This document shows, in pieces, positions 1-64,000 of a stretch of 64,000 nucleotides of DNA. Origin of the DNA: Knoellia koreensis (GTDB lineage Bacteria > Actinomycetota > Actinomycetes > Actinomycetales > Dermatophilaceae); the NCBI RefSeq assembly GCF_013041615.1, contig NZ_JABEPQ010000002.1, positions 930,001-994,000 on the forward strand. The letters run 5' to 3'. A program made the translations under genes and the position numbers. Under the pieces are notes generated by a model that searched no databases, was not told where the DNA came from, and was given only the letters and a program-made list of their open reading frames with translations. How positions within the stretch are numbered: position 1 is the stretch's first letter; every line of letters starts with the position of its first letter.

Positions 1-49
1 TGCAGCTCAGTGAAGCCACTTCATCGAAGCCTGTCAATATGGAGGTTCC

Positions 50-400
50 ATGCCCGGCCGCGCACTGCCCCTCGCGCCCGCCACGGAGGAGGCCTGCTGC
101 GGAAGCCTCGCCTCCGACGAGGCGATGACGACCGCGGACGCCGAGGCCACGGCATACCTCCTCAAGGCGGTGGCCGACCCGGCGCGGCTGCGCCTCCTGT
201 CCCTCATCCGTTCCTCGAAGGACCAGGAGGCCTGCGTCTGCGACCTCACCCCGGCCGTCGGGCTCTCGCAGCCGACCGTGAGCCACCACCTCAAGGTGCT
301 GACCGAGGCCGGGCTGCTCACCCGCGAGCGCCGCGGCACGTGGGCGTGGTTCCGGCTCGTCCCCGAGCGGCTCGACGACCTCGCCGCGATCTTCCGCTGA
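50..400 (+). CDS. ArsR-family metal(loid)-responsive repressor
   Basis: Winged-helix repressor of the ArsR/SmtB family, 116 residues. The recognition helix is around residues 72-84 (LSQPTVSHHLKVL). Just before it is A-C-V-C-D-L with Cys62 and Cys64, the CxC pair that arsenite- and some cadmium-sensing members use as metal ligands, and a further Cys16-Cys17 pair lies near the N-terminus; a thiophilic metal or arsenic signal is therefore inferred. The start is fixed by GGAGG at 41-45, four bases before the ATG. The next gene is another ArsR-family member with a different sensor site, so the two probably answer to different metals. Its own target may lie upstream, outside the window. Confidence 0.85.
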   Translation: MPGRALPLAPATEEACCGSLASDEAMTTADAEATAYLLKAVADPARLRLLSLIRSSKDQEACVCDLTPAVGLSQPTVSHHLKVLTEAGLLTRERRGTWAWFRLVPERLDDLAAIFR

Positions 401-411
401 GCTCGGCTTAC

Positions 412-433
412 TATTTGCGTATGCACGCAAATA
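412..433. promoter_or_regulatory. Perfect inverted repeat, probable KmtR operator
   Basis: Arms TATTTGCGT and ACGCAAATA are separated by ATGC, and that ATG is the start codon of the repressor gene at 421. ArsR-family dimers bind such AT-rich dyads inside GC-rich DNA. An operator lying over the start codon implies tight autoregulation, and the downstream exporter would be co-repressed. No Shine-Dalgarno sequence precedes the ATG, so the mRNA is probably leaderless or nearly so. Confidence 0.75.
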
Positions 434-780
434 CGCAACCACCTGACCTGGACGAGGACTTCGTCACCGTGGCGGTCGAGGTCCTGCGCGTGCTCGCCGA
501 CCCGACGCGGCTTCGGCTGGCCGGTGCGCTGCTCGACGAGGAGAAGTCGGTGACCCAGCTCGCCTCCGAGCTGGAGCGTCCCGTGCCGGGCATCTCCCAG
601 CACCTTGCCAAGCTGCGCATGGCCCGCCTCGTGACGACCAGGCGGCAGGGGACCTCGGTTCTCTACCGCGTGGAGAACGGTCACGTGCGCCAGCTCGTCC
701 TCGACACCTTGGGCCACGTGGAGCACCTGCTCGATGCGGTGCCCGCACACCACCGCGGCACCGACGGGACGGCGTCGTGA
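421..780 (+). CDS. kmtR: KmtR-like nickel/cobalt-sensing ArsR repressor
   Basis: ArsR-family repressor of 119 residues that closely resembles M. tuberculosis KmtR from memory (LADPTRLRL, then SQHLAKLRMARLV in the recognition region). The Ni/Co ligands reported for KmtR are H88, E101, H102, H110 and H111. With the ATG at 421 this protein has His88, Glu101, His102, His110 and His111 at exactly those numbers, which supports both the assignment and the start. KmtR controls a cation diffusion facilitator, and here such a gene follows directly, its GTG overlapping this gene's TGA (GTGA). The operator is the palindrome at 412-433. Confidence 0.85.
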   Translation: MHANTQPPDLDEDFVTVAVEVLRVLADPTRLRLAGALLDEEKSVTQLASELERPVPGISQHLAKLRMARLVTTRRQGTSVLYRVENGHVRQLVLDTLGHVEHLLDAVPAHHRGTDGTAS

Positions 781-1802
781 GTTGCGGCGACCACGGCCGC
801 GCCCACGCGGCATACGACGCGCACGACCACGACCACGACCACGACAGCACCTTCGCGGGGCGGCTGCGACACCTGCTGTCCGAGCTGTTCGGCGCCCACT
901 CCCACGACGCCACCGACCAGGTCGACGCCGCGCTGGAGGCTGACGCGCGCGGTCGACGTGCCCTCTGGATCAGCCTGGGCGTCCTCGCCGTGACGGCTGC
1001 CGCCCAGGCCGTCATCGTCGCGTTCACCGGCTCAGTGGCCCTGCTCGGTGACACCCTCCACAACGTCGCCGACGCGCTCACCGCGGTACCGCTGCTGGTC
1101 GCCTTCGCCCTGGCGCGCAAGTCGGCCAACGACCGCTACACCTACGGCTACGGGCGCGCCGAGGACCTCGCCGGCCTCTTCGTGGTGGCGATGATCGCGT
1201 TGTCGAGCATCCTCGCCGGCTACGAGGCGATCAAGCGTCTGCTCGACCCCCAGGACGTCAGCCACCTCTGGGCGGTGGCGGCGGCCGGAGTCGTCGGCTT
1301 CGCTGGCAACGAGGTGGTGGCGCGATACCGCATCAGGGTCGGCCGCCAGATCGGCTCCGCGGCCCTCGTGGCCGACGGCCTGCACGCGCGCACCGACGGC
1401 TTCACGTCGTTGGCAGTCGTCCTCGGCGCCGCTGGGGTCGCGGCCGGGCTCCCGTGGGCCGACCCGGTCATCGGGCTGCTGATCGCGATCGCCATCCTCG
1501 GCGTGCTCCGGTCTGCGGCTCGGCAGGTCGGGGCGCGACTGATGGATGCCGTCGACCCCGAGCTGGTCGGCACCGCTCGCGAGGCGCTCGGCTCGGCGCG
1601 CGGTGTCCAGGCCGTGCGAACGGTGCAGCTGCGCTGGATCGGCCACACCCTGCACGCCGAGGCCGACCTCACCGTCGCAGACGGGCTCACGATCGAGCAG
1701 GCCCACGCCATCGCCCACCACGCCGAGTCACACCTCGTCGACCGGTTGCCCAGGCTCGCCGCCGCGAACGTCCACGTCAGCCCGGTGAGCGCCCACCACT
1801 GA
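777..1802 (+). CDS. Cation diffusion facilitator (metal exporter)
   Basis: Inner-membrane divalent-metal/proton antiporter of the CDF family, 341 residues with about six transmembrane helices. The N-terminus is rich in His and Asp (alternating HDHDHDHD near residues 16-23), a typical cytosolic metal-collecting loop. Transport-site motifs are GDTLHNVADAL in TM2 and ADGLHARTDG in TM5 (the HxxxD signature). The C-terminal cytosolic domain runs from about residue 245. The GTG start overlaps the repressor's stop, so translation is coupled. Ni/Co export is inferred from the KmtR-type regulator; Zn or Cd cannot be excluded. Confidence 0.88.
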   Translation: MSCGDHGRAHAAYDAHDHDHDHDSTFAGRLRHLLSELFGAHSHDATDQVDAALEADARGRRALWISLGVLAVTAAAQAVIVAFTGSVALLGDTLHNVADALTAVPLLVAFALARKSANDRYTYGYGRAEDLAGLFVVAMIALSSILAGYEAIKRLLDPQDVSHLWAVAAAGVVGFAGNEVVARYRIRVGRQIGSAALVADGLHARTDGFTSLAVVLGAAGVAAGLPWADPVIGLLIAIAILGVLRSAARQVGARLMDAVDPELVGTAREALGSARGVQAVRTVQLRWIGHTLHAEADLTVADGLTIEQAHAIAHHAESHLVDRLPRLAAANVHVSPVSAHH

Positions 1803-1807
1803 ACCAG

Positions 1808-2434
1808 TCAGCAGTTCGCATCGAGCATCCCCTCGATCGCGGTCTTCTCGGCCGAGTCGACGGCCAGGTCCCAGAAGTACTTCACGTTGATCCACTCACG
1901 CACGTACTCGCACCGCCACGCCGTCCGCGTCGGCTGCCACTGCGCGGGGTCCTTGTCGCCCTTGCTGCGGTTGCTCGACGCCGACACCGCGATGAGCTGG
2001 GGCCGGGTGAGGTCGTTGGCGAACGCCTTGCGCTGGTCACTGGTCCACGCGTCGGCGCCCGAGCCCCATGCCTCGGCGAGCGGCACGACGTGGTCGATGT
2101 CGAAGGTCGACGGGTCGCTGGTCGAGACACCGTCGTAGACGCTGAACCACGACCCCTTCGTCGCCGCGCAGCTGCTGTCCACCACGACGCCGGTGCCGTC
2201 ACGCTTGATGACGCTCTCGCGGGTGGTGCAGCCGTTCACGGTGATCCAGTGCGTGAACAGGGTCCGGTCGTAGCCCACGTTGTCCTCCGCACGCACCGCC
2301 AGCTGCGTGAGCTGGCTGCGTGAGTCACTCACGCTCGGGGCGGGCGGTGGCAGAGCGGCGGCGGCATCGGCACCAACCGGCACCGCGACGAGGGCGAGGA
2401 TGGCGACGGCAAGGGCGCGCGGGGTTCTGGCCAT
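1808..2434 (-). CDS. Secreted HNH-family nuclease (DUF1524-like)
   Basis: Predicted exported nuclease of 208 residues. The N-terminus MARTPRALAVAILALVAVPV is a signal peptide. The mature protein carries the HNH-like core FDIDHVVPLAEAWGSG followed by RKAFANDL and SNRSKGDKDP..W, the pattern of small secreted actinobacterial endonucleases of the GmrSD/DUF1524 type. Two Cys pairs may form disulfides. I chose the ATG at 2434 because it starts the signal peptide; an in-frame GTG at 2506 would put 24 extra residues before it. It converges on the CDF gene with a 5-bp gap. Nutrient DNA breakdown or competitor attack are both possible. Confidence 0.75.
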   Translation of the reverse strand: MARTPRALAVAILALVAVPVGADAAAALPPPAPSVSDSRSQLTQLAVRAEDNVGYDRTLFTHWITVNGCTTRESVIKRDGTGVVVDSSCAATKGSWFSVYDGVSTSDPSTFDIDHVVPLAEAWGSGADAWTSDQRKAFANDLTRPQLIAVSASSNRSKGDKDPAQWQPTRTAWRCEYVREWINVKYFWDLAVDSAEKTAIEGMLDANC

Positions 2435-2565
2435 GAGCACCGACCCTGCACCTGCGGCGGCGCCCGTGGGCAACCACCGCACCAACGCCGGGTTCGTGTT
2501 TGGCACGGGTTGTCCAAGGTGGGGTCAAGTGTGCCGCCAGCGGCGCCCTTGGCTAGTTTTCGGGT

Positions 2566-3243
2566 ATGCCGCCTGCTCCCCTGACCGACCTCGTGCACCC
2601 TTCGTGGGTGCCGGCGTTGGAACCGGTCGCGGACACGGTGGCCGAGCTGGGTGAGTTCCTGCGGGCCGAGGTCGCGGCGGGGCGGGGCTACCTGCCGGCG
2701 GGCGAGCACGTGCTGCGCGCCTTCGAACGGCCGCTCGACGACGTGCGGGTCCTCATCGTCGGCCAGGACCCCTACCCCACCCCGGGCCACGCGGTGGGAC
2801 TGTCGTTCTCGGTGGCCCCGGACGTCCGGCCCATCCCCAAGTCGCTCGTCAACATCTACAAGGAGCTCCAGACCGACCTCGGTGTCCCCGCACCCACCAA
2901 CGGTGACCTCTCACCGTGGGCCGACCACGGCGTGCTCCTGCTCAACCGCGTCCTGACCGTCCGGCCGGGCACGCCGGCCAGCCACCGCGGCAAGGGCTGG
3001 GAGCACGTCACCGCCGCCGCCATCAGCGCCCTCGTCGAGCGCGGCGGGCCGCTCGTGGCGATCCTGTGGGGCAGGGACGCGCGCAACCTCGCGCCGCACC
3101 TCCACGGCATACCAGCCATCGAAAGTCCCCACCCCTCACCGCTTTCCGCGCACTCGGGATTCTTCGGGTCGCGCCCGTTCAGCCGCGCCAACGAGCTGCT
3201 CGCACAGCAGGGCGCCGACCCCGTCGACTGGAGGCTGCCGTGA
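2566..3243 (+). CDS. ung: Uracil-DNA glycosylase
   Basis: Family 1 UDG, 225 residues, which removes uracil from DNA in base excision repair. The water-activating loop [11 protein letters not shown] holds the catalytic Asp, and the leucine loop [18 protein letters not shown] holds the catalytic His. Length is normal. There is no Shine-Dalgarno; a TAGTTT box starts 12 bases before the ATG, as expected for a leaderless transcript. The next gene overlaps its stop (GTGA). Confidence 0.95.
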
Positions 3244-4070
3244 CCGACAACGCCACCCACCTGCCCGAACGCGGCAAGGTCTGGCACCGCTACGTCGCCA
3301 TTGGCGACTCCTTCACCGAAGGCATGTCCGACGAGGTGCCCGGACAGCCAGGGGTGTATGCCGGGTGGGCCGACCGGCTCGCGGGTCACCTTGCGCAGCT
3401 GGCCGGTGGCGACTTCGAGTACGCGAACCTGGCGGTCCGGGGTCGGTTGCTCGCGGATGTCGTTGGGCCGCAGCTGGATGCGGCGATTGCGCTGGGCCCG
3501 GACCTGGTCTCGATGGTGGGCGGCGGCAACGACATCCTGCGACCCAAGGCCGACCTCGACGCGATCGCCGGGCAGCTCGAGGCTGCTGTCGTCCGGCTGC
3601 GCGAGGCGGGCGCGGACGTGCTGCTCGCGACGCCGACGGACCCGGCCGGCGCACCGGTGCTCAGGCACCTGCGCGGGCGGCACGCGATCCACTCGGCCAA
3701 CGTGTTCAGCATCGCCCAGCAGCACGGCGCCTACGTCATCAACCAGTGGGGCATGAAGGCGCTGCTCGACTGGCGCATGTGGTCCGAGGACCGCATCCAC
3801 ATGACGAGCGAGGGGCACCGCCGGGTGGCGCTCAACGCGCTGTCGGCGCTGGGTCACGACACCGACCGCGCCGACTGGTCGACGCCGCTGCCGCCTCCGC
3901 CGCCGGTGTCGCGACGCGAGTCGGCGGCCGCGAACGCGGAGTGGGCGAAGACGCACCTCGCGCCGTGGGTGCAGCGTCGGCTGCGCGGCGAGTCCTCGGG
4001 TGACCGGGTGCAGGCCAAGCGTCCCGCCCTGGCACCGGTCGACCTGCCCGACACGGTGGACCATGACTGA
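3240..4070 (+). CDS. SGNH/GDSL-family hydrolase
   Basis: Predicted esterase of 276 residues. Block I is AIGDSFTEG (nucleophilic Ser), block III is VGGGNDIL (Gly/Asn oxyanion hole), and block V is [10 protein letters not shown] (catalytic Asp-His). No signal peptide is seen, so it is probably cytosolic. The C-terminal 60 residues are Pro-rich and basic and look linker-like. The GTG overlaps the ung stop, and the gene ends 8 bases inside argS, so ung, this gene and argS form a tightly packed operon. Substrate unknown. Confidence 0.85.
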
Positions 4071-5922
4071 CCCGGCATCCGCCCTCGCGCCACGGGTGCA
4101 GGCCGCCATCCGGGCCGCTCTGGGTGATGAGTTCGCCGACACCGATCCCGTCATCCGCCCCTTCGCGCTCAAGACCAAGAAGGGGCCTAACACCAAGCAG
4201 GACAAGGGTTTCCAGCCCGGTGGGGGCACGGCTGCACCGACGCGGCCAGCAGCCGACCTGCAGGTGAATGCCGCGATGTCGCTGGCCAAGCGGGCGGGGC
4301 GTCCGCCACGCGAGGTGGCCGAGGCGATCGTGGCGGCCCTGCGCGAGGCAGGGGTCGACGACCTCGTCGCTGGGCTGGAGGTGGCGGGTCCCGGCTTCGT
4401 CAACGTGACGCTGGCCGACGACTGGGTGACCGGCGCGACCCGTGAGCTGCTCGCGGACGACCGGCTCGGCATACCGACCCCGGCCCGTGAGGTCATCCCG
4501 ATCGACTACTCCTCGCCCAACGTGGCCAAGGAGATGCACGTCGGTCACCTGCGCACGACGGTGGTCGGCGACTCACTCGCGCGCACCCTCGAGCGGCTCG
4601 GGCACCACGTCATCCGGCAGAACCACATCGGCGACTGGGGCACGCCGTTCGGCATGCTCGTCGAGCACCTGCTCGAGGTCGGCGAGGACTCGGCCGAGGC
4701 GGAGCTGCTCGAGGTCGACCCGAACGCGTTCTACCAGGCGGCCAACGCGAAGTACCGGGCGACGAAGGACGACCCGTCGCCCGACTCGTTTGCCGTGCGG
4801 GCGCGACGCCGGGTGACCCTGCTCCAAAGCGGCGACGCCGAGACCTACCGCATCTGGGAGCAGCTGCTCGACCGGTCCAAGGCCTACTTCAACCGGGTCT
4901 ACGACGAGCTCGACATCACGCTCACCGACGCCGACCTCGACGGTGAGTCCCGTTACAACGACGAGCTGCCCGCCATCGGCGCCGACCTCGAGGAGCGCGG
5001 CATCGCCGAGGTCAGCGACGGGGCGTTGTGCGTGTTTCTCGACGGCTACACGGGGCGAGACGGCGCGCGCCTGCCGCTCATCGTCCGCAAGTCCGACGGC
5101 GGCTACGGCTACGCCACGACCGACATCGCCACCCTGCGTCACCGGTCGCTCGACCTCGACGCCGACCGCGCCCTCTACGTCGTCGGCGCACCGCAGCACC
5201 TGCACTTCGAGATGTCCTGGAAGGCCACCGAGCTCGCCGGCTGGACCCGCGACAAGACCCGCCCGATCCACGTCCAGATCGGCAACGTCCTCGGCACCGA
5301 CGGCAAGCTCCTGCGCACCCGCTCCGGCGACCTCGTGTCGCTGCAGTCGCTCGTCGACTCCGCGATCGAGCGCGCGGCCCAGGTCGTGGCCGAGTCGCGG
5401 CCCGACCTCGACGAGGTGGCCCGCGGCAGCATCGCCCACGCCGTCGGCATCGCCGCCATCAAGTACGCCGACCTGTCGGTCTCGCACGACAGCGAGTACG
5501 TCTTCGACCTCGACCGGATGGTCGCGCTGACCGGCAACACCGGCCCCTACCTGCAGTACGCCGCGGCACGCATCCGGTCGATCCTGCGCCGGGCGGCATC
5601 GGAGGGCGGCTCCGGCGAGGTGCCGGCAGCCGACCAACCAGTGCTCGAGCTCACCGAGCCGGCCGAACGGGCGCTGGCGCTCCGGCTGCTCGACTACGGA
5701 CGCGTCGTGGCCGAGGTCGGGGACACGCTCGAGCCGCACCGCCTCGCGGCATACCTCTTCGACCTCGCCTCGGCGTTCACGACCTTCTACGAGCACTGCC
5801 CCGTGCTCAAGGCGCCGACCCCGCAGGTGCGGGCCAGCCGGTTGGAGCTGTGCACCCTCACGCTGCGCGTCCTCACCGATGGCCTCGGCCTGCTCGGCAT
5901 CACCGCCCCCGACGAGATGTGA
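4063..5922 (+). CDS. argS: Arginyl-tRNA synthetase
   Basis: Class I aminoacyl-tRNA synthetase of 619 residues that charges tRNA-Arg. Seen: an N-terminal additional domain, the nucleotide-binding signature SSPNVAKEMHVGHLRTT (HVGH is the HIGH motif), QNHIGDWGTPFG, and the C-terminal anticodon-binding DALR domain (GPYLQYAAARIRSILRRA). ArgRS normally lacks a clear KMSKS, and none is seen. ATG 4063 overlaps the preceding gene; an in-frame upstream start at 4000 would lie deep in that gene and is less likely. Confidence 0.96.
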   Translation: MTDPASALAPRVQAAIRAALGDEFADTDPVIRPFALKTKKGPNTKQDKGFQPGGGTAAPTRPAADLQVNAAMSLAKRAGRPPREVAEAIVAALREAGVDDLVAGLEVAGPGFVNVTLADDWVTGATRELLADDRLGIPTPAREVIPIDYSSPNVAKEMHVGHLRTTVVGDSLARTLERLGHHVIRQNHIGDWGTPFGMLVEHLLEVGEDSAEAELLEVDPNAFYQAANAKYRATKDDPSPDSFAVRARRRVTLLQSGDAETYRIWEQLLDRSKAYFNRVYDELDITLTDADLDGESRYNDELPAIGADLEERGIAEVSDGALCVFLDGYTGRDGARLPLIVRKSDGGYGYATTDIATLRHRSLDLDADRALYVVGAPQHLHFEMSWKATELAGWTRDKTRPIHVQIGNVLGTDGKLLRTRSGDLVSLQSLVDSAIERAAQVVAESRPDLDEVARGSIAHAVGIAAIKYADLSVSHDSEYVFDLDRMVALTGNTGPYLQYAAARIRSILRRAASEGGSGEVPAADQPVLELTEPAERALALRLLDYGRVVAEVGDTLEPHRLAAYLFDLASAFTTFYEHCPVLKAPTPQVRASRLELCTLTLRVLTDGLGLLGITAPDEM

Positions 5923-6016
5923 CGCCCTCGGAGCCCCCGCACAAGGCAAGTGAGCGACGCCCCAGCCCCGCCGCGACGATTTAGTTGGACGTCCTAGCAA
6001 CCTCTACCCTGTGGGC

Positions 6017-7186
6017 ATGCCTGCGACGCGTCTGATGCCCACCGAGGAGGGCCAGGACCTCATCGACCTCACCCGCGAGATCTGCGCCAAGGAGCTCCTG
6101 CCGCAGGTCGACGAGGCCGAGCGCCGCGCCGCCACCACCCCCGAACTGCCGGTCGACGCGTTCCGCACCCTCGGCAAGGCCGGCCTGCTGTCGCTCCCCT
6201 ACCCCGAGGAGTTCGGCGGCGCCGACCAGCCCTACGAGGTCTACCTCCAGGTCGTCGAGGAGATCGCGTGGGCATGGATGTCGGTCGCGGTGGGCGTCTC
6301 GGTCCACTCGCTCACCTGCTACCCCGTGGCCCAGTTCGGCACGCGCGCCCAGCAGGAGGCCCTGCTCCCCGCGATGCTCTCCGGCGACCAGCTCGGCGCC
6401 TACTGCCTCTCCGAGCGCGCGGCCGGTTCCGACATCGCCTCGATGACCACCAAGGCGACGCCCGACGACCAGGCCGACCCCACGGCATACCGAATCAAGG
6501 GCACCAAGGCCTGGATCAGCCACGCTGGTCACGCCGACTTCTACACGAGCTTCGTGCGCACGTCCGACGACGGCGGCCGCGGCCTGTCGTGCTTCGTCGT
6601 GCCGGGCGATGCGACCGGGCTGACGTTCGGCACCCCCGAGAAGAAGATGGGACTGCACTGCGACACGGTCAGCGAGGTGCACTTCGACGGGGTCGAGGTC
6701 GGCGCCGACCGGCTGGTCGGCGAGCGCGGGCAGGGCATGGCCATCGCACTGTCGGCCCTCGACTCCGGCCGGCTCGGAATCGCCGCTGCCGCAACGGGTC
6801 TCGCACAGCGCGCCCTCGACGACGCCGTCGCCTACGCCAAGGAGCGCGAGCAGTTCGGCCGGCCCATTGCCGACAACCAGGGCCTTGCGTTCATCCTCGC
6901 CGACATGGAGGCCGCCGTCACGAGCGCCCGCGCGGCCTTCCTCCACGCCGCCCGGCTCCGCGACGCAGGTCGCCCCTTCAGCAAGGAGGCGGCGGTCGCC
7001 AAGCTGGTCGCCACCGACAACGCGATGCGCGTGACCACCGACGCCGTCCAGGTGCTTGGCGGAGCCGGGTACACCCAAGACTTCCCGCTCGAGCGCTTCA
7101 TGCGCGAGGCCAAGGTGACCCAGATCTTCGAGGGCACCAACCAGATCCAGCGGCTCGTCATCGGACGCCACCTCCTGAAAGGCTGA
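6017..7186 (+). CDS. Acyl-CoA dehydrogenase
   Basis: FAD-dependent acyl-CoA dehydrogenase, 389 residues, catalysing alpha,beta-dehydrogenation of an acyl-CoA. FAD/substrate motifs YCLSERAAGSD and KAWISHAGHADFY are present, as is the C-terminal catalytic base in QIFEGTNQIQR (Glu). A TACCCT box begins exactly 12 bases before ATG 6017, supporting a leaderless start there; a GTG at 6011 is the alternative. It is followed 6 bases later by a short-chain dehydrogenase, suggesting a small oxidation operon for short or branched acyl-CoAs. Confidence 0.9.
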   Translation: MPATRLMPTEEGQDLIDLTREICAKELLPQVDEAERRAATTPELPVDAFRTLGKAGLLSLPYPEEFGGADQPYEVYLQVVEEIAWAWMSVAVGVSVHSLTCYPVAQFGTRAQQEALLPAMLSGDQLGAYCLSERAAGSDIASMTTKATPDDQADPTAYRIKGTKAWISHAGHADFYTSFVRTSDDGGRGLSCFVVPGDATGLTFGTPEKKMGLHCDTVSEVHFDGVEVGADRLVGERGQGMAIALSALDSGRLGIAAAATGLAQRALDDAVAYAKEREQFGRPIADNQGLAFILADMEAAVTSARAAFLHAARLRDAGRPFSKEAAVAKLVATDNAMRVTTDAVQVLGGAGYTQDFPLERFMREAKVTQIFEGTNQIQRLVIGRHLLKG

Positions 7187-7192
7187 AAACCC

Positions 7193-7957
7193 TTGCAGCT
7201 CAACGACTCCAGCGTCGCGCTCGTCACCGGTGGCGCATCCGGCCTCGGCGAGGCCACGGTCCGCCGCCTCCACGCCGACGGTGCCGCCGTCGTCATCCTC
7301 GACCTGCCGTCGTCGCCCGGCGAGGCCCTGGCCGCCGAGCTCGGCGACCGCGTCCGGTTCGCGCCGACCGACGTGCGCGACGAGGCGCAGGTGCAGGCCG
7401 CGATCGACACCGCGGCCGAGCTAGGCACGCTGCGCGTCGTCGTCAACTGCGCCGGCATCGGCACCCCCGGTCGCGTCGTCGGCAAGAACGGCCCGCTCGC
7501 CCTCGAGAAGTTCCAGTCGGTCATCGACATCAACCTCGTCGGCACCTTCAACGTCCTGCGCCTCGCCGCCGCCGCGATGATCCCGAACGAACCGGTCGAC
7601 GGCGACCGTGGCGTGAACGTCATGACCGCGTCGATCGCCGCCTATGACGGACAGATCGGACAGGCCGCGTATGCCGCGAGCAAGGGTGGCATCGTCGGCC
7701 TCACCCTGAGTGCCGCGCGGGACTTGGCAGACAAGGGAATCCGCGTCGTCACGGTGGCGCCCGGCACCTTCATGACGCCGATGCTGGCTGGCCTGCCCGA
7801 GGAGGCCACCAAGGTCCTCGAGACCCAGGTGCCGCACCCGTCGCGACTCGGCCAGCCCGCGGAGTACGCCAACCTGGTGCGCCACATCGTCGACAACGGG
7901 ATGCTCAACGGCGAGGTCATCCGGCTCGACGGCGCCCTGCGGATGCCCCCGCGCTGA
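7193..7957 (+). CDS. SDR-family 3-hydroxyacyl-CoA dehydrogenase (type II-like)
   Basis: Short-chain dehydrogenase of 254 residues. Rossmann motif [11 protein letters not shown] near residues 11-21, NCAG at about 85, catalytic Ser in [13 protein letters not shown], and YAASKGG (Tyr-Lys pair). Sequence style and pairing with an acyl-CoA dehydrogenase fit a 3-hydroxyacyl-CoA dehydrogenase of the HSD17B10 type acting in beta-oxidation or isoleucine breakdown; the exact substrate is inferred. The start is TTG at 7193 with GAAAGG about ten bases upstream. Confidence 0.85.
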
Positions 7958-7967
7958 CCCCGGCACC

Positions 7968-8017
7968 GAGTCGTGTGGGTGTGGGTGCCCCATGGCGCAC
8001 GGAGACCCACACAACTC
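7968..8017 (+). terminator. Hairpin after the acyl-CoA operon
   Basis: Arms GAGTCGTGTGGGT and ACCCACACAACTC pair at 12 of 13 positions around a 24-base loop, eleven bases after the SDR stop. It ends immediately before the iron box of the next gene, so it also insulates that promoter. A GTGTGGGT-based arm recurs in the hairpin at 17924-17965. Confidence 0.65.
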
Positions 8018-8036
8018 GTGGGTTAGGCTTACCTAA
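8018..8036. promoter_or_regulatory. DtxR/IdeR-type iron box
   Basis: The 19 bases match 16 positions of the consensus TTAGGTTAGGCTAACCTAA (here centred on GGTTAGGCTTACC). It ends 2 bases before the start codon of the siderophore-interacting protein, so a bound iron-loaded repressor would block initiation. The same bases supply the likely -10 (TAGGCT). Confidence 0.85.
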
Positions 8037-8038
8037 CC

Positions 8039-8902
8039 ATGACTGAAGCAGCCACGCCCGCCCGCGCCAAGCGCACCGTCACCAGCGCCACCGTCGCGCG
8101 CACCGAGTGGCTCGCGCCCGACATGGTGCGCCTGGTGCTCACCGGGCCCGAGCTCGCGAACCTGCCCGAGCTCCAGCACACCGACCACTACGTCAAGCTG
8201 CTGTTCCCGGCGCCGGGCGCGGCATACCGCTGGCCCTTCGACCCCGACGAGCTGCGCGAGACCCTGCCACGCGAGCAGTGGCCGGTCACGCGGGCCTACA
8301 CGATCCGGTCCTTCGACCGCGAAACCCTCGAGCTGACAGTCGATTTCGTCGTCCACGGCGACGAGGGCATCGCCGGACCGTGGGCCGCAGCCGCCCAGCC
8401 CGGTGACGCGATCGGCTTCTTCGGACCGGGAGGCGCCTGGGGTCCGAGCCCCGTGGCCGACACGTTCCTCCTGGTCGGCGACGCCGCCGCCATCCCCGCC
8501 ATCGCCGCCGCCCTCGACCGGCTCCCACCGCACGCCGTTGCCCAGGCTTTTCTCGAGGTCGAGGACGCCACGACCCACGTCCCGCTCCCCCAGGGCGACA
8601 ACATCGCGGTCACCTGGGTGCACCACGCCGACGAGCCCGACCGCCCCGTCGGCGACCAGCTCGCCGAGGTGGTCCGGGCTGCTGGCCTGCCGACCGGTGA
8701 GGTCCACGCCTTCGTCCACGGCAACGCGGGCATGGTCAAGGACCTGCGCCGCTGGCTCTTCGTCGAGCGGGGCCTGCCCCGCGACCGGGTGTCGATCTCC
8801 GGCTACTGGCGCTCGGGCTTCACCGACGAGGGCTGGCGTTCGGTGAAGAAGGAGTTCACCGCCGAGATGGAGCGCGAGGAGCAGGCCCTCCAGTCCCACT
8901 GA
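8039..8902 (+). CDS. Siderophore-interacting protein (ferric-siderophore reductase)
   Basis: SIP/ViuB-family flavoprotein, 287 residues, which releases iron from imported ferric siderophores in the cytosol. The FAD-binding beta-barrel carries RAYTIRSFD and DFVVHGDEGIAGPWA; the NAD(P)H-binding half carries LLVGDAAAIPAIAA and ends GYWRSGFTDEGW, typical of the family. The ATG directly follows the iron box, so expression should be iron-repressed. It converges on an AraC-family regulator. Confidence 0.92.
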   Translation: MTEAATPARAKRTVTSATVARTEWLAPDMVRLVLTGPELANLPELQHTDHYVKLLFPAPGAAYRWPFDPDELRETLPREQWPVTRAYTIRSFDRETLELTVDFVVHGDEGIAGPWAAAAQPGDAIGFFGPGGAWGPSPVADTFLLVGDAAAIPAIAAALDRLPPHAVAQAFLEVEDATTHVPLPQGDNIAVTWVHHADEPDRPVGDQLAEVVRAAGLPTGEVHAFVHGNAGMVKDLRRWLFVERGLPRDRVSISGYWRSGFTDEGWRSVKKEFTAEMEREEQALQSH

Positions 8903-8927
8903 CGACGCACGGCCGTATGCCGCCCGC

Positions 8928-9644
8928 TCACCCCCGCGCCGACGCGCCACCGAAGATCGTGGGGGCCACCGCCGCCGCACGCACCTCGCCGGGGGTCATG
9001 CCCAGCTCGGTACGGCAGGCCGCCGCGAACGCCGACTGACTCCGAAATCCCACCCGGGCCGACGTCACCGCCACCGAGTCCCCAGCGCGCAGGAACGTCA
9101 CCGCCGCAGCGAGGCGCACCTTCGTGCGCCACCGCCGGAACGGCATACCCGTCTCGGCGACGAACGCCCGCTGGAGCGTCTTGGGGCTCACGTGCACCGC
9201 GCACGACCACTCGACCAGGCTCTCCGGACGGCTCGGGTCGCGCAGCAGTGCGAGTGCGACAGCACGCGCGGGTCCCACCAGCGGGACGGGCGCTCGTCCC
9301 TCGTCGCGGAGCAGCACCCCCACCAGCGTGTGCACCCGCGCGTGCGACCTGGTGCGCGCCTCGGCTGAGCCGGCACCCTCCTGGAGCGCCGAACGGACGA
9401 GGCGGTCGAGCACGTCGGTGCGCAGGACGGGGGTCGCGACGTCGACCCAGCCGTCGTGGTCCGCGGCCGCGAACCGCAGTGACAGGACCAGGCTGCCGTC
9501 GTCGACGTGCACGCGGTGGGCCTCGCCAGCTGGCAGCCACAGGGCCCACTGCGCGTCGACCGGGTGACGGTGTCCGTCGGCCTCGATGAGACCACGCCCG
9601 TCAGCGGTCCACGCGAGCTCGTGCTCGGCATGCCTCAGCCACAT
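8928..9644 (-). CDS. AraC-family regulator, likely iron-linked
   Basis: 238-residue regulator: an N-terminal cupin-like sensor (MWLRHAEHELAW through about residue 120) and a C-terminal double helix-turn-helix (VSPKTLQRAFVAETG, then ARVGFRSQSAFAAACRTELGMTP). The start at 9644 is chosen because GGGAGGA lies just upstream; the reading frame continues further but without a matching signal. About 60 bases upstream is a second DtxR-like box. An AraC regulator under DtxR-type control beside iron genes recalls RipA of corynebacteria, which represses iron-using proteins; this role is inference. Confidence 0.83.
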   Translation of the reverse strand: MWLRHAEHELAWTADGRGLIEADGHRHPVDAQWALWLPAGEAHRVHVDDGSLVLSLRFAAADHDGWVDVATPVLRTDVLDRLVRSALQEGAGSAEARTRSHARVHTLVGVLLRDEGRAPVPLVGPARAVALALLRDPSRPESLVEWSCAVHVSPKTLQRAFVAETGMPFRRWRTKVRLAAAVTFLRAGDSVAVTSARVGFRSQSAFAAACRTELGMTPGEVRAAAVAPTIFGGASARG

Positions 9645-9698
9645 GCGTCCTCCCACAGGTGCCGGACGACCCGTGACAGCAGCGGCGGCACCCCCGTC

Positions 9699-9717
9699 GC
9701 TGGCTAGCCTAACCACG
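9699..9717. promoter_or_regulatory. Possible second DtxR-type box
   Basis: The core TAGCCTAACC matches ten consecutive positions of the DtxR consensus, 12 of 19 overall. It lies between the divergent AraC gene and the structured region that follows on the plus strand, so it could control both. Confidence 0.5.
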
Positions 9718-9784
9718 AGCCGACAGCGGGCGCCTCCACCAGGCGCCGCAGTCGGTGCGGGCGTGAGGGGCAGGCAGGGGACGG

Positions 9785-9986
9785 CCCGAAACCGCTTGCC
9801 GGGCTGTGGTCGGAGGGGACACCGCCCGGCAAGCGGGCGCACGCCGCAGCTGCGCAGAAAGTTCGGACTTCCCCTTGCGCTCGAGCCCGACCTGGGTCAA
9901 GATGAGCGGACCTCCTTCGGGAGGCCAGTCTCCTTCGGGAGACAACGAGACCCGGCCAACTCATACTTGGCCGGGTCTCACCTTTT
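9785..9986 (+). ncRNA. Candidate structured non-coding RNA
   Basis: No convincing ORF lies between 9645 and 10077, but the plus strand is densely structured. There is a 13-bp perfect stem (9792-9804 with 9824-9836), a small TCGG-loop hairpin near 9857, two adjacent cUUCGg tetraloop hairpins (9911-9924 and 9928-9943), and finally a strong terminator (9947-9986). It does not look like RNase P RNA, tmRNA or SRP RNA. The next gene is on the opposite strand, so this would be a free-standing RNA. Its promoter may share the iron box at 9699. No expression evidence exists. Confidence 0.45.
9947..9986 (+). terminator. Intrinsic terminator
   Basis: Perfect 13-bp arms GAGACCCGGCCAA and TTGGCCGGGTCTC around a 7-base loop, followed by CCTTTTG. 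It ends the candidate RNA and may also serve the opposing GNAT gene. Confidence 0.8.
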
Positions 9987-10077
9987 GTAACAGGGCGACC
10001 GGGCCCAGCCGGTGACCGACACGCGGCGCGGGCGTGAACAGCGCCCAACGGCTCCTACCCAGTCCTGTGCGCGTCAA

Positions 10078-10629
10078 TCAGGCCGCGACGGCCACCCAGT
10101 ACCGCAGCTTCCCCGAGCGCTCGTCCTCGAACTTGCCGCCATTCGCCTCGATCACCTTGCGCGAACCCACGTTGTCGGTGTCGCACGTGACGAGCACCCG
10201 GTCCAGCGGGTAGTGGGCAGCCACGATGGGCAGCATCGCCGCGAGCATGGCCCTCGCATGACCCCGGCGCCGGTGCTCCGGCGCCACGTCGTAGCCGATG
10301 TGCCCACCAAGCTCGCGTAGCCCGTCGGTCAGTGGATACCTCATCTGGATGCGCCCCAGGTACTCGTTCCCGTCGACCCACCAGAGCGTCCACGACGGCA
10401 CGAAGCCCGTCGGTCTCGGCGTCTCGGGCAGGCGCTCGGCGCGCAACGCGTCGACGTATGCCGCGAAGCCGGGTTGGTCTCGCCAGCGCGGCTCCCACGT
10501 CGCGAGGGCCCGTCCGATCGACGACCGGTCATCCGGGCCGCCTCGGCCCTCGGCGCGGAACCCGTCCATCGCCCGAAGGAACGACTCGTGGAACTGGACA
10601 TCGGGCTCGGCGAGGTGAGCAGGCGGCAT
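10078..10629 (-). CDS. GNAT-family N-acetyltransferase
   Basis: 183-residue acetyltransferase. The acetyl-CoA loop is YDVAPEHRRRGHARAMLAAML (R/Q-x-x-G-x-A type), with the later conserved DTDNVGSRKVIEANGG. No membrane or secretion signal; substrate unknown. ATG 10629 is preceded by GAGG at normal distance; the frame runs on upstream to 10845 across the gabT palindrome, which is unlikely to be coding. The start codon overlaps a copy of the GGCATAC motif. Confidence 0.85.
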   Translation of the reverse strand: MPPAHLAEPDVQFHESFLRAMDGFRAEGRGGPDDRSSIGRALATWEPRWRDQPGFAAYVDALRAERLPETPRPTGFVPSWTLWWVDGNEYLGRIQMRYPLTDGLRELGGHIGYDVAPEHRRRGHARAMLAAMLPIVAAHYPLDRVLVTCDTDNVGSRKVIEANGGKFEDERSGKLRYWVAVAA

Positions 10630-10679
10630 ACCACCATCCTCACAGCGAAAACGGTTGGCCGCCAATGAGTTTGCACCAT

Positions 10680-10731
10680 CGAGTCGAGTGCCTGAGGCCG
10701 GCCTATCGGTAGGTCTCAGGCACTCGACTCG
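10680..10731 (-). terminator. Long palindrome immediately after gabT
   Basis: Perfect 17-bp arms (CGAGTCGAGTGCCTGAG and its complement) around an 18-base centre, starting 3 bases after the gabT stop. Probably a terminator or REP-like element; there is no T-run. Confidence 0.6.
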
Positions 10732-10733
10732 GG

Positions 10734-12065
10734 TCAGACGGTGGCGGCGAAGGCCTCGTCGAGGATGTCGAGCCCCTCGCCGAGCAGCTCGTCCGAGGCC
10801 GACAGCGGCGGCAGGAAGCGGAACACGTTCCCGAACGTGCCGCACGTCAGCGTCACCAAGCCTCGCTCGTGGCAGGCCTTGTTGATTCGGCCGGTGAGCT
10901 CGGGGTCGGGCGTCTTGGCCTCGAGGTCAGACACCAGCTCGACCGCCAGCATCGCGCCGCGGCCGCGGATGTCGCCGATGACGCCGTGCTTGGCGGCCAG
11001 CGCCTCGAGCCGCGGCCGGAACAGCTCCTCGACCCGCCGCGCCCGCCCGCACAGGTCGTCGGCCTTCATCGTCTCGATCGCGGCGAGCGCCGCGGCACAC
11101 GCCACCGGGTTGCCACCGTACGTGCCACCGAGGCCACCGGTGTGGATCGAGTCCATGACGTCCGCGCGGCCCGTGAGCCCGGCGAGCGGCATACCACCCG
11201 CAATGCCCTTGGCCGTCGTCACAAGGTCGGGCACGACGTCCTCGTGGTCGGACGCGAACCAGTCGCCCGTGCGGCAGAAGCCGCTCTGCACCTCGTCGGC
11301 GATGAACAGGATTCCGTGCTCGCGGCACCAGTCGTCGACCAACTTCATGAAGCCCGGCGCCGGCACGATGAACCCGCCCTCACCCTGGATCGGCTCGAGG
11401 ATGACCGCAGCGGTCTCCTCCTCGCCGACCTGCGCGTGGACCAGCGCCACGAACTCCTCGAACGCCTCCTCGGCGCAGTGCTCCGGACCGGTCGGCCAGC
11501 GGTAGGGGTAGGCCATCGGCACGCGGTAGATCTCGGGCGCGAACGGGCCGAACTTCAGCTTGTAGGGGTTGACCTTGGCGGTCAGGCCCATCGTGAGGTT
11601 GGTGCGCCCGTGGTAGGCGTGGTCGAACGCGACGACGCCCTGGCGACCGGTGAAGTGGCGCGCGACCTTGACGGCGTTCTCGACGGCCTCGGAGCCGGAA
11701 TTGAAGAGGGCAGAACGCTTTTCGTGATCTCCAGGGGTGAGCTCGGCCAGCGCCTCGGCGACGAGGACGTACTCCTCGTAGGGGGTCACCATGAAGCAGG
11801 TGTGGGTGAAGTCGGCGACCTGGCGCTGCACCGCCTCGACGACGCGCGGGTTGCCGTTGCCGACCGTGGTCACCGCGATGCCCGAGCCGAAGTCGATGAG
11901 CTGGTTGCCGTCGACGTCGCGGAGTATGCCGCCCGCGGCCTCCTCGACGTAGACCGGCAGTCCCGTGCCCACACCGGCCGACACGGCGGCCAGCTTGCGC
12001 TGCTGGAGGGCCTGCGACCTGGGCCCGGGGATGGAGGTGGCGAGGACGCGCTTCTGCTCGAGCAT
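10734..12065 (-). CDS. gabT: 4-aminobutyrate aminotransferase
   Basis: Class III PLP-dependent aminotransferase of 443 residues. Seen: FNSGSEAVENAVKVAR (PLP phosphate site), HAYHGRTN, EPIQGEGGF, FIADEVQSGFCRTG (PLP-binding Asp), and the Schiff-base Lys in TTAKGIAGGMPLAG. It transfers the amino group of GABA (or similar omega-amino acids) to 2-oxoglutarate. No succinate-semialdehyde dehydrogenase lies nearby. Other omega-amino acid substrates remain possible. Confidence 0.88.
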   Translation of the reverse strand: MLEQKRVLATSIPGPRSQALQQRKLAAVSAGVGTGLPVYVEEAAGGILRDVDGNQLIDFGSGIAVTTVGNGNPRVVEAVQRQVADFTHTCFMVTPYEEYVLVAEALAELTPGDHEKRSALFNSGSEAVENAVKVARHFTGRQGVVAFDHAYHGRTNLTMGLTAKVNPYKLKFGPFAPEIYRVPMAYPYRWPTGPEHCAEEAFEEFVALVHAQVGEEETAAVILEPIQGEGGFIVPAPGFMKLVDDWCREHGILFIADEVQSGFCRTGDWFASDHEDVVPDLVTTAKGIAGGMPLAGLTGRADVMDSIHTGGLGGTYGGNPVACAAALAAIETMKADDLCGRARRVEELFRPRLEALAAKHGVIGDIRGRGAMLAVELVSDLEAKTPDPELTGRINKACHERGLVTLTCGTFGNVFRFLPPLSASDELLGEGLDILDEAFAATV

Positions 12066-12112
12066 GCGCCGAGCATAGGACCGCGTCCGTGCGCGCGACT
12101 ACGGTGGCTGGC

Positions 12113-13084
12113 ATGGCCTCCAAGGCGTCCTCGCCCGCGACCGAGATCGAGGTCGGCGACCGCGACGTGCGGATCAGCAACCCCGACCGCGTCTACTTCC
12201 CGGCCCGCGGCGAGACCAAGCTCGACCTCGTCAACTACTACCTGTCCGTGGGGCCGGGCATCCTCAATGCGCTGCGCGAGCGACCCACCATGCTGCACCG
12301 GTTCCCCAAGGGCATCGGCGGCGGCGACAAGGTGCACCAGAAGCGCATCCCGCAGGGAGCACCGCCGTGGGTCGAGACGGTGCGCCTCACGTTCCCGCGC
12401 TGGAACCGCACCGCCGACGAGCTCTGCCCGACCGAGCTCGCCCAGATCATCTGGGCGGTGCAGATGTCGACTGTCGAGTTCCACCCGTGGAACAGCCGCC
12501 GCGCCGACGTGGAGAAGCCCGACGAGTGGCGCATCGACCTCGACCCGGGGCCGGACTGCCCCTGGTCGCGGGTGCAGCGGGTGGTGCCGGTCGTCCACGA
12601 GGTGCTCGACGAGCTCGGGGCCACCGGGTGGCCGAAGACCAGTGGTGGCAAGGGAATCCACGTCTACGTGCGCATCAAGCCCGAGTGGGGCTTCAAGGAC
12701 GTGCGTCGGGCGGCCCTCGCTTTCGCGCGCGAGGTGGAGCGACGTATGCCGGACGACGTCACCACCACGTGGTGGCGCAAGGACCGCGACCCCGCCGACC
12801 TGTTCATCGACTACAACCAGAACGCGCGAGACCACACTATTGCGGCGGCATACTCCGTGCGCGGCAACCCGATCGGCACGGTCTCGGCCCCCATCAGGTG
12901 GGACGAGGTCGACGACGTCGAGCCCGACGACTTCACCATCGCGACGATGCCGGCGCGCTTCGGCGACCTCGGTGACCTGCACGCCGGCATCGACGACGCG
13001 GTCTTCGAGATCGACCAGCTCGTCGAGTGGGCCGAGCGCGACGAACGCGCGGGCGCGGAGGGCCCGGCCGAGCCCGACGACTGA
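12113..13084 (+). CDS. Stand-alone LigD-type polymerase/primase (PolDom)
   Basis: 323-residue archaeo-eukaryotic-primase-type polymerase as found in LigD. Catalytic DLDPGP supplies two metal-binding Asp residues; SGGKGIHVYV and FIDYNQNAR are family signatures. No ligase or phosphoesterase domain is fused, and no Ku or ligase gene is in the window, so it resembles the free-standing PolD proteins of mycobacteria. Likely roles are gap filling and ribonucleotide insertion during end joining or excision repair. TACGGT begins 13 bases before the ATG, fitting a leaderless start. Confidence 0.88.
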   Translation: MASKASSPATEIEVGDRDVRISNPDRVYFPARGETKLDLVNYYLSVGPGILNALRERPTMLHRFPKGIGGGDKVHQKRIPQGAPPWVETVRLTFPRWNRTADELCPTELAQIIWAVQMSTVEFHPWNSRRADVEKPDEWRIDLDPGPDCPWSRVQRVVPVVHEVLDELGATGWPKTSGGKGIHVYVRIKPEWGFKDVRRAALAFAREVERRMPDDVTTTWWRKDRDPADLFIDYNQNARDHTIAAAYSVRGNPIGTVSAPIRWDEVDDVEPDDFTIATMPARFGDLGDLHAGIDDAVFEIDQLVEWAERDERAGAEGPAEPDD

Positions 13085-13153
13085 CCACCGGCTGACGAGG
13101 CGGAACACGCACGGGCCTTCCTGTTCCGCATCTGCGGCTATATGGTCTCATCC

Positions 13154-13558
13154 ATGCCGCTCATGAGGATCAAGGATGCGGCGGCGTTCCTCGGCGTCAG
13201 CGACGACACCGTCCGCCGCTGGGTCGACAGTGGCGCTCTCGACGACGAGACCGACGACGCCGGTCGCAAGGTCGTCGACAGCTACCGGGTCGCGCTCCTC
13301 GCCCGCGAGCAGGCCCACGCCGTCGCCGACCCGAGCGGTGTCGGTCGCTCCGCCCGCAACCGGTTCGTCGGCCTGGTGACCGACATCAAGCGCGACCCGG
13401 TGATGGCGCAGGTCGAGCTCCAGTGCGGGCCGTTCCGGGTCGTGTCCCTGATGAGCAGCGAGGCCGTGGAGGACCTCGGGCTCGAGCTCGGGTCGGTCGC
13501 CATCGCGGTGGTCAAGTCGACCACTGTGATCGTCGAGACCCCCGGCGGTGCCTCATGA
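13154..13558 (+). CDS. HTH-TOBE regulator of molybdate uptake
   Basis: Starting at ATG 13154 the protein has 134 residues: a MerR/excisionase-like helix-turn-helix (IKDAAAFLGVSDDTVRRWVDSGAL) followed by a TOBE (Mop) domain (SARNRFVGLVTDIKRDPVMA... to the end), which binds molybdate or related oxyanions. It therefore resembles a minimal ModE, and it overlaps modA by ATGA. TATATG at 13139-13144 places transcription close to the chosen ATG; ATG 13142 is an alternative. An inverted repeat (GCGGAACA at 13100-13107, TGTTCCGC at 13122-13129) lies just upstream and may be its operator. Confidence 0.82.
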   Translation: MPLMRIKDAAAFLGVSDDTVRRWVDSGALDDETDDAGRKVVDSYRVALLAREQAHAVADPSGVGRSARNRFVGLVTDIKRDPVMAQVELQCGPFRVVSLMSSEAVEDLGLELGSVAIAVVKSTTVIVETPGGAS

Positions 13559-14373
13559 GGTATGCCGCCCGCGTCCTCGCCGCGGTCGCGGCACCACTGC
13601 TGGCCCTCACCCTCGCCGGGTGCGGGTCGGGTGACGAGTCGCCGCGGGGGGGCGGCTCGTCACCCACCAGCTCCGTGACGGCGGGCGGCGGTGAGCCCAA
13701 GGGCGACCTCACGGTCTTCGCCGCGGCGTCGCTCAAGAAGACGTTCACGCAGATCGGCTCGCGGTTCGAGCAGGACCACCCCGGCACCAAGGTCACCTTC
13801 AACTTCGCCGGCTCCTCCGACCTCGTGGCCCAGCTCCAGCAGGGCGCCCCCGCCGACGTCTTCGCCAGCGCCGACGAGAAGAACATGGCCAAGGCGACGG
13901 GCGACTCGCTCACTGCCGCAGCTCCCGTCGACTTCGCCTCCAACACCCTCGAGATCGCCGTGCCACCAGGCAATCCCGCCAAGATCGCCACCCTCGCCGA
14001 CCTCACCAGACCCGGTGTCAAGGTTGTCGTCTGCGCGCCGGAGGTCCCCTGCGGCTCAGCCGCAACCAAGGTCGAGACCGCCGCCGCGATCGACCTCAAG
14101 CCGGTCAGCGAGGAGCAGAACGTCACCGACGTCCTGGGCAAGGTGATCGCGGGCGAGGCCGACGCGGGCCTCGTCTACGTCACCGACGTCAAGGGCGCGG
14201 GCGACAAGGTCGAGGGCATCGAGTTCCCGCAGTCGTCCGCTGCGGTGAACGTCTACCCCATCGCCACCCTCAAGGGCGCGCAGAACAAGGCCCTCGCCGA
14301 CGCCTTCGTCGCGGCCGTCACCAGCGCCTCGGGCCAGGGGGTCCTCGCCGACGCCGGGTTCGGAAAGCCCTGA
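13555..14373 (+). CDS. modA: Molybdate ABC transporter substrate-binding lipoprotein
   Basis: 272-residue lipoprotein: signal peptide with lipobox LTLAGC (Cys about residue 23), a Ser/Gly-rich linker, then the ModA fold beginning [14 protein letters not shown]. Oxyanion-contact segments include [12 protein letters not shown] and [13 protein letters not shown]. It captures molybdate or tungstate outside the membrane for ModBC. The start overlaps the regulator's stop, and modB follows after 10 bases. Confidence 0.92.
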
Positions 14374-14383
14374 CGGCGCGCCC

Positions 14384-15196
14384 GTGACCCGCAGCACCCG
14401 ACCCGGCCACGCGGCATACCCACGCCTCGGCCTGCCCTCGTGGGTGTTCGTGCCAGCGGCGCTCGGGGCGCTCTTCGTGGTGCTGCCGCTCGTCGCGATG
14501 CTGACCCAGGTCGAGTGGTCGCAGTTCGGTGCGCTCGTCACGTCCGAGTCGTCACGAGCCGCGCTGGCCCTGAGCCTCAAGACCTCGCTGGCCAGCACCG
14601 TGCTGTGCATCGTCTTCGGGGTACCGATGGCGGTGGTGCTGGCGCGCAGCCGGTTTCCGGGGCAGTCGGTGGCGCGCTCGCTGGTGCTGCTGCCGCTCGT
14701 GCTGCCGCCGGTCGTCGGTGGCATCGCGCTGCTCTACACGTTCGGGCGGCGCGGGTTGCTGGGGCACGAGCTCGACGTGCTGGGCCTCCAGGTCGCGTTC
14801 TCCACGGCGGCCGTGGTGATGGCGCAGACGTTCGTGGCGCTGCCGTTCCTCGTGGTCAGCCTCGAGGGGGCGCTGCGCACGGGCGGGCAGCGGTTCGAGG
14901 AGGTCGCGGCGACGCTGGGGGCGCGGCCGACGACGGTCTTCCTGCGGGTGACGCTGCCGCTGGTGCTGCCGGGTCTCGCGTCGGGTGCGGTGCTCGCCTT
15001 TGCGCGGGCGCTCGGTGAGTTCGGGGCGACGATCACCTTCGCCGGGTCGCTCCAGGGCGTCACCCGCACCCTGCCGCTCGAGATCTACCTCCAGCGCGAG
15101 ACCGACCCGCAGGCGGCCGTCGCCCTGTCCTTGGTGCTCGTCGCGGTGGCCACCATCGTCATCACTCTGACCCGACGGTCGCGGACCGCACTGTGA
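14384..15196 (+). CDS. modB: Molybdate ABC transporter permease
   Basis: Inner-membrane permease of 270 residues with about five to six transmembrane helices. The EAA loop that docks onto the ATPase is [33 protein letters not shown] is typical of ModB. GTG start; its stop overlaps modC (GTGA). Confidence 0.92.
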
Positions 15197-16239
15197 GCCT
15201 GCACGCCACCCTTCGGGTGCCCGATCGCGACGTCGACGTCGCGGTCGAGGTCCCCACCGGCCGCACGGTCGCCCTTCTCGGCCCCAACGGCGCAGGCAAG
15301 TCGACCACCCTGGCCGCTGTCGCCGGACTCATCCGTCCGGCTGCGGGCGAAGTCCGCTTGGGCGAACGAATCCTGTTCTGCGCCAACGGTTCCTCTCGCT
15401 TCATCCCGCCACACTCTCGAGGCATCGGCCTCCTCGCGCAGGACGCCCGGCTCTTCCCGCACCTGTCCGTGCTCGACAACGTGGCCTTCGGGCCACGCAG
15501 TGCGGGTATGCCGCGCGGTCGCGCCCGCGACCGCGCGCGGCACTGGCTGGCGCAGGTAGACGCCACCGAGCTGGCCGACCGGCGACCGGGCGCACTGTCG
15601 GGGGGTCAGGCCCAAAGGGTGGCAATCGCCCGCGCCCTCGCCACCGAGCCGCACCTGCTGCTGCTCGACGAACCCCTCTCCGCCCTCGACGTCGAGACGG
15701 CGCCCTCGGTCCGCCAGCTGCTGCGTCGCGTGCTGGCCGGTCGCACGACCCTCCTGGTCACGCACGACGTGCTCGACGCCGTGCTGCTCGCCGACGACGT
15801 CGTGGTCCTCGACGGTGGCCGGGTCGTCGAGCAGGGACCGACGAGCCGGGTGCTCACCCATCCCCGGAGCTCCTTCGCGGCGCGGATCGCCGGCCTCAAC
15901 CTGGTGCGAGGCGCGCTCGACGGCGATGTCGTCGTAGGGCCCGAGGGGATGCGGGTGGCCGGGCTCGTCGACGACTCCTCGGTGGAGGGCATGGACGCCG
16001 TCGCGGTCTTCAGCCCCGCGGCGGTTGGCGTCTATCGCGTTGCGCCACAAGGGAGTCCGCGGACCGAAGTGCGTGCCACGGTGACCGACCTCGAACCCCA
16101 CGGGCACCAGGTGCGGGTGCACACGGCATACCTGTCGGCCGACATCACCCCCGCGGCCCTCGCCGACCTGGCCCTCACCCCCGGCGACGAGGTGGTCCTC
16201 ACCGTGAAGGCGAGCGAGGTCGCGATCTACGCCGGCTGA
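15193..16239 (+). CDS. modC: Molybdate ABC transporter ATP-binding protein
   Basis: 348-residue ATPase. Walker [14 protein letters not shown]-loop [13 protein letters not shown], signature [15 protein letters not shown], Walker [14 protein letters not shown]-loop VTHD. The last 70 residues form a TOBE domain ([15 protein letters not shown]) that can bind molybdate and inhibit transport. With modA, modB and the upstream TOBE regulator this is a four-gene molybdenum operon. Molybdenum would feed cofactor synthesis; a moaD gene lies at 60.7 kb. Confidence 0.93.
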
Positions 16240-16280
16240 GCGGTGATACTTGTTGCATGGAGGTCGCTCGATGCAGGTGA

Positions 16281-17018
16281 GCCCTGCCCTGCGCGCCTCC
16301 GGACGAGCCCTGGTTGTTCGCGGGTTGGGTCGACCGCCATGGACAACCCGAGGCGGTCGCGCACGGGCTGGACACCCTTCATCGAGCGGATCCGGCCACC
16401 GTGCCCCGGTGGGGGCCCCGGCTCGGGGAGGCGCATCGCCTGGCAGGCGCGCAGCCCAAGCTGCGGCAGATCCTCGAGGCGCTGCCGCAGACGCTGTGCC
16501 ATCACGACGCAGTCGGCGCCAACGTCCTGCGATCTGAGGACCGGACCGTCCTGATCGACTGGGAGTCGGTGGGGCCGGGGCCTGTGGGCGCCGATCTCGC
16601 CTCCCTGCTCTTTGCCTCGGCGCGGCGGGGCGATGCGTCCGCGAGGGTGGTGGCCGCCACCGTGGAGGATGCCTTCGAGGCCTACGTCGAGGGACTTCGG
16701 GTGGAGCGGCCCGCCGTCGACGTGCCGCTGGCTCGGCGGGCCCTGGATGCGGCGATCGCCCTGCGGTGGAAGCTTGCCGCCGATGTTGCTTCGGCCATCG
16801 AGCGCGGTGAGACACCCCGCCGAGGAAGCATGCCGAACGAGTCACCGATGCAGTCCCTCGAGGAGCTCTCGATCCTCGTGCAGGTGCTGCTCGACGCCGC
16901 CCACCGCGCGCTCGAGGAGGAGCGCCGGACCGGGCTCGGAGTCGTGGCCGAGGGGCCTCCGCTCGAGGAGTATCCGGACGGTCCGCACTGCGGGCAGGGG
17001 CGACGCCCAGCCGCCTGA
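16281..17018 (+). pseudogene. N-terminally truncated phosphotransferase (APH fold)
   Basis: The protein retains only the C-lobe of an aminoglycoside-phosphotransferase/choline-kinase-like enzyme: LCHHDAVGANVL is the catalytic HxDxxxxN loop and VLIDWESVGPGP the metal-binding Asp. The N-lobe with the nucleotide-binding Lys is missing, and there is no room for it because modC ends 45 bases upstream and an in-frame stop sits at 16278-16280. The only usual start is TTG 16314, giving 234 residues. Decayed gene is most likely; an active short kinase-like protein cannot be excluded. Confidence 0.6.
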
Positions 17019-17072
17019 CGAGGCACCCTGAGGGCCACAGGCAGCGTCGCCCGACTCGAAGGACTCAAGACC

Positions 17073-17897
17073 ATGAAGCTCACCGGATTCATCACCGACG
17101 GCGAACGGCACATCGGCAGCATCGACGGCGACACGATCCGCGACCTCGGCACCGCGCGCGAGTTCTACGCGGACGTCGTCGCAGGCCTCAAGAAGACCGG
17201 CGGGCAGGAGTATGCCGCGGGCGACGTCGAGCTCGCGCCAGCCGTCCCCGAGACGTCCCGCATCTTCTGCGTGGGCATCAACTACGCCAGCCACGCCGCG
17301 GAGTCCAAGTCACTCGCCGGCCTCGACCAGCCGCCGGCACCGATGATCTTCGGCCGCTGGGAGCAGTCGCTCGTCGTCGACAGCACGCCAGTTCCCTTGC
17401 CTCCCAAGGAGGAGGGCCTCGACTGGGAGGTCGAGCTCGCCGTCGTCATCGGCACCGAGGGTTGGGAGGTCACCCGCGACTCGGCCTACGACCACGTCCT
17501 CGGGTATGCCGCGTTCAACGACCTGAGTGCCCGCACCAAGCAGCTCGAGACCGCGCAGTTCACCCTCGGCAAGAATGCCGACAAGACCGGCCCCATCTCC
17601 CCGGTCGTGACCGCCGACGAGGTCGGCGACATCTCGCGCGGCCTGCGCGTGACCACCGAGGTCAACGGCGAGGTGATGCAGGACGGCAACACCAAGGACC
17701 TCATCAACGACGTGCCGCGGATCATCGAGTACATCACCGACACGGTGACCCTCCTGCCCGGTGACGTCATCGCCACCGGCACACCCGGAGGTGTCGGCGC
17801 CGGTCGCAAGCCCCCGGTCTTCCTCAAGGACGGCGACGAGGTCGTCGTGACGGTGGAATCCGTTGGCTCCGTGCGGAATCCGATCGTCCGCCGATGA
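17073..17897 (+). CDS. Fumarylacetoacetate hydrolase-family protein
   Basis: 274-residue FAH-fold hydrolase/isomerase/decarboxylase. Seen: RIFCVGINYASHAAES, the metal-site segment DWEVELAVVIG (two Glu), GYAAFNDLSAR, and GDVIATGTPGGVG, all family signatures. These enzymes act on 2-keto-enol acids in aromatic or sugar-acid catabolism, or as oxaloacetate decarboxylases; the substrate is unclear. GAAGGA nine bases before the ATG fixes the start. Confidence 0.87.
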   Translation: MKLTGFITDGERHIGSIDGDTIRDLGTAREFYADVVAGLKKTGGQEYAAGDVELAPAVPETSRIFCVGINYASHAAESKSLAGLDQPPAPMIFGRWEQSLVVDSTPVPLPPKEEGLDWEVELAVVIGTEGWEVTRDSAYDHVLGYAAFNDLSARTKQLETAQFTLGKNADKTGPISPVVTADEVGDISRGLRVTTEVNGEVMQDGNTKDLINDVPRIIEYITDTVTLLPGDVIATGTPGGVGAGRKPPVFLKDGDEVVVTVESVGSVRNPIVRR

Positions 17898-17923
17898 GGG
17901 TGCCGCGCCGAGAACGGATGAGC

Positions 17924-17965
17924 CGTGTGGGTGGGTCCGCTGCAGGGCGCGGGCCCACCCACACG
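17924..17965. terminator. Bidirectional hairpin between convergent genes
   Basis: Perfect 12-bp arms CGTGTGGGTGGG and CCCACCCACACG with an 18-base loop, placed between the FAH-family and glyoxalase-fold genes, which converge here. Confidence 0.75.
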
Positions 17966-17975
17966 ACGATCGGGG

Positions 17976-18347
17976 TCAGCTGCGCTGCGGCAGCTGCTGG
18001 AGCGACCACTGGTTGCCGTCAGGGTCGCTGAAGTGCGTGAACCGGCCCCACGCCAGGTCCTCGACGGCGGTGGCCTCGACACCGCGCTCCACGAGGTAGT
18101 CGTGGGCGGCATCGGCGTCGTCAACGACGATCTGGATGTGCTGGGTCTGCCCCTCGGGCAGCATCTGCAGGTTGGTGCCGAAGCAGAACGACGCGGCCGA
18201 CCCCGGCGGCGTCACCTGGACGAAGCGCAGGCCCTCGACCGGTGTCTGGTCGTGGTCGATGTTCCAGCCGACCTTCTCGCCGTAGAACTCGCGGGCACGG
18301 TCGACGTCGCTGACGTTGATCGGGATGAGCTCGATCCGGAAGTCCAT
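17976..18347 (-). CDS. VOC (glyoxalase/bleomycin-resistance) family protein
   Basis: 123 residues forming one pair of beta-alpha-beta-beta-beta modules: IELIPINVSDVDRAREFYGEKVGW at the start and RFTHFSDPDGNQWSLQQ at the end. Single-unit VOC proteins dimerise to form a metal site; the substrate is unknown. ATG 18347 has AGAGG five bases upstream; a GTG one codon earlier is the alternative. Confidence 0.85.
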   Translation of the reverse strand: MDFRIELIPINVSDVDRAREFYGEKVGWNIDHDQTPVEGLRFVQVTPPGSAASFCFGTNLQMLPEGQTQHIQIVVDDADAAHDYLVERGVEATAVEDLAWGRFTHFSDPDGNQWSLQQLPQRS

Positions 18348-18454
18348 CACTGCCTCTTTCCTCGTGGGGCCGCCACGGTGGCGGCTCTGGGAACGACGCT
18401 AGATGGCCTTCCGGCCACTTCCTGACCGGTATCCCGTGCGGTCGCCGGGCGCAC

Positions 18455-18634
18455 TCAGTGGTCGCCGACCGTCGTGGCACGCAGCTCCTCGACGATGCGT
18501 CGCTCGCGGATCTGCAGTGCCGGCCGGTCGACCGGTGCACAGACGCGCAGCCGGTCCTCGAGCTCGGACAGCTCGGTCAACAACTGGCGGACGGACCGCC
18601 CGGAGACGGGAGCGGTGTCGGTGGACGCAGCCAT
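18455..18634 (-). CDS. Small hypothetical protein, 59 aa
   Basis: Short helical, charged protein (VRQLLTELSELEDRLRVC... RERRIVEELRATTV) with one Cys and no membrane segment. GAGGAAG sits five bases before the ATG, which is the main reason to believe it. It is divergent from the methyltransferase at 18751. I do not recognise the family. Confidence 0.6.
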   Translation of the reverse strand: MAASTDTAPVSGRSVRQLLTELSELEDRLRVCAPVDRPALQIRERRIVEELRATTVGDH

Positions 18635-18750
18635 GGGGACTTCCTCGGTGACGAGTTCGAATGGCCCCACTGCTTGACGCCGGTTCGATCGTCGCCCGAC
18701 TTGTCCGTCCTGTCAACGCGAGCGCCGCGGCCCGGCCTAGGGTGAACGGC

Positions 18751-19539
18751 ATGGCCGAGGACCTCTGGGCGCGGCTCGCCGGGCCGTTCGCCGACGACGC
18801 CTACGCGACGGTGAAGGGGCACGTACGCACCCGGGTGATGCACGCGCACCTGGTCGAGCACCTGCCGGCTCCCCCGGCGCAGGTCCTCGATGTCGGCGGC
18901 GGCGCCGGCCACCAGTCGTTCCCCTTGGCCGCGATCGGCTACGACGTCACCCTGCTCGACTCGTCGCCCGCCATGCTCGACAAGGCACGTCAGCGGCTGG
19001 AGCTGCTCCCCACCCACGTGCGCGACCGGGTGAGGCTCGTCGAGGGAGACGGGCTCGACGCGGTTGCCGCCGTCGAGGGCGAGCGCTTCGACGCGGTGCT
19101 GTGTCACGGGGTGCTGGGTTACCTCGACGCGCCGGAGCCGATGGTCGACCAGCTGTGCCGCTGCGTGGCCGACGCTGGCGTGCTGTCGATCATGACGGGC
19201 AACGCCCACGCAGCTGCCGTCCGTCCCGCCATGGAGCAGCGGTGGCAGGACGCCGCGCGGTCCTTCGACGCGCGCACCGAGGTCGGTGTCCTGGGGGTGC
19301 AGGGTCGCGCGGACACCGTGGAGGAGCTGAGCGACCTGGTCGCCGAACGGGGCGTGGATCCCGTTGCCTGGTATGGCGTTTGGCTCTTCGTCGACTGGCT
19401 CGAGTTCGCCGGGGTCACCCTCGATGCGACCGACGAGGCCACGGTCGCTGCGACCGTCGCGACCGAGCTGGAAGCCAGCCGGCGTGACCCCTACCGCGGG
19501 GTCAGCCGGGTCTTCCACCTCGTCGGACGCAAGCCCTAG
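18751..19539 (+). CDS. Class I SAM-dependent methyltransferase
   Basis: 262-residue methyltransferase. The SAM-binding motif is VLDVGGGAGHQS, followed by TLLDSSPAMLDKA, and FDAVLCHGVLGYL as motif III. It resembles CmoM/SmtA-type tRNA-modifying methyltransferases, but the target is not certain. TAGGGT begins 13 bases before ATG 18751, so the transcript is probably leaderless; a longer frame from 18661 would overlap the divergent promoter region. Confidence 0.85.
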   Translation: MAEDLWARLAGPFADDAYATVKGHVRTRVMHAHLVEHLPAPPAQVLDVGGGAGHQSFPLAAIGYDVTLLDSSPAMLDKARQRLELLPTHVRDRVRLVEGDGLDAVAAVEGERFDAVLCHGVLGYLDAPEPMVDQLCRCVADAGVLSIMTGNAHAAAVRPAMEQRWQDAARSFDARTEVGVLGVQGRADTVEELSDLVAERGVDPVAWYGVWLFVDWLEFAGVTLDATDEATVAATVATELEASRRDPYRGVSRVFHLVGRKP

Positions 19540-19546
19540 CCACGAG

Positions 19547-19619
19547 AGCCGACGAGGGGACTTGAACCCCTAACCCCCTGTTTACAAGACAGGTGCGCTG
19601 CCAATTGCGCCACGCCGGC
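19547..19619 (-). tRNA. tRNA-Thr (anticodon TGT)
   Basis: 73 nt, cloverleaf read by hand. Acceptor GCCGGCG pairs with CGTCGGC; anticodon arm CCTGT-CTTGTAA-ACAGG gives anticodon TGT, which reads ACA (Thr); T-arm GGGG-TTCAAGT-CCCC. CCA is not encoded. It stands alone between the methyltransferase and rpf. Confidence 0.95.
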
Positions 19620-19807
19620 ACGACCCCGGCCGAAGCGGCAGGGTCGGCGCACGATGCTACCGGCGCCACGGCATACCGAAAGAACCGGCGGAACGACGTG
19701 CAGTCGCCACACCCGGCCGGACGGGCGACGAGGCCCCACGCACGAATGGCGTGGGGCCTCGTCGGCACTGCCAGTCACAGCGCCCGTCAGGCGGGTCCGT
19801 GCAGACG

Positions 19808-24169
<4,362 letters not shown>

Positions 24170-24256
24170 GTTCCTACGGTAAGCGAGGCGGGGCGTCGCG
24201 TCGGTGAGGCGTCCCGGCGGCGGCCGGGTTCACCCTGGGTATGCCGCGTGGCCGGC

Positions 24257-24685
24257 TTACTGCTGGATGTAGCCGACGAGCTGGTCGCGTTCGGCCTGGA
24301 GCTCGTCGATGCGGTGCTTGACGATGTCACCGATGCTGACGATCGCCTCGAGCTTGCCGTCGACGACGACCGGCACGTGCCGGATGCGCATGTCGGTCAT
24401 GGTGCGGGCGAGCTCCTCGACCGGCACGCCGAGATCGCTCGTGCGCACATCCGAGGTCATGATCGAGGCGATCGAGGCGTCGACGACGGATGGGCCGTCG
24501 CTGTGCAGGTGGCGCACGATGTCGCGCTCGCTCACGATGCCGGAGACCCCCTCGCCGTCCTCGCTCACGACGACGGCACCGATGCCGTGGTCGGCCAGCA
24601 GCTGCAGCAGCGTCCCGACGGTCTCGTCGGGCTTGACGGTCACGACCCCGCCGCCCTTGCGGCGCACCACGTCCGAGATCTTCAT
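24257..24685 (-). CDS. CBS-domain pair protein
   Basis: 142 residues made of two CBS domains (TVGTLLQLLADHGIGAVVVSE then MTDMRIRHVPVVVDGK), an adenosine-nucleotide-binding module, with no fused effector. Comparable stand-alone proteins are cytosolic energy or c-di-AMP/AMP sensors or hypoxia-induced proteins of unknown partner. TACCGT lies 12 bases before the ATG (leaderless). The 18-base motif at 24239-24256 abuts its stop codon. Confidence 0.82.
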   Translation of the reverse strand: MKISDVVRRKGGGVVTVKPDETVGTLLQLLADHGIGAVVVSEDGEGVSGIVSERDIVRHLHSDGPSVVDASIASIMTSDVRTSDLGVPVEELARTMTDMRIRHVPVVVDGKLEAIVSIGDIVKHRIDELQAERDQLVGYIQQ

Positions 24686-24797
24686 GTTCAGACGGTAGAC
24701 CGGTCGCCGGGTCACCGCCAGAGGGAGCCGCATAGGGTGGGACGTGACGGCCCCCTGCGCCGGGGCGGAGCCGGAGCACCCGTGGAGTTGATGACCC

Positions 24798-26255
24798 GTG
24801 TCCCCCAGCAAACGTGCCTTCGACCTCGTCGTGGCGGCCAACCGGTTGCCGGTCGACCGGGTCGTGTCCGCCGACGGTGAGGTCTCGTGGCGCACCAGCC
24901 CGGGCGGCCTCGTCACCGCGATGGAGTCGGTCATGCGCGACCGCGACGGAGCGTGGGTGGGGTGGGCCGGCGAGGCGGGCGAGGCGCCGGAGCCGTTCGA
25001 GGAGCAGGGCATGTGGCTGCGGCCGGTGGCGCTGTCCGAGGACGAGGTGAAGCAGTACTACGAGGGCTTCAGCAACGACACCCTGTGGCCGATCTACCAC
25101 GACGTCATCGTCGGTGCGTCGTTCCACCGGCAGTGGTTCACCCAGTACGAGAAGGTCAACCGGCGCTTCGCCGAGGCCATCGCCGAGGTCGCCGCCAAGG
25201 GCGCCACCGTGTGGGTGCACGACTACCAGCTCCAGCTCGTGCCGGGCATGGTGCGCGAGCTGCGCCCGGACGTGCGGATCGGCTGGTTCGACCACATCCC
25301 GTTCCCGCCGGTGGAGCTGTTCGCGCAGCTGCCGTGGCGGCGGGCGATCCTCGAGGGGCTGCTGGGTGCCGACTACCTGGGCTTCCAGCGGGTGGCGGAC
25401 GCGCAGAACTTCGTGCGCGCCTGCCGCCAGCTGCTCGGGCTGCAGACCCGTGGCGACACGGTCAGCGTCTCCCGCGCGGACGACTCCCGCCGCGTGCGCG
25501 CCAGCGCCGTCCCGATCTCGATCGACTTCAAGGGCCTCGAGGCTCTCGCCAAGGAGCCCGAGACCAGGGCCCGGGCCAAGGAGATCCGGGAGTCGCTCGG
25601 CGACCCGGAGACGCTGCTCCTCGGGGTGGACCGGCTCGATTACACGAAGGGCATCGGGCACCGCATCAAGGCGTACGGCGAGCTGCTGGCCGAGGACAAG
25701 GTGGCCCCGCCCCGGGAGGTCTTCGTCCAGGTCGCGACACCGAGCCGGGAGCGGGTCGAGGCCTACCAGCAGCTGCGCGCCGAGATCGAGGGCGAGGTGG
25801 GTCGGCTCAACGGCGAGTTCAGCCGCATCGGCGCCCCCGCCGTCCAGTACCTCCACCACTCCTACCCGCGGCGCGAGATGGCGGCGCTGTTCCTCGCGGC
25901 GGACGTCCTGCTCGTGACACCGCTGCGCGACGGCATGAACCTCGTCGCCAAGGAGTACGTCACCTGCCGCTACGACGAGGGCGGCGCGCTGGTGCTGTCC
26001 GAGTTCACCGGCGCCTTCCACGAGCTGCACCAGGCGTTCGTCGTCAACCCGCACGACATCGAGGGACTCAAGCAGGGCATCATGCGCGCCATCGAGACGC
26101 CCGACAAGGAGAAGCGCCGGCTCATGCGCGCGATGCGTCGACGCGTGGCGGACCACGACGTGCAGCGGTGGGCGGCCCGGTTCCTCGAGAACCTCGCCAG
26201 CGCCCCCGAGCGCCCCGCACCCGCCGCGCCGTCGTCCCGTGGCGGCCGCTCGTGA
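24798..26255 (+). CDS. otsA: Trehalose-6-phosphate synthase
   Basis: GT20 glycosyltransferase, 485 residues, making trehalose-6-phosphate from UDP- or GDP-glucose and glucose-6-phosphate. Family signatures: ANRLPVDR and SPGGLVTAM at the N-terminus, VHDYQLQLVP, GVDRLDYTKGI, and LVTPLRDGMNLVAKEYV. The GTG start follows GGAG at about 10 bases. A TAGGGT box at 24733 gives a leader of about 50 bases with a possible 15-codon ORF. otsB overlaps the stop (GTGA). Trehalose is a stress protectant and, in many actinobacteria, an envelope precursor. Confidence 0.94.
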   Translation: MSPSKRAFDLVVAANRLPVDRVVSADGEVSWRTSPGGLVTAMESVMRDRDGAWVGWAGEAGEAPEPFEEQGMWLRPVALSEDEVKQYYEGFSNDTLWPIYHDVIVGASFHRQWFTQYEKVNRRFAEAIAEVAAKGATVWVHDYQLQLVPGMVRELRPDVRIGWFDHIPFPPVELFAQLPWRRAILEGLLGADYLGFQRVADAQNFVRACRQLLGLQTRGDTVSVSRADDSRRVRASAVPISIDFKGLEALAKEPETRARAKEIRESLGDPETLLLGVDRLDYTKGIGHRIKAYGELLAEDKVAPPREVFVQVATPSRERVEAYQQLRAEIEGEVGRLNGEFSRIGAPAVQYLHHSYPRREMAALFLAADVLLVTPLRDGMNLVAKEYVTCRYDEGGALVLSEFTGAFHELHQAFVVNPHDIEGLKQGIMRAIETPDKEKRRLMRAMRRRVADHDVQRWAARFLENLASAPERPAPAAPSSRGGRS

Positions 26256-27022
26256 CCGTCTCGTCGCTGTTGTCGAGCGCCCTGGCAGAGGCGGCTGAGG
26301 CCGGATCCCTGCTGGTGGCAACGGATTTCGACGGCGTCCTCGCCCCGCTCGTGCTCGACCCGTCGACCTCGCGCCCCTTGCCCGGGACCGTCGACTCGCT
26401 GCGTGGGCTGGCTGCACAACCCGGCACGTATGCCGCGGTGGTGAGCGGTCGTGACCTCGCCAGCCTCGGTGCGCTCACCGGCCTCGCCGACCAGGGCGAG
26501 GTCACGCTGATCGGCAGCCACGGCGCGGAATCCACTGCGGCACAAGGCGGCTCATCGATGACCCCCGAGCAGCGCGACACGCTCGACCGGGTCACCGCCG
26601 AGCTCGAGGCGCTGATGCCGGCCCACCCCGGTTTCTGGCTCGAGCACAAGCCGACCGCCGTCGTGGCGCACACCCGGCGCATGTCGCCCGACGCCGCCCC
26701 CGCGGCCGAGGCGGCGGCGCTCGAGGTGACCACGCGGCATACCGATGTCCATGTCCTGCACGGGAAACAGGTCGTGGAGGTGTCCGTCGTGCAGGCCGAC
26801 AAGGGCACGGCACTGACCGGGTTGCGCGAGGCGCTCGGCGCCGACGCGCTCGTCTACTTCGGCGACGACGTCACCGACGAGCACGTCTTCACCCGGCTGG
26901 GCGACGGCGATGTCGGTGTCAAGGTCGGGGACGGCGAGACCGCGGCCCGCTGGCGCGTCGACTCCCCCGAGGACGTCGCGCAGGCCCTCACCCTCCTGCT
27001 CGAGCGCCGCGCCCACCGCTGA
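26252..27022 (+). CDS. otsB: Trehalose-6-phosphate phosphatase
   Basis: HAD-superfamily phosphatase of 256 residues completing trehalose synthesis. Motif I is TDFDGVLAPL (nucleophile and acid Asp), motif II VVSGRDLASL, motif III includes Lys in VQADKGTAL, and motif IV is VYFGDDVTDEHVF. GTG start overlapping otsA. Two GGCATAC motif copies lie inside it; one is read in the unusual frame giving Arg-His-Thr. Confidence 0.93.
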   Translation: MTVSSLLSSALAEAAEAGSLLVATDFDGVLAPLVLDPSTSRPLPGTVDSLRGLAAQPGTYAAVVSGRDLASLGALTGLADQGEVTLIGSHGAESTAAQGGSSMTPEQRDTLDRVTAELEALMPAHPGFWLEHKPTAVVAHTRRMSPDAAPAAEAAALEVTTRHTDVHVLHGKQVVEVSVVQADKGTALTGLREALGADALVYFGDDVTDEHVFTRLGDGDVGVKVGDGETAARWRVDSPEDVAQALTLLLERRAHR

Positions 27023-27027
27023 CGCCC

Positions 27028-27093
27028 GTCGGTAAGTCACCCAATTGGACGATGGTTGACGTCAACGATCTTCCAAATGGGTGACTTACCGAC
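27028..27093. repeat. 66-bp near-perfect palindrome
   Basis: Centred on GTTGACGTCAAC, with outer arms GTCGGTAAGTCACCCA and TGGGTGACTTACCGAC; only a few mismatches over 66 bases. It fills the gap between the convergent otsB and lacI genes and could act as a bidirectional terminator. A 26-base half unit from it recurs twice at 29602-29658. Confidence 0.85.
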
Positions 27094-27136
27094 GCAACGG
27101 GCGCCGCGCCCACCGCTGACCAGGCCGGCGACTCAC

Positions 27137-28153
27137 TCAGCGGCGCACCGGCGCAGCCGCCGTCGAGCCGCGCACGACCAGCTCGGGCCGGAAGACGTAC
27201 TCGCCGCGGGCCACCTCCTGGCCGTCGATCTCGTCGAGCAGGGTCTGCACCGCCGCCTCGGCCATCGCCTGCACGCTCTGGCGCACCGTCGTCAGCGGCG
27301 GGTCGGTGAAGGCGATGAGCGGGCTGTCGTCGTATCCCACGACCGACACGTCGTCGGGCACCCGCCGGCCCGACCGGCGCACCGCCCGGATGGCCCCCAG
27401 CGCCATGAGGTCCGACCCGCACACGACTGCCGTGCACCCGCGCTCGATGAGCCGCGCGCCCGCCGTGTCGCCACCCTCCACCGAGAACAGCGTCCGCTCG
27501 ATGAGCTCCTCGACGTCGTCGCGCCCGAGCAGCTCGCGCATCGACCGGCGAAACCCCTCGATCTTGCGGATCACCGGCACGAACCGCTCGGGCCCGACGG
27601 CCAGCCCGATCTGCGTGTGCCCCAGCTGCACGAGGTGCGACAGCGCCAGCTCCATCGAGGCCACGTCGTCGTTGCTGATGAACGGCGCGTCGATCGCCTC
27701 GTTGAACCCGTTGACCAGCACCAGCGGCAGCCCGCGCTCGCGCAGCGCGGCATACCGCGACGGGTCGGTCGAGACGTCGGCGTGCTGCCCCGAGATGTTG
27801 ATGATCCCGGCGACGCCGCGGTCGAGCAGCATCTGCACGTACTCGTCCTCGTGCACCCCACCCGGCGTCTGCGTGCACAGCACCGGCGTGAAGTGGTGCC
27901 AGGCCAGCGCCGTCTCGATGATCTGCGCGAACGCCGGGAAGATCGGGTTGGTCAGCTCCGGCACGATGAGGCCGACGAGGTCCGCAGTCTTGCGCTTGAG
28001 CCGCGACGGCCGGTCGTAGCCCAGGATGTCGAGCGAGGTCAGCACCGCCTCGCGGGTCGCCTCGGCCACGCCCGGTTTGCCATTGAGCACGCGGCTGACG
28101 GTCGCCTCGCTCACCTCGGCGTGGGCGGCAATGTCTGCCAGCCGTGGCTTCAT
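27137..28153 (-). CDS. LacI-family regulator (MalR-like)
   Basis: 338-residue repressor: an N-terminal HTH (LADIAAHAEVSEATVSRVLNG) followed by a periplasmic-binding-protein-like sugar domain (LVGLIVPELTNPIFP onwards). Start at ATG 28153, with TAACTT 13 bases upstream. A CTGCAAG/CTTGCAG operator lies 22 bases before the start, the type of site bound by MalR-like regulators of alpha-glucoside uptake. It is divergent from an MsiK-like ATPase, so it probably controls that gene and itself. Confidence 0.88.
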   Translation of the reverse strand: MKPRLADIAAHAEVSEATVSRVLNGKPGVAEATREAVLTSLDILGYDRPSRLKRKTADLVGLIVPELTNPIFPAFAQIIETALAWHHFTPVLCTQTPGGVHEDEYVQMLLDRGVAGIINISGQHADVSTDPSRYAALRERGLPLVLVNGFNEAIDAPFISNDDVASMELALSHLVQLGHTQIGLAVGPERFVPVIRKIEGFRRSMRELLGRDDVEELIERTLFSVEGGDTAGARLIERGCTAVVCGSDLMALGAIRAVRRSGRRVPDDVSVVGYDDSPLIAFTDPPLTTVRQSVQAMAEAAVQTLLDEIDGQEVARGEYVFRPELVVRGSTAAAPVRR

Positions 28154-28174
28154 GGCCGCAAAGTTAGCAAGGTG

Positions 28175-28190
28175 CTGCAAGAACTTGCAG
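28175..28190. promoter_or_regulatory. LacI-type operator
   Basis: 7-bp arms CTGCAAG and CTTGCAG around AA, between the divergent LacI-family and MsiK-like genes. Even-spaced TGCAAG/CTTGCA dyads are typical of this family. The rest of the 274-base gap contains two inverted GGCATAC motif copies (28201, 28242) and no gene. Confidence 0.7.
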
Positions 28191-28427
28191 GCGACTCCGC
28201 GGCATACCTCGCCCTGGTCGCGTGCCGACGAGTACGCGAGGGTATGCCGCGAGCCCGCCTCCGTGCCCACCGGCACGCCCACCTCCGCATGGTGGGCGTG
28301 GCTGGCGCTTTCGCCGCTGGTCAGCGAGGATGAGCACACCCGGGGACACCGATGTCGTCGGGGGCACCACCTTTACAACGGATCGTCCGGCACGTTCCTG
28401 CCGGTGAAGGAAGAAGGCAAAGACGCC

Positions 28428-29540
<1,113 letters not shown>

Positions 29541-29560
29541 GGACATCAGCTCGTATGCCG

Positions 29561-29592
29561 CGTGGCCGGCTCCCGCTCGGGAGCCGGCCACG
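29561..29592 (+). terminator. Terminator after the MsiK-like gene
   Basis: Perfect 14-bp stem CGTGGCCGGCTCCC / GGGAGCCGGCCACG with a GCTC loop, 20 bases after the stop. The 5' arm overlaps the extended motif copy that starts at 29553. Confidence 0.85.
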
Positions 29593-29601
29593 TCGGTTTC
29601 C

Positions 29602-29658
29602 CACCCAAATGGACGATCGTTGACGTCGGTAACCCACCCAATTGGAAGTTCGTTGACG
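29602..29658. repeat. Two direct copies of the 26-base half unit
   Basis: Copies at 29602-29627 and 29635-29658, both starting CACCCAA(A/T)TGGA and ending CGTTGACG. The same unit forms the palindrome at 27028-27093, so related repeats lie on both sides of the LacI/MsiK pair. Confidence 0.8.
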
Positions 29659-29700
29659 GTCCGACCGCTCCACCGTCCCTGACTGGAGGCCGAGTTCACC

Positions 29701-30951
29701 ATGGCCCTGTCCATCACGGCTTCGCGTCCCGACCCGGCGCTGCTCGACCTCCCGTGGGACACCCCGCTCGAGGACTGGCCGGAGGAGTACCTCGCGGCTC
29801 TCCCCCGCGGCATCTCCCGCCACGTCGTCCGGTTCGTCAAGCTGTCCGGTCGCGTCCTGGCGGTCAAGGAGATCAAGACCGTCCTCGCCGAGCGCGAGTA
29901 CCAGATGCTGCGCCTGCTGCGTCGCCTCGACCTGCCCACCGTCGAGCCGGTCGGCGTGGTCAGCGGCCGGGTCGACAAGGCCGGGGAGCCGCTCGACGCG
30001 TGCCTGCTCACCCGGCACCTGCAGTTCTCCCTGCCCTACCGCGCGCTGTTCAGCCAGAGCCTGCGGCCCGACACCGCGACCAGGCTCATCGACGCCCTCG
30101 CCGTGCTCCTCGTCAAGCTCCACCTGGCGGGGTTCTGGTGGGGCGACGTCTCCCTCTCCAACGCTCTGTTCCGCCGCGACGCAGGTGCGTTCGCGGCATA
30201 CCTCGTCGACGCCGAGACCGGTGAGCTGCACCAGTCACTCACCGACGGCCAACGCGAGCACGACCTCGACATCGCCCGCGTCAACATCGCCGGCGAGCTG
30301 ATGGACCTCGAGGCCGGCGGCTACCTGCCCGAGGGCGCCGACCCGATCGAGATCTCGACCCAGATCGTCACCCGCTACACCGAGCTGTGGAACGAGCTGA
30401 CCGGGCCGGAGCGCTTCGAGCAGGGTGACCGGTGGCGGGTCGACGAGCGCATCCGACGGCTCAACGAGCTCGGCTTCGACGTCGACGAGCTGTCCATCTC
30501 CACAGACTTCGACGGCACGCAGATCCAGATCCAGCCCAAGGTCGTCGATGCCGGCCACCACTCGCGGCGACTGCTGCGGCTCACCGGCCTCGACGTCGAG
30601 GAGAACCAGGCCCGGCGCCTGCTCAACGACCTCGACGCCTACCGCGCGGCGAACGACCGGCAGAACGAGGACGAGGAGATCGTCGCCCACGACTGGCTGG
30701 CCAAGGTCTACGAGCCGATCACGCGGGCCGTGCCGCGTGACCTCGCGGGCAAGCTCGAACCCGCCGAGCTGTTCCACGAGGTGCTCGAACACCGTTGGTA
30801 CATGAGCGAGCACGCCGGCCGGGACGTGCCGCTCGAGGACGCCATCGCCGACTACGTGTCGACCGTGCTGCCCAGCAAACCCGACGAGATGGCGGTGGTC
30901 GGTGTCGACACGGTCGAGATGCCGGTCGTGGCGATGTTCGACGACGACTGA
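29701..30951 (+). CDS. DUF4032 protein with kinase-like fold
   Basis: 416 residues. The N-terminal 170 residues resemble a small lipopolysaccharide-kinase/RIO-like fold: RVLAVKEIK (possible ATP Lys), LVKLHLAGFWWGDVSLSNALF (a G-D-x-x-x-x-N catalytic loop) and YLVDAETGEL (metal Asp). The C-terminal half is the acidic helical DUF4032 region with ISTDFDGTQIQIQPKV. Cytosolic. I know it only as a conserved actinobacterial family of undefined role; kinase activity is inference. GGAGG precedes the ATG by about 12 bases. Confidence 0.75.
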   Translation: MALSITASRPDPALLDLPWDTPLEDWPEEYLAALPRGISRHVVRFVKLSGRVLAVKEIKTVLAEREYQMLRLLRRLDLPTVEPVGVVSGRVDKAGEPLDACLLTRHLQFSLPYRALFSQSLRPDTATRLIDALAVLLVKLHLAGFWWGDVSLSNALFRRDAGAFAAYLVDAETGELHQSLTDGQREHDLDIARVNIAGELMDLEAGGYLPEGADPIEISTQIVTRYTELWNELTGPERFEQGDRWRVDERIRRLNELGFDVDELSISTDFDGTQIQIQPKVVDAGHHSRRLLRLTGLDVEENQARRLLNDLDAYRAANDRQNEDEEIVAHDWLAKVYEPITRAVPRDLAGKLEPAELFHEVLEHRWYMSEHAGRDVPLEDAIADYVSTVLPSKPDEMAVVGVDTVEMPVVAMFDDD

Positions 30952-31023
30952 GGCAATCCCTGACTCCTCACCCCTCCGGTCGCTAGGGTGGCCCCGGCAA
31001 CTCACCGACCGAGGGGACGACAC

Positions 31024-31764
31024 GTGAGCACCGACGACGAAGCCACCCGCCGCCGCGCGGACCTGCAGCCGGGCGCGCAGGACGCGTTCGCACCGCCACC
31101 GCCTGCCGCGCCTTCCGCCGGCGCCGGGCACGAGCAGGGCGGGTATGCCGCGTCGCCGCCGCCCGCATCGTCGCCGCCGGCGTCGCCGGCAACGGCGCCC
31201 GCCTACCAGGGCGCCTACGGAGCCGGCGCCCCGCAGTACCAGCAGGCCTACACGCCGACGACGCCGTACGCGAGCTGGCTCCAGCGCGTGGGCGCCCTCC
31301 TCATCGACAGCCTGCTCCAGCTGATCGGGATGCTCCCCTACGGCATCGGGATCGCGCTGCTGGTGGCTGGGTCGCCGACCACCGACTATGACAGCTCCTC
31401 CGGGACGTCCACCACGCTCGACGACGGCAACACCGGCCTCATGGTGGCCGGTGGGGTCCTGATCGTGGTCGGCTTCCTCGTGATGTTCGGCATCAACTGG
31501 TGGAACCGCTGGCTGAAGATGGGCCGCACCGGGCAGAGCGTCGGCAAGAAGGTCATGGGCATCACCCTGGTCGAGGAGCGCACGGGCCAGCCGATGGGAG
31601 CCCTCATGGCGTTCGTCCGCGACCTGGCGCACTTCCTCGACGGCATCTTCTACATCGGCTACCTGTGGCCGCTGTGGGACCCCAAGCGGCAGACCTTCGC
31701 CGACAAGGTGTGCAGCACCGTTGTCCTGCAAGGAAATCCGGACCAGGTCGTCCCCCAGCGCTGA
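31024..31764 (+). CDS. RDD-family membrane protein
   Basis: 246 residues. A Pro/Ala/Gln-rich cytosolic N-terminus (about 1-85) precedes an RDD domain: YASWLQRVGALLIDSLLQ (the first Arg-Asp signature), two to three transmembrane helices, then GQSVGKKVMGITLV and WDPKRQTFADKV. Function of the family is unclear; some members are ion antiporters. GTG 31024 with GAGGGGA about 7 bases upstream; a TAGGGT box lies near 30985. Confidence 0.82.
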   Translation: MSTDDEATRRRADLQPGAQDAFAPPPPAAPSAGAGHEQGGYAASPPPASSPPASPATAPAYQGAYGAGAPQYQQAYTPTTPYASWLQRVGALLIDSLLQLIGMLPYGIGIALLVAGSPTTDYDSSSGTSTTLDDGNTGLMVAGGVLIVVGFLVMFGINWWNRWLKMGRTGQSVGKKVMGITLVEERTGQPMGALMAFVRDLAHFLDGIFYIGYLWPLWDPKRQTFADKVCSTVVLQGNPDQVVPQR

Positions 31765-31783
31765 TCCGAAGGGGCGGCCGGCC

Positions 31784-32218
31784 TCAGGCCGGTGACAGCC
31801 AGGTCCAGCCGGGCACGTTGCGCAGCACCCAGAACGCCAGTACGCCTGCCAGCAGGCTGTAGAGCAACCACGCGGGGGCGACGTAGGTGCGGGGTTGCCC
31901 CAGCCACCGGCGCCGCACCCACACGACGAACGCGACCGCGAAGCCGACGACGGTCAGGACGGTGAACGGGTTGCGGGCCAGCGCGGTCGCGACATCCAGG
32001 TGGGCGAGGGCGTGGATGGCCCGCAACGACCCACAGCCCGGGCACCAGTAGCCGGTGGCGGCGAGGAACGGGCAGGTCGGGTAGTGGCCGGCCTGGTTGG
32101 GGTCGACCGCCCCGACGAACGCCACGGCTGCCACGGCTCCCGCTGCGGTGGCCGCGGGTAGAGCGACGCCGCGCCAGCCCCGTGTCGTGGGGGCCGGCGC
32201 GGCGTTGACGATCGTCAC
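31784..32218 (-). CDS. DUF2752 membrane protein
   Basis: 144 residues, three hydrophobic helices, with the family core HYPTCPFLAATGYWCPGCGSLRA (positions 32040-32100 region), where three Cys may bind metal or form a disulfide. Function unknown. GTG 32218 chosen because it gives a short N-terminus before the first helix. It follows the dispanin-like gene on the same strand at a distance of 22 bases, so they are probably co-transcribed. Confidence 0.78.
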   Translation of the reverse strand: MTIVNAAPAPTTRGWRGVALPAATAAGAVAAVAFVGAVDPNQAGHYPTCPFLAATGYWCPGCGSLRAIHALAHLDVATALARNPFTVLTVVGFAVAFVVWVRRRWLGQPRTYVAPAWLLYSLLAGVLAFWVLRNVPGWTWLSPA

Positions 32219-32240
32219 TGCGACAGTGTCGCAGACGGGC

Positions 32241-32603
32241 TCACATGGAGCCGCTGGTGTCCAGGTTGGGCAGGACGAACACGGCGTAGATGATGCCGCC
32301 GATGAGGCCGACGACTGCCGAGGCGATCGCGAACTTCTTCGCCTTCTCCGAGGAGGCCACGGCGCCCGCGTGGTCACCGGAGGCCCACTTGCCGTTCACC
32401 TGGGCCGCGAAGACGATCGAGGCGACACCCAGCGGGAGGCAGCACAGGATCGTGCTGAGGATGGCCCACACGAGGTAGTTCTTCGGCGGCTGGCCACCAC
32501 CCATGGGCTGGTTGTAGCCGGGAGCCGGCGGCGGGGTCGCCCCACCGGGCGGGGTGGTGCCACCGCCGGGCGGCGGGGGCGGAGGCGTGCCGTAGTCAGA
32601 CAT
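32241..32603 (-). CDS. CD225/dispanin-family membrane protein
   Basis: 120 residues. The first 40 are Pro/Gly-rich and cytosolic; then NYLVWAILSTILCCLPLGVA (membrane-embedded helix with a Cys pair), the amphipathic loop VNGKWASGDHAGAVASSEKA, and a final transmembrane helix. This is the CD225 layout shared with interferon-induced transmembrane proteins. Bacterial members are often linked to membrane or DUF2752-type genes, as here. AAGGGA sits 9 bases before the ATG. Role unknown. Confidence 0.82.
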   Translation of the reverse strand: MSDYGTPPPPPPGGGTTPPGGATPPPAPGYNQPMGGGQPPKNYLVWAILSTILCCLPLGVASIVFAAQVNGKWASGDHAGAVASSEKAKKFAIASAVVGLIGGIIYAVFVLPNLDTSGSM

Positions 32604-32688
32604 GGTGTCGAGTCCCTTCGGTTATCGAGCCGCTCCCCCTCGGGCGCGACGCCGCCGAACCTACCGGATCGAAGGCCTCTGCGTGGTG

Positions 32689-33681
32689 TTACCCCACCGA
32701 CCGTTGCCGCGCGATCTCGTAGAGGACGACGCCCGTCGCGACGCCCGCGTTGAGCGACTCGACCGCCGACGACATCGGGATCGACACGACCTGGTCGCAC
32801 GTCTCGCGCACGAGGCGCGACAGCCCCTTGCCCTCCGAGCCCGTCACGATGACGAGCGGTTCGCCGGCGAGGTCGAGCGCGGGCAGCGCCACGTCGCCGT
32901 CCATGTCGAGCCCGAGGATGAAGAACCCTGCCTTGCGGAAGTCCTCCAGGGCACGCGTCAGGTTGCTGGCCATGGCGACCGGCACGCGGGCGGCAGCGCC
33001 GGCCGACGTCTTCCAGGCACTCGCGGTCATGCCGACCGAGCGACGCTCCGGCACCACCACACCGTGCCCGCCGAAGGCCGCCACAGACCGCACGATCGCA
33101 CCGAGGTTGCGCGGGTCGGTGATGCCGTCGAGCGCCACCACGAGCGGGATGCCGGGTGCCTCCGGGTCGATGAGGTCGCGCGGGTGCGCGTACTCGTACG
33201 GCGGCACCTGCACCGCAAGCCCTTGGTGCACAGCGCCATCGGTGAGCCGGTCGAGCTCACCGCGCGGCGTCTCCAACACCGGTATGCCGCGTGACGTGGC
33301 CGTCGCGAGCGCCTCGCGCACGCGGTCGTCGGCGTCGATCCGCCCGGCCACGTACATCGTGGTCACTGGCACCTCGGCGCGCAGCGCCTCGACGACGGCG
33401 TTGCGCCCGGCGACGACCTCGCTCGAGTGCTTGCTCCGCCGGCCGCCGCTGCTGCCGCCACGCCCACCCGAGCCACGCGAGCCAGTACCACTGCCGGACC
33501 CCGCGCGCTTGGCCGCGGCCTTCGCCTGCTTGTGCGCCTTGTGGTACGGCCGGTCCTCGGCCCGCGGTGTGGGGCCCTTTCCCTCGAGCCCACGGCGCCG
33601 CTGGCCACCGGAGCCGACCGTGGCGCCCTTCTTGCTGGTGCCCTTGCGGACCGCGCCCTTGCGCTGGGAGTTCCCTGCCAT
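32689..33681 (-). CDS. rlmB: 23S rRNA 2'-O-ribose methyltransferase (SpoU/RlmB family)
   Basis: 330 residues. A basic, low-complexity N-terminal extension of about 80 residues (Lys/Gly/Ser-rich) precedes the substrate-binding domain ([13 protein letters not shown]) and the knotted SPOUT domain: [17 protein letters not shown] (motif 1), [14 protein letters not shown] (motif 2), [24 protein letters not shown] (motif 3, read in segments). It methylates G2251-type sites in 23S rRNA. ATG overlaps the cysS stop (TGATG). Confidence 0.9.
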
Positions 33682-35129
33682 CAGCTCGTCTCTCCGTCGC
33701 GTCGCGCAAGCGACCAGTTGGCCCCCGAGGGGGTGTCCTCGATCTGGATGCCCGCGGCCGCGAGCCGGTCACGGATCTCGTCGGCCGTGGCGTAGTCGCG
33801 GGATGCGCGCGCCTGCGCCCGCGCCTCCAGCTGGGCCTGCACGAGCGCGTCGAGGGCGTCGAGCCCCTCGCCCGCACCCGCGTCGTTGCCGCCGCCCCAC
33901 TGGGGGTCGAGCGGGTTGATGCCGAGCAGGTCGGTCATCGCGAGCACCGCCCGGTATGCCGTCGCCAGCGCCTCGTCGTCGCGCTCGTCGAGCGCGGTGT
34001 TGCCGGCGCGCACCGTGTCGTGGACGACCGCGAGCGCGGAGCTCACGTTGAGGTCGTCGTCCATCGCCGCGGCATACTCCTCGGGCACGTCGGCGGGGTC
34101 GGGCGTGGTGGACGTGCCGTCGGGCAGCGCCCGCAGGGCGCGGGTGAGGAAGCCCTCGATCCGCGCCACGGTCGCCTCGGCCTCACGCAGCGATCCCTCG
34201 TGGTACTCGATGGTCGAGCGGTAGTGCGCGGCCGTGAGGTAGTAGCGAATCGCCAATGGGCGCGCGACCTTCGTGACCTCGGAGATCAGCAGGCTGTTGC
34301 CGAGCGACTTGCTCATCTTCTCGCCGCCGACGGTGACCCAGGCGTTGTGCAGCCAGTAGTTGGCGAAGCCCAGACCCGCCGCGTGCGACTGAGCCTGCTC
34401 GTTCTCGTGGTGCGGAAACCGCAGGTCGACGCCGCCGCCGTGGATGTCGAAGGAGTCCCCGAGGTACTTGCGCGCCATCGCCGAGCACTCGAGATGCCAG
34501 CCGGGGCGACCATCGCCGAAAGGCGTTGACCACGAAGCGGATTCGGGCTCGGACTCCTTGTGCCCCTTCCACAGGGCGAAGTCGCGAGGGTCGCGCTTGC
34601 CCCGCGGGTCGGCGTCCTGCGCGGCCTCCATGTCGTCGATCTTCTGGTGCGTCAGCGAGCCGTACTCGGGGAAGCTCTGCACGTCGAAGTAGACGTCACC
34701 GCTGTCGTCGCGCGCCGGGTAGGCGTGGCCCTTCTCGACCAGCGTCTCCATCAGCGTGACCATCTCGGGGATGTGCCCGGTCGCGCGCGGCTCGTAGGTC
34801 GGGGGCAGGACACCGAGCGCCCGCAGCGCGGCCGAGGTCGCGACCTCGTTGCGGTAGGACAGCGCCCACCACGGCTCGCCGGCGTCGGCCGACTTGGTGA
34901 GGATCTTGTCGTCGATGTCGGTCACGTTGCGCACGAGCGTCACGTCGTAGCCGTAGCGCCCCGCCAGCCACCGGCGCAGCACGTCGAACGCCACCGCGAA
35001 CCGCACGTGCCCGATGTGCGGCTCGGCCTGGGTCGTGAGCCCGCAGATGTAGATGCCGACCTGGCCCTCGTGCAGTGGCTCGAAGGTGCGCAGCTCGCGC
35101 GCGGCGGTGTCATAGAGGCGAAGACTCAC
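33681..35129 (-). CDS. cysS: Cysteinyl-tRNA synthetase
   Basis: 482 residues, class [18 protein letters not shown] supplies a Zn-ligand Cys and [21 protein letters not shown] and [17 protein letters not shown] supply further Zn ligands, and [11 protein letters not shown] is the KMSKS loop. It has no MshC-type ending, and the sequence context (next to rlmB) marks it as the tRNA enzyme. GTG start with TAGCCT 13 bases upstream (leaderless). Confidence 0.94.
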
Positions 35130-35230
35130 GCGCGCAAGGCTACCTGCGCGGGGGCGCCCTCACCGACGGCGCGGGTATGCCGCGTGGCCGGCCGGGCGAC
35201 CACCCGCGCCACCGGGCGGGTTCGCCGACT

Positions 35231-35263
35231 GTTCACCTGATCCGTGACACCTGTCATGGCTGA
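35231..35263 (+). promoter_or_regulatory. Probable PHO box
   Basis: Three consecutive 11-base units begin GTTCACC (35231), CCGTGACACC (35242) and GTCATGG (35253). The first matches the actinobacterial PhoP-type unit GTTCACC exactly; the others are weaker. It lies about 70 bases before the phosphoesterase start. Confidence 0.55.
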
Positions 35264-35333
35264 ATCCGCAGGTCAGGGCCACGGTGATGCACAGGTGCGC
35301 AGCCAGTGCACCCCGACCCAGGAGGACACCCCC

Positions 35334-36959
35334 GTGACCAGACGCACCACTGCCGTGCTCGGCGCCCTGGTGCTCGCGGCAGCCGGAGCCGCGATCCCCG
35401 CCGCAGCCACGGCCGCGACGCCCACGCACGCGATCGACCCCAAGCCGCACGACAAGCCGGGCGCCCTGCCCGGCGGCTACACCAACCTCGTGGTCATCTA
35501 CGAGGAGAACCACTCCTTCGACAACCTCTACGGCGGCTGGGGCAAGGTCGGCGGCGACCGCGTCGACGGCGCCACGGCACCCGCGGTGACCCAGGTCGCC
35601 CAGGACGGCACGGCATACAACTGCCTCCTGCAGGACGACGTGAACCTGACGTCGCCCCCGCAGGCGAACACCTGTCAGGACGCCGGCCACGGCATCGCCG
35701 CGAGCGCGTTCACCAACGACGCGTTCACCATCGACGACTACATCACGCCCACCGACACCACGTGCCCGCCCGAGGGTGTCTACGCCCCGAACGGGGTCCC
35801 GAAGGGCACCGGCGAGCCCGGCGGCTGCACCCGCGACCAGGTGCACCGCTTCTACCAGGAGCAGTACCAGCTCGATGGCGGCAAGCAGGACCGCTACGTC
35901 ACCGGCTCCGACGCCGTGGGGCTCACCATGGGCCGCTACGACACGACGGCGCTGCCGATCTGGAAGTACCTCCACTCCCCGCACGCGCCGAACTACGTCC
36001 TGGCCGACCGCTTCTTCCAGGGCGCCTTTGGCGGGTCGTTCCTCAACCACCAGTTCCTCATCGCCGCGCGGGCACCGCTCGACACCTCGGCCGGTGCGCT
36101 CGGCGCGAAGAACACGGTGCTCGACAGCAACGGCATGCCGACGAGCTACCCGCTCTACCAGGCGACCAGCGCGACCGTCGACGGCCAGCTGACCCGCAAG
36201 TGCGCCGACCCGTCAGCCAATGACGCGACCGCCGCCTGCGGCAACTTCGCCGTCAACACCGTGCAGCCGTCGTCGGCGCCCGCCGGCAACGGCGCGAAGA
36301 TCCCGCTCATCGACGACGCGGCATACCCGAACATCGGCGACCGGCTCTCGGCCAAGGGTGTCTCGTGGAACTGGTACGCCGGCGGCTGGGACGACGCGGC
36401 CGCGGGCAACCCGGGCAAGAACTTCCAGTACCACCACCAGCCGTTCAACTACTTCGCCAACTACGCGGTCGGGGCGCCCGGGCGCTCGCACCTGCAGGAC
36501 GAGACGAAGTTCATCGCCGCCGCCAAGGCCGGCACGCTGCCGCAGGTCAGCTTCGTCAAGCCGTACGGCTCGGAGAACGAGCACCCCGGGTACGCCAGCG
36601 AGCACGGCGGCAGCGACCACCTCGTCGACCTGCTCAAGACCATCACGAGCGGCCCGCAGGCCAAGCAGACGCTGGTCGTGGTGACCTACGACGAGTTCGG
36701 CGGCTCGTACGACCACGTTGCCCCGCCGAAGACCGATGCCTGGGGTCCGGGCACGCGCATCCCTGCGCTCGTGTTGTCGGCCGGCATGCAGCGCTCGGGT
36801 GTCAGCCACACGGCCTACGACACGACCTCGATCCTTGCGACGATCGAGCACGCGTGGGGCCTGGCTCCGCTGTCGCCGCGTGACGCCGTGGTGTCCGACC
36901 TCGCCCCCGCGGTGTCGGTCGGGGGTCGCCACGTCGACTCACGTCATTGGAAGCGTTAG
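35334..36959 (+). CDS. Secreted phosphoesterase (phospholipase C/acid phosphatase family)
   Basis: 541 residues with a signal peptide (TRRTTAVLGALVLAAAGAA). The phosphoesterase core has TNLVVIYEENHSFDNLYGG (metal-binding Glu-Glu-Asn and His) near the N-terminus, YVLADRFFQGAFGGSFLNH in the middle, and LVVVTYDEFGGSYDHV plus a late Asp-His segment. Family members hydrolyse phospholipids or phosphomonoesters to gain phosphate. GGAGGA 7 bases before GTG 35334 fixes the start. The PHO box upstream supports phosphate control together with SenX3-RegX3 at 42-44 kb. Confidence 0.85.
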   Translation: MTRRTTAVLGALVLAAAGAAIPAAATAATPTHAIDPKPHDKPGALPGGYTNLVVIYEENHSFDNLYGGWGKVGGDRVDGATAPAVTQVAQDGTAYNCLLQDDVNLTSPPQANTCQDAGHGIAASAFTNDAFTIDDYITPTDTTCPPEGVYAPNGVPKGTGEPGGCTRDQVHRFYQEQYQLDGGKQDRYVTGSDAVGLTMGRYDTTALPIWKYLHSPHAPNYVLADRFFQGAFGGSFLNHQFLIAARAPLDTSAGALGAKNTVLDSNGMPTSYPLYQATSATVDGQLTRKCADPSANDATAACGNFAVNTVQPSSAPAGNGAKIPLIDDAAYPNIGDRLSAKGVSWNWYAGGWDDAAAGNPGKNFQYHHQPFNYFANYAVGAPGRSHLQDETKFIAAAKAGTLPQVSFVKPYGSENEHPGYASEHGGSDHLVDLLKTITSGPQAKQTLVVVTYDEFGGSYDHVAPPKTDAWGPGTRIPALVLSAGMQRSGVSHTAYDTTSILATIEHAWGLAPLSPRDAVVSDLAPAVSVGGRHVDSRHWKR

Positions 36960-37098
36960 GGCCCAGCCCTCGCCCCGGCGGCCGGTCGCCCTTGCGGGTG
37001 GCCGGCCGTCGCGCGTCTCTCCCATTTCCCCGGTATGCCGCACGGTTGGGTGCCGCGGACCCCTACAGTGAAGGGCCACACGGGTTCGGGGAGGCGTC

Positions 37099-37461
37099 AT
37101 GTGGGGACTGAGCTGGATGTGGGTCGTGCCCGTCGCGGCCAACCTGGGCATCCTGCTGACGGGCATCGTGCTCGTCAGCGTGCGCGGGGCGTCAGCTCGA
37201 TGGGGTCGGCTGGCCCTGCTGGCGCTCGGGCTCATCACGCTCGCCACGCTCTCCAACGTCGGGCTGACAGGGGCGATGGTCCAGGGCGCGATGCGGCCGT
37301 GGTCGGAGAACTACCAGCTGCTGGGCCTGGCCACCACCGTCACCCAGCTGCTGGGTTTCGGGCTGCTCATCGCTGCCCTGGTCGCCGACCGCACCACGCC
37401 GCCAACCCCAGCCCTCGAACCGCGTCCCTGGCAGCAGCCCTGGCCCGCTGACGACGAGTAG
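37099..37461 (+). CDS. Small membrane protein, unknown
   Basis: 120 residues with three predicted transmembrane helices (about 8-28, 36-56, 74-95) and a Pro-rich cytosolic tail. GGGGAGG lies 4 bases before the ATG, and a TACAGT box occurs about 35 bases upstream, so expression is likely. I do not recognise the family. It stands alone between the phosphoesterase and ispF. Confidence 0.65.
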   Translation: MWGLSWMWVVPVAANLGILLTGIVLVSVRGASARWGRLALLALGLITLATLSNVGLTGAMVQGAMRPWSENYQLLGLATTVTQLLGFGLLIAALVADRTTPPTPALEPRPWQQPWPADDE

Positions 37462-37467
37462 CCGCCA

Positions 37468-37609
37468 CACTTCGGGCCACCCAGGGCTCATCACAGCCGC
37501 AGCATCGACCCTCAGTGGCCCGAAGTCGGGAAGACCCTCGCACTTCGGGCCACCCAGGGCTCATCACAGCCGCAGCACCAAGCCTCAGTGGCCCGAAGTC
37601 GGGAAGACC
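37468..37609. repeat. 73-bp tandem duplication with hairpins
   Basis: Copy 1 is 37468-37540 and copy 2 is 37541-37609, differing at only a few bases. Each contains the inverted pair ACTTCGGGCCAC / GTGGCCCGAAGT. Copy 2 includes the last codons and stop of ispF (minus strand); copy 1 repeats those codons beyond the stop. It looks like a duplicated gene end plus terminator. Confidence 0.85.
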
Positions 37610-38085
37610 AGCGCGGTGGCGATGGCGGCGAGGCCCTCGCCGCGGCCGGTGAGCCCGAGGCCGTCGGCGGTCGTGCCGCTGATGGACACCGGCGCACCGG
37701 CCGCCTCGGACATCACGTCCTGCGCCTCACCCCGCCGGGTGCCGACCTTGGGCCGGTTGCCGATCACCTGGACCGCGACGTTGCCGATCTCGAAGCCGGC
37801 CGCACGCACCAGCCGGGCGGCCTCGGCCAGCAGCACCTCCCCCGAGGCGCCCGCGATCTCGGGCCGATCCGTGCCGAAGTGCGCACCCAGGTCGCCGATC
37901 CCGGCCGCGGAGAACAGCGCGTCGCAGGCAGCGTGACAAGCCACGTCGCCATCCGAGTGACCCTCCAGACCCACCTCGCCCGGCCAGAGCAGCCCGCCGA
38001 CCCACAGCTCGCGGGCCGACCCTTCCGCCGCGAACCCGTGCACGTCCACTCCCACGCCCACCCGCGGCATACCGGCTCGGTCCAT
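37585..38085 (-). CDS. ispF: 2-C-methyl-D-erythritol 2,4-cyclodiphosphate synthase
   Basis: 166 residues; MEP isoprenoid pathway enzyme that cyclises CDP-methylerythritol-2-phosphate. Zn-binding GVDVHGF (Asp, His) and [19 protein letters not shown]; later [11 protein letters not shown] and [13 protein letters not shown]. The start is uncertain: ATG 38085 has TGGATT 12 bases upstream, while ATG 38070 gives a more typical 161 residues. The final residues FPTSGH are encoded inside the tandem repeat. ispD lies at 40.0-40.7 kb rather than adjacent. Confidence 0.9.
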
Positions 38086-38152
38086 GCCCCCAATCCAACC
38101 ACCACGAAACCCGGGTGAACGCCCCGTCACACCCCGGCTAGCGTTGCGGCGC

Positions 38153-38743
38153 ATGAGCGACACCCTCGACATCCCGGTCCTCAGGGGCGACCTCGTCACG
38201 CTGCGTCAGCACACCGAGGCAGATGCTGAAGGCGTGCGCGAGCGCGCCGTCGACCCCGAGGCGGTCCGCTACACGACCGTGCCGCTGGACTACACCCGCG
38301 AGATGGCGGTCGAGTACGTCACGAAGTTCACGGCCCCGTCGCCAGACCAGGTGTGGTGGGCGATCGAGGTCGACGGCCGGTACGCCGGCACCATCGACCT
38401 GCGCCGGATGGACGTCGAAGCCGGGGCCGGGTCGTTGGGCTTCGCGACGCACCAGGACTTCCGTGGTCGCGGCGTCATGACCGAGGCGGTCAGCCTCGTC
38501 CTCGACCACGCCTTCGGCACGCTGGGGTGGCAGACGGTGCGCTGGGAGGCCCACGGGGGCAACTGGGGCAGCCTGAAGTCGGTGTGGCGAGCCGGTTTCC
38601 CGGTCCCCGTGTTCGTCCCCGACCTGCTCGTCGAGCGCGGCAAGCTCGTCGACGGCTGGATCAGCACCCTGCACGCCGACGCCCCACGCGAACCGGTCTG
38701 CGACTGGGACGAGCTGCGCGCCACCCTGCCGGTGTCGGGCTGA
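38153..38743 (+). CDS. GNAT-family N-acetyltransferase (RimJ/RimL type)
   Basis: 196 residues. [19 protein letters not shown] is the usual RimJ/L-like opening, and [20 protein letters not shown] is the acetyl-CoA loop. Such proteins acetylate protein N-termini or small amines. A TAGCGT box lies 14 bases before the ATG. It is divergent from ispF and converges on the MFS transporter with a 1-base gap. Confidence 0.85.
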
Positions 38744-38744
38744 C

Positions 38745-40028
38745 TCAGACCTGTTCGCCGGGCTGGAGCGTGTCGGCGCCGTCCGGGGCCATGTGCGGCT
38801 CGCGCCGCGCGCTCACGAGGTGCAGCAGCCACGACCCGAGCCCGGCCGCCACGAACACCGCCGAGACCACGGCGAGGCTGAACACCGAGCGCGTGGCAAA
38901 CGGTGCGAGCGCGAACGCGCTGACCCCGTTGAGGATCAGGGTGAAGAACGTGAACATCGACACCGCCGCCCCGCGCGACGCGGGGAACATGTCGAGCAGG
39001 ACCAGCTGGAGAGTCGGGTATGCCGCGGCCGTGCCGACCGCGATCAGCGCCGGCCCGATCACCGCCCAGGGCAGCGTGGCCGCGGTGGGCAAGGTGCCGA
39101 GCACGACGTTGACCAGCGCGCCTGCCATCGAGAAGAGAAGCGCGGCCGTCACCAGCCTGCTCGGTGAGATCCGGCCCGCGGCGCGACCACTGAGGAACGA
39201 GCCGAGCATGACGCCGCCGATCATCGGCACGAAGAACATCCAGAAGTCGAGCTCGCCCTTGCCGAGCAGGTCGACCACGAAGATCGGCGCCGACCCGATG
39301 TAGAGAAACTGGCCGGCGAACGACAGACCAGCCGCCCACGCCACCCGGTGGAACGCACCGGCCCGCGCCACCTGGCCGAGGCTTCCCACCAGAGACCCGA
39401 ACCGGAACGGCAGCCGGCGCGCCGGCGGGTGCGTCTCCGGCAGCAACAGCGCCACCAAGACGATCAGCAGCAGCCCCACTCCGGCCATGAAGTAGAAGAC
39501 GACCGGCCACGTCCCGACCTGCAACAGAAGCCCGCCGACGATCGGTGCGACGGCCGGCGCCACGGCGAAGATCATCATGACCCGACTCATCAGCCGCTGC
39601 GCCTGGGGCCCCTCGAACACGTCACGGATCACGGTGCGGCTGACGATGACGCCACCGCCGGCGCTCAGCCCCTGCAACACCCGGAAGGCCAACAGGACGG
39701 GCAGGCTCGGCGACAGGGCGCACCCGATCGACGCCACGGCATACACGGCGACACCGGCGAGGATCACCCGCCGGCGCCCCAACGCGTCGGACAGCGGCCC
39801 GTGGAACGGGCTCATCAGCCCGAACGCCACGAGGTAGGCGCTCACGACGAGCTGCATCTGCTCGGTCGTGGCGCCGAGGTCAGCACCCATCGCCTTGAAC
39901 GCAGGGAACGGCGTGTCGATCGAGAACGGGCCCAGCATCGACAGGCCCGCCAGCAGCACCGGCACGACGACCACGAGCCGCCGCTGGTGCGCCACGTCCA
40001 CCGATGGTGCGTTGGCGGCGTCGCTCAC
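38745..40028 (-). CDS. MFS drug-resistance transporter (Bcr/CflA type)
   Basis: 427 residues, 12 predicted transmembrane helices. DTPFPAFKAM in helix 1 and GPLSDALGRRRVIL (the MFS loop 2-3 motif) match the Bcr/CflA subfamily of drug/proton antiporters. GTG 40028 overlaps the ispD stop by 4 bases, so it is translated with ispD and carD, an unexpected partner for an isoprenoid gene. Substrate unknown. Confidence 0.87.
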   Translation of the reverse strand: MSDAANAPSVDVAHQRRLVVVVPVLLAGLSMLGPFSIDTPFPAFKAMGADLGATTEQMQLVVSAYLVAFGLMSPFHGPLSDALGRRRVILAGVAVYAVASIGCALSPSLPVLLAFRVLQGLSAGGGVIVSRTVIRDVFEGPQAQRLMSRVMMIFAVAPAVAPIVGGLLLQVGTWPVVFYFMAGVGLLLIVLVALLLPETHPPARRLPFRFGSLVGSLGQVARAGAFHRVAWAAGLSFAGQFLYIGSAPIFVVDLLGKGELDFWMFFVPMIGGVMLGSFLSGRAAGRISPSRLVTAALLFSMAGALVNVVLGTLPTAATLPWAVIGPALIAVGTAAAYPTLQLVLLDMFPASRGAAVSMFTFFTLILNGVSAFALAPFATRSVFSLAVVSAVFVAAGLGSWLLHLVSARREPHMAPDGADTLQPGEQV

Positions 40029-40699
40029 GGCGCGAGCGCGCGCTCGGCCGCCGCGAGGTCGGCCGCCGTCGTCACCTTGAACGCCAGCGGGTCACCGTCG
40101 ACGACCCGCACGTGGCCACCCGCGCGCTCGACGAGTGCGGCGTCATCCGTCGCGCCACCGTCGGCTCCGGCATGCGCGTGCTCGAGCACCTCGCGCAGGA
40201 ACGCCTGCGGCGTCTGGATGGCGCGCAACGTCGCCCGGTCGGGCGTCGCCACGACCCGGCCCGACGCGTCCACGGCCTTGATGGTGTCGGTGACGGGTAT
40301 GCCGGGAATGACGGCCGGGTGCCCCGAGCGCACCTCGTGCACCAGCCGGCTGAACAGCGAGGCGGGCGCGAGCGCCCGGGCCGCGTCGTGGACGAGCACG
40401 ATGCCGTCGTCGGGGCGCAGTGCCGCCAGACCCGCCGCGACGGAGTCGGTGCGCTCGAGACCTCCGACCACCACGTCGACGTCCTGCGGACGGGCCGACC
40501 GGGACGCGATCGCGCCCGCCTCCCGCTGGTGGGAGGCGGGCGCAACGACGACCACGTGGCTGGTCTCGGGTGCCTCGAACGCCCGGCGCACCGCATGCTC
40601 GAGCAGCGGGACACCGCCGAGGTTCACGAACGCCTTGGGCTCACTGGCACCGAGCCTGGTGCCTCGTCCACCTGCGACGAGGACGACGGCAACGCTCAG
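40025..40699 (-). CDS. ispD: 2-C-methyl-D-erythritol 4-phosphate cytidylyltransferase
   Basis: 224 residues; MEP pathway, transfers CMP to methylerythritol phosphate. The nucleotide loop [21 protein letters not shown] is essential and lies upstream of the first ATG/GTG/TTG in the frame (GTG 40627), so a normal start would remove the active site. The only sensible start is CTG at 40699, which overlaps the carD stop as CTGA, in the same way other pairs here use GTGA. Further motifs: [28 protein letters not shown]. Confidence 0.85.
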
Positions 40700-41178
40700 G
40701 AGGCGAGCACCTCGTCGAGGATGGCCTCCGCCTTGTCCTCGTTGGTCTTCTCGGCGAGCGCGAGCTCGGAGACGAGGATCTGCCGGGCCTTGGCGAGCAT
40801 GCGCTTCTCACCGGCGGACAGACCACGGTCCTTGTCACGGCGCCACAGGTCACGAACGACCTCGGCCACCTTGATGACGTCACCGGAGGCGAGCTTCTCG
40901 AGGTTCGCCTTGTACCGACGCGACCAGTTGGTCGGCTCCTCGGTGTGGGGGGCACGCAGCACCGCGAAGACCTTGTCGAGGCCCTCCTGGCCGACCACGT
41001 CGCGGACGCCGATGTCCTCGCAGTTCTCCGCAGGAACCTCGATCGTCAGGTCGCCCTGGGCCACCTTGAGCTTGAGGTAGATCTTCTCCTCGCCCTTGAT
41101 CGTGCGGGTGTTGATTTCTTCGATCAGTGCCGCCCCGTGGTGGGGGTACACGACCGTCTCGCCGACCTTGAAAACCAT
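40696..41178 (-). CDS. carD: CarD-family RNA polymerase-binding regulator
   Basis: 160 residues. N-terminal RNA polymerase interaction domain ([20 protein letters not shown]) and a C-terminal helical DNA-binding domain with the conserved Trp in [13 protein letters not shown], which stabilises open complexes at the -10 edge. Essential in mycobacteria. ATG 41178 has AAAGGGGA about ten bases upstream. It heads the carD-ispD-MFS transcription unit; TATTCT near 41207 is a plausible -10. Confidence 0.94.
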
Positions 41179-41377
41179 GTGCTGTTTTCCCCTTTCGCGA
41201 CCTCCAGAATAACACGACACGCCGACGGCGGAAAGCCGAGCATCCGACGTTTGTGCTGGTCAGGGGTGGTGGAAACCCTTGGGCGCCAACGAATTCGGTC
41301 TTGACAGGAGCGGCCCTTCCGTGCAACGCGCGGGGGTGCGCGCGTTCATGACGGAGGCCGGTAGGCTGTCCGTCGTG

Positions 41378-41917
41378 ATGAGCCGCCTGCCGCTTGCCGC
41401 CCGCCTCGAGGGCCGCCGACCGTCCCCGCGCCGACTGCTTCCGGTGGCCGTTCTCGGTGCCGCACTGGCTCTTTCGGCCTGCCAGACCCAGTCGCCGATC
41501 CAGACCGACGTGGCCTACCAGCCCGCCGACGGCGTGCCCGTCGACCTCGGCCAGGTGCAGATCCGCGACCTCGTGATCGTCAGCGGCGGCAAGGACAAGG
41601 CCGGCACCCTGTCGGGCGCGGTGAGCAACACGAGCAACCAAGAGGCGCGCATCGCCTTCGCCCTCCCCCAGGCCCAGCCGGTCTACACGACCGCCGCACC
41701 CCACAGCGAGGCCCGCCTCACCGGCGACAAGCAGCTCCAGCTCCCGGCAGTGCCGACACCGGCCGGCAGCACGGTGACGCTCACCGTGCAGTCCCCGACC
41801 GCGCCGACCACCGTGGTCGTCGTGCCGGTCGTGGCCGCCAACCACTACTACGCCACCCTCGCACCCACCCCGCAGCCGAGCGGGACGGCGACCCCGAGCG
41901 CCACCGCCACCCCCTGA
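41378..41917 (+). CDS. LpqE-like lipoprotein
   Basis: 179 residues. Positively charged N-terminus, hydrophobic stretch, and lipobox LSAC (Cys near residue 30), then a beta-rich domain (VDLGQVQIRDLVIVSGGKD...) and a Thr/Pro-rich tail. Position divergent from carD matches mycobacterial lpqE. TAGGCT at 41362 puts a leaderless start at GTG 41375 or the ATG used here. Function unknown; the fold may be PCuAC-like. Confidence 0.78.
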   Translation: MSRLPLAARLEGRRPSPRRLLPVAVLGAALALSACQTQSPIQTDVAYQPADGVPVDLGQVQIRDLVIVSGGKDKAGTLSGAVSNTSNQEARIAFALPQAQPVYTTAAPHSEARLTGDKQLQLPAVPTPAGSTVTLTVQSPTAPTTVVVVPVVAANHYYATLAPTPQPSGTATPSATATP

Positions 41918-41930
41918 GGTGAGTGACGTC

Positions 41931-41954
41931 GGTATGCCGCGTGGGCGGCATACC
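41931..41954. terminator. Hairpin made of two inverted motif copies
   Basis: GGTATGCCGC and GCGGCATACC form a perfect 10-bp stem with a GTGG loop, between the convergent lipoprotein and regX3 genes. It consists wholly of the genome-wide motif described in the findings. Confidence 0.75.
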
Positions 41955-41983
41955 GAGGTCATCGCACGCAGGTGCGCGGGGGC

Positions 41984-42667
41984 TCAGTCGCTCTCGAACT
42001 TGTAGCCCAGGCCGCGCACCGTGACGATGTGCCGCGGATCGGCCGGGTCGGGCTCGATCTTGGCGCGCAGCCGCTTGACGTGGACGTCGAGGGTCTTGGT
42101 GTCGCCGACGTAGTCGCTGCCCCAGACGCGGTCGATCAGTTGCATCCGGGTGAGGACGCGACCGGTGTTGCGCAGCAACATCTCCAGCAGCTCGAACTCC
42201 TTGAGCGGCAGCTGGGTCGGCTCACCACCGACGGTGACGATGTGGCGCTCGACGTCCATCCGCACCGGGCCGGCCTCGATGGTCGCGGGCAGCAGGTCCT
42301 CGGGCTCCTGGCCGCGGCGCAGGACGGCCTTGATGCGGGCCAGCAGCTCGCGCGAGGAGTAGGGCTTGGTGACGTAGTCGTCGGCGCCGATCTCGAGCCC
42401 GACGACCTTGTCGATCTCGCTGTCCTTGGCGGTCAACATGATGACGGGGACGCTCGAGCGCTGGCGCAGCGCACGGCAGACCTCGGTGCCGGACAGGCCG
42501 GGGAGCATGAGGTCGAGCAGCACCAGGTCGGCGCCGTTGCGGTCGAAGTCGTCGAGCGCCTCGGGGCCGGTCTCCGCGACGGCGACCTCGTACCCCTCCT
42601 TGCGCAGCAGGTACGACAACGGGTCGGAGAACGAGACCTCGTCCTCGACCACCAGGATGCGGGTCAT
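41984..42667 (-). CDS. regX3: Response regulator RegX3 (phosphate, OmpR family)
   Basis: 227 residues. Receiver domain with acidic pocket VVEDE, phosphoacceptor Asp in LVLLDLMLP, TAKD and KPYSSREL; C-terminal OmpR-type winged helix ending VRGLGYKFES. Its ATG overlaps the senX3 stop (ATGA). With SenX3 it forms the actinobacterial phosphate-starvation system (PhoP-PhoR in streptomycetes), and two PHO boxes in this window are likely targets. Confidence 0.93.
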   Translation of the reverse strand: MTRILVVEDEVSFSDPLSYLLRKEGYEVAVAETGPEALDDFDRNGADLVLLDLMLPGLSGTEVCRALRQRSSVPVIMLTAKDSEIDKVVGLEIGADDYVTKPYSSRELLARIKAVLRRGQEPEDLLPATIEAGPVRMDVERHIVTVGGEPTQLPLKEFELLEMLLRNTGRVLTRMQLIDRVWGSDYVGDTKTLDVHVKRLRAKIEPDPADPRHIVTVRGLGYKFESD

Positions 42668-43989
42668 GCGTGCGGTGCTCCTTGCGTGCGGCTGGTGCGG
42701 TTGGTCCGGTCGGGGCGGGCAGCGGCGAGGCGATGGCCCGCGGGCGAGGTGGGGGGCGTCGTGGCGTTCGCGGGGCGCGAGTCGGCTCGGGAGTCGGCGC
42801 GGGCGCCGGGGCGGCCCGGCGCATCGGTGGCGGCCGGCTCGGTCGTGGCCCCGGCGGTGGTGTCGTCGGCGGCGGGCAGACGGATCGTGAAGGTCGACCC
42901 GCGACCCTCCTCGCTCCAGACCGTGACGTCGCCGCCGTGGTTGGCGCAGATGTGCTTGACGATCGCGAGGCCGAGGCCGGTGCCGCCGGTGGCGCGCGAC
43001 CGGGCGGCGTCGACGCGGTAGAAGCGCTCGAAGATGCGAGCCTGCTCGGCCTCGGGGATGCCCGCACCCTGGTCGCTGACGGTGATCTCGACCATGTCGC
43101 CGCTGCGCCTGCCACCGATCGCGACCCGCGACCCGGCGTCGGAGTAGGTGACGGCGTTACCGATGAGGTTGCGGACGGCCGTGACCAGCAGGTCCTCGTC
43201 ACCGAACACCTTGAGGTCGGCCGCGGTCGCCTCGGTGAGGCTGATCTGCTTGGCGTCGGCGGCGACCCGCGAGTAGTCGATCGCCTCGTGGACGGCGGCG
43301 GTCACGTCCACCAGCTGCGGCTCGTGCAACGTGTCGGCGACCTGCAGCCGGGAGAGGTCGACGATCTCCTTGACGAGCTGGGCCAGGCGGTGGCTCTCGA
43401 TCTGCATCCGCGACGCGAACCGCTCGACCGCCTCCGGGTCGTCCTTGGCGTCGAGGATGGCCTCGGCCAGCAGCCCGATGCCGCCGACCGGCGTCTTGAG
43501 CTCGTGGCTCACGTTGGCGACGAAGTCGCGCCTGACCTCCTCGACGCGGGTGGCCTGCGTGTGGTCCTCGACGAGCAGCAGGACGTGGTTGCTGCCCAGC
43601 GGGGCGACCCTGGCGCGCATGACCGAACGGGCCTGGCCGAGCGGTCCGCGGGCGAGCTCGAGGGTGGCCTCGCGGATGACCCCGTCGCGTCGTACCTGCC
43701 GGGCGAGGTGGCGCAGCTCGGAGTGGACCAGCTCGGTGCCCTTGACCAGGCCGTAGGCGACGGCGGGCGGGGAGTTGTTGATGACCTCGTCGGCGGAGTC
43801 GACGACGATCGCGCCCGAACGCAGGACGGCGAGGACGTCGCCGACGCCGGGCGGCAGTCCCTGGACGGCGGGCGTGGTCTCGGGCACCGTGGTCTGCTGG
43901 CGTTCGGAGTACCGCACGGCGATGACCGCGAGGGCGCCGAGGATCAGCCCGGCAAAGCCGGACAGCACGGCGACCTGCGTGGTATCCAC
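42664..43989 (-). CDS. senX3: Sensor histidine kinase SenX3
   Basis: 441 residues. One N-terminal transmembrane helix, a degenerate PAS-like domain (about 50-160), H-box FVANVSHELKTPVGG, N-box RNLIGNAVTYSDAG, G-boxes VSDQGAGIPE and GGTGLGLAIVKH. The last 60 residues are a Pro/Ala/Arg-rich tail unusual for the family. GTG 43989 has TACATT 12 bases upstream (leaderless), and the PHO boxes shared with phoU lie behind it. Confidence 0.92.
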   Translation of the reverse strand: MDTTQVAVLSGFAGLILGALAVIAVRYSERQQTTVPETTPAVQGLPPGVGDVLAVLRSGAIVVDSADEVINNSPPAVAYGLVKGTELVHSELRHLARQVRRDGVIREATLELARGPLGQARSVMRARVAPLGSNHVLLLVEDHTQATRVEEVRRDFVANVSHELKTPVGGIGLLAEAILDAKDDPEAVERFASRMQIESHRLAQLVKEIVDLSRLQVADTLHEPQLVDVTAAVHEAIDYSRVAADAKQISLTEATAADLKVFGDEDLLVTAVRNLIGNAVTYSDAGSRVAIGGRRSGDMVEITVSDQGAGIPEAEQARIFERFYRVDAARSRATGGTGLGLAIVKHICANHGGDVTVWSEEGRGSTFTIRLPAADDTTAGATTEPAATDAPGRPGARADSRADSRPANATTPPTSPAGHRLAAARPDRTNRTSRTQGAPHA

Positions 43990-44061
43990 ACGTCAAATGT
44001 ACGGTCCACGGCATACCGACACCGACCGCGACCGCCTGTGCGCGCACGCCACACCCCAGAT

Positions 44062-44090
44062 GTTCACCTGAGTTCACCCGATCGTTCACT
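44062..44090. promoter_or_regulatory. PHO box between senX3 and phoU
   Basis: Three direct repeats, GTTCACC (44062), GTTCACC (44072) and GTTCACT (44084), spaced 10 and 12 bases: the classic PhoP/RegX3 operator. Its position between divergent senX3 and phoU implies control of both. Confidence 0.88.
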
Positions 44091-44155
44091 GGTCCGTGGG
44101 AGCCTCATCGCGCACGCACCACCGGCACCCCCGTGCCCACATCCCAAGGGAAGCA

Positions 44156-44842
44156 ATGCGCGACGCCTTTCACGAGGACCTCGACACCATCTCCGACCGG
44201 CTGGTCGAGATGACCCGCCTGGCCGGGTCCGCCATGTCCCGCGCGACGACCGCGCTGCTCGACGCGGACATCCAGCTCGCCGAGTCGGTCATCGCGGCCG
44301 ACAAGGAGCTCGACACGATGCGCGAGGACCTCGACGCCCTGTCGATCGACCTCCTCGCCCGGCAGCAGCCCGTGGCCACCGACCTGCGCATGGTCGTCAC
44401 GAGCATGCGCATGAGCGCCGACCTCGAACGCATGGGCGACCTCGCCCGGCACGTCGCCAAGGTCGCCCGGCTGCGCTACCCCGACTCGGCGGTGCCGGCC
44501 GACGTCCGCGCCACCATCCTGCAGATGGGGCAGGTCGCCGAGCGCATCGTCGCCAAGTGCGGCCAGGTCATCGCGGCCAAGGACGTCGAGGACGCCAAGA
44601 CCCTCGAGCAGGACGACGACGCGATGGACGACCTGCACCGCGAGCTGTTCAGCCACCTCAACGACGGCACGTGGCAGCACGGCACGCAGTCGGCCGTCGA
44701 CCTGACCCTGCTGGGTCGCTACTACGAGCGGTTCGCCGACCACGCGGTCTCCGTCGCGCACCGCGTCGTCTACCTGGTCACCGGTGAATGGGATGTCGCC
44801 GAGGACCACGAGGAGCAGGAGGATCGCGCCACGTTGCGCTGA
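44156..44842 (+). CDS. phoU: Phosphate-signalling protein PhoU
   Basis: 228 residues, two three-helix bundles. Metal-cluster motifs (E/D)xxxD recur, for example SADLERMGDLARHVA and LLGRYYERFADHAVSVA. PhoU restrains the SenX3-type kinase when phosphate is plentiful. No pst genes are adjacent. GGGAAG precedes the ATG. Confidence 0.93.
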   Translation: MRDAFHEDLDTISDRLVEMTRLAGSAMSRATTALLDADIQLAESVIAADKELDTMREDLDALSIDLLARQQPVATDLRMVVTSMRMSADLERMGDLARHVAKVARLRYPDSAVPADVRATILQMGQVAERIVAKCGQVIAAKDVEDAKTLEQDDDAMDDLHRELFSHLNDGTWQHGTQSAVDLTLLGRYYERFADHAVSVAHRVVYLVTGEWDVAEDHEEQEDRATLR

Positions 44843-44854
44843 CCCTGCTTCCTG

Positions 44855-44903
44855 GAGGGGCCCGGTATGCCGTGGGGGCGGCGCACCGGGCCCCTCGCCT
44901 TTT
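44855..44903 (+). terminator. Intrinsic terminator after phoU
   Basis: 12-bp arms GAGGGGCCCGGT and ACCGGGCCCCTC, an 18-base loop containing one GTATGCC motif, and a CCTTTT run. Confidence 0.88.
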
Positions 44904-44928
44904 CGGATGGCCCCCCATTTCTCCCAGC

Positions 44929-44977
44929 GGTTCGAGGTGATCCCTCACCGGATTCCGGAGCAGAAATACCTCGAATC
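44929..44977. repeat. 49-bp palindromic element, copy A
   Basis: Arms GGTTCGAGGT and ACCTCGAATC with the central core CCGGATTCCGG. It lies 50 bases before the sigma-factor gene. An identical-length relative is at 47055-47103. Confidence 0.8.
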
Positions 44978-45027
44978 GCGTGGGGATGCTTTCAACCTCG
45001 GCGACACTGGGTCGCGTCTAGGGGTGC

Positions 45028-45609
45028 ATGAGCACAGTCGTCGTCGGGGGGAGGTCCACCGTGGAGGCCGAGGTCGGGTCTGCCGAGGAGGACTTCGCCC
45101 GGTTCGTCCGCACGCGGTGGGATCAGCTGGTGCGCACGGCATACCTCCTCACGGGTGACCGGGGCCGCGCGGAGGACCTCGTCCAGACCACGCTGGTGAA
45201 GGTGCACCGCCGCTGGCGGCACATCTCCGGCGAGTCGCCCTACGCCTACACGCGGGCTGCGCTCGCCAACGAGTCGGCGTCGTGGTGGCGCCGACGCCGG
45301 GTGGCCGAGTCGCTCGGCGAGGTACCCGTGGGGGCCGACCGGGCGCCCGGGGACGCGTATGCCGCGGTCGACGCCCGCGACGAGCTCGCCCGAGCGGTCG
45401 TGCAGCTGCCGCCGCGGATGCGGGCGGTGATCGTGCTGCGCTACTTCGAGGACCTGTCGGAGGCCGACACTGCTGCGGCCCTGGGGGTGTCGACGGGTTC
45501 GGTGAAGAGCCAGGCGTCACGGGGACTGGAGCGGCTGCGGGTGGTGCTTGAGGCGCAATCCGGCTCTCAGACAACGGAATCCGACCGAGGCGAGAGGAGC
45601 CCGGCATGA
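45028..45609 (+). CDS. ECF sigma factor (SigE-type, actinobacterial)
   Basis: 193 residues. Region 2 (FARFVRTRWDQLVRTAYLLTGDRGRAEDLVQTTLVKV) and region 4 (LPPRMRAVIVLRYFEDLSEADTAAALGVSTGSVKSQASRGL) are complete, of the class often annotated SigE-family with SAM-type partners. The gene downstream overlaps its stop (ATGA) and encodes a membrane-anchored protein, the expected arrangement for a sigma/anti-sigma pair. ATG 45028 has TAGGGG about ten bases upstream. Confidence 0.88.
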   Translation: MSTVVVGGRSTVEAEVGSAEEDFARFVRTRWDQLVRTAYLLTGDRGRAEDLVQTTLVKVHRRWRHISGESPYAYTRAALANESASWWRRRRVAESLGEVPVGADRAPGDAYAAVDARDELARAVVQLPPRMRAVIVLRYFEDLSEADTAAALGVSTGSVKSQASRGLERLRVVLEAQSGSQTTESDRGERSPA

Positions 45610-47039
45610 GCATCGAGACCCAGCTGCGCGAGGCACTGACCGCGCGGGCGGACGAGGTGGGCGGCAGCACCGGCGACCCCTACGAGCGGGTGAGCGGCGC
45701 GGTGCGAAGCTCGCAGCGGCGGCGTCGGGCAGTCGTTGGTGGCGTGGCGGTGGCGGCCCTGGCCGCGGGAGTCCTCGCGCCACAGGTGCTCGGTAACCAG
45801 GGCGACCGCGGAACGACCCCGGCGACTCACACCCAGACCCTGCAGCTGCCCGCCCCGAACAACCCGGCGTGGCAGAAGCTCTCGACGTGGCCGACCCGTG
45901 GCTCGCTCGCGGGTGACAAGGGCTTCATGACGGCGGTCCTGGCTCGCTTCGACGGCGAGGCGCCCCGGATCCTCTTCGCCGGTGACGTCGAGGACCGGCG
46001 CGTCGTGCTGGCCTTCCAGCGCATCGCCGTACCCGTCGATGGGCCGGCCGGGGCAGGCGTCGACGAGCAGATCCAGGTGCTCAGCGGGCCGCGCGGCGCG
46101 CGCATCGACCAGCTGGAGATGGGCTCGAACAACTCCCCGGGCGACGTGAACACGCTCGTGGTGCGCCGAGACCAAGGACCCGACGGGTGGCTGATGGTCC
46201 TCGCCCCGCGCGACGTCCGCACGGCCGAGGTGTCCGCCTCGGTGTCGATCTCACCCTCGGGGACGGTTTCGCGCACCTGGTCGTCGCTCCCGCTCAGCGA
46301 CGGCGTGGGCGTGATCCAGCTGCGCAACGCCCCGGTCGCCGTGACGCGGGTTCGAGCTGGTGGCTACGACGGGAACCTGCAGGTGCTCGCAGGAAACACC
46401 GACCAGGAACAACCCAACGCGGCGGCCTTCTGCGGCGGCTGCGGCGACTCGTTCTACGCGAGCGGACTGGACGCCGCGCGCGACGCAATGGCCACGGCCC
46501 TGGGTCTGCGTCCGGACCAGGTCGAGGTCAGCGCCCAGGTGCAGGGCCGTATCGACCGCGCGCTGCAGGGGAAGGACGGCACCCTCGGGGGGCCGGGCTC
46601 CGTGGGTCGGGTGCTGGTGGTCAACGGGCGGATCCCCGGTGGCGCCGTCGTGCGCACCGTCGCGGTCAGTGTCACGGAGAAGGACGGCTCGGGCTCGGTC
46701 TACCAGGCCGAGGACATCGTGCCCATCGACGCGGCCACGGCGGACCGCCGTCCGTGGGCCACGTGGGTCGACGACCCGGCGGGACAGGGGCTGGTCGTGC
46801 AGGTCTTCGCGCCGGGGGCCGCGTCGGTCCAGATCAGGTCCGAGTCTGCGACGATCTACCCCGGCAGCTCCCGGGCGCCGGTGAAGAACGGGTCCGCGGT
46901 GGTCGACATCGCCTCGGGGCAGAACGCCGTGCAACACCTCAGCGTGGTGACCTACGACGCGGCGGGACGCGAGCTGGGGACCTGGCCGCTCCAACCGACC
47001 AACCTCGGCGACCCGCTCGACCTGAGCCCCGACAACTGA
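45606..47039 (+). CDS. Membrane-anchored protein paired with the sigma factor
   Basis: 477 residues: a cytosolic N-terminus of about 40 residues, one transmembrane helix (AVVGGVAVAALAAGVLA), then a large extracytoplasmic beta-rich region of about 400 residues with a lone CGGCG motif near residue 278. GAGGAG precedes the ATG, which overlaps the sigma gene. It is probably the anti-sigma or sensor, but the cytosolic part is short and I see no zinc-type anti-sigma motif. Outer domain unrecognised. Confidence 0.65.
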   Translation: MSIETQLREALTARADEVGGSTGDPYERVSGAVRSSQRRRRAVVGGVAVAALAAGVLAPQVLGNQGDRGTTPATHTQTLQLPAPNNPAWQKLSTWPTRGSLAGDKGFMTAVLARFDGEAPRILFAGDVEDRRVVLAFQRIAVPVDGPAGAGVDEQIQVLSGPRGARIDQLEMGSNNSPGDVNTLVVRRDQGPDGWLMVLAPRDVRTAEVSASVSISPSGTVSRTWSSLPLSDGVGVIQLRNAPVAVTRVRAGGYDGNLQVLAGNTDQEQPNAAAFCGGCGDSFYASGLDAARDAMATALGLRPDQVEVSAQVQGRIDRALQGKDGTLGGPGSVGRVLVVNGRIPGGAVVRTVAVSVTEKDGSGSVYQAEDIVPIDAATADRRPWATWVDDPAGQGLVVQVFAPGAASVQIRSESATIYPGSSRAPVKNGSAVVDIASGQNAVQHLSVVTYDAAGRELGTWPLQPTNLGDPLDLSPDN

Positions 47040-47054
47040 GGCGGACCACCCACT

Positions 47055-47103
47055 GGTTCGAGGTATCGCCGCGCCGGATTCCGGTGCGGTAATACCTCGA
47101 ATC
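47055..47103. repeat. 49-bp palindromic element, copy B
   Basis: Same arms (GGTTCGAGGT, ACCTCGAATC) and core CCGGATTCCGG as copy A, with better inner pairing. It lies between the convergent sensor and gpmA genes, 15 bases after each stop. Confidence 0.85.
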
Positions 47104-47117
47104 GCGGGGTGGGTGGG

Positions 47118-47852
47118 TCAGCGGCCCTGGTTGGCGACGGCTGCGGCGGCCTCGGCGGCGGCCTCGGGGTCGAGGTACTCGGCCGGCTTGGTCGGCATGA
47201 AGTCCTCACCCAGGGTGTAGACCAGCGGCTGACCCGTGGGGATGTTGAGGCCGGCGATGTCCTCGTCGCTGATGCCGTCGAGGTGCTTGACCAGCGCGCG
47301 CAGCGAGTTGCCGTGGGCGGTCACGAGCACCGTCTCACCAGCCTCGAGGTCGTCCTGGATCGGCCCCTCCCAGTAGGGCATGAGCCGGGCGATGACGTCC
47401 TTGAGGCACTCGGTGCGCGGCACCTCGATGCCGGCGTAGCGCGGGTCGCTGCTCTGGTCGAACTCCGACCCGACCTCGATCTCCGGCGGCGGGGTGTCGA
47501 ACGAGCGCCGCCACAGCATGAACTGCTCGTCGCCGTACTTCTCCCGCGTCGCCGCCTTGTCCAGCCCCTGCAACGCGCCATAGTGACGCTCGTTGAGCCG
47601 CCAGTCGCGACGCACCGGGATCCAGTGCCGGTCGGCCTCGTCGAGCGCGAGGTTGGCCGTGTTGATGGCCCGGCGCAGCACCGACGTGTGCACGACCGTG
47701 GGCAGGATCCCCTTGTCCTTCAACAGCTTCCCGCCGTTGACTGCTTCGGCACGTCCCTGGTCGTTGAGGTCGACGTCGACCCATCCGGTGAAGAGGTTCT
47801 TCGCGTTCCACTCGGAGTGTCCGTGGCGCAGCAGGATGAGGGTGTAGGCCAT
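47118..47852 (-). CDS. gpmA: 2,3-bisphosphoglycerate-dependent phosphoglycerate mutase
   Basis: 244 residues. Phosphohistidine motif [35 protein letters not shown], and second catalytic His in [11 protein letters not shown]. Interconverts 3- and 2-phosphoglycerate in glycolysis. ATG 47852 with TAGGGT 13 bases upstream (leaderless). Confidence 0.95.
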
Positions 47853-47862
47853 GCGACCAACC

Positions 47863-48390
47863 CTAGCGAGCGTCCTCCCGCGGCGGGTCACCGTCCCGCT
47901 GGAGGATCGACCGGAACGCCTCGAGGTTGCGCAGCGACTCACCGCGCGAGACCCGCCAGTCCCACTCCTTGCGCATCGAGGTGATGAAGCCGATCACGAG
48001 CAGCTCGTTGAAGTGGGCATCCGCGGCTTCCAGCAACGCACCACACAAAGCGTCGAGGTATGCCGCGTCGACGGCCGCCAGCGGGACGCGTCCGGTGACG
48101 TAGACGTCGCCACTGGCGTCGACGGCATACGCGAGTCCGGGCAGCCGGAGGTTGCGCCGCAGGAGGTATCGGTAGAACTCGAGGTGGTTCTCGTCGGGCT
48201 GGCGGATGACGAAGGCGGACACCGAGAGTGCGTCGGCGCCGACGACGAGCGAGGCGACGGTCTTGAGCTTCTTCTCCCCCGGCAGCGTCAGGACGTACTC
48301 GCCGTCCCGCGCGCCGGGCTCCCACTCGATGCCGGCGTCGGCGAGGAAGGCCTCGAGGACCGCGGCCACCGACTCACGCGTGGCACTCAC
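47863..48390 (-). CDS. YbjN-domain protein
   Basis: 175 residues with a type III secretion chaperone-like YbjN fold ([40 protein letters not shown]). Role unknown. GTG 48390 overlaps the mshA stop (GTGA), and the same mshA-ybjN-gpm order occurs in mycobacteria. Confidence 0.83.
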
Positions 48391-49697
48391 GGTGTCACCG
48401 CCGCGGGCACACCGACGAGCGAACCCGTCGGCGAGGGGCCGTCGAGGCCACGGTTGCGCGCCCGGCACGCCTCGACGTAGACCTCGTAGAGCCGTTCGGT
48501 CGTGCGACCCCACCCGAACAGTGCGGCATGGTCGACGGCTTTGCGGGACAAGGCTTTTCGCGCCACCTCGTCGACTATCAGGCCCTCGAGGGCGTCCGCC
48601 CACGTGGCCGGGTCGTGTCCGGGGACCAGCAGCCCGGCGTCGCCCACGGCCGTCGGCAGGCCACCGACGTCGGCCGCCACGACAGGCGTCCCACACGCCT
48701 GCGCCTCCACCGCTACGAGCCCGAACGACTCCGAGTAGCTCGGCACCGCAACGAGATCCGCTGCGCGGTACCACTGCGCCAGCTCGGTGCGCGGCACCGG
48801 CGGGACGAACCGCACCTGCGGCGTCACGCCCAGCCGCGACGCCAGCTCGGCGAGCGCCTCGGGGTGGGCCAGACCCGACCCGGACGGTCCCCCCAGAACC
48901 GCCACGACCAGCTCACCGGCCCAGTCCGGGTGGCGGGCCAGCAGCTCCGCGGCAGCCTGCACCAGGACCTCGGGCCCCTTGAGCGGCTGGATCCGCCCCA
49001 CGAACAGCAGCACCTTGGCATCGTCCGGCAGCCCCACCGAGGCGCGAGCGGCACGCTGGTCGCCCGGGCTGAACAGGTCGAGGTCCACCCCGGGAGGCAC
49101 GACGACCACCTTGTCGGGGTCCGCGGCATACAGGTCGATGAGCTCGCCCCGCTCACCCAGGGTGTTCGCGATGAGGCGGTCGGCCGCCTCGACGACCTGC
49201 ACCTCGCCGATCTCCCGGCCACTCGGCTCGGGGGTGTCGCCCGCGGCGAGGTGGAGGTTCTTGACCCGCGCCATCGTGTGCATGGTGTGCACGAGGGGCA
49301 CCTGCCAGCGGTCCGCCGCCAGCCAGCCGACCTGGCCCGACAGCCAGTAGTGCGAGTGGACGAGGTCGTAGTAGCCCTCCGGATGGTGGGCGCCCGTGCG
49401 CATGACCCCGGCCGCGAACGCGCAGAGCTGACCCGGCAGGTCGTCCTTGCCCAGCCCCTCGTAGGGCCCGGCAGTCACGTGCCGCACCAGGACGCCGGGC
49501 TCGAGCTCCACCGTCGGCGGCAGGTCGGCGGACGTGGTCCGCGTGAAGATCTCCACCGCCACGTCCCGCTTCGCCAGCTGCCGCGCGACCTCGACGACGT
49601 AGACGTTCATGCCGCCCGCGTCACCCGTGCCGGGTTGCTCGAGGGGCGAGGTGTGGACGCTGAGCATGGCGACGCGGTCGATGCGTTCGCAGCTCAT
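48387..49697 (-). CDS. mshA: D-inositol-3-phosphate glycosyltransferase (mycothiol)
   Basis: 436 residues, GT4 fold. [22 protein letters not shown] is the sugar-acceptor region; [15 protein letters not shown] and [20 protein letters not shown] are the GT-B donor motifs (Glu). It makes GlcNAc-inositol phosphate, the first step to mycothiol. ATG 49697 starts the conserved part; an upstream frame to 49778 is not supported. Confidence 0.93.
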
Positions 49698-49723
49698 GCT
49701 GTCGAGTCTGCCACCACCGGCGG

Positions 49724-50497
49724 CTACCCCTGCGGTCGGGCGCGGGAGGAGACCGTGAGCGACGCCGCGTCGGACCACACATGCACGTCCACGCGCCCCT
49801 CCGGGCGGGCGTCGACCCCACGGGCCACGCGTTGCGGGCCGACGCCGACGTCGGTGCCCATGGAGGAGGTGTATGCCGCCTGGCCGTCCAGCGCGCCGGG
49901 GTCCAGCCAGCGGGCGGAACCACGCAGGTTGACCGCGGGCAGCGCCGGCGGGAGCCCGGTCGTGAGCGGCCGGTGGTCGAGGTGCCAGATGACGCCGTCG
50001 GCACCGTTGATGTTGACGCCGAGCCGGATGACCGGTCCGGCGAGCTCGACCCGCAACGTGAACGGCAGGCTGCGGTGGCCGTCGAAGACCTCGCCGAAGT
50101 AGGTGGCGCGCCCGGGGAGGAACACCAGCTCGTCCACGCGGATGTTGTCGAACCGTCGCTCGATGCGCTCCTGCCGCTTGGTGCCCGAGCCCTCGACCCG
50201 GCCCTGGACCGCCGACAGCATCGACCCGCTGATGACGGTCTGGAGCAGCAGGTCGTCGCCGCGCATGACCCGCATGCCGTCGGAATAGAGGCTGACCGTC
50301 ACCCCACCGCCGAGGGTGGCGACGCCGCGGGCATCGCCGCCGACGACGAGCAGACCCGGTGTGACGTTGTCGAAGCCGTTGTCACCGCGCAACCACTGCG
50401 GCACATGGGACACGAGCCCGAGCAGCGACAAGGCTGCCAGGGAGGCCACGAGCGCGACCATGCTGCGGCTGATGTCCCGCTCGCGCCACCACCACAC
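49724..50497 (-). CDS. Membrane-anchored hypothetical protein
   Basis: 257 residues beginning with a Trp run, one transmembrane helix ([19 protein letters not shown]), then an extracytoplasmic beta-rich domain ([19 protein letters not shown]...). GTG 50497 has TAGGGT exactly 12 bases upstream. No family recognised. It lies upstream of mshA on the same strand, 26 bases away, so may be co-transcribed. Confidence 0.65.
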
Positions 50498-50531
50498 GGT
50501 GCCACCCTACGGTCGTCGCCCCCTGCCGCTC

Positions 50532-50583
50532 GCTTGCGTCTGCGTGAGCGGTTGCCATGGCCGCCGTTCACGCAGACGCAAGC
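50532..50583. repeat. Inverted repeat in a divergent promoter
   Basis: Perfect 16-bp arms (GCTTGCGTCTGCGTGA and complement) separated by 20 bases that contain CCATGG. It sits between two divergent leaderless genes, only about 16 bases before the -10 of the rightward gene, so it is placed as an operator or cruciform rather than a terminator. Confidence 0.75.
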
Positions 50584-50611
50584 ACCCGGGGGAGGCGCAT
50601 AGGCTGCCGGG

Positions 50612-51436
50612 GTGCCCGCCCCACGACCGGTCGGCGCCATCACCCGTGGCACCACCAACCCGAACCGGCTCCGCAGGGTCGACCGCTGGCTGGCCGGGCC
50701 GCAGGCGTGGCGGTTGCGCGCCCCCGACGAGCCACCGGTCGTCGTCGACCTCGGCTACGGCGCGTCGCCCGTCACCGCGGTCGAGCTCCGCGACCGGCTG
50801 ACCCGCGTGCGCCCGGACGTGCAGGTGGTCGGCGTCGAGATCGACCCGGCCCGTGTCGCCGCCGCCAAACCGCTTGAGCGCCAAGGCCTTTCGTTCCGCC
50901 TGGGTGGGTTCGAGGTGCCTCTCGATGACGACCGGCGACCGCAGGTGGTGCGCGCCTTCAACGTCCTGCGCCAGTACGACGAGACCGAGGTCGCCGCGGC
51001 GTGGCGGACCGTCCAGGACCGCCTCGCACCGGACGGCCTGCTCGTCGACGGCACCTGCGACGAGCTCGGCCGGCTCAGCACCTGGGTGGCGGTGGACGCC
51101 GACGGTCCCCTGTCGCTCAGCCTCTCGTGGCGCCTGCGTGGCCTCACGACGCCCTCCGACATCGCCGAACGGCTCCCCAAGGCACTCATCCACCGCAACG
51201 TCCCGGGCGAGCCTGTCCACGGGTGGCTCACCGCGCTCGACCAGGCGTGGGCACGCAACGCACACCACGCGGCATACGGTGTGCGCCAACGGTTCCTGGC
51301 CGCCATGGGCGCCCTCCGCGCGGACGGTTGGCCACTGCTCGACGGGCCGGCGCGGTGGCGGCTCGGCGAGGTGACGCTCGCCTGGTCGGCGGTCACTCCG
51401 GGCGGGGACCCCGCCCAAACGCCTCAGCGGGCGTAG
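50612..51436 (+). CDS. Class I SAM-dependent methyltransferase-like protein
   Basis: 274 residues. VVVDLGYGASPVTAVELRD and VVGVEIDPARVAAAKPL form the SAM-binding strand-loop-strand; RAFNVLRQYDE lies in the motif IV position. Target unknown. GTG 50612 has TAGGCT 12 bases upstream (leaderless). Its 3' end overlaps the convergent cupin gene by 13 bases. Confidence 0.75.
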   Translation: MPAPRPVGAITRGTTNPNRLRRVDRWLAGPQAWRLRAPDEPPVVVDLGYGASPVTAVELRDRLTRVRPDVQVVGVEIDPARVAAAKPLERQGLSFRLGGFEVPLDDDRRPQVVRAFNVLRQYDETEVAAAWRTVQDRLAPDGLLVDGTCDELGRLSTWVAVDADGPLSLSLSWRLRGLTTPSDIAERLPKALIHRNVPGEPVHGWLTALDQAWARNAHHAAYGVRQRFLAAMGALRADGWPLLDGPARWRLGEVTLAWSAVTPGGDPAQTPQRA

Positions 51437-51813
51437 TCGTCCTCGAGGCGCACGATGTCGGCCTCGTCGAACTCACCGAACGCGACCTCGAGGAGGCGCC
51501 CCGGCTGGTCACCCTTGTTGGCCATGCGGTGCACGGCGCCCACCGGCACCCACACCGACTCGCCCGGCTCGGCGCTCCAGGTGCGGTCGCCCACGGTGAC
51601 CTCGATCGGCACGTCGAGCACCTGCCAGAACTCGCCGCGGTGGTCGTGGGTCTGCAGCGACAACCGGTGCCCGGGCTCGACGGTGATGATCTTGACGGTG
51701 ACGCGCTCGTTGGACACGAACTGCTGGAAGTTCCCCCACGGCCGCTCGACCCGGAAGATCCCGTCTCGCGGGTCGGCGAGCTGCTCGAGCTGGTCGGTCT
51801 GCTGGTCTGGCAT
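51424..51813 (-). CDS. Cupin, mannose-6-phosphate isomerase type II-like
   Basis: 129 residues forming a single cupin barrel: RPWGNFQQFVSNERVTVKII, then LSLQTHDHRGEFWQVL (two His and a Glu metal site) and GAVHRMANKG (third His). Resembles the C-terminal isomerase half of ManC without the transferase. AGGGGGAG five bases before ATG 51813 fixes the start. Confidence 0.82.
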   Translation of the reverse strand: MPDQQTDQLEQLADPRDGIFRVERPWGNFQQFVSNERVTVKIITVEPGHRLSLQTHDHRGEFWQVLDVPIEVTVGDRTWSAEPGESVWVPVGAVHRMANKGDQPGRLLEVAFGEFDEADIVRLEDDYAR

Positions 51814-51875
51814 TGGTCTCCCCCTGCGAGAGTCGGCGCCACCCCGTGTGGTCGCCGTGAAGTCGTGGTCCTCGT

Positions 51876-52208
51876 TCACCACGGCCCGTAGGGTCCCATG
51901 CGCTGGCCCCCACGGCCCCCACTCACCTGACGTAGAGCCGGTCTCACATCAGCGAGGTAGATCGCGGCGCCGACGAAGCCGATCAGCCCGATCGAGAACA
52001 GCAGCCCGCTGTTGATCGACACGAAGCCGAACACCGCGGCGAGCGCCGTGACGATGGTCCAGAACTTCTTCGTCCGCTTCCCGGCGGCGACGAACGCGTC
52101 CGGCCGGTTGCGCAGGCAGTCGACGAGCGCGAACAGCTCCGCCCCGAAGGCGGCGAGGCTGAGCAGCAGGACGACGATGCTCTGGGCACTGCCGATCGCG
52201 GAGAACAT
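51876..52208 (-). CDS. DUF2516 membrane protein
   Basis: 110 residues, about three transmembrane helices with the central basic loop GKRTKKFWTIVTALA typical of DUF2516. Function unknown. TAGGCT starts exactly 12 bases before the ATG. The DUF2516/hbhA/XRE neighbourhood is conserved in mycobacteria from memory, here with dtd and asparaginase inserted. Confidence 0.8.
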   Translation of the reverse strand: MFSAIGSAQSIVVLLLSLAAFGAELFALVDCLRNRPDAFVAAGKRTKKFWTIVTALAAVFGFVSINSGLLFSIGLIGFVGAAIYLADVRPALRQVSGGRGGQRMGPYGPW

Positions 52209-52235
52209 GGCGTCAGCCTAATGGGGCCCGCACAC

Positions 52236-52661
52236 TCAGACGTCCACCACCAGCGTGACGGGGCCCTCGTTCACCAGGGCGACCTGCATCATTGCCCCGA
52301 AACGCCCGGTCGCCACCTCGACACCACGCTGGCGCAGCGCCGCCACGACGGCCTCCACGAGCGGCTCGGCCACGGGGCCGGGCGCGGCGGCGTTCCACGA
52401 CGGGCGCCGGCCCTTGCGGGTGTCGGCATAGAGCGTGAACTGGCTGACCACGAGCACCGGTGCACCCTCGTCGAGGACTGACCGCTCGTCGTCCAGGATG
52501 CGCAGCTCGCTGATCTTGCGGGCCATCGTCGCCACCTGCTCGGGCCCGTCGTCGTGGGTGACGCCGACGAGGGCGAGCAGGCCGGGGCGCGTGATCTCGC
52601 CGACGACCTCACCGTCGACGGTCACCGAGGCTCGGCTGACGCGTTGCAGCACCGCGCGCAC
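52236..52661 (-). CDS. dtd: D-aminoacyl-tRNA deacylase
   Basis: 141 residues. The two active-site motifs are [17 protein letters not shown] (SQFTL) and [14 protein letters not shown] (NxGPVT). It removes D-amino acids or glycine from mischarged tRNA. GTG start 14 bases after the asparaginase stop, so the two share a transcript. Confidence 0.94.
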
Positions 52662-52675
52662 GGTTGCGGCCCGCC

Positions 52676-53656
52676 TCAGATGCCCACGGCGACGATCGCG
52701 CCCACGGGCTCGCCGTGGCCGAGCACCGGGGAGTCCTCGAGCTGGGCCAGTGCCGCCGACTCGACCCCGAGCCGGCGCAACGCGGCGGCGAGGATGACCG
52801 GCTTCGCCCGCTGGTAGCCGTCGGCCACCTTGAGGGCGATGCCACGACCGTCGGCCAGCCCCACGGCGTACACCGACTCCGCCCCGTCCTTGGCGATGAG
52901 GCCGGGCGTCGCCTCGATGAGCGCCGTGACGTCGCGGCCGGTGCCGCCGAGGTATGCCGGGTGGCTGCGGATCGCGTCGGCGACCTGGCCCTCGAGGGTG
53001 TCGGGGCCGGCGGACGCGAGGCGGCCGAACGCGCGGGCCAGCCCGGAGAGGGTGACCGCCATGACGGGGGCACCACAGCCGTCGACCGCGGTCGCGGCCA
53101 CGGTGTCGCCGGTGAGCTCCTCGAGCGTGTCCTTGATCGCGACCTGCAACGGGTGGTCGGGCTCGCGGTAGCTCGCGGTGTCCCAGCCGCCCACGACGCA
53201 GGTGGCGAGCATGGCGGCGTGCTTGCCCGAGCAGTTCTGGGTGATGGGGAGCTTGCCGCCGCCGCTGCGGATGACCTCGAGCTTGGCCTCCTCGTTGACC
53301 GGGTAGTCCGGCGTGTTCTGCAGCGCACCCTCGGTGAGCCCGACCGAGGCGAGCATGGCGCGGACGGCCTCGACGTGGAAGTCCTCACCCGAGTGGCTGG
53401 CGGACGCGAGCGCGAGGTGCTCCGGCGGCATGCGCAGGCCGTGGCGCATCATGGCCAGGGTCTGGATCGGCTTGTTCGACGACCGGGGGAAGATCGGGTC
53501 GCGCGTGTTGCCGAGGTCGAGCAGGTGCTCACCGTCGGGGGCGGTCGCGACGACCGACGCGCGGTGCGCCGACTCGATGAAGCCGCCCCGGACGTAGTGC
53601 GCGAGGACGGGCGCGTCGGCGAGGACGGCAGGGGTTTGGGGGTCCACGGAACTCAC
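52676..53656 (-). CDS. Asparaginase II family protein
   Basis: 326 residues of the bacterial asparaginase_II family, unrelated to the E. coli enzymes. [33 protein letters not shown] and [14 protein letters not shown] (Ser-Gly-Lys-His) are family signatures. It should convert asparagine to aspartate, though few members are tested. GTG with TAGGGT 12 bases upstream. Confidence 0.87.
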
Positions 53657-53684
53657 CCGCCGACCCTATCGACCCCCCGCGCCC

Positions 53685-53746
53685 CAGCTTTTCCGCGTCA
53701 TGCGCAAAAGCGAGCCTCCCTCGGGAACATTTCCCGAGGGAGGCTC
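53685..53746. terminator. Repeat-linked hairpin after the hbhA-like gene
   Basis: Begins with CAGCTTTTCCGCGTCATGCG (53685-53704), a 20-mer found identically at 61747. Next is a perfect 16-bp stem (53712-53727 with 53731-53746; GAGCCTCCCTCGGGAA arm) with a 3-base loop, 55 bases downstream of the hbhA-like stop on the minus strand. Confidence 0.75.
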
Positions 53747-53801
53747 ACAGTTCCCGAGCGAAGCGCGCGGACTGCGCTTCACGCCCGAGTGAGGACCAGG
53801 C

Positions 53802-54488
53802 TCAGTCGCCGACCTTGGTGGCGGCGGCCTTGGTGGCCTTCTTGCTGGCGGCAGCGGTCTTGCGGGCACCGGTGGTGGTGCTCTTGGCCGCGGTGCGGGT
53901 GCGGGCCGCGCTCTTCTTGGTGGTGGTGGCGGTGCGCTTGGCCGCGGTGCGGGTGCGCTTGGTGGCGGTCTTGACCGCGGTGGCGGCCTCGGCGGTCTCG
54001 TCGACGACGGACTCGGCGATGGCGTCGGCGGCCGCGACGGCCTCCTTGCGGCCGGTGGTCAGCGTGGCCTTGGCCGAGCGCTGGATGTCGGAGGCCGACT
54101 TGCGGGCGGTGGTGACGGCACCCTTGCCGAGCGCGAAGGTGGCCTCGGCCTGAGCGATGAGGTCCTTGGTCGACTTCTGGGTGCGGACGCGCTTGACCAG
54201 CTTCTCACCGCGGGCGGCGATGGTCTCGTACTCGTCCTGGGCCTTGCTCGCGAGCTCGAGGCTGCGGTTCAGGGCCACGGCGGGGAGCTCCTTGACCTGC
54301 TTGGTCGCGGCGTCGATCGCGGTCTCGGCCTTGGCCTGCAGCTTGGCGGGCTTGAGCTCGGCGCGACGGGCCTCGGCGCGGTCGCCCGCCTCGCGGATCT
54401 TCTCGACCGCGAGGTCGGTGAGGCCCACGGCGTAGAAGACGGGGGTCGTGTCGGTCACGGTCTTGCGGATGTCGGCAGCCAGTGCCAT
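53802..54488 (-). CDS. HbhA-like (heparin-binding hemagglutinin) protein
   Basis: 228 residues. An N-terminal helical/coiled-coil region (about 1-130; TDLAVEKIREAGDRAEARR, AQDEYETIAARGEKLVKRVR) is followed by a Lys/Arg/Ala/Thr-rich tail of about 60 residues (TKRTRTAAKRTATTTKKS). This matches mycobacterial HbhA, whose basic tail binds glycosaminoglycans, and which also influences lipid inclusions. No signal peptide. In a likely environmental organism, a lipid- or DNA-associated role is as plausible as adhesion. AGGAGA precedes ATG 54488. Confidence 0.8.
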   Translation of the reverse strand: MALAADIRKTVTDTTPVFYAVGLTDLAVEKIREAGDRAEARRAELKPAKLQAKAETAIDAATKQVKELPAVALNRSLELASKAQDEYETIAARGEKLVKRVRTQKSTKDLIAQAEATFALGKGAVTTARKSASDIQRSAKATLTTGRKEAVAAADAIAESVVDETAEAATAVKTATKRTRTAAKRTATTTKKSAARTRTAAKSTTTGARKTAAASKKATKAAATKVGD

Positions 54489-54502
54489 GGGGATCTCCTT
54501 GA

Positions 54503-55036
54503 TCATCGGGTGGTCTTGCTGGAACGCCCGCCGGTGGCCGGCTTGCGAGTTGCCTTGGTGGGCTTGGGTTTCGGCGCCTTTGCCGTCTTGGGTGTTGCCG
54601 TCCTGGGTGTTGCGGCGCGGTCGGCGGCGGCCTTGGCCAGGTCGCGTGTCGACTCCCGTGTCGAGGCGGAGTCACCGGCCTCGACGAACGAGTCGTAGAT
54701 GTCGATGAGGGTGCGCCGCTGCCGGTCGGTGAGGGCCGGGTCGGACTTGATGACCGCACGGGTGTCGAGCGGCCCGACCCCGGAGCCGTGGCGCTCGTCG
54801 AGGATGCCGGCTTGCACGTAGAGCGACTCGGCGGAGACCTCGAGGCCCTTCGCGAGCTGCTGGAGGATCTCGGCGCTCGGCTTCTTCAGCCCGCGCTCGA
54901 TCTGCGACAGGTAGGGGTTGGAGATGCCGGCGAGGTCCGCGAGCTGGCGCAGCGAGAGCCGGGCGGACTGACGCTGCTCGCGCAGGTAGTCACCGAGGCT
55001 GTTGCTGCCCAACGGGTTCAGCGGGATCCGGCTCAC
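54503..55036 (-). CDS. XRE-family regulator upstream of the hbhA-like gene
   Basis: 177 residues. N-terminal Cro/XRE HTH (LREQRQSARLSLRQLADLAGISNPYLSQIERG), a middle helical part, and a Lys/Pro/Thr-rich C-terminal tail that resembles the tail of the adjacent protein. It is followed after 14 bases by the hbhA-like gene, the same order as in mycobacteria, so it probably controls that gene. GTG start with a close GGAGG. Confidence 0.85.
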   Translation of the reverse strand: MSRIPLNPLGSNSLGDYLREQRQSARLSLRQLADLAGISNPYLSQIERGLKKPSAEILQQLAKGLEVSAESLYVQAGILDERHGSGVGPLDTRAVIKSDPALTDRQRRTLIDIYDSFVEAGDSASTRESTRDLAKAAADRAATPRTATPKTAKAPKPKPTKATRKPATGGRSSKTTR

Positions 55037-55180
55037 GCCTCCATCATGCTTGCTCTAGTTAGCAGGATGCAAACTCAAGACAGCGTGATGGTGACCACAC
55101 GGCGTATTCAGGCGGCGGAAAAATCGCCTTGTGTGGGCGGTAGCGACGCGAGGGGCGGCGCCAACGTGCCTTTTGCGGGG

Positions 55181-56020
55181 TCAGCGACGGGGCTTGATGG
55201 CCAGGAGGGTGCGCGCGTCGTCGGTGGACATGGCCGGGCGCTGCATGACCTCGGCGAGGTGGGCGGCGCGCTCCACGAGCTGGGCGTTGTGCTCGACGGG
55301 TATGCCGCGGGCGAAGACGACGTTGTCCTCCATCCCCACGCGCAGGTGGCCGCCGGCGGCGAGGGCAGCGGCGGCGATCGGCAGGTGGGTGCGGCCGATG
55401 CCGGTCGCGGACCAGGACGTCACCTCGGCCGGCAGCATCGCGACGCCCGCCATCAGCGCAGCCGGTGTGCCCGGCATACCTCCCGGCACACCGGTGACGA
55501 AGTCGACGTGCACCTTCCCACCGAAGGGGAGGCCGTGCTTGTCGATGAGCCGCGCCAGCGACGCGACGTGCCCGAGGTCGAACAGCTCGAACTCGGGGAC
55601 GACCTCGCGCTCCTGCGCCTGCACGTAGAGGTCGGACATGAAGCCCGACGGGTTGAGGAACACGTCGTCGCCGAAGTTGGTGGTGCCACAGGTGAGCGAG
55701 CACGAGTCGGGTTCGGCGTCGAGGACGGTCAGGCGCTGCTCGAGCGGGTCGTGGACCGAGCCACCGGTGGAGAGCTGGATGACCAGCGACGTCTGCTCGC
55801 GCAGCGCGTCGACCGCGGCCTTGAGGTGGCCGTGGTCGAGGGTGGGCCGGTGCTCGCCGTCGCGGATGTGCAGGTGGATCATCGCCGCGCCTGCGGCCTC
55901 GCACCGCTGCGCGGTCTCGACGAGCTCCTCGAGCGTCGTCGGCAGCTGCGGGAAGTCCGCCTTGTCGAGCTCGGCGCCGGTGGGCGCGACGGTGATCAGG
56001 GTGCCGGGGGTGGTGGCCAT
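55181..56020 (-). CDS. Beta-keto acid cleavage enzyme (DUF849/BKACE)
   Basis: 279 residues, TIM barrel with Zn. IHLHIRDGEHRPT carries the metal-binding His pair; GKVHVDFVTGVPGG and HLRVGMEDNVVFARG are family signatures. BKACE enzymes condense a beta-keto acid with acetyl-CoA and cleave it; the specific substrate is unknown. Start uncertain: ATGs at 56020, 56029 and 56032 are all in frame without a clear ribosome site. Confidence 0.88.
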   Translation of the reverse strand: MATTPGTLITVAPTGAELDKADFPQLPTTLEELVETAQRCEAAGAAMIHLHIRDGEHRPTLDHGHLKAAVDALREQTSLVIQLSTGGSVHDPLEQRLTVLDAEPDSCSLTCGTTNFGDDVFLNPSGFMSDLYVQAQEREVVPEFELFDLGHVASLARLIDKHGLPFGGKVHVDFVTGVPGGMPGTPAALMAGVAMLPAEVTSWSATGIGRTHLPIAAAALAAGGHLRVGMEDNVVFARGIPVEHNAQLVERAAHLAEVMQRPAMSTDDARTLLAIKPRR

Positions 56021-56062
56021 GGGCGCCATCATGGCAGCGAGCCGGCGGCAGCCGAGCACCGG

Positions 56063-57142
56063 TCAGGGCGCGACCACGACCTCCTGCGCGGCGCTGACAC
56101 CACCGGCGTCGAGCGTTGCGTCGACCGGGGTGTTGCGCTTGACCACGGCGAGCGCGATCGGCCCGTCCTCGAAGTGGCGGGCCACCGTGGTGAGCCGCCC
56201 GACCTCGCGCCCGTCGAGGCTGACCGGCGCACCCGCCTCGGGCAGCGTGTGCCCCGAACCGTCGAGGTGCAGGAACACGACCCGGCGCGGCGGACGGCCG
56301 AGGTTGTGCACCCGCGCGATCGTCTCCTGCCCGCGGTAGCAGCCCTTGTGCAGGTGCACGGCCGTGCGCAGCCAGTCGACCTCGTGCGCGATCGTCCGGT
56401 GGTCGGTCTCGAAGCCCAGCCGCGGCCGCCAAGCCGCCACCCGCAGCGCCTCGCTGGCCCAGGTGCCGGCCAGGTCGCGGTCCCCGACCGCGTCGACGAG
56501 GGACTCGCGGGGCACGAGGACCTCACGCCACCGTCGCCCGTGTGCCGGGTGGCCTTCGACCGGGCCGTATGCCGCGGTGTCGCCGACGAGCCCCGGCCAC
56601 GGGTCGACCCACGCGACCGGTTCGCCGGGCTGCGACTCGTTGCCGACGGGTTCGCCGAGGACGGCGATGTCGTCGGTGCGATCGGTCACCTCGACGCGCA
56701 GCATGAACCGCATCGAGTCGAGCCACGCGGCGAGCGCCGGAGCGGTGCCGGGCTCGACGGTGATCCAGGTCGTCTCGCCGTCGTCGACGACGTGCAGGTC
56801 GTGCTCGACATGCCCTTTGGGGCTGAGGACCAGCGCCTCGGTGGAGGTGTGCGGCGCGAGGCCGGTGAGCTGCTGGCTGGTGATCGAGTGCAGCCACGAG
56901 AGCCGGTCGGGGCCGGTGACGGTGACGACGCCTCGGTTGGACAGGTCGACGACGGCCAGACCCTCGGACAGTAGCCGCTGCTCGCGCAGCGGGTCGCCGT
57001 AGTGGGCCGCCACCCCGGCGTCGGCACCCTCGGCCTCGACGGCGCCGGCGCGCTCCAGCAGCGGCGAGCGCCGCGCCGCGCCGGTCTGCTCGACGGTCGC
57101 CTCGGTCGACTCGCCGGTCGGCGACTGGGTCGGCTCGGTCAT
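56063..57142 (-). CDS. ygfZ: YgfZ/GcvT-fold folate-binding protein
   Basis: 359 residues. Tetrahydrofolate-binding GcvT-like fold with the YgfZ signature KGCYRGQETIARVHNLGRPP (Cys present). YgfZ supports iron-sulfur cluster enzymes. The ATG overlaps the fur-family stop (ATGA), so an Fe-S maintenance gene is coupled to a metal or peroxide regulator. Confidence 0.88.
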   Translation of the reverse strand: MTEPTQSPTGESTEATVEQTGAARRSPLLERAGAVEAEGADAGVAAHYGDPLREQRLLSEGLAVVDLSNRGVVTVTGPDRLSWLHSITSQQLTGLAPHTSTEALVLSPKGHVEHDLHVVDDGETTWITVEPGTAPALAAWLDSMRFMLRVEVTDRTDDIAVLGEPVGNESQPGEPVAWVDPWPGLVGDTAAYGPVEGHPAHGRRWREVLVPRESLVDAVGDRDLAGTWASEALRVAAWRPRLGFETDHRTIAHEVDWLRTAVHLHKGCYRGQETIARVHNLGRPPRRVVFLHLDGSGHTLPEAGAPVSLDGREVGRLTTVARHFEDGPIALAVVKRNTPVDATLDAGGVSAAQEVVVAP

Positions 57143-57552
57143 CGGCTGCACTGCGCACACTCCCCGTGGACGGCCATGTGGGTCATGTCAGCGACAAAGC
57201 CCCTGGCCCCCAGAACATTCCCCACGAACGTCTCCGCCAGCTCACGGGGACACTCGTCCACCCGGCCGCACACGCGGCATACGAGGTGGATGTGGGTGGC
57301 GTGATCGGCAAGGTGGTAGCTGGGCGCCTTGTGGTCGAGGTGGGTGTGGGTGACCACGCCCAGCGACTCGAGCGCCTCGAGCGCCCGGTACACGGTCGAG
57401 GCGGCGAGGCGCGCACCACCGTCGGCGGCGACGAGCTCGACGACCTGCTCGGGGGTGACGTGACCCGCGCGGCTCACGGCGTCGAGGACACGCTGGCGTT
57501 GCGGCGTCATCCGCCGCCCCTGGGCCCGCAGCCGGTCACCGACGTCCTGCAT
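57139..57552 (-). CDS. Fur-family regulator
   Basis: 137 residues. N-terminal winged helix (RMTPQRQRVLDAVSR, STVYRALEALESLGVV), dimer domain with HIHLVCRVCG and the closing HGECAQC; the two CxxC pairs form the structural Zn site. Whether it senses iron, zinc or peroxide cannot be told. TACAGT lies 12 bases before ATG 57552, and the divergent LCP gene also starts with a leaderless promoter. Confidence 0.9.
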   Translation of the reverse strand: MQDVGDRLRAQGRRMTPQRQRVLDAVSRAGHVTPEQVVELVAADGGARLAASTVYRALEALESLGVVTHTHLDHKAPSYHLADHATHIHLVCRVCGRVDECPRELAETFVGNVLGARGFVADMTHMAVHGECAQCSR

Positions 57553-57620
57553 CCGTCCACTGTACGGAGGGTGGGTCGAAGCCGGCACGGCACACAGGAA
57601 CGCCCACCTACACTGTGCGC

Positions 57621-58628
57621 GTGCTGGACGACTTCGAGGACACCGAGACCCGGGCGACCGAGCCCCCCAAGCGACGCCGGCGTCGTCGAACGATCGTCGT
57701 GGCGCTGTCGCTGGTCGCCCTGCTCGTGGTGGGGGTGGCCGCGGGCTACCTGTTGCTCCTTAACCAGACCGTCGCGAACAACGTGCAGCACGAGAGCCTG
57801 TTGCCCCAGCCCGACGCGGGCGGGACACCCGGTCCCACCAAGAAGCCCGGCACCAAGGACGCCCAGAACATCCTGTTCATCGGCTCCGACGCGCGCGCCG
57901 GGCTGGCCGGCGCCCGCTCCGACGTCATCGTGCTCATGCACGTCGCCGGCGACCGCAAGACCGTCACGCTCATCCACTTCCCCCGCGACCTCTACGTGGA
58001 CATCCCCGGACGCGGCAAGGACAAGATCAACGCCGCCTTCGCCTACGGTGGCTCGCCGCTGCTCGTGCAGACGTTGCAGAACCTCGTGGGCGTTCCGATC
58101 GACCACGTCGCGATCACCAACTTCGACGGGTTCAAGCGGATGACCGACGCCGTGGGTGGGGTGAACGTCTACGTCGAGGAGCCGAGCACCAGCGGCGGCT
58201 ACACGTTCACCAAGGGCTACCAGCAGATGAACGGCGCGCAGGCCCTCGCCTTCGTGCGGGAGCGCAAGCAGCTCAGCGAGGGCGACATCTCCCGGGGTCG
58301 CCGTCAGCAGGCGTTCATCAAGGCGCTGCTGCTGAAGTCCCTCAGCCGCGACGTCCTCACCAACCCGGTCAAGCTCGCCCAGTTCGTCGACGCGGGCACC
58401 CAGAACCTCATCGTCGACCAGCAGTTCTCCGTCGGGCAGATGCGTAGCCAGGCTCTGTCGCTGCGCAACCTGCGCGGCAAGGACGTCCGGTTCATCACTG
58501 CGCCGTTCACCGGCTTCGGGACCTCACCGCAGGGGGCCTCGATCGACATCCTCGACGAGCCCGGCATGCAGGCGCTCGGCCAGGCGCTCCAGGACGACGA
58601 CCTGGCGAGCTACCGCGACAACGGCTGA
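57621..58628 (+). CDS. LytR-CpsA-Psr family wall polymer ligase
   Basis: 335 residues. Short cytosolic basic stretch, one transmembrane helix (VVALSLVALLVVGVAAGYLL), then an LCP domain: NILFIGSDARAG, SDVIVLMHV, LIHFPRDLYVDIPG (Arg-Asp), and ALAFVRERKQLSEGDISRGRRQQ (phosphate-binding Arg residues). It attaches teichoic acid or arabinogalactan-type polymers to peptidoglycan. TACACT is 12 bases before GTG 57621; GTG 57615 would lie inside the leaderless promoter. Confidence 0.92.
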   Translation: MLDDFEDTETRATEPPKRRRRRRTIVVALSLVALLVVGVAAGYLLLLNQTVANNVQHESLLPQPDAGGTPGPTKKPGTKDAQNILFIGSDARAGLAGARSDVIVLMHVAGDRKTVTLIHFPRDLYVDIPGRGKDKINAAFAYGGSPLLVQTLQNLVGVPIDHVAITNFDGFKRMTDAVGGVNVYVEEPSTSGGYTFTKGYQQMNGAQALAFVRERKQLSEGDISRGRRQQAFIKALLLKSLSRDVLTNPVKLAQFVDAGTQNLIVDQQFSVGQMRSQALSLRNLRGKDVRFITAPFTGFGTSPQGASIDILDEPGMQALGQALQDDDLASYRDNG

Positions 58629-58634
58629 GCACAC

Positions 58635-58667
58635 GGCATACGCCGCCTGCGTCGAGCAAGGTATGCC
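58635..58667. terminator. Inverted pair of GGCATAC motifs after the LCP gene
   Basis: GGCATAC at 58635 and GTATGCC at 58661 could pair as a 7-bp stem with a 19-base loop, between the convergent LCP and nitrobindin genes. A weak terminator at best. Confidence 0.4.
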
Positions 58668-58727
58668 GCGGGGTCGCCGAGGGCCCGCCAGAAGACTCGC
58701 CCAGTCGGCCCGCGCCGGCGCGACCGC

Positions 58728-59225
58728 TCAGGCGACGCGCTTGAGCTCGGCCGACACGTGGCTCTGCAAGGGCTCACCCATGGCGGCCATGTCCATGGCC
58801 CACATGAGGTTGGAGTTGACCAGGCCGTAGAGGCGGTGGCCGGCGTTGTACTCCTTGGAGTTCGGGCTGCGCAGGACGCCGTCGGTGCGCAGCTCGATCT
58901 TGGCCGGCTCGGCCTTGCCGTAGTAGAGCTCGACGATGCCCGTCGGGTGGCTGAGCAACAGCTCGACGTCACCGTCCTCGCCCGGCCGCCAGAACCCGAG
59001 CTCGGTCGCCAGGGGGCGCACCTTGGTGCCCGCCTCGTCGAGGAGCCAGGAGCGGCTCTCCCACTGCAGGAACGGGCGCCCGTCGTGGGTGCAGACGATC
59101 TCCTGGCCGAAGTTGGCCGACTCGATCGTGGGATAGCCCACGACCCCGGCGCCCTCCCAGGTGCCGACGAGCCAGGCCAGCGGTGCGAGCTCCGGCGCGA
59201 GGTCGGTGTCGATCGTGAAGACCAT
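58728..59225 (-). CDS. Nitrobindin-family heme protein
   Basis: 165 residues, ten-strand beta-barrel. LAWLVGTWEGAGVVGYPT is the GTWxGxG signature; the C-terminal LQSHVSAELKRV carries the heme-iron His. Nitrobindins bind ferric heme and handle NO or peroxynitrite. ATG 59225 overlaps the stop of a 32-codon upstream gene (TGATG). Confidence 0.87.
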   Translation of the reverse strand: MVFTIDTDLAPELAPLAWLVGTWEGAGVVGYPTIESANFGQEIVCTHDGRPFLQWESRSWLLDEAGTKVRPLATELGFWRPGEDGDVELLLSHPTGIVELYYGKAEPAKIELRTDGVLRSPNSKEYNAGHRLYGLVNSNLMWAMDMAAMGEPLQSHVSAELKRVA

Positions 59226-59323
59226 CAGCGCGGGGTCTTGACCAGGCGGTAGACGACGAAACCGGCGAACCAGGTCACGACGACCGCGGTGGTGACGAGC
59301 AGGGCGATGAAGAACGTGTGCAC
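59225..59323 (-). CDS. 32-aa single-pass membrane peptide
   Basis: GTG-started ORF encoding HTFFIALLVTTAVVVTWF followed by AGFVVYRLVKTPR: one transmembrane helix and a basic end. TACGAT starts 13 bases upstream, giving a leaderless message, and the stop overlaps the nitrobindin start (TGATG). The layout makes a translated gene likely; it may help nitrobindin sit at the membrane or simply drive its translation. Confidence 0.7.
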   Translation of the reverse strand: MHTFFIALLVTTAVVVTWFAGFVVYRLVKTPR

Positions 59324-59347
59324 CCTTCAGATCGTAGCCTGAGGCCC

Positions 59348-59731
59348 ATGACCAGCTCCCCCGCCGACCCCGCCCGCAGGCTCGTGATCAAGGCCACCTC
59401 CGGCGTCGAGGCGCTCGAGCGGCTCAACCAGGCCCTCACCGTCGCGGCCACCGCCGCGGCCAGCGGTGTCGAGGTGAGCCTGTGGCTCACCGGTGAGGCG
59501 ACGTGGATGGCGGTGCCGGGTCGCGCCGAGCAGGTCGAGCTGCCCCACGCAGCACCGGTGGCCGACCTGCGCGAGGCCGTGCTCGCCACCGGCACGGTGA
59601 CGGTCTGCGGCCAGTGCGCTGCCCGTCGCGACCTCACCGAGGACGACCTCGTCGAGGGGGTCGTGATCCGGGGTGCGGCGGCGTTCGTCGAGGAGGTCAT
59701 GGCGCCGGGCGCGCAGGCGCTCGTCTACTGA
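59348..59731 (+). CDS. DsrE-family protein
   Basis: 127 residues with the DsrE/F-like fold: LVIKATSGVEALERLNQAL, EVSLWLTGEATWM, and TVCGQCAARRDL with two Cys, one of them in the usual sulfur-relay region. Possible role in sulfur transfer; unproven. TAGCCT begins 13 bases upstream and overlaps the -10 of the divergent small gene by two bases. Confidence 0.78.
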   Translation: MTSSPADPARRLVIKATSGVEALERLNQALTVAATAAASGVEVSLWLTGEATWMAVPGRAEQVELPHAAPVADLREAVLATGTVTVCGQCAARRDLTEDDLVEGVVIRGAAAFVEEVMAPGAQALVY

Positions 59732-59801
59732 CCGGCCGCGTCCTGGGCGGGGCCGGTATGCCGTGTGCGCGCCAGCCGTCGAAGGCCGCCCCGGCGCCGG
59801 G

Positions 59802-60662
59802 TCAGCGGGAGAAGATCGGCAGGAAGACCACCGTGAACACCACGACCCCGGGCAGCAACGAGGACGCGGCGGCCGACGCGAGCTGCGAGCGCGGGTGGGC
59901 CGCGGCGGGCAGGGGCGCCAGCACCCGACGGGCCGCGTGCGACACGGCTGCCGTCAGCAGCCCGAGCAGCGCACCGAGGGCCGGCGACGGACCGCCGCCG
60001 AGCACTGCGACGGCCATGGCGGCGAGGCCACCGGCGAGCATCGCGATGAACAGCGCCCACTGCCGGGTGCGGTGCACCGCGATAAGGGGGTCGGCGAGGG
60101 CGCCGACCCCAAGGCCCGCCATGGCACAGGCGAGCGCGTGGGAGCCGTCGAGCGCATGGGGGACGGCGGAGTATGCCGTGCCGGCGGCGATGATCGCGAG
60201 GCCGGCGATGCTCGCGGCCATGGACTCGGTGAGGCGCGGGCGACCGTCGCGACGCAACAGCTGGTGCAGGAAGGCCCCGATGACGGCCACCGCGAGCGCC
60301 GCGGGCATCCACCGCAGCCAGGGGTCGTCCGGTGTCAGCAGCACCGCCGCCGCGAGCAGCAGGGTTCCGGCCGCGAGCACACCCGTGGTGCCGCGGGGGC
60401 TCGGCAGCCCGAGCAGCCAGGGCCAGCCCCACGCGAGGACGAGCCCCCCGAGCGCCACCGCGAGGACGACGAACCGCGGGCTGGCGTAGCCCGTCAGGGC
60501 GATGAGAGCCGCCAGGGCCACCGTCCCGGCAATGGTCAGCGGCCTGACCGCGGTCGCGCGGCGCGGCAACGGGACACGCCCGTGCGCCGCCTCCCGGCGC
60601 TCTCGCCGAGTCAGGGGCAGGACCGGCGACGGCTCCTGCTTCTCCTCTGACACAAGGGGCAT
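59802..60662 (-). CDS. Polytopic membrane protein, unknown
   Basis: 286 residues: a basic cytosolic N-terminus of about 45 residues (LPLTRRERREAAHGRVPLPR) and seven to eight hydrophobic helices. No recognised domain. It follows moaD by 7 bases on the same strand. A TTG at 60683 overlapping moaD is an alternative start. Confidence 0.68.
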   Translation of the reverse strand: MPLVSEEKQEPSPVLPLTRRERREAAHGRVPLPRRATAVRPLTIAGTVALAALIALTGYASPRFVVLAVALGGLVLAWGWPWLLGLPSPRGTTGVLAAGTLLLAAAVLLTPDDPWLRWMPAALAVAVIGAFLHQLLRRDGRPRLTESMAASIAGLAIIAAGTAYSAVPHALDGSHALACAMAGLGVGALADPLIAVHRTRQWALFIAMLAGGLAAMAVAVLGGGPSPALGALLGLLTAAVSHAARRVLAPLPAAAHPRSQLASAAASSLLPGVVVFTVVFLPIFSR

Positions 60663-60669
60663 CCTTGCA

Positions 60670-60930
60670 TCACCCTCCGGCAAACGGTGGCAGTACCTCG
60701 ACGACGGCGCCGTCGGGCACGGCAGCGTCCCGCTGGGCGCTGCGCCCGTCGAGCAGCAGGCTGCTCACGGCCGCCACCGGGGCCAGCTCCGGGCGCAGCG
60801 CGGTGGCCGCCGCGACGACGTCACCGACCGTCGCGCAGCCGGTCACGACGTCGCTGTCGACACCGGCCGCAGCGCGCGCAGCCGCCCAGTAGCGGACGGT
60901 GACCGCACCGCCCTTCGGGCCACCCGGCAT
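60670..60930 (-). CDS. MoaD/ThiS-family sulfur carrier
   Basis: 86 residues, ubiquitin-like: [14 protein letters not shown] at the start, [33 protein letters not shown] at the end with the essential Gly-Gly terminus (read in parts). MoaD of molybdopterin synthase is favoured by the RYWAAAR opening. GAGGAG precedes ATG 60930. No moaE is adjacent. A molybdenum link to the mod operon at 13-16 kb is plausible. Confidence 0.84.
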
Positions 60931-61043
60931 ACCGGCTCCTCGTCGTCGTGGTCGGCGTCGGAAGACGCCGCGTTGGTGAGACAACGATCTCACCATGCGT
61001 CGGCACCCGCTCCGACGGGCCCCGCCCCGTACCCTTGGTGGGC

Positions 61044-61733
61044 ATGGCTCGTCTCCTGCTGCTGACGAACACCCTGGCGCCCAGCGCCGAGGTGCTTCCG
61101 GCGCTGGGCCTGCTGAGCCACCACGTGCGGGTGCTGCCCGCCGAACCCACCGCCCTGGTCGATGCTCCCCCGGCCGACGCCGTCATGCTCGACGCCCGCC
61201 GCGAGCTGGCCGTCGCGCGGTCGCTGTGCCGGGTCTTGCGCGTCAGCGGCATGTCCGTGCCGCTGCTCGCGATCGTGACCGAGGGCGGCCTCGCCGGCCT
61301 CACCGCCGAATGGGGCGTCGACGACGTGCTGCTCGACTCGGCCGGTCCCGCGGAGGTCGAGGCGCGGCTGCGGCTGGCCACCGGCCGGCTCGCCGAGGCG
61401 ACCGAGCCCGAGGACGTCCAGATCACCGCCGGCGACGTCACCATCGACGAGGCGACCTACTCCGCGCGGGTCAAGGGGCGGCTGCTCGACCTGACCTACA
61501 AGGAGTTCGAGCTGCTCAAGTACCTCGCCCAGCACCCCGGCCGCGTCTTCTCGCGCGCCCAGCTGCTGCAGGAGGTCTGGGGCTACGACTACTACGGCGG
61601 CACGCGCACGGTGGACGTCCACGTGCGGCGGCTGCGCGCCAAGCTCGGCACCGACCACGAGGTGCTGATCGGCACGGTCCGCAACGTCGGCTACCGCTTC
61701 GTGCCCGCCGAGGAAGCCCTCGCGGACAGCTGA
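61044..61733 (+). CDS. glnR: Nitrogen regulator GlnR
   Basis: 229 residues, orphan OmpR-type regulator. [20 protein letters not shown] and [19 protein letters not shown] match streptomycete GlnR, whose receiver is atypical and not conventionally phosphorylated. The winged helix is complete ([34 protein letters not shown]). It controls nitrogen assimilation. TACCCT lies 14 bases before the ATG. Confidence 0.93.
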
Positions 61734-61746
61734 CTGCGGCGCACCT

Positions 61747-61836
61747 CAGCTTTTCCGCGTCATGCGGGAACTGTGAGGTTCGCTCGGTCTACTAAGGCGA
61801 GCGAAGCCAACTTTCGCGCATGACGCGGGAAAGCTG
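61747..61836. repeat. 90-bp inverted repeat element
   Basis: Arms CAGCTTTTCCGCGTCATGCG (61747-61766) and its complement with one mismatch (61817-61836), with inner pairing GGTTCGCTCG / CGAGCGAA. The 20-mer arm is identical to 53685-53704. It lies 13 bases after the glnR stop. Confidence 0.8.
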
Positions 61837-61854
61837 TGGCGCGGGGAAAAGGCT

Positions 61855-61889
61855 GCGGCGCCTCCCCGACGTGGTCGGGGAGGCGCCGC
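61855..61889. terminator. Bidirectional terminator hairpin
   Basis: Perfect 16-bp stem (GCGGCGCCTCCCCGAC arm) with a GTG loop, between the convergent glnR and 5'-nucleotidase genes; a GTATGCC motif follows at 61894. Confidence 0.85.
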
Positions 61890-61926
61890 CTTCGTATGCC
61901 GCGTGGCTACCGGGAGTGCCCCGGCG

Positions 61927-63750
61927 TCAGTTGGCGGTGATCCGGGTCAGCGGGCCCGGGGTGTAGGGCGAGTTCGCCTCGAGGTAGTTGGCGAACGCGT
62001 CGATGTCCAGACCGCCGTAGTAGACGTTCGTGCCCTTGGCCATCGTCGCAAACCCGTCGCCACCGCCCTGCAGGAAGTTGTTGGTGACGACCCGGTAGGT
62101 CTGGGTGTCGACCAACGGCTGCCCATTGACGGTCACGGCCCCGAGGGTGGTGCCGGAGTAGCTGTAGTTGAACCCGGCGTTGACCTGCAGGATCTTGCGA
62201 CCGGTGCCAGCGTTGGCGCCACTCCACTGCTCGTTCAGCACCTGCTTGATCTGCGCTCCGGTGAGGTCGAGCGAGACGAGGTAGTTGTTGAACGGCTGGA
62301 CCGTGAAGGCCTCCTCGAACGTGATGTCGCCGGGCGCCTCACCGTAGGGCGAGTTGGCGTACGTCAGGTCGGAGCGGATGCCGCCGGGGTTCATGAACGC
62401 GATGACGGGCTTCTGGCCGTTCGTCACGACCGACGGGTCGGCGAGCTGGGCGTCGGCGATGAGGTCACCGAGCTGGGACTCACCCGCGGAGTTCTGCGTG
62501 CGCGTCACGTCGGTGTTGACGTGGCCGATGACCCGGCTGGCGATGGGCTTCACCAGCTCCTTGTAGGTGTTGATGATCGAGGTCTGCGTGGGGTCCTTGG
62601 GCACCTCACGCGAGACGATCATGTTGGCGCTGCTGACCGAGGTCCGCACGATGTCCTGGGTGCGACGGTCGTAGGTCAGGTTGGTGTCGGTGAACAGCCG
62701 GCCGAACGACGAAGCCGAGGTGACCATGCGCTGCTGGCCCTTGGGGTCCGGGACGTTGCAGACGTAGGGCTGGTGGGTGTGGCCGGAGACGATCATGTCG
62801 ATGGCCGGGTCGAGGTTCTTGGCGATCGGAAGGATCGGGCTGTCGGCCGCGAGGGTCCCGCCCTTGGCGCAGGTGTAGTCGTACGTCGGGTTGACGGTGT
62901 ACGGCTTGTTGTCCGGGCCGTACCAGACCTGCTGGTTCGGGACGCCACCTTGGTGGATGAGGACGACGATCGCGTTGACGCCCTTCTTCTTCAGCTCGGG
63001 CACGAGCTTGTTGGCGGTCGTCACCTCGTCCTTGAACTCCAGCCCGGCGACACCGGCGGCGGTGACGATCGAGGGAGTGTCCTTGAGGGTCATGCCGATG
63101 AAGCCGATCTTGGCGCCCTTGACCTTCTTGATCGTGTAGGCCGGCAGGATCGTCTTGTCGGTGCCGGCGTAGTCGACGTTGGCCGCGAGGTAGTCGAAGT
63201 TCGCGCCGGTGAAGGTCTTGCCGCCGGGGCAGGAGTCCTGGTTGTTGGCGCCGGCACCGTCATCGATGCAGCCGCCGTCGGCCATGCGCTGGAGCTCCTT
63301 GTAGCCCTCGTCGAACTCGTGGTTGCCCACGGCGCTGGCGTCGAGCTTCATCGCGTTGAGCGCCTCGATGGTGGGCTCGTCGTGGAACGCGGCCGACAGG
63401 AACGGCGAGGCGCCGATGAGATCACCAGCGGCGACGGTGAGCGAGTTGGGGTGGCCCTTGCGCGCGTTCGCCAGGTTGGTGGCGAGGTACTCCGCGCCAC
63501 CCGCGTCCTTGGTCACGTCCACGGCCTTGCCCGTGGCGGGGTCGAGCCGGTGGTCGACCGTGACCCGGCCGCTGGAGCCCGACGGCGGCTCGAGGTTGCC
63601 GTGGAAGTCGTTGAAGCTCAGGAGCTGGATGTCCATCGTCGGGCCGTTCTTGGCGGCCGTGGCGGTGCCACCGGCGGTTGCGGCGACGGTCGCAGCGGCG
63701 GCTGCGACGGCCACCACGCCCACCAGCCGGCGAGTGCGTGAGTGCGTCAT
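61927..63750 (-). CDS. Secreted 5'-nucleotidase / 2',3'-cyclic phosphodiesterase
   Basis: 607 residues with a signal peptide (RRLVGVVAVAAAAATVAATA). Metallophosphoesterase domain: LLSFNDFHGNLEPP (Asp, His), AVGNHEFDEG (Asn-His), IVSGHTHQPYV (His pair); C-terminal substrate domain from about residue 390 with MNPGGIRSDL and NNFLQGGGDGF. It removes phosphate from extracellular nucleotides. AAGGACG is 8 bases before the ATG. No clear PHO box seen. Confidence 0.92.
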   Translation of the reverse strand: MTHSRTRRLVGVVAVAAAAATVAATAGGTATAAKNGPTMDIQLLSFNDFHGNLEPPSGSSGRVTVDHRLDPATGKAVDVTKDAGGAEYLATNLANARKGHPNSLTVAAGDLIGASPFLSAAFHDEPTIEALNAMKLDASAVGNHEFDEGYKELQRMADGGCIDDGAGANNQDSCPGGKTFTGANFDYLAANVDYAGTDKTILPAYTIKKVKGAKIGFIGMTLKDTPSIVTAAGVAGLEFKDEVTTANKLVPELKKKGVNAIVVLIHQGGVPNQQVWYGPDNKPYTVNPTYDYTCAKGGTLAADSPILPIAKNLDPAIDMIVSGHTHQPYVCNVPDPKGQQRMVTSASSFGRLFTDTNLTYDRRTQDIVRTSVSSANMIVSREVPKDPTQTSIINTYKELVKPIASRVIGHVNTDVTRTQNSAGESQLGDLIADAQLADPSVVTNGQKPVIAFMNPGGIRSDLTYANSPYGEAPGDITFEEAFTVQPFNNYLVSLDLTGAQIKQVLNEQWSGANAGTGRKILQVNAGFNYSYSGTTLGAVTVNGQPLVDTQTYRVVTNNFLQGGGDGFATMAKGTNVYYGGLDIDAFANYLEANSPYTPGPLTRITAN

Positions 63751-63849
63751 GTGTGCGTCCTTGCAGGTCAGAGCCGGCCTGGCGTGGCCGGACCCGTGCA
63801 CGCTAACGGGGCGCGGGCCTTTGCGGAAGATGCATGGTGCAATGCTTCC

Positions 63850-64000
63850 GTGTCCTCACCTGACGTTCGCCCGGCCGACTCACTGACCCCGACGGAGCAG
63901 GCCGCCGTCGCTTCCCTGCAGGAACGTGCGGTCGCCGCTGATGGCGTGCGGCCGCTGTCCGAGCAGTCGGTGCTGTCGCTCACCTCCCCGCCCGGCCGGG
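63850..64000 (+). CDS. mshD: Partial CDS, probable mycothiol synthase N-terminus
   Basis: 50 codons open to the window end from GTG 63850: SSPDVRPADSLTPTEQ, then LQERAVAADGVRPLSEQSV. The AADGVxPLSEQ segment resembles the start of MshD, the acetyltransferase finishing mycothiol, and glnR-mshD proximity is known in actinobacteria. Truncated by the window edge, so the assignment is provisional. Confidence 0.6.
   Translation, partial: MSSPDVRPADSLTPTEQAAVASLQERAVAADGVRPLSEQSVLSLTSPPGR

Follow-up and report, generated by a model that had tools for sequence, protein, structure and literature searches.

Why does one heptamer, GGCATAC (GTATGCC on the other strand), recur all along the 64-kb window, i.e., the whole stretch of DNA analysed here, and what would keep it there? 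The exact count is 35 GGCATAC and 36 GTATGCC, just as the original prediction had it, and the enrichment claimed there is real and even understated, the 71 observed copies comparing with 6.1 expected from base composition and 2.3 from a first-order Markov model. An order-5 Markov model predicts 67 heptamers, a figure that is high because the 6-mers within the word carry the word's own excess. Since C precedes all 71 heptamers (and 446 of 451 in a larger sample), the core is the 8-mer CGGCATAC, asymmetric and not a palindrome, with the extended preference C[G/A]CGGCATACC; heptamer variants with another base at position 1, 2, 3 or 7 occur 0–2 times each in the window. The exact matches to CGGCATAC in the window, placed against our own gene calls, are the following (position, strand and, where specified, context).

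150..157, +
808..815, +
2564..2571, -, intergenic
3105..3112, +, ATA codon
3356..3363, -
4467..4474, +, ATA codon
5747..5754, +
6483..6490, +
7669..7676, -
8220..8227, +
8915..8922, -, intergenic
9141..9148, +, Gly-Met-Pro
10456..10463, -
10624..10631, +, at gene edge
11187..11194, +, Gly-Met-Pro
11924..11931, -, ATA codon
12744..12751, -, Arg-Met-Pro
12846..12853, +
13560..13567, -
14412..14419, +, intergenic
15506..15513, -, Gly-Met-Pro
16124..16131, +
17210..17217, -
17504..17511, -
19669..19676, +, intergenic
20754..20761, -, intergenic
21815..21822, +
22970..22977, -
23407..23414, +
24239..24246, -, intergenic
26428..26435, -
26735..26742, +, Arg-His-Thr
27748..27755, +
28200..28207, +, intergenic
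28242..28249, -, intergenic
29553..29560, -, intergenic
30194..30201, +
31143..31150, -
33282..33289, -, ATA codon
33954..33961, -
34070..34077, +
35175..35182, -, intergenic
35611..35618, +
36319..36326, +
37033..37040, -, intergenic
38065..38072, +, intergenic
39018..39025, -
39737..39744, +
40297..40304, -, ATA codon
41932..41939, -, left arm of a hairpin with convergent genes on either side
41946..41953, +, right arm of that hairpin
44009..44016, +, intergenic
44865..44872, -, intergenic
45137..45144, +
45357..45364, -
48058..48065, -
48123..48130, +
49124..49131, +
49871..49878, -
51270..51277, +
52952..52959, -
55300..55307, -, ATA codon
55472..55479, +, Gly-Met-Pro
56567..56574, -
57275..57282, +, Val-Cys-Arg
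58634..58641, +, intergenic pair with 58661..58668
58661..58668, -, intergenic pair with 58634..58641
59756..59763, -, intergenic
60171..60178, -
60925..60932, +, at gene edge
61894..61901, -, intergenic

In the genome (4.28 Mb), CGGCATAC was found in 2003 forward and 1983 reverse copies, against only 60 and 54 for its reversed control. Its density (1.06/kb in an 864-kb sample) is of the same order as the USS spacing of Haemophilus influenzae, given as about 1 kb in PMC7811141, and over-representation of an exact word near one per kb is a mark of the DUS/USS class. Counts per 10 kb are even (variance/mean 0.56 over 86 bins of this sample). An overall excess of one-mismatch copies, which is a consequence rather than the definition of DUS/USS, was not found in strict Pedococcus (323 in sum versus about 329 expected), and 2 of the 24 one-mismatch variants are raised about twofold (CGGCATCC, 86 versus 41; CGGCCTAC, 30 versus 13). 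Compared with two named Pedococcus, sites of the window are hardly better retained (6/27) than flanks (37/211).

Coding context and intergenic placement

Coding is not the explanation of this excess. Indeed, called genes hold 665 copies of CGGCATAC against 28.4 (maximum 41) after synonymous-codon shuffling, the word was found in all six reading frames, and 71 of 101 ATA and 326 of 541 TAT codons fall within it. The frames described previously were right (Gly-Met-Pro at 9142, 11188 and 15506, Arg-His-Thr at 26736, and Gly-Ile with the ATA codon at 3106, 4468, 11924, 33282, 40297 and 55300). If the word were a by-product of codon or dipeptide usage, this would agree with the 256 of 329 coding sites that sit in Ala-Tyr or Tyr-Ala frames, but these dipeptides reach 1.05 and 1.19 of expectation, and intergenic DNA, 13.1% of the bases, holds 242 of the 917 sites. 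The shuffle, the dipeptide ratios and the intergenic sites together refute this explanation, to which we give practically no chance; the enrichment is not confined to Ala-Tyr pairs, and the earlier suggestion of selection on the DNA itself is supported, as selection or drive. In the window, 22 of the 71 sites are not wholly within a called gene (2 of these overlap a gene edge). In the 864-kb sample, inverted pairs (- then +, less than 120 bp apart) number 57 versus 30 expected. Placement against codon use, intergenic richness and some inverted pairs are likewise features by which DUS/USS are recognised.

Strand-specific spacing

In the 864-kb sample, CGGCATAC sites on the same strand avoid each other within 1.25–1.5 kb and the positions on the two strands are almost independent of each other, therefore a site seems to act strand by strand; orientation alternates between neighbours in 635 of 896 cases. 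The same exclusion, with near-independent opposite strands, was found in four genera (Pedococcus and those of genomes G036, G037 and G014). With few sites to go by, G013 and G044 show it weakly and G035 not at all. Non-G third bases alone also show alternation in G037 (z 4.6) and not in G036, therefore the spacing tracks the enriched word. No replication-arm bias of CGGCATAC was detected in the two C1 sample groups separated by CTCCCCC/GGGGGAG (71+/84- and 112+/108-), and DUS/USS are also characterised by the lack of chromosomal orientation bias. Equal strand use had been taken as an argument against a polar signal; the lack of replication polarity stands, but the conclusion fails, since same-strand avoidance points to strand-wise action, and CGGCATAC seems to act on one strand, though without replication polarity. 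A KOPS (FtsK)-like role, which would show as a strand switch at origin and terminus, fits poorly, as CTCCCCC does switch strand and CGGCATAC does not.

The main rival of an uptake signal is a Chi-like one. Chi of RecBCD/AddAB is an asymmetric 7-8-mer of which one strand is read, Chi words differ between taxa, and known Chi sites show replication-arm bias. A helicase-nuclease (AdnAB or other) at double-strand ends would read the word in one orientation and switch to recombination, for which one site every 1–2 kb per strand suffices. CGGCATAC is also a short asymmetric word, seemingly read strand-wise; such polar reading would account for same-strand exclusion and near-independent opposite strands, and the variation of Chi words among taxa agrees with it. 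However, CGGCATAC lacks the orientation bias with replication and, to our knowledge, neither rare-codon cost nor inverted intergenic pairs are habits of Chi sites. In addition, judged by RecC (PF04257), a RecBCD-type enzyme does not accompany the word: RecC is present in G000 and absent from its 10 congeners (G001–G010), all of them word carriers, and within the family it occurs in 6 of 32 carriers (absent from 26) as against 9 of 15 non-carriers; G036 lacks it. We consider a Chi-like signal unlikely.

Distribution and dialects in related genomes

The word is missing from 15 of 48 family genomes and from 30 genomes of other families; its highest counts (2348 + 2376) are those of G017. Related genera have the dialects CGNCATAC and, in two genera, CGGCATCC, which are single-base changes and are each spaced strand by strand in one or more genomes. 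Dialects of few bases among relatives are proper to DUS/USS, and the DUS dialects of Neisseriaceae are described as differing by few bases between genera (PMC3630211).

This patchy distribution bears on another possible role, that of evenly distributed sites bound by a nucleoid (chromosome-organising) protein. Such sites would suit the even 10-kb counts, the intergenic enrichment, and a defined core with flank preference. However, a double-strand binder gives no reason for avoidance among same-strand sites only, and the word-free family genomes argue against it as well, so we hold this role to be very unlikely.

A methylation (HIP1-like) role also fits poorly. In cyanobacteria, HIP and alternative HIP words are over-represented together with methylases that match them (PMC4390886); like HIP1, CGGCATAC is one short word iterated genome-wide in many relatives, with alternative words in some. 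An orphan methylase would mark the word, which either mismatch repair or selection in favour of that mark would then maintain; if asymmetric and on one strand, the mark could help to tell the strands apart and would likewise yield strand-specific spacing. Whereas HIP1 is palindromic and tied to methylases, CGGCATAC is not palindromic, and none of the four methylase families searched is common to the 11 congeners (PF01555 in 3, PF02384 in 4, PF07669 in 6, PF00145 in 6), although each has at least one; G017 has no match to any of the four. We regard this explanation as quite unlikely.

Competence machinery and pili

ComEC was found above the cut-off of its protein family in 73 of 78 genomes; 72 of the 78 have a ComEA domain at E <= 0.001 (45 above cut-off), and 64 a Tad-type ATPase (TIGR03819) above cut-off. 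At E <= 0.001 the Tad ATPase model hits 13 of 14 control genomes as well, which is why its matches were counted above the cut-off only; ten family genomes have none, including G014, a carrier with exclusion. All 15 word-free family genomes have ComEC/ComEA, as do 29 of the 32 carriers; the other three carriers are fragmented assemblies (G039, G042 and G043, the last rated 95% complete). The machinery is thus present but does not discriminate, since word-free genomes encode it too. Of the 48 family genomes, 46 lack type IVa pili as judged by PilM, which was found in G030 and G035 alone. ComP of Neisseria is a DNA-binding minor pilin of the type IVa pilus; here, a Tad pilus may stand in for the type IV pilus. 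In the actinobacterium Micrococcus luteus, transformation is reported to require two tad loci (PMC4322843).

A putative DNA-uptake signal

Among the roles listed in the original prediction, DNA uptake is the one that we prefer, and the case for a methylase is weakened. CGGCATAC most resembles the 'self' tags by which certain other bacteria recognise DNA taken up and, by analogy with Neisseria DUS and Haemophilus USS, we find it rather probable that in this actinobacterial family it serves as a DNA-uptake signal, one that works per strand. A putative receptor, i.e., a surface or cell-wall protein of the competence machinery, would detect the word in DNA from the environment, so that word-bearing fragments are imported preferentially; this machinery would probably be a Tad/Flp-type pilus with ComEA/ComEC. 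Such a preference in uptake and recombination would spread the word (molecular drive) and keep it chromosome-wide even against codon preference. Same-strand exclusion would arise because a further site within one imported length (~1–1.5 kb) adds little, and opposite strands would be independent because a site directs the entry of one strand only. Altered receptor specificity would let genera drift to the dialects, and a lineage losing specificity would lose the word.

The density near one per kb, the evenness, the six frames with rare codons, the intergenic density, the inverted pairs and the absence of replication-arm bias argue for an uptake signal, as do same-strand exclusion in four genera, single-base dialects, and the ComEC, ComEA and Tad ATPase matches. 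In H. influenzae, a second USS no more than 100 bp from the first gives no detectable rise in uptake (PMC7811141), which is the redundancy that same-strand exclusion needs. Against an uptake signal, the distribution of ComEC and ComEA does not follow that of the word, Tad ATPase and type IVa pili are lacking in the family genomes counted above, exclusion is uneven among genomes, sites of the window are little better conserved than flanks, and Pedococcus shows no overall one-mismatch excess, whereas one-mismatch DUS copies are described as many in Neisseriaceae (PMC3630211).

Like the DUS of Neisseriaceae, CGGCATAC is a short exact word with thousands of copies and few-base dialects between genera (PMC3630211), located within and between genes and partly in inverted repeats (PMC1939737, PMC2346458). 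Unlike DUS, it is an 8-bp GC-rich putative uptake word of a Gram-positive family mostly without type IVa pilus by PilM, with strand-specific spacing and without the one-mismatch excess. It also recalls the USS of Pasteurellaceae, for which ~1-kb spacing, a lack of replication bias, a share of about 10% in inverted repeats and a mostly ORF location (PMC1939737, PMC7811141) and a reverse complement commoner in genes (PMC2346458) are reported. In contrast, the USS sequence is unrelated, and the account in PMC1939737 gives USS orientation no significant effect on uptake in H. influenzae, so that known uptake signals do not have the strand effect of CGGCATAC, which is spaced per strand; this, too, speaks against the uptake reading.

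Sequence-specific DNA uptake evolved in two families, Pasteurellaceae and Neisseriaceae, according to a review (PMC5031613). A comparable actinobacterial system, if true, would be a third independent case and would show the evolution of DNA self-recognition in cells without an outer membrane, with several dialects on offer. Going further, we tentatively suggest, with more doubt than confidence, a third independent origin, which among Gram-positive phyla would be the first; here, the word would be the entry point of one defined strand, a Tad/ComEA/ComEC protein cutting or gripping CGGCATAC and importing a single strand of ~1–1.5 kb from there. If such one-strand entry is true, genus-level dialects would be mating barriers in environmental actinobacteria. 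Whatever the function, spacing set separately on each strand provides a quantitative signature in the genome, one that points to a strand-reading signal rather than to a double-strand binding site and that could be applied to USS, DUS, HIP1 and Chi.

Over-representation and sequence context of the word

The original prediction had counted 35 + 36 copies of the heptamer GGCATAC/GTATGCC in the window, and this count proved exact. A C precedes all 71 of them, so that the unit becomes the octamer CGGCATAC (hereafter the word), and the same holds for 446 of 451 heptamers over a 464-kb sample that combines the window with pieces of contig C1 of the same genome. These 446 octamers compare with 7.4 expected from an order-1 and 22.2 from an order-3 Markov model. 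The order-5 model that had been proposed as a check was also run; its expectation of 67 is uninformative since the 6-mers within the word hold its own excess, and over-representation was judged instead by the order-1 and order-3 models together with two codon shuffles. In 864 kb of the genome (464 kb contiguous with the window at its end, plus twenty 20-kb samples of C1), the word occurs 917 times (457 plus, 460 minus; 1.06 per kb), and the whole 4.28-Mb genome holds 2003 + 1983 copies vs 60 + 54 of the reversed control, i.e., the word read backwards.

The flanks are also biased: 74% of the octamers have C at the second base before them, 81% have G or A at the base immediately before, 59% have C at the fifth base before and 52% have C directly after. 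The 24 one-base variants sum to 323 copies vs ~329 by the order-1 model; CGGCATCC (86 vs 41 expected) and CGGCCTAC (30 vs 13) are raised, and several others fall under expectation. Note that the window also carries matches over Rfam thresholds to a c-di-AMP riboswitch and an msiK RNA (20555-20713 and 28362-28418).

The word and coding sequence

Genes were called by codon usage with our own procedure (429 genes, and 782 in a larger sample). Confinement of the enrichment to Ala-Tyr codon pairs, named with the original prediction as an outcome that would undo it, was not observed, since all six frames are used in the 429 genes (TAT-GCC 150, GCA-TAC 106, GGC-ATA 37, ATG-CCG 27, CGG-CAT 5 and GTA-TGC 4). 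In the 782 genes, the 665 copies compare with 28.4 after shuffling of synonymous codons (maximum 41 in 20 runs) and with 14.8 after shuffling of codon order within genes (maximum 23); the word holds 71 of the 101 ATA codons and 326 of the 541 TAT codons, while the dipeptides AY and YA stand at 1.05 and 1.19 of expectation. Intergenic DNA, with 13.1% of the bases, contains 242 of the 917 copies. The word is no coding by-product. Within genes it reads sense 289 times and antisense 376 times, a moderate bias that resembles the situation in Pasteurellaceae, in whose genes the USS is commoner as its reverse complement according to an extract of PMC2346458.

Strand-by-strand spacing

The central finding is that the word is spaced strand by strand. 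Opposite orientation was found for 635 of 896 neighbouring sites (null after orientation shuffling 50.9 ± 1.7%, maximum 55.7% of 1000), and the window alone displays the same alternation (49 of 70 neighbours, p = 0.0005). The coefficient of variation of same-strand gaps is 0.61 vs 0.97 for a Poisson process and 0.86 for shuffled orientations (minimum 0.795). Indeed, same-strand pairs reach 0.20–0.50 of expectation below 750 bp, 0.64–0.68 at 750–1250 bp and 0.84–0.92 at 1250–1500 bp; past 1500 bp they lie near 1, with 0.75–0.87 at 2.5–3 kb. Opposite-strand pairs more than 120 bp apart remain at 0.78–1.19 of expectation. Below 120 bp, ‘− then +’ pairs show a 1.9-fold excess (57 vs 30 expected) and ‘+ then −’ pairs none. 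Alternation still amounts to 66.8 ± 1.2% (maximum 70.1%) when one strand is slid against the other, and it therefore comes mostly from even spacing on each strand, with a small remainder from close pairs. As an example of a close pair, GTATGCCGC-gtgg-GCGGCATAC (window 41932-41953) lies between convergent genes and forms a hairpin of 9 bp that lacks a T tract. In addition, 86 ten-kb bins are under-dispersed (variance/mean 0.56). Among control words, TCGCCGAC (295 sites) and CTGCGCGA (155) displayed no same-strand depletion, TCGCCGAC being depleted instead for close opposite-strand pairs (alternation 0.432); CGGCATCC (55), CTCCCCCG (51) and TTCGGGCG (29) have too few sites for much inference.

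Polarity along the replication arms was considered and rejected, as was a link to transcription. A place listing had given almost all C1 copies as ‘+’, with minus copies only near the contig start, but the sequence itself is strand-equal (71:84 in the C1 samples up to 600 kb, 112:108 in those from 660 kb), so the apparent polarity was a listing artefact. The word CTCCCCC/GGGGGAG, in contrast, is strongly polar. In the twenty C1 samples (L003-L022), its ratio is 1:49 for the eight lying up to 600 kb and 66:1 for the twelve from 660 kb onward, and it is 96:8 in the contiguous stretch C8:530001-994000. We read its strand change between 600 and 660 kb on C1 as a replication-arm switch, and this KOPS-like word may mark an origin or terminus. 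A signal read on one strand yet blind to replication would be expected to work at DNA ends or on fragments entering the cell.

Distribution and dialects among relatives

A genome was called a carrier when it held at least 100 copies of CGGCATAC on each strand and at least double the count of the reversed control. Carriers were found in 32 of 48 genomes and 22 of 38 genera of the family, which we take to be Dermatophilaceae/Intrasporangiaceae, and in none of 30 genomes from other families of the order. The genus of the window's genome was read as Pedococcus because its cysteinyl-tRNA synthetase is closest to Pedococcus among named relatives (82% and 79% identity). Named loci of ~20 kb hold 14 copies in P. 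cremeus, 2 in Pedococcus sp. 5OH_020, 18 in Nostocoides, 21 in Serinicoccus, 14 in Flexivirga, 7 in Ornithinimicrobium, 0 in Janibacter anophelis and 1 in Phycicoccus jejuensis.

Related genera write the word in dialects. Strict CGGCATAC is used in Pedococcus and in the relatives G017, G032 and G035, and also at individual loci from Nostocoides, Intrasporangium and Serinicoccus (the last with an occasional T). The relaxed form CGNCATAC is used in G037, G014, G013 and G044, and pieces of 20 kb show it also in G021, Flexivirga and Ornithinimicrobium; its third base in 200 kb of G037 is A 30, C 89, G 78 and T 101 times (3–4 expected each). The form CGGCATCC occurs 1850 + 1966 times in G026 and 1972 + 1977 times in G036, which has only 26 + 14 copies of CGGCATAC. 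Of ten apparently CGGCATAC-negative genomes sampled over 40 kb each, G036 is thus a dialect user, and the other nine hold neither CGNCATAC nor CGGCATCC near 1 per kb in these samples, the highest being CGGCATCC in G011 (15 vs 3.9).

Same-strand exclusion extends to dialects. For CGGCATCC in G036, alternation is 0.632 (null 0.500 ± 0.026) and same-strand pairs fall to 0.31 below 120 bp. No clear exclusion appears for CGGCATAC alone in G013, G044, G037 and G035 (none in the last, n = 30 sites). In G037 this is because the third base is relaxed, and pooled CGNCATAC reveals the exclusion (z 5.5); pooling also strengthens it in G014 (z 5.1), and the weak values in G013 (z 1.4) and G044 (z 1.5) are suggestive only. 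Non-G third bases alone display exclusion in G037 (z 4.6) and not in G036 (z −2.5). Note that spacing pooled over the ten congeners mixes orthologous regions and is not independent evidence.

Maintenance and turnover

Around comEC, the word is intact in 518 of 909 aligned comparisons among 11 congeners (ordered pairs, every pair entering twice), and background octamers in 21%. With the window's genome as sole reference, the word is intact in 66 of 143 comparisons and flanking octamers in 215 of 1128 (19%); another 87 comparisons did not align. One site near comEC is kept in all seven aligning congeners and several in none, a range that implies turnover. Compared with two named Pedococcus, window sites are kept in 6 of 27 cases and flanks in 37 of 211, with 115 comparisons unaligned; 4 of 8 are kept in P. 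cremeus and 2 of 19 in the word-sparse strain 5OH_020. In 49 kb of a phage recorded from Tetrasphaera jenkinsii, 2 copies were counted, as many as of the reversed control; the GC content of this phage, 57.7%, is below that of carriers.

Possible roles of the word

Altogether, the word stands out as a real and strong signal at the DNA level, written in dialects and spaced separately on each strand. On genomic patterns, its behaviour comes closest to that of a DNA-uptake signal, a role that we consider somewhat probable; as a putative signal of this kind, its membership in the DUS/USS class is claimed for genome features only. Among the matches listed in open-licence PMC literature, no paper on uptake sequences in actinobacteria was found, which leaves their absence unproven; the words themselves turn up in three papers that, judged by title, concern other subjects. 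ComEC scores over cut-off in 73 of the 78 relatives, the ComEA domain reaches E ≤ 0.001 in 72 of them and exceeds the cut-off in 45, and both occur in 15/15 non-carriers and 29/32 carriers of the family. In the window's genome, comEA (L228:11250-11675) adjoins comEC (L228:8830-10938) on the minus strand. The Tad-type ATPase TIGR03819, counted by its curated cut-off because lower matches also occur in 13 of 14 control genomes and say little, is present in 64 of 78 relatives and 38 of 48 family genomes. As discriminators, these competence genes were rejected since ComEC, ComEA and the Tad ATPase fail to separate carriers from non-carriers. Type IVa pili, as judged by PilM, are absent in 46 of 48 family genomes and present in 2; Micrococcus luteus is described, in an extract of PMC4322843, as transforming with Tad pili. 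In the congener G004 (word 1264 + 1273), the ComEC domain lies in two reading frames (C1:1517076-1517881), reflecting either a disrupted gene or a sequencing error.

A Chi-like signal appears unlikely. RecBCD-Chi as a general explanation is disfavoured by the lack of RecC in the ten congeners and by its distribution in the family (9 of 15 non-carriers vs 6 of 32 carriers). The window's genome alone among the 11 congeners has RecC, with a match to an N6 DNA methylase ~10 kb away (C10:305703-306716 and C10:317149-318039), and this region is possibly an acquired island. The rest of the confidence is spread over methylation, a nucleoid protein and explanations outside this list. For methylation, each of the 11 congeners has at least one of four methylase families, but none is common to all, and G017, the densest carrier, lacks all four.

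Other enriched words

Further words were enriched in genomes without CGGCATAC: CCCCTTCGC in G046 (L102-L103; 26 in 40 kb vs 1.5 expected, with runs of C), and, at ~4–6-fold, CGGCGTAC and CGACGTAC in G033 and GGCGTACG and GACGTACG in G034 (L096-L099). Alternation was not significant for the enriched CCCCTTCG in G046 (41 sites) and CGGCGTAC in G033 (29 sites). Outside the family, CGGCATCC occurs 26 times in Microbacterium aerolatum (L203) and 13 times in a Microbacterium sp. (L167) in 21 kb, which may reflect codon usage or a comparable system. In G013 (L108-L112), the inverted repeat TGGTAACCA, with one central base, occurs 10 times in 100 kb vs 0.2 expected.
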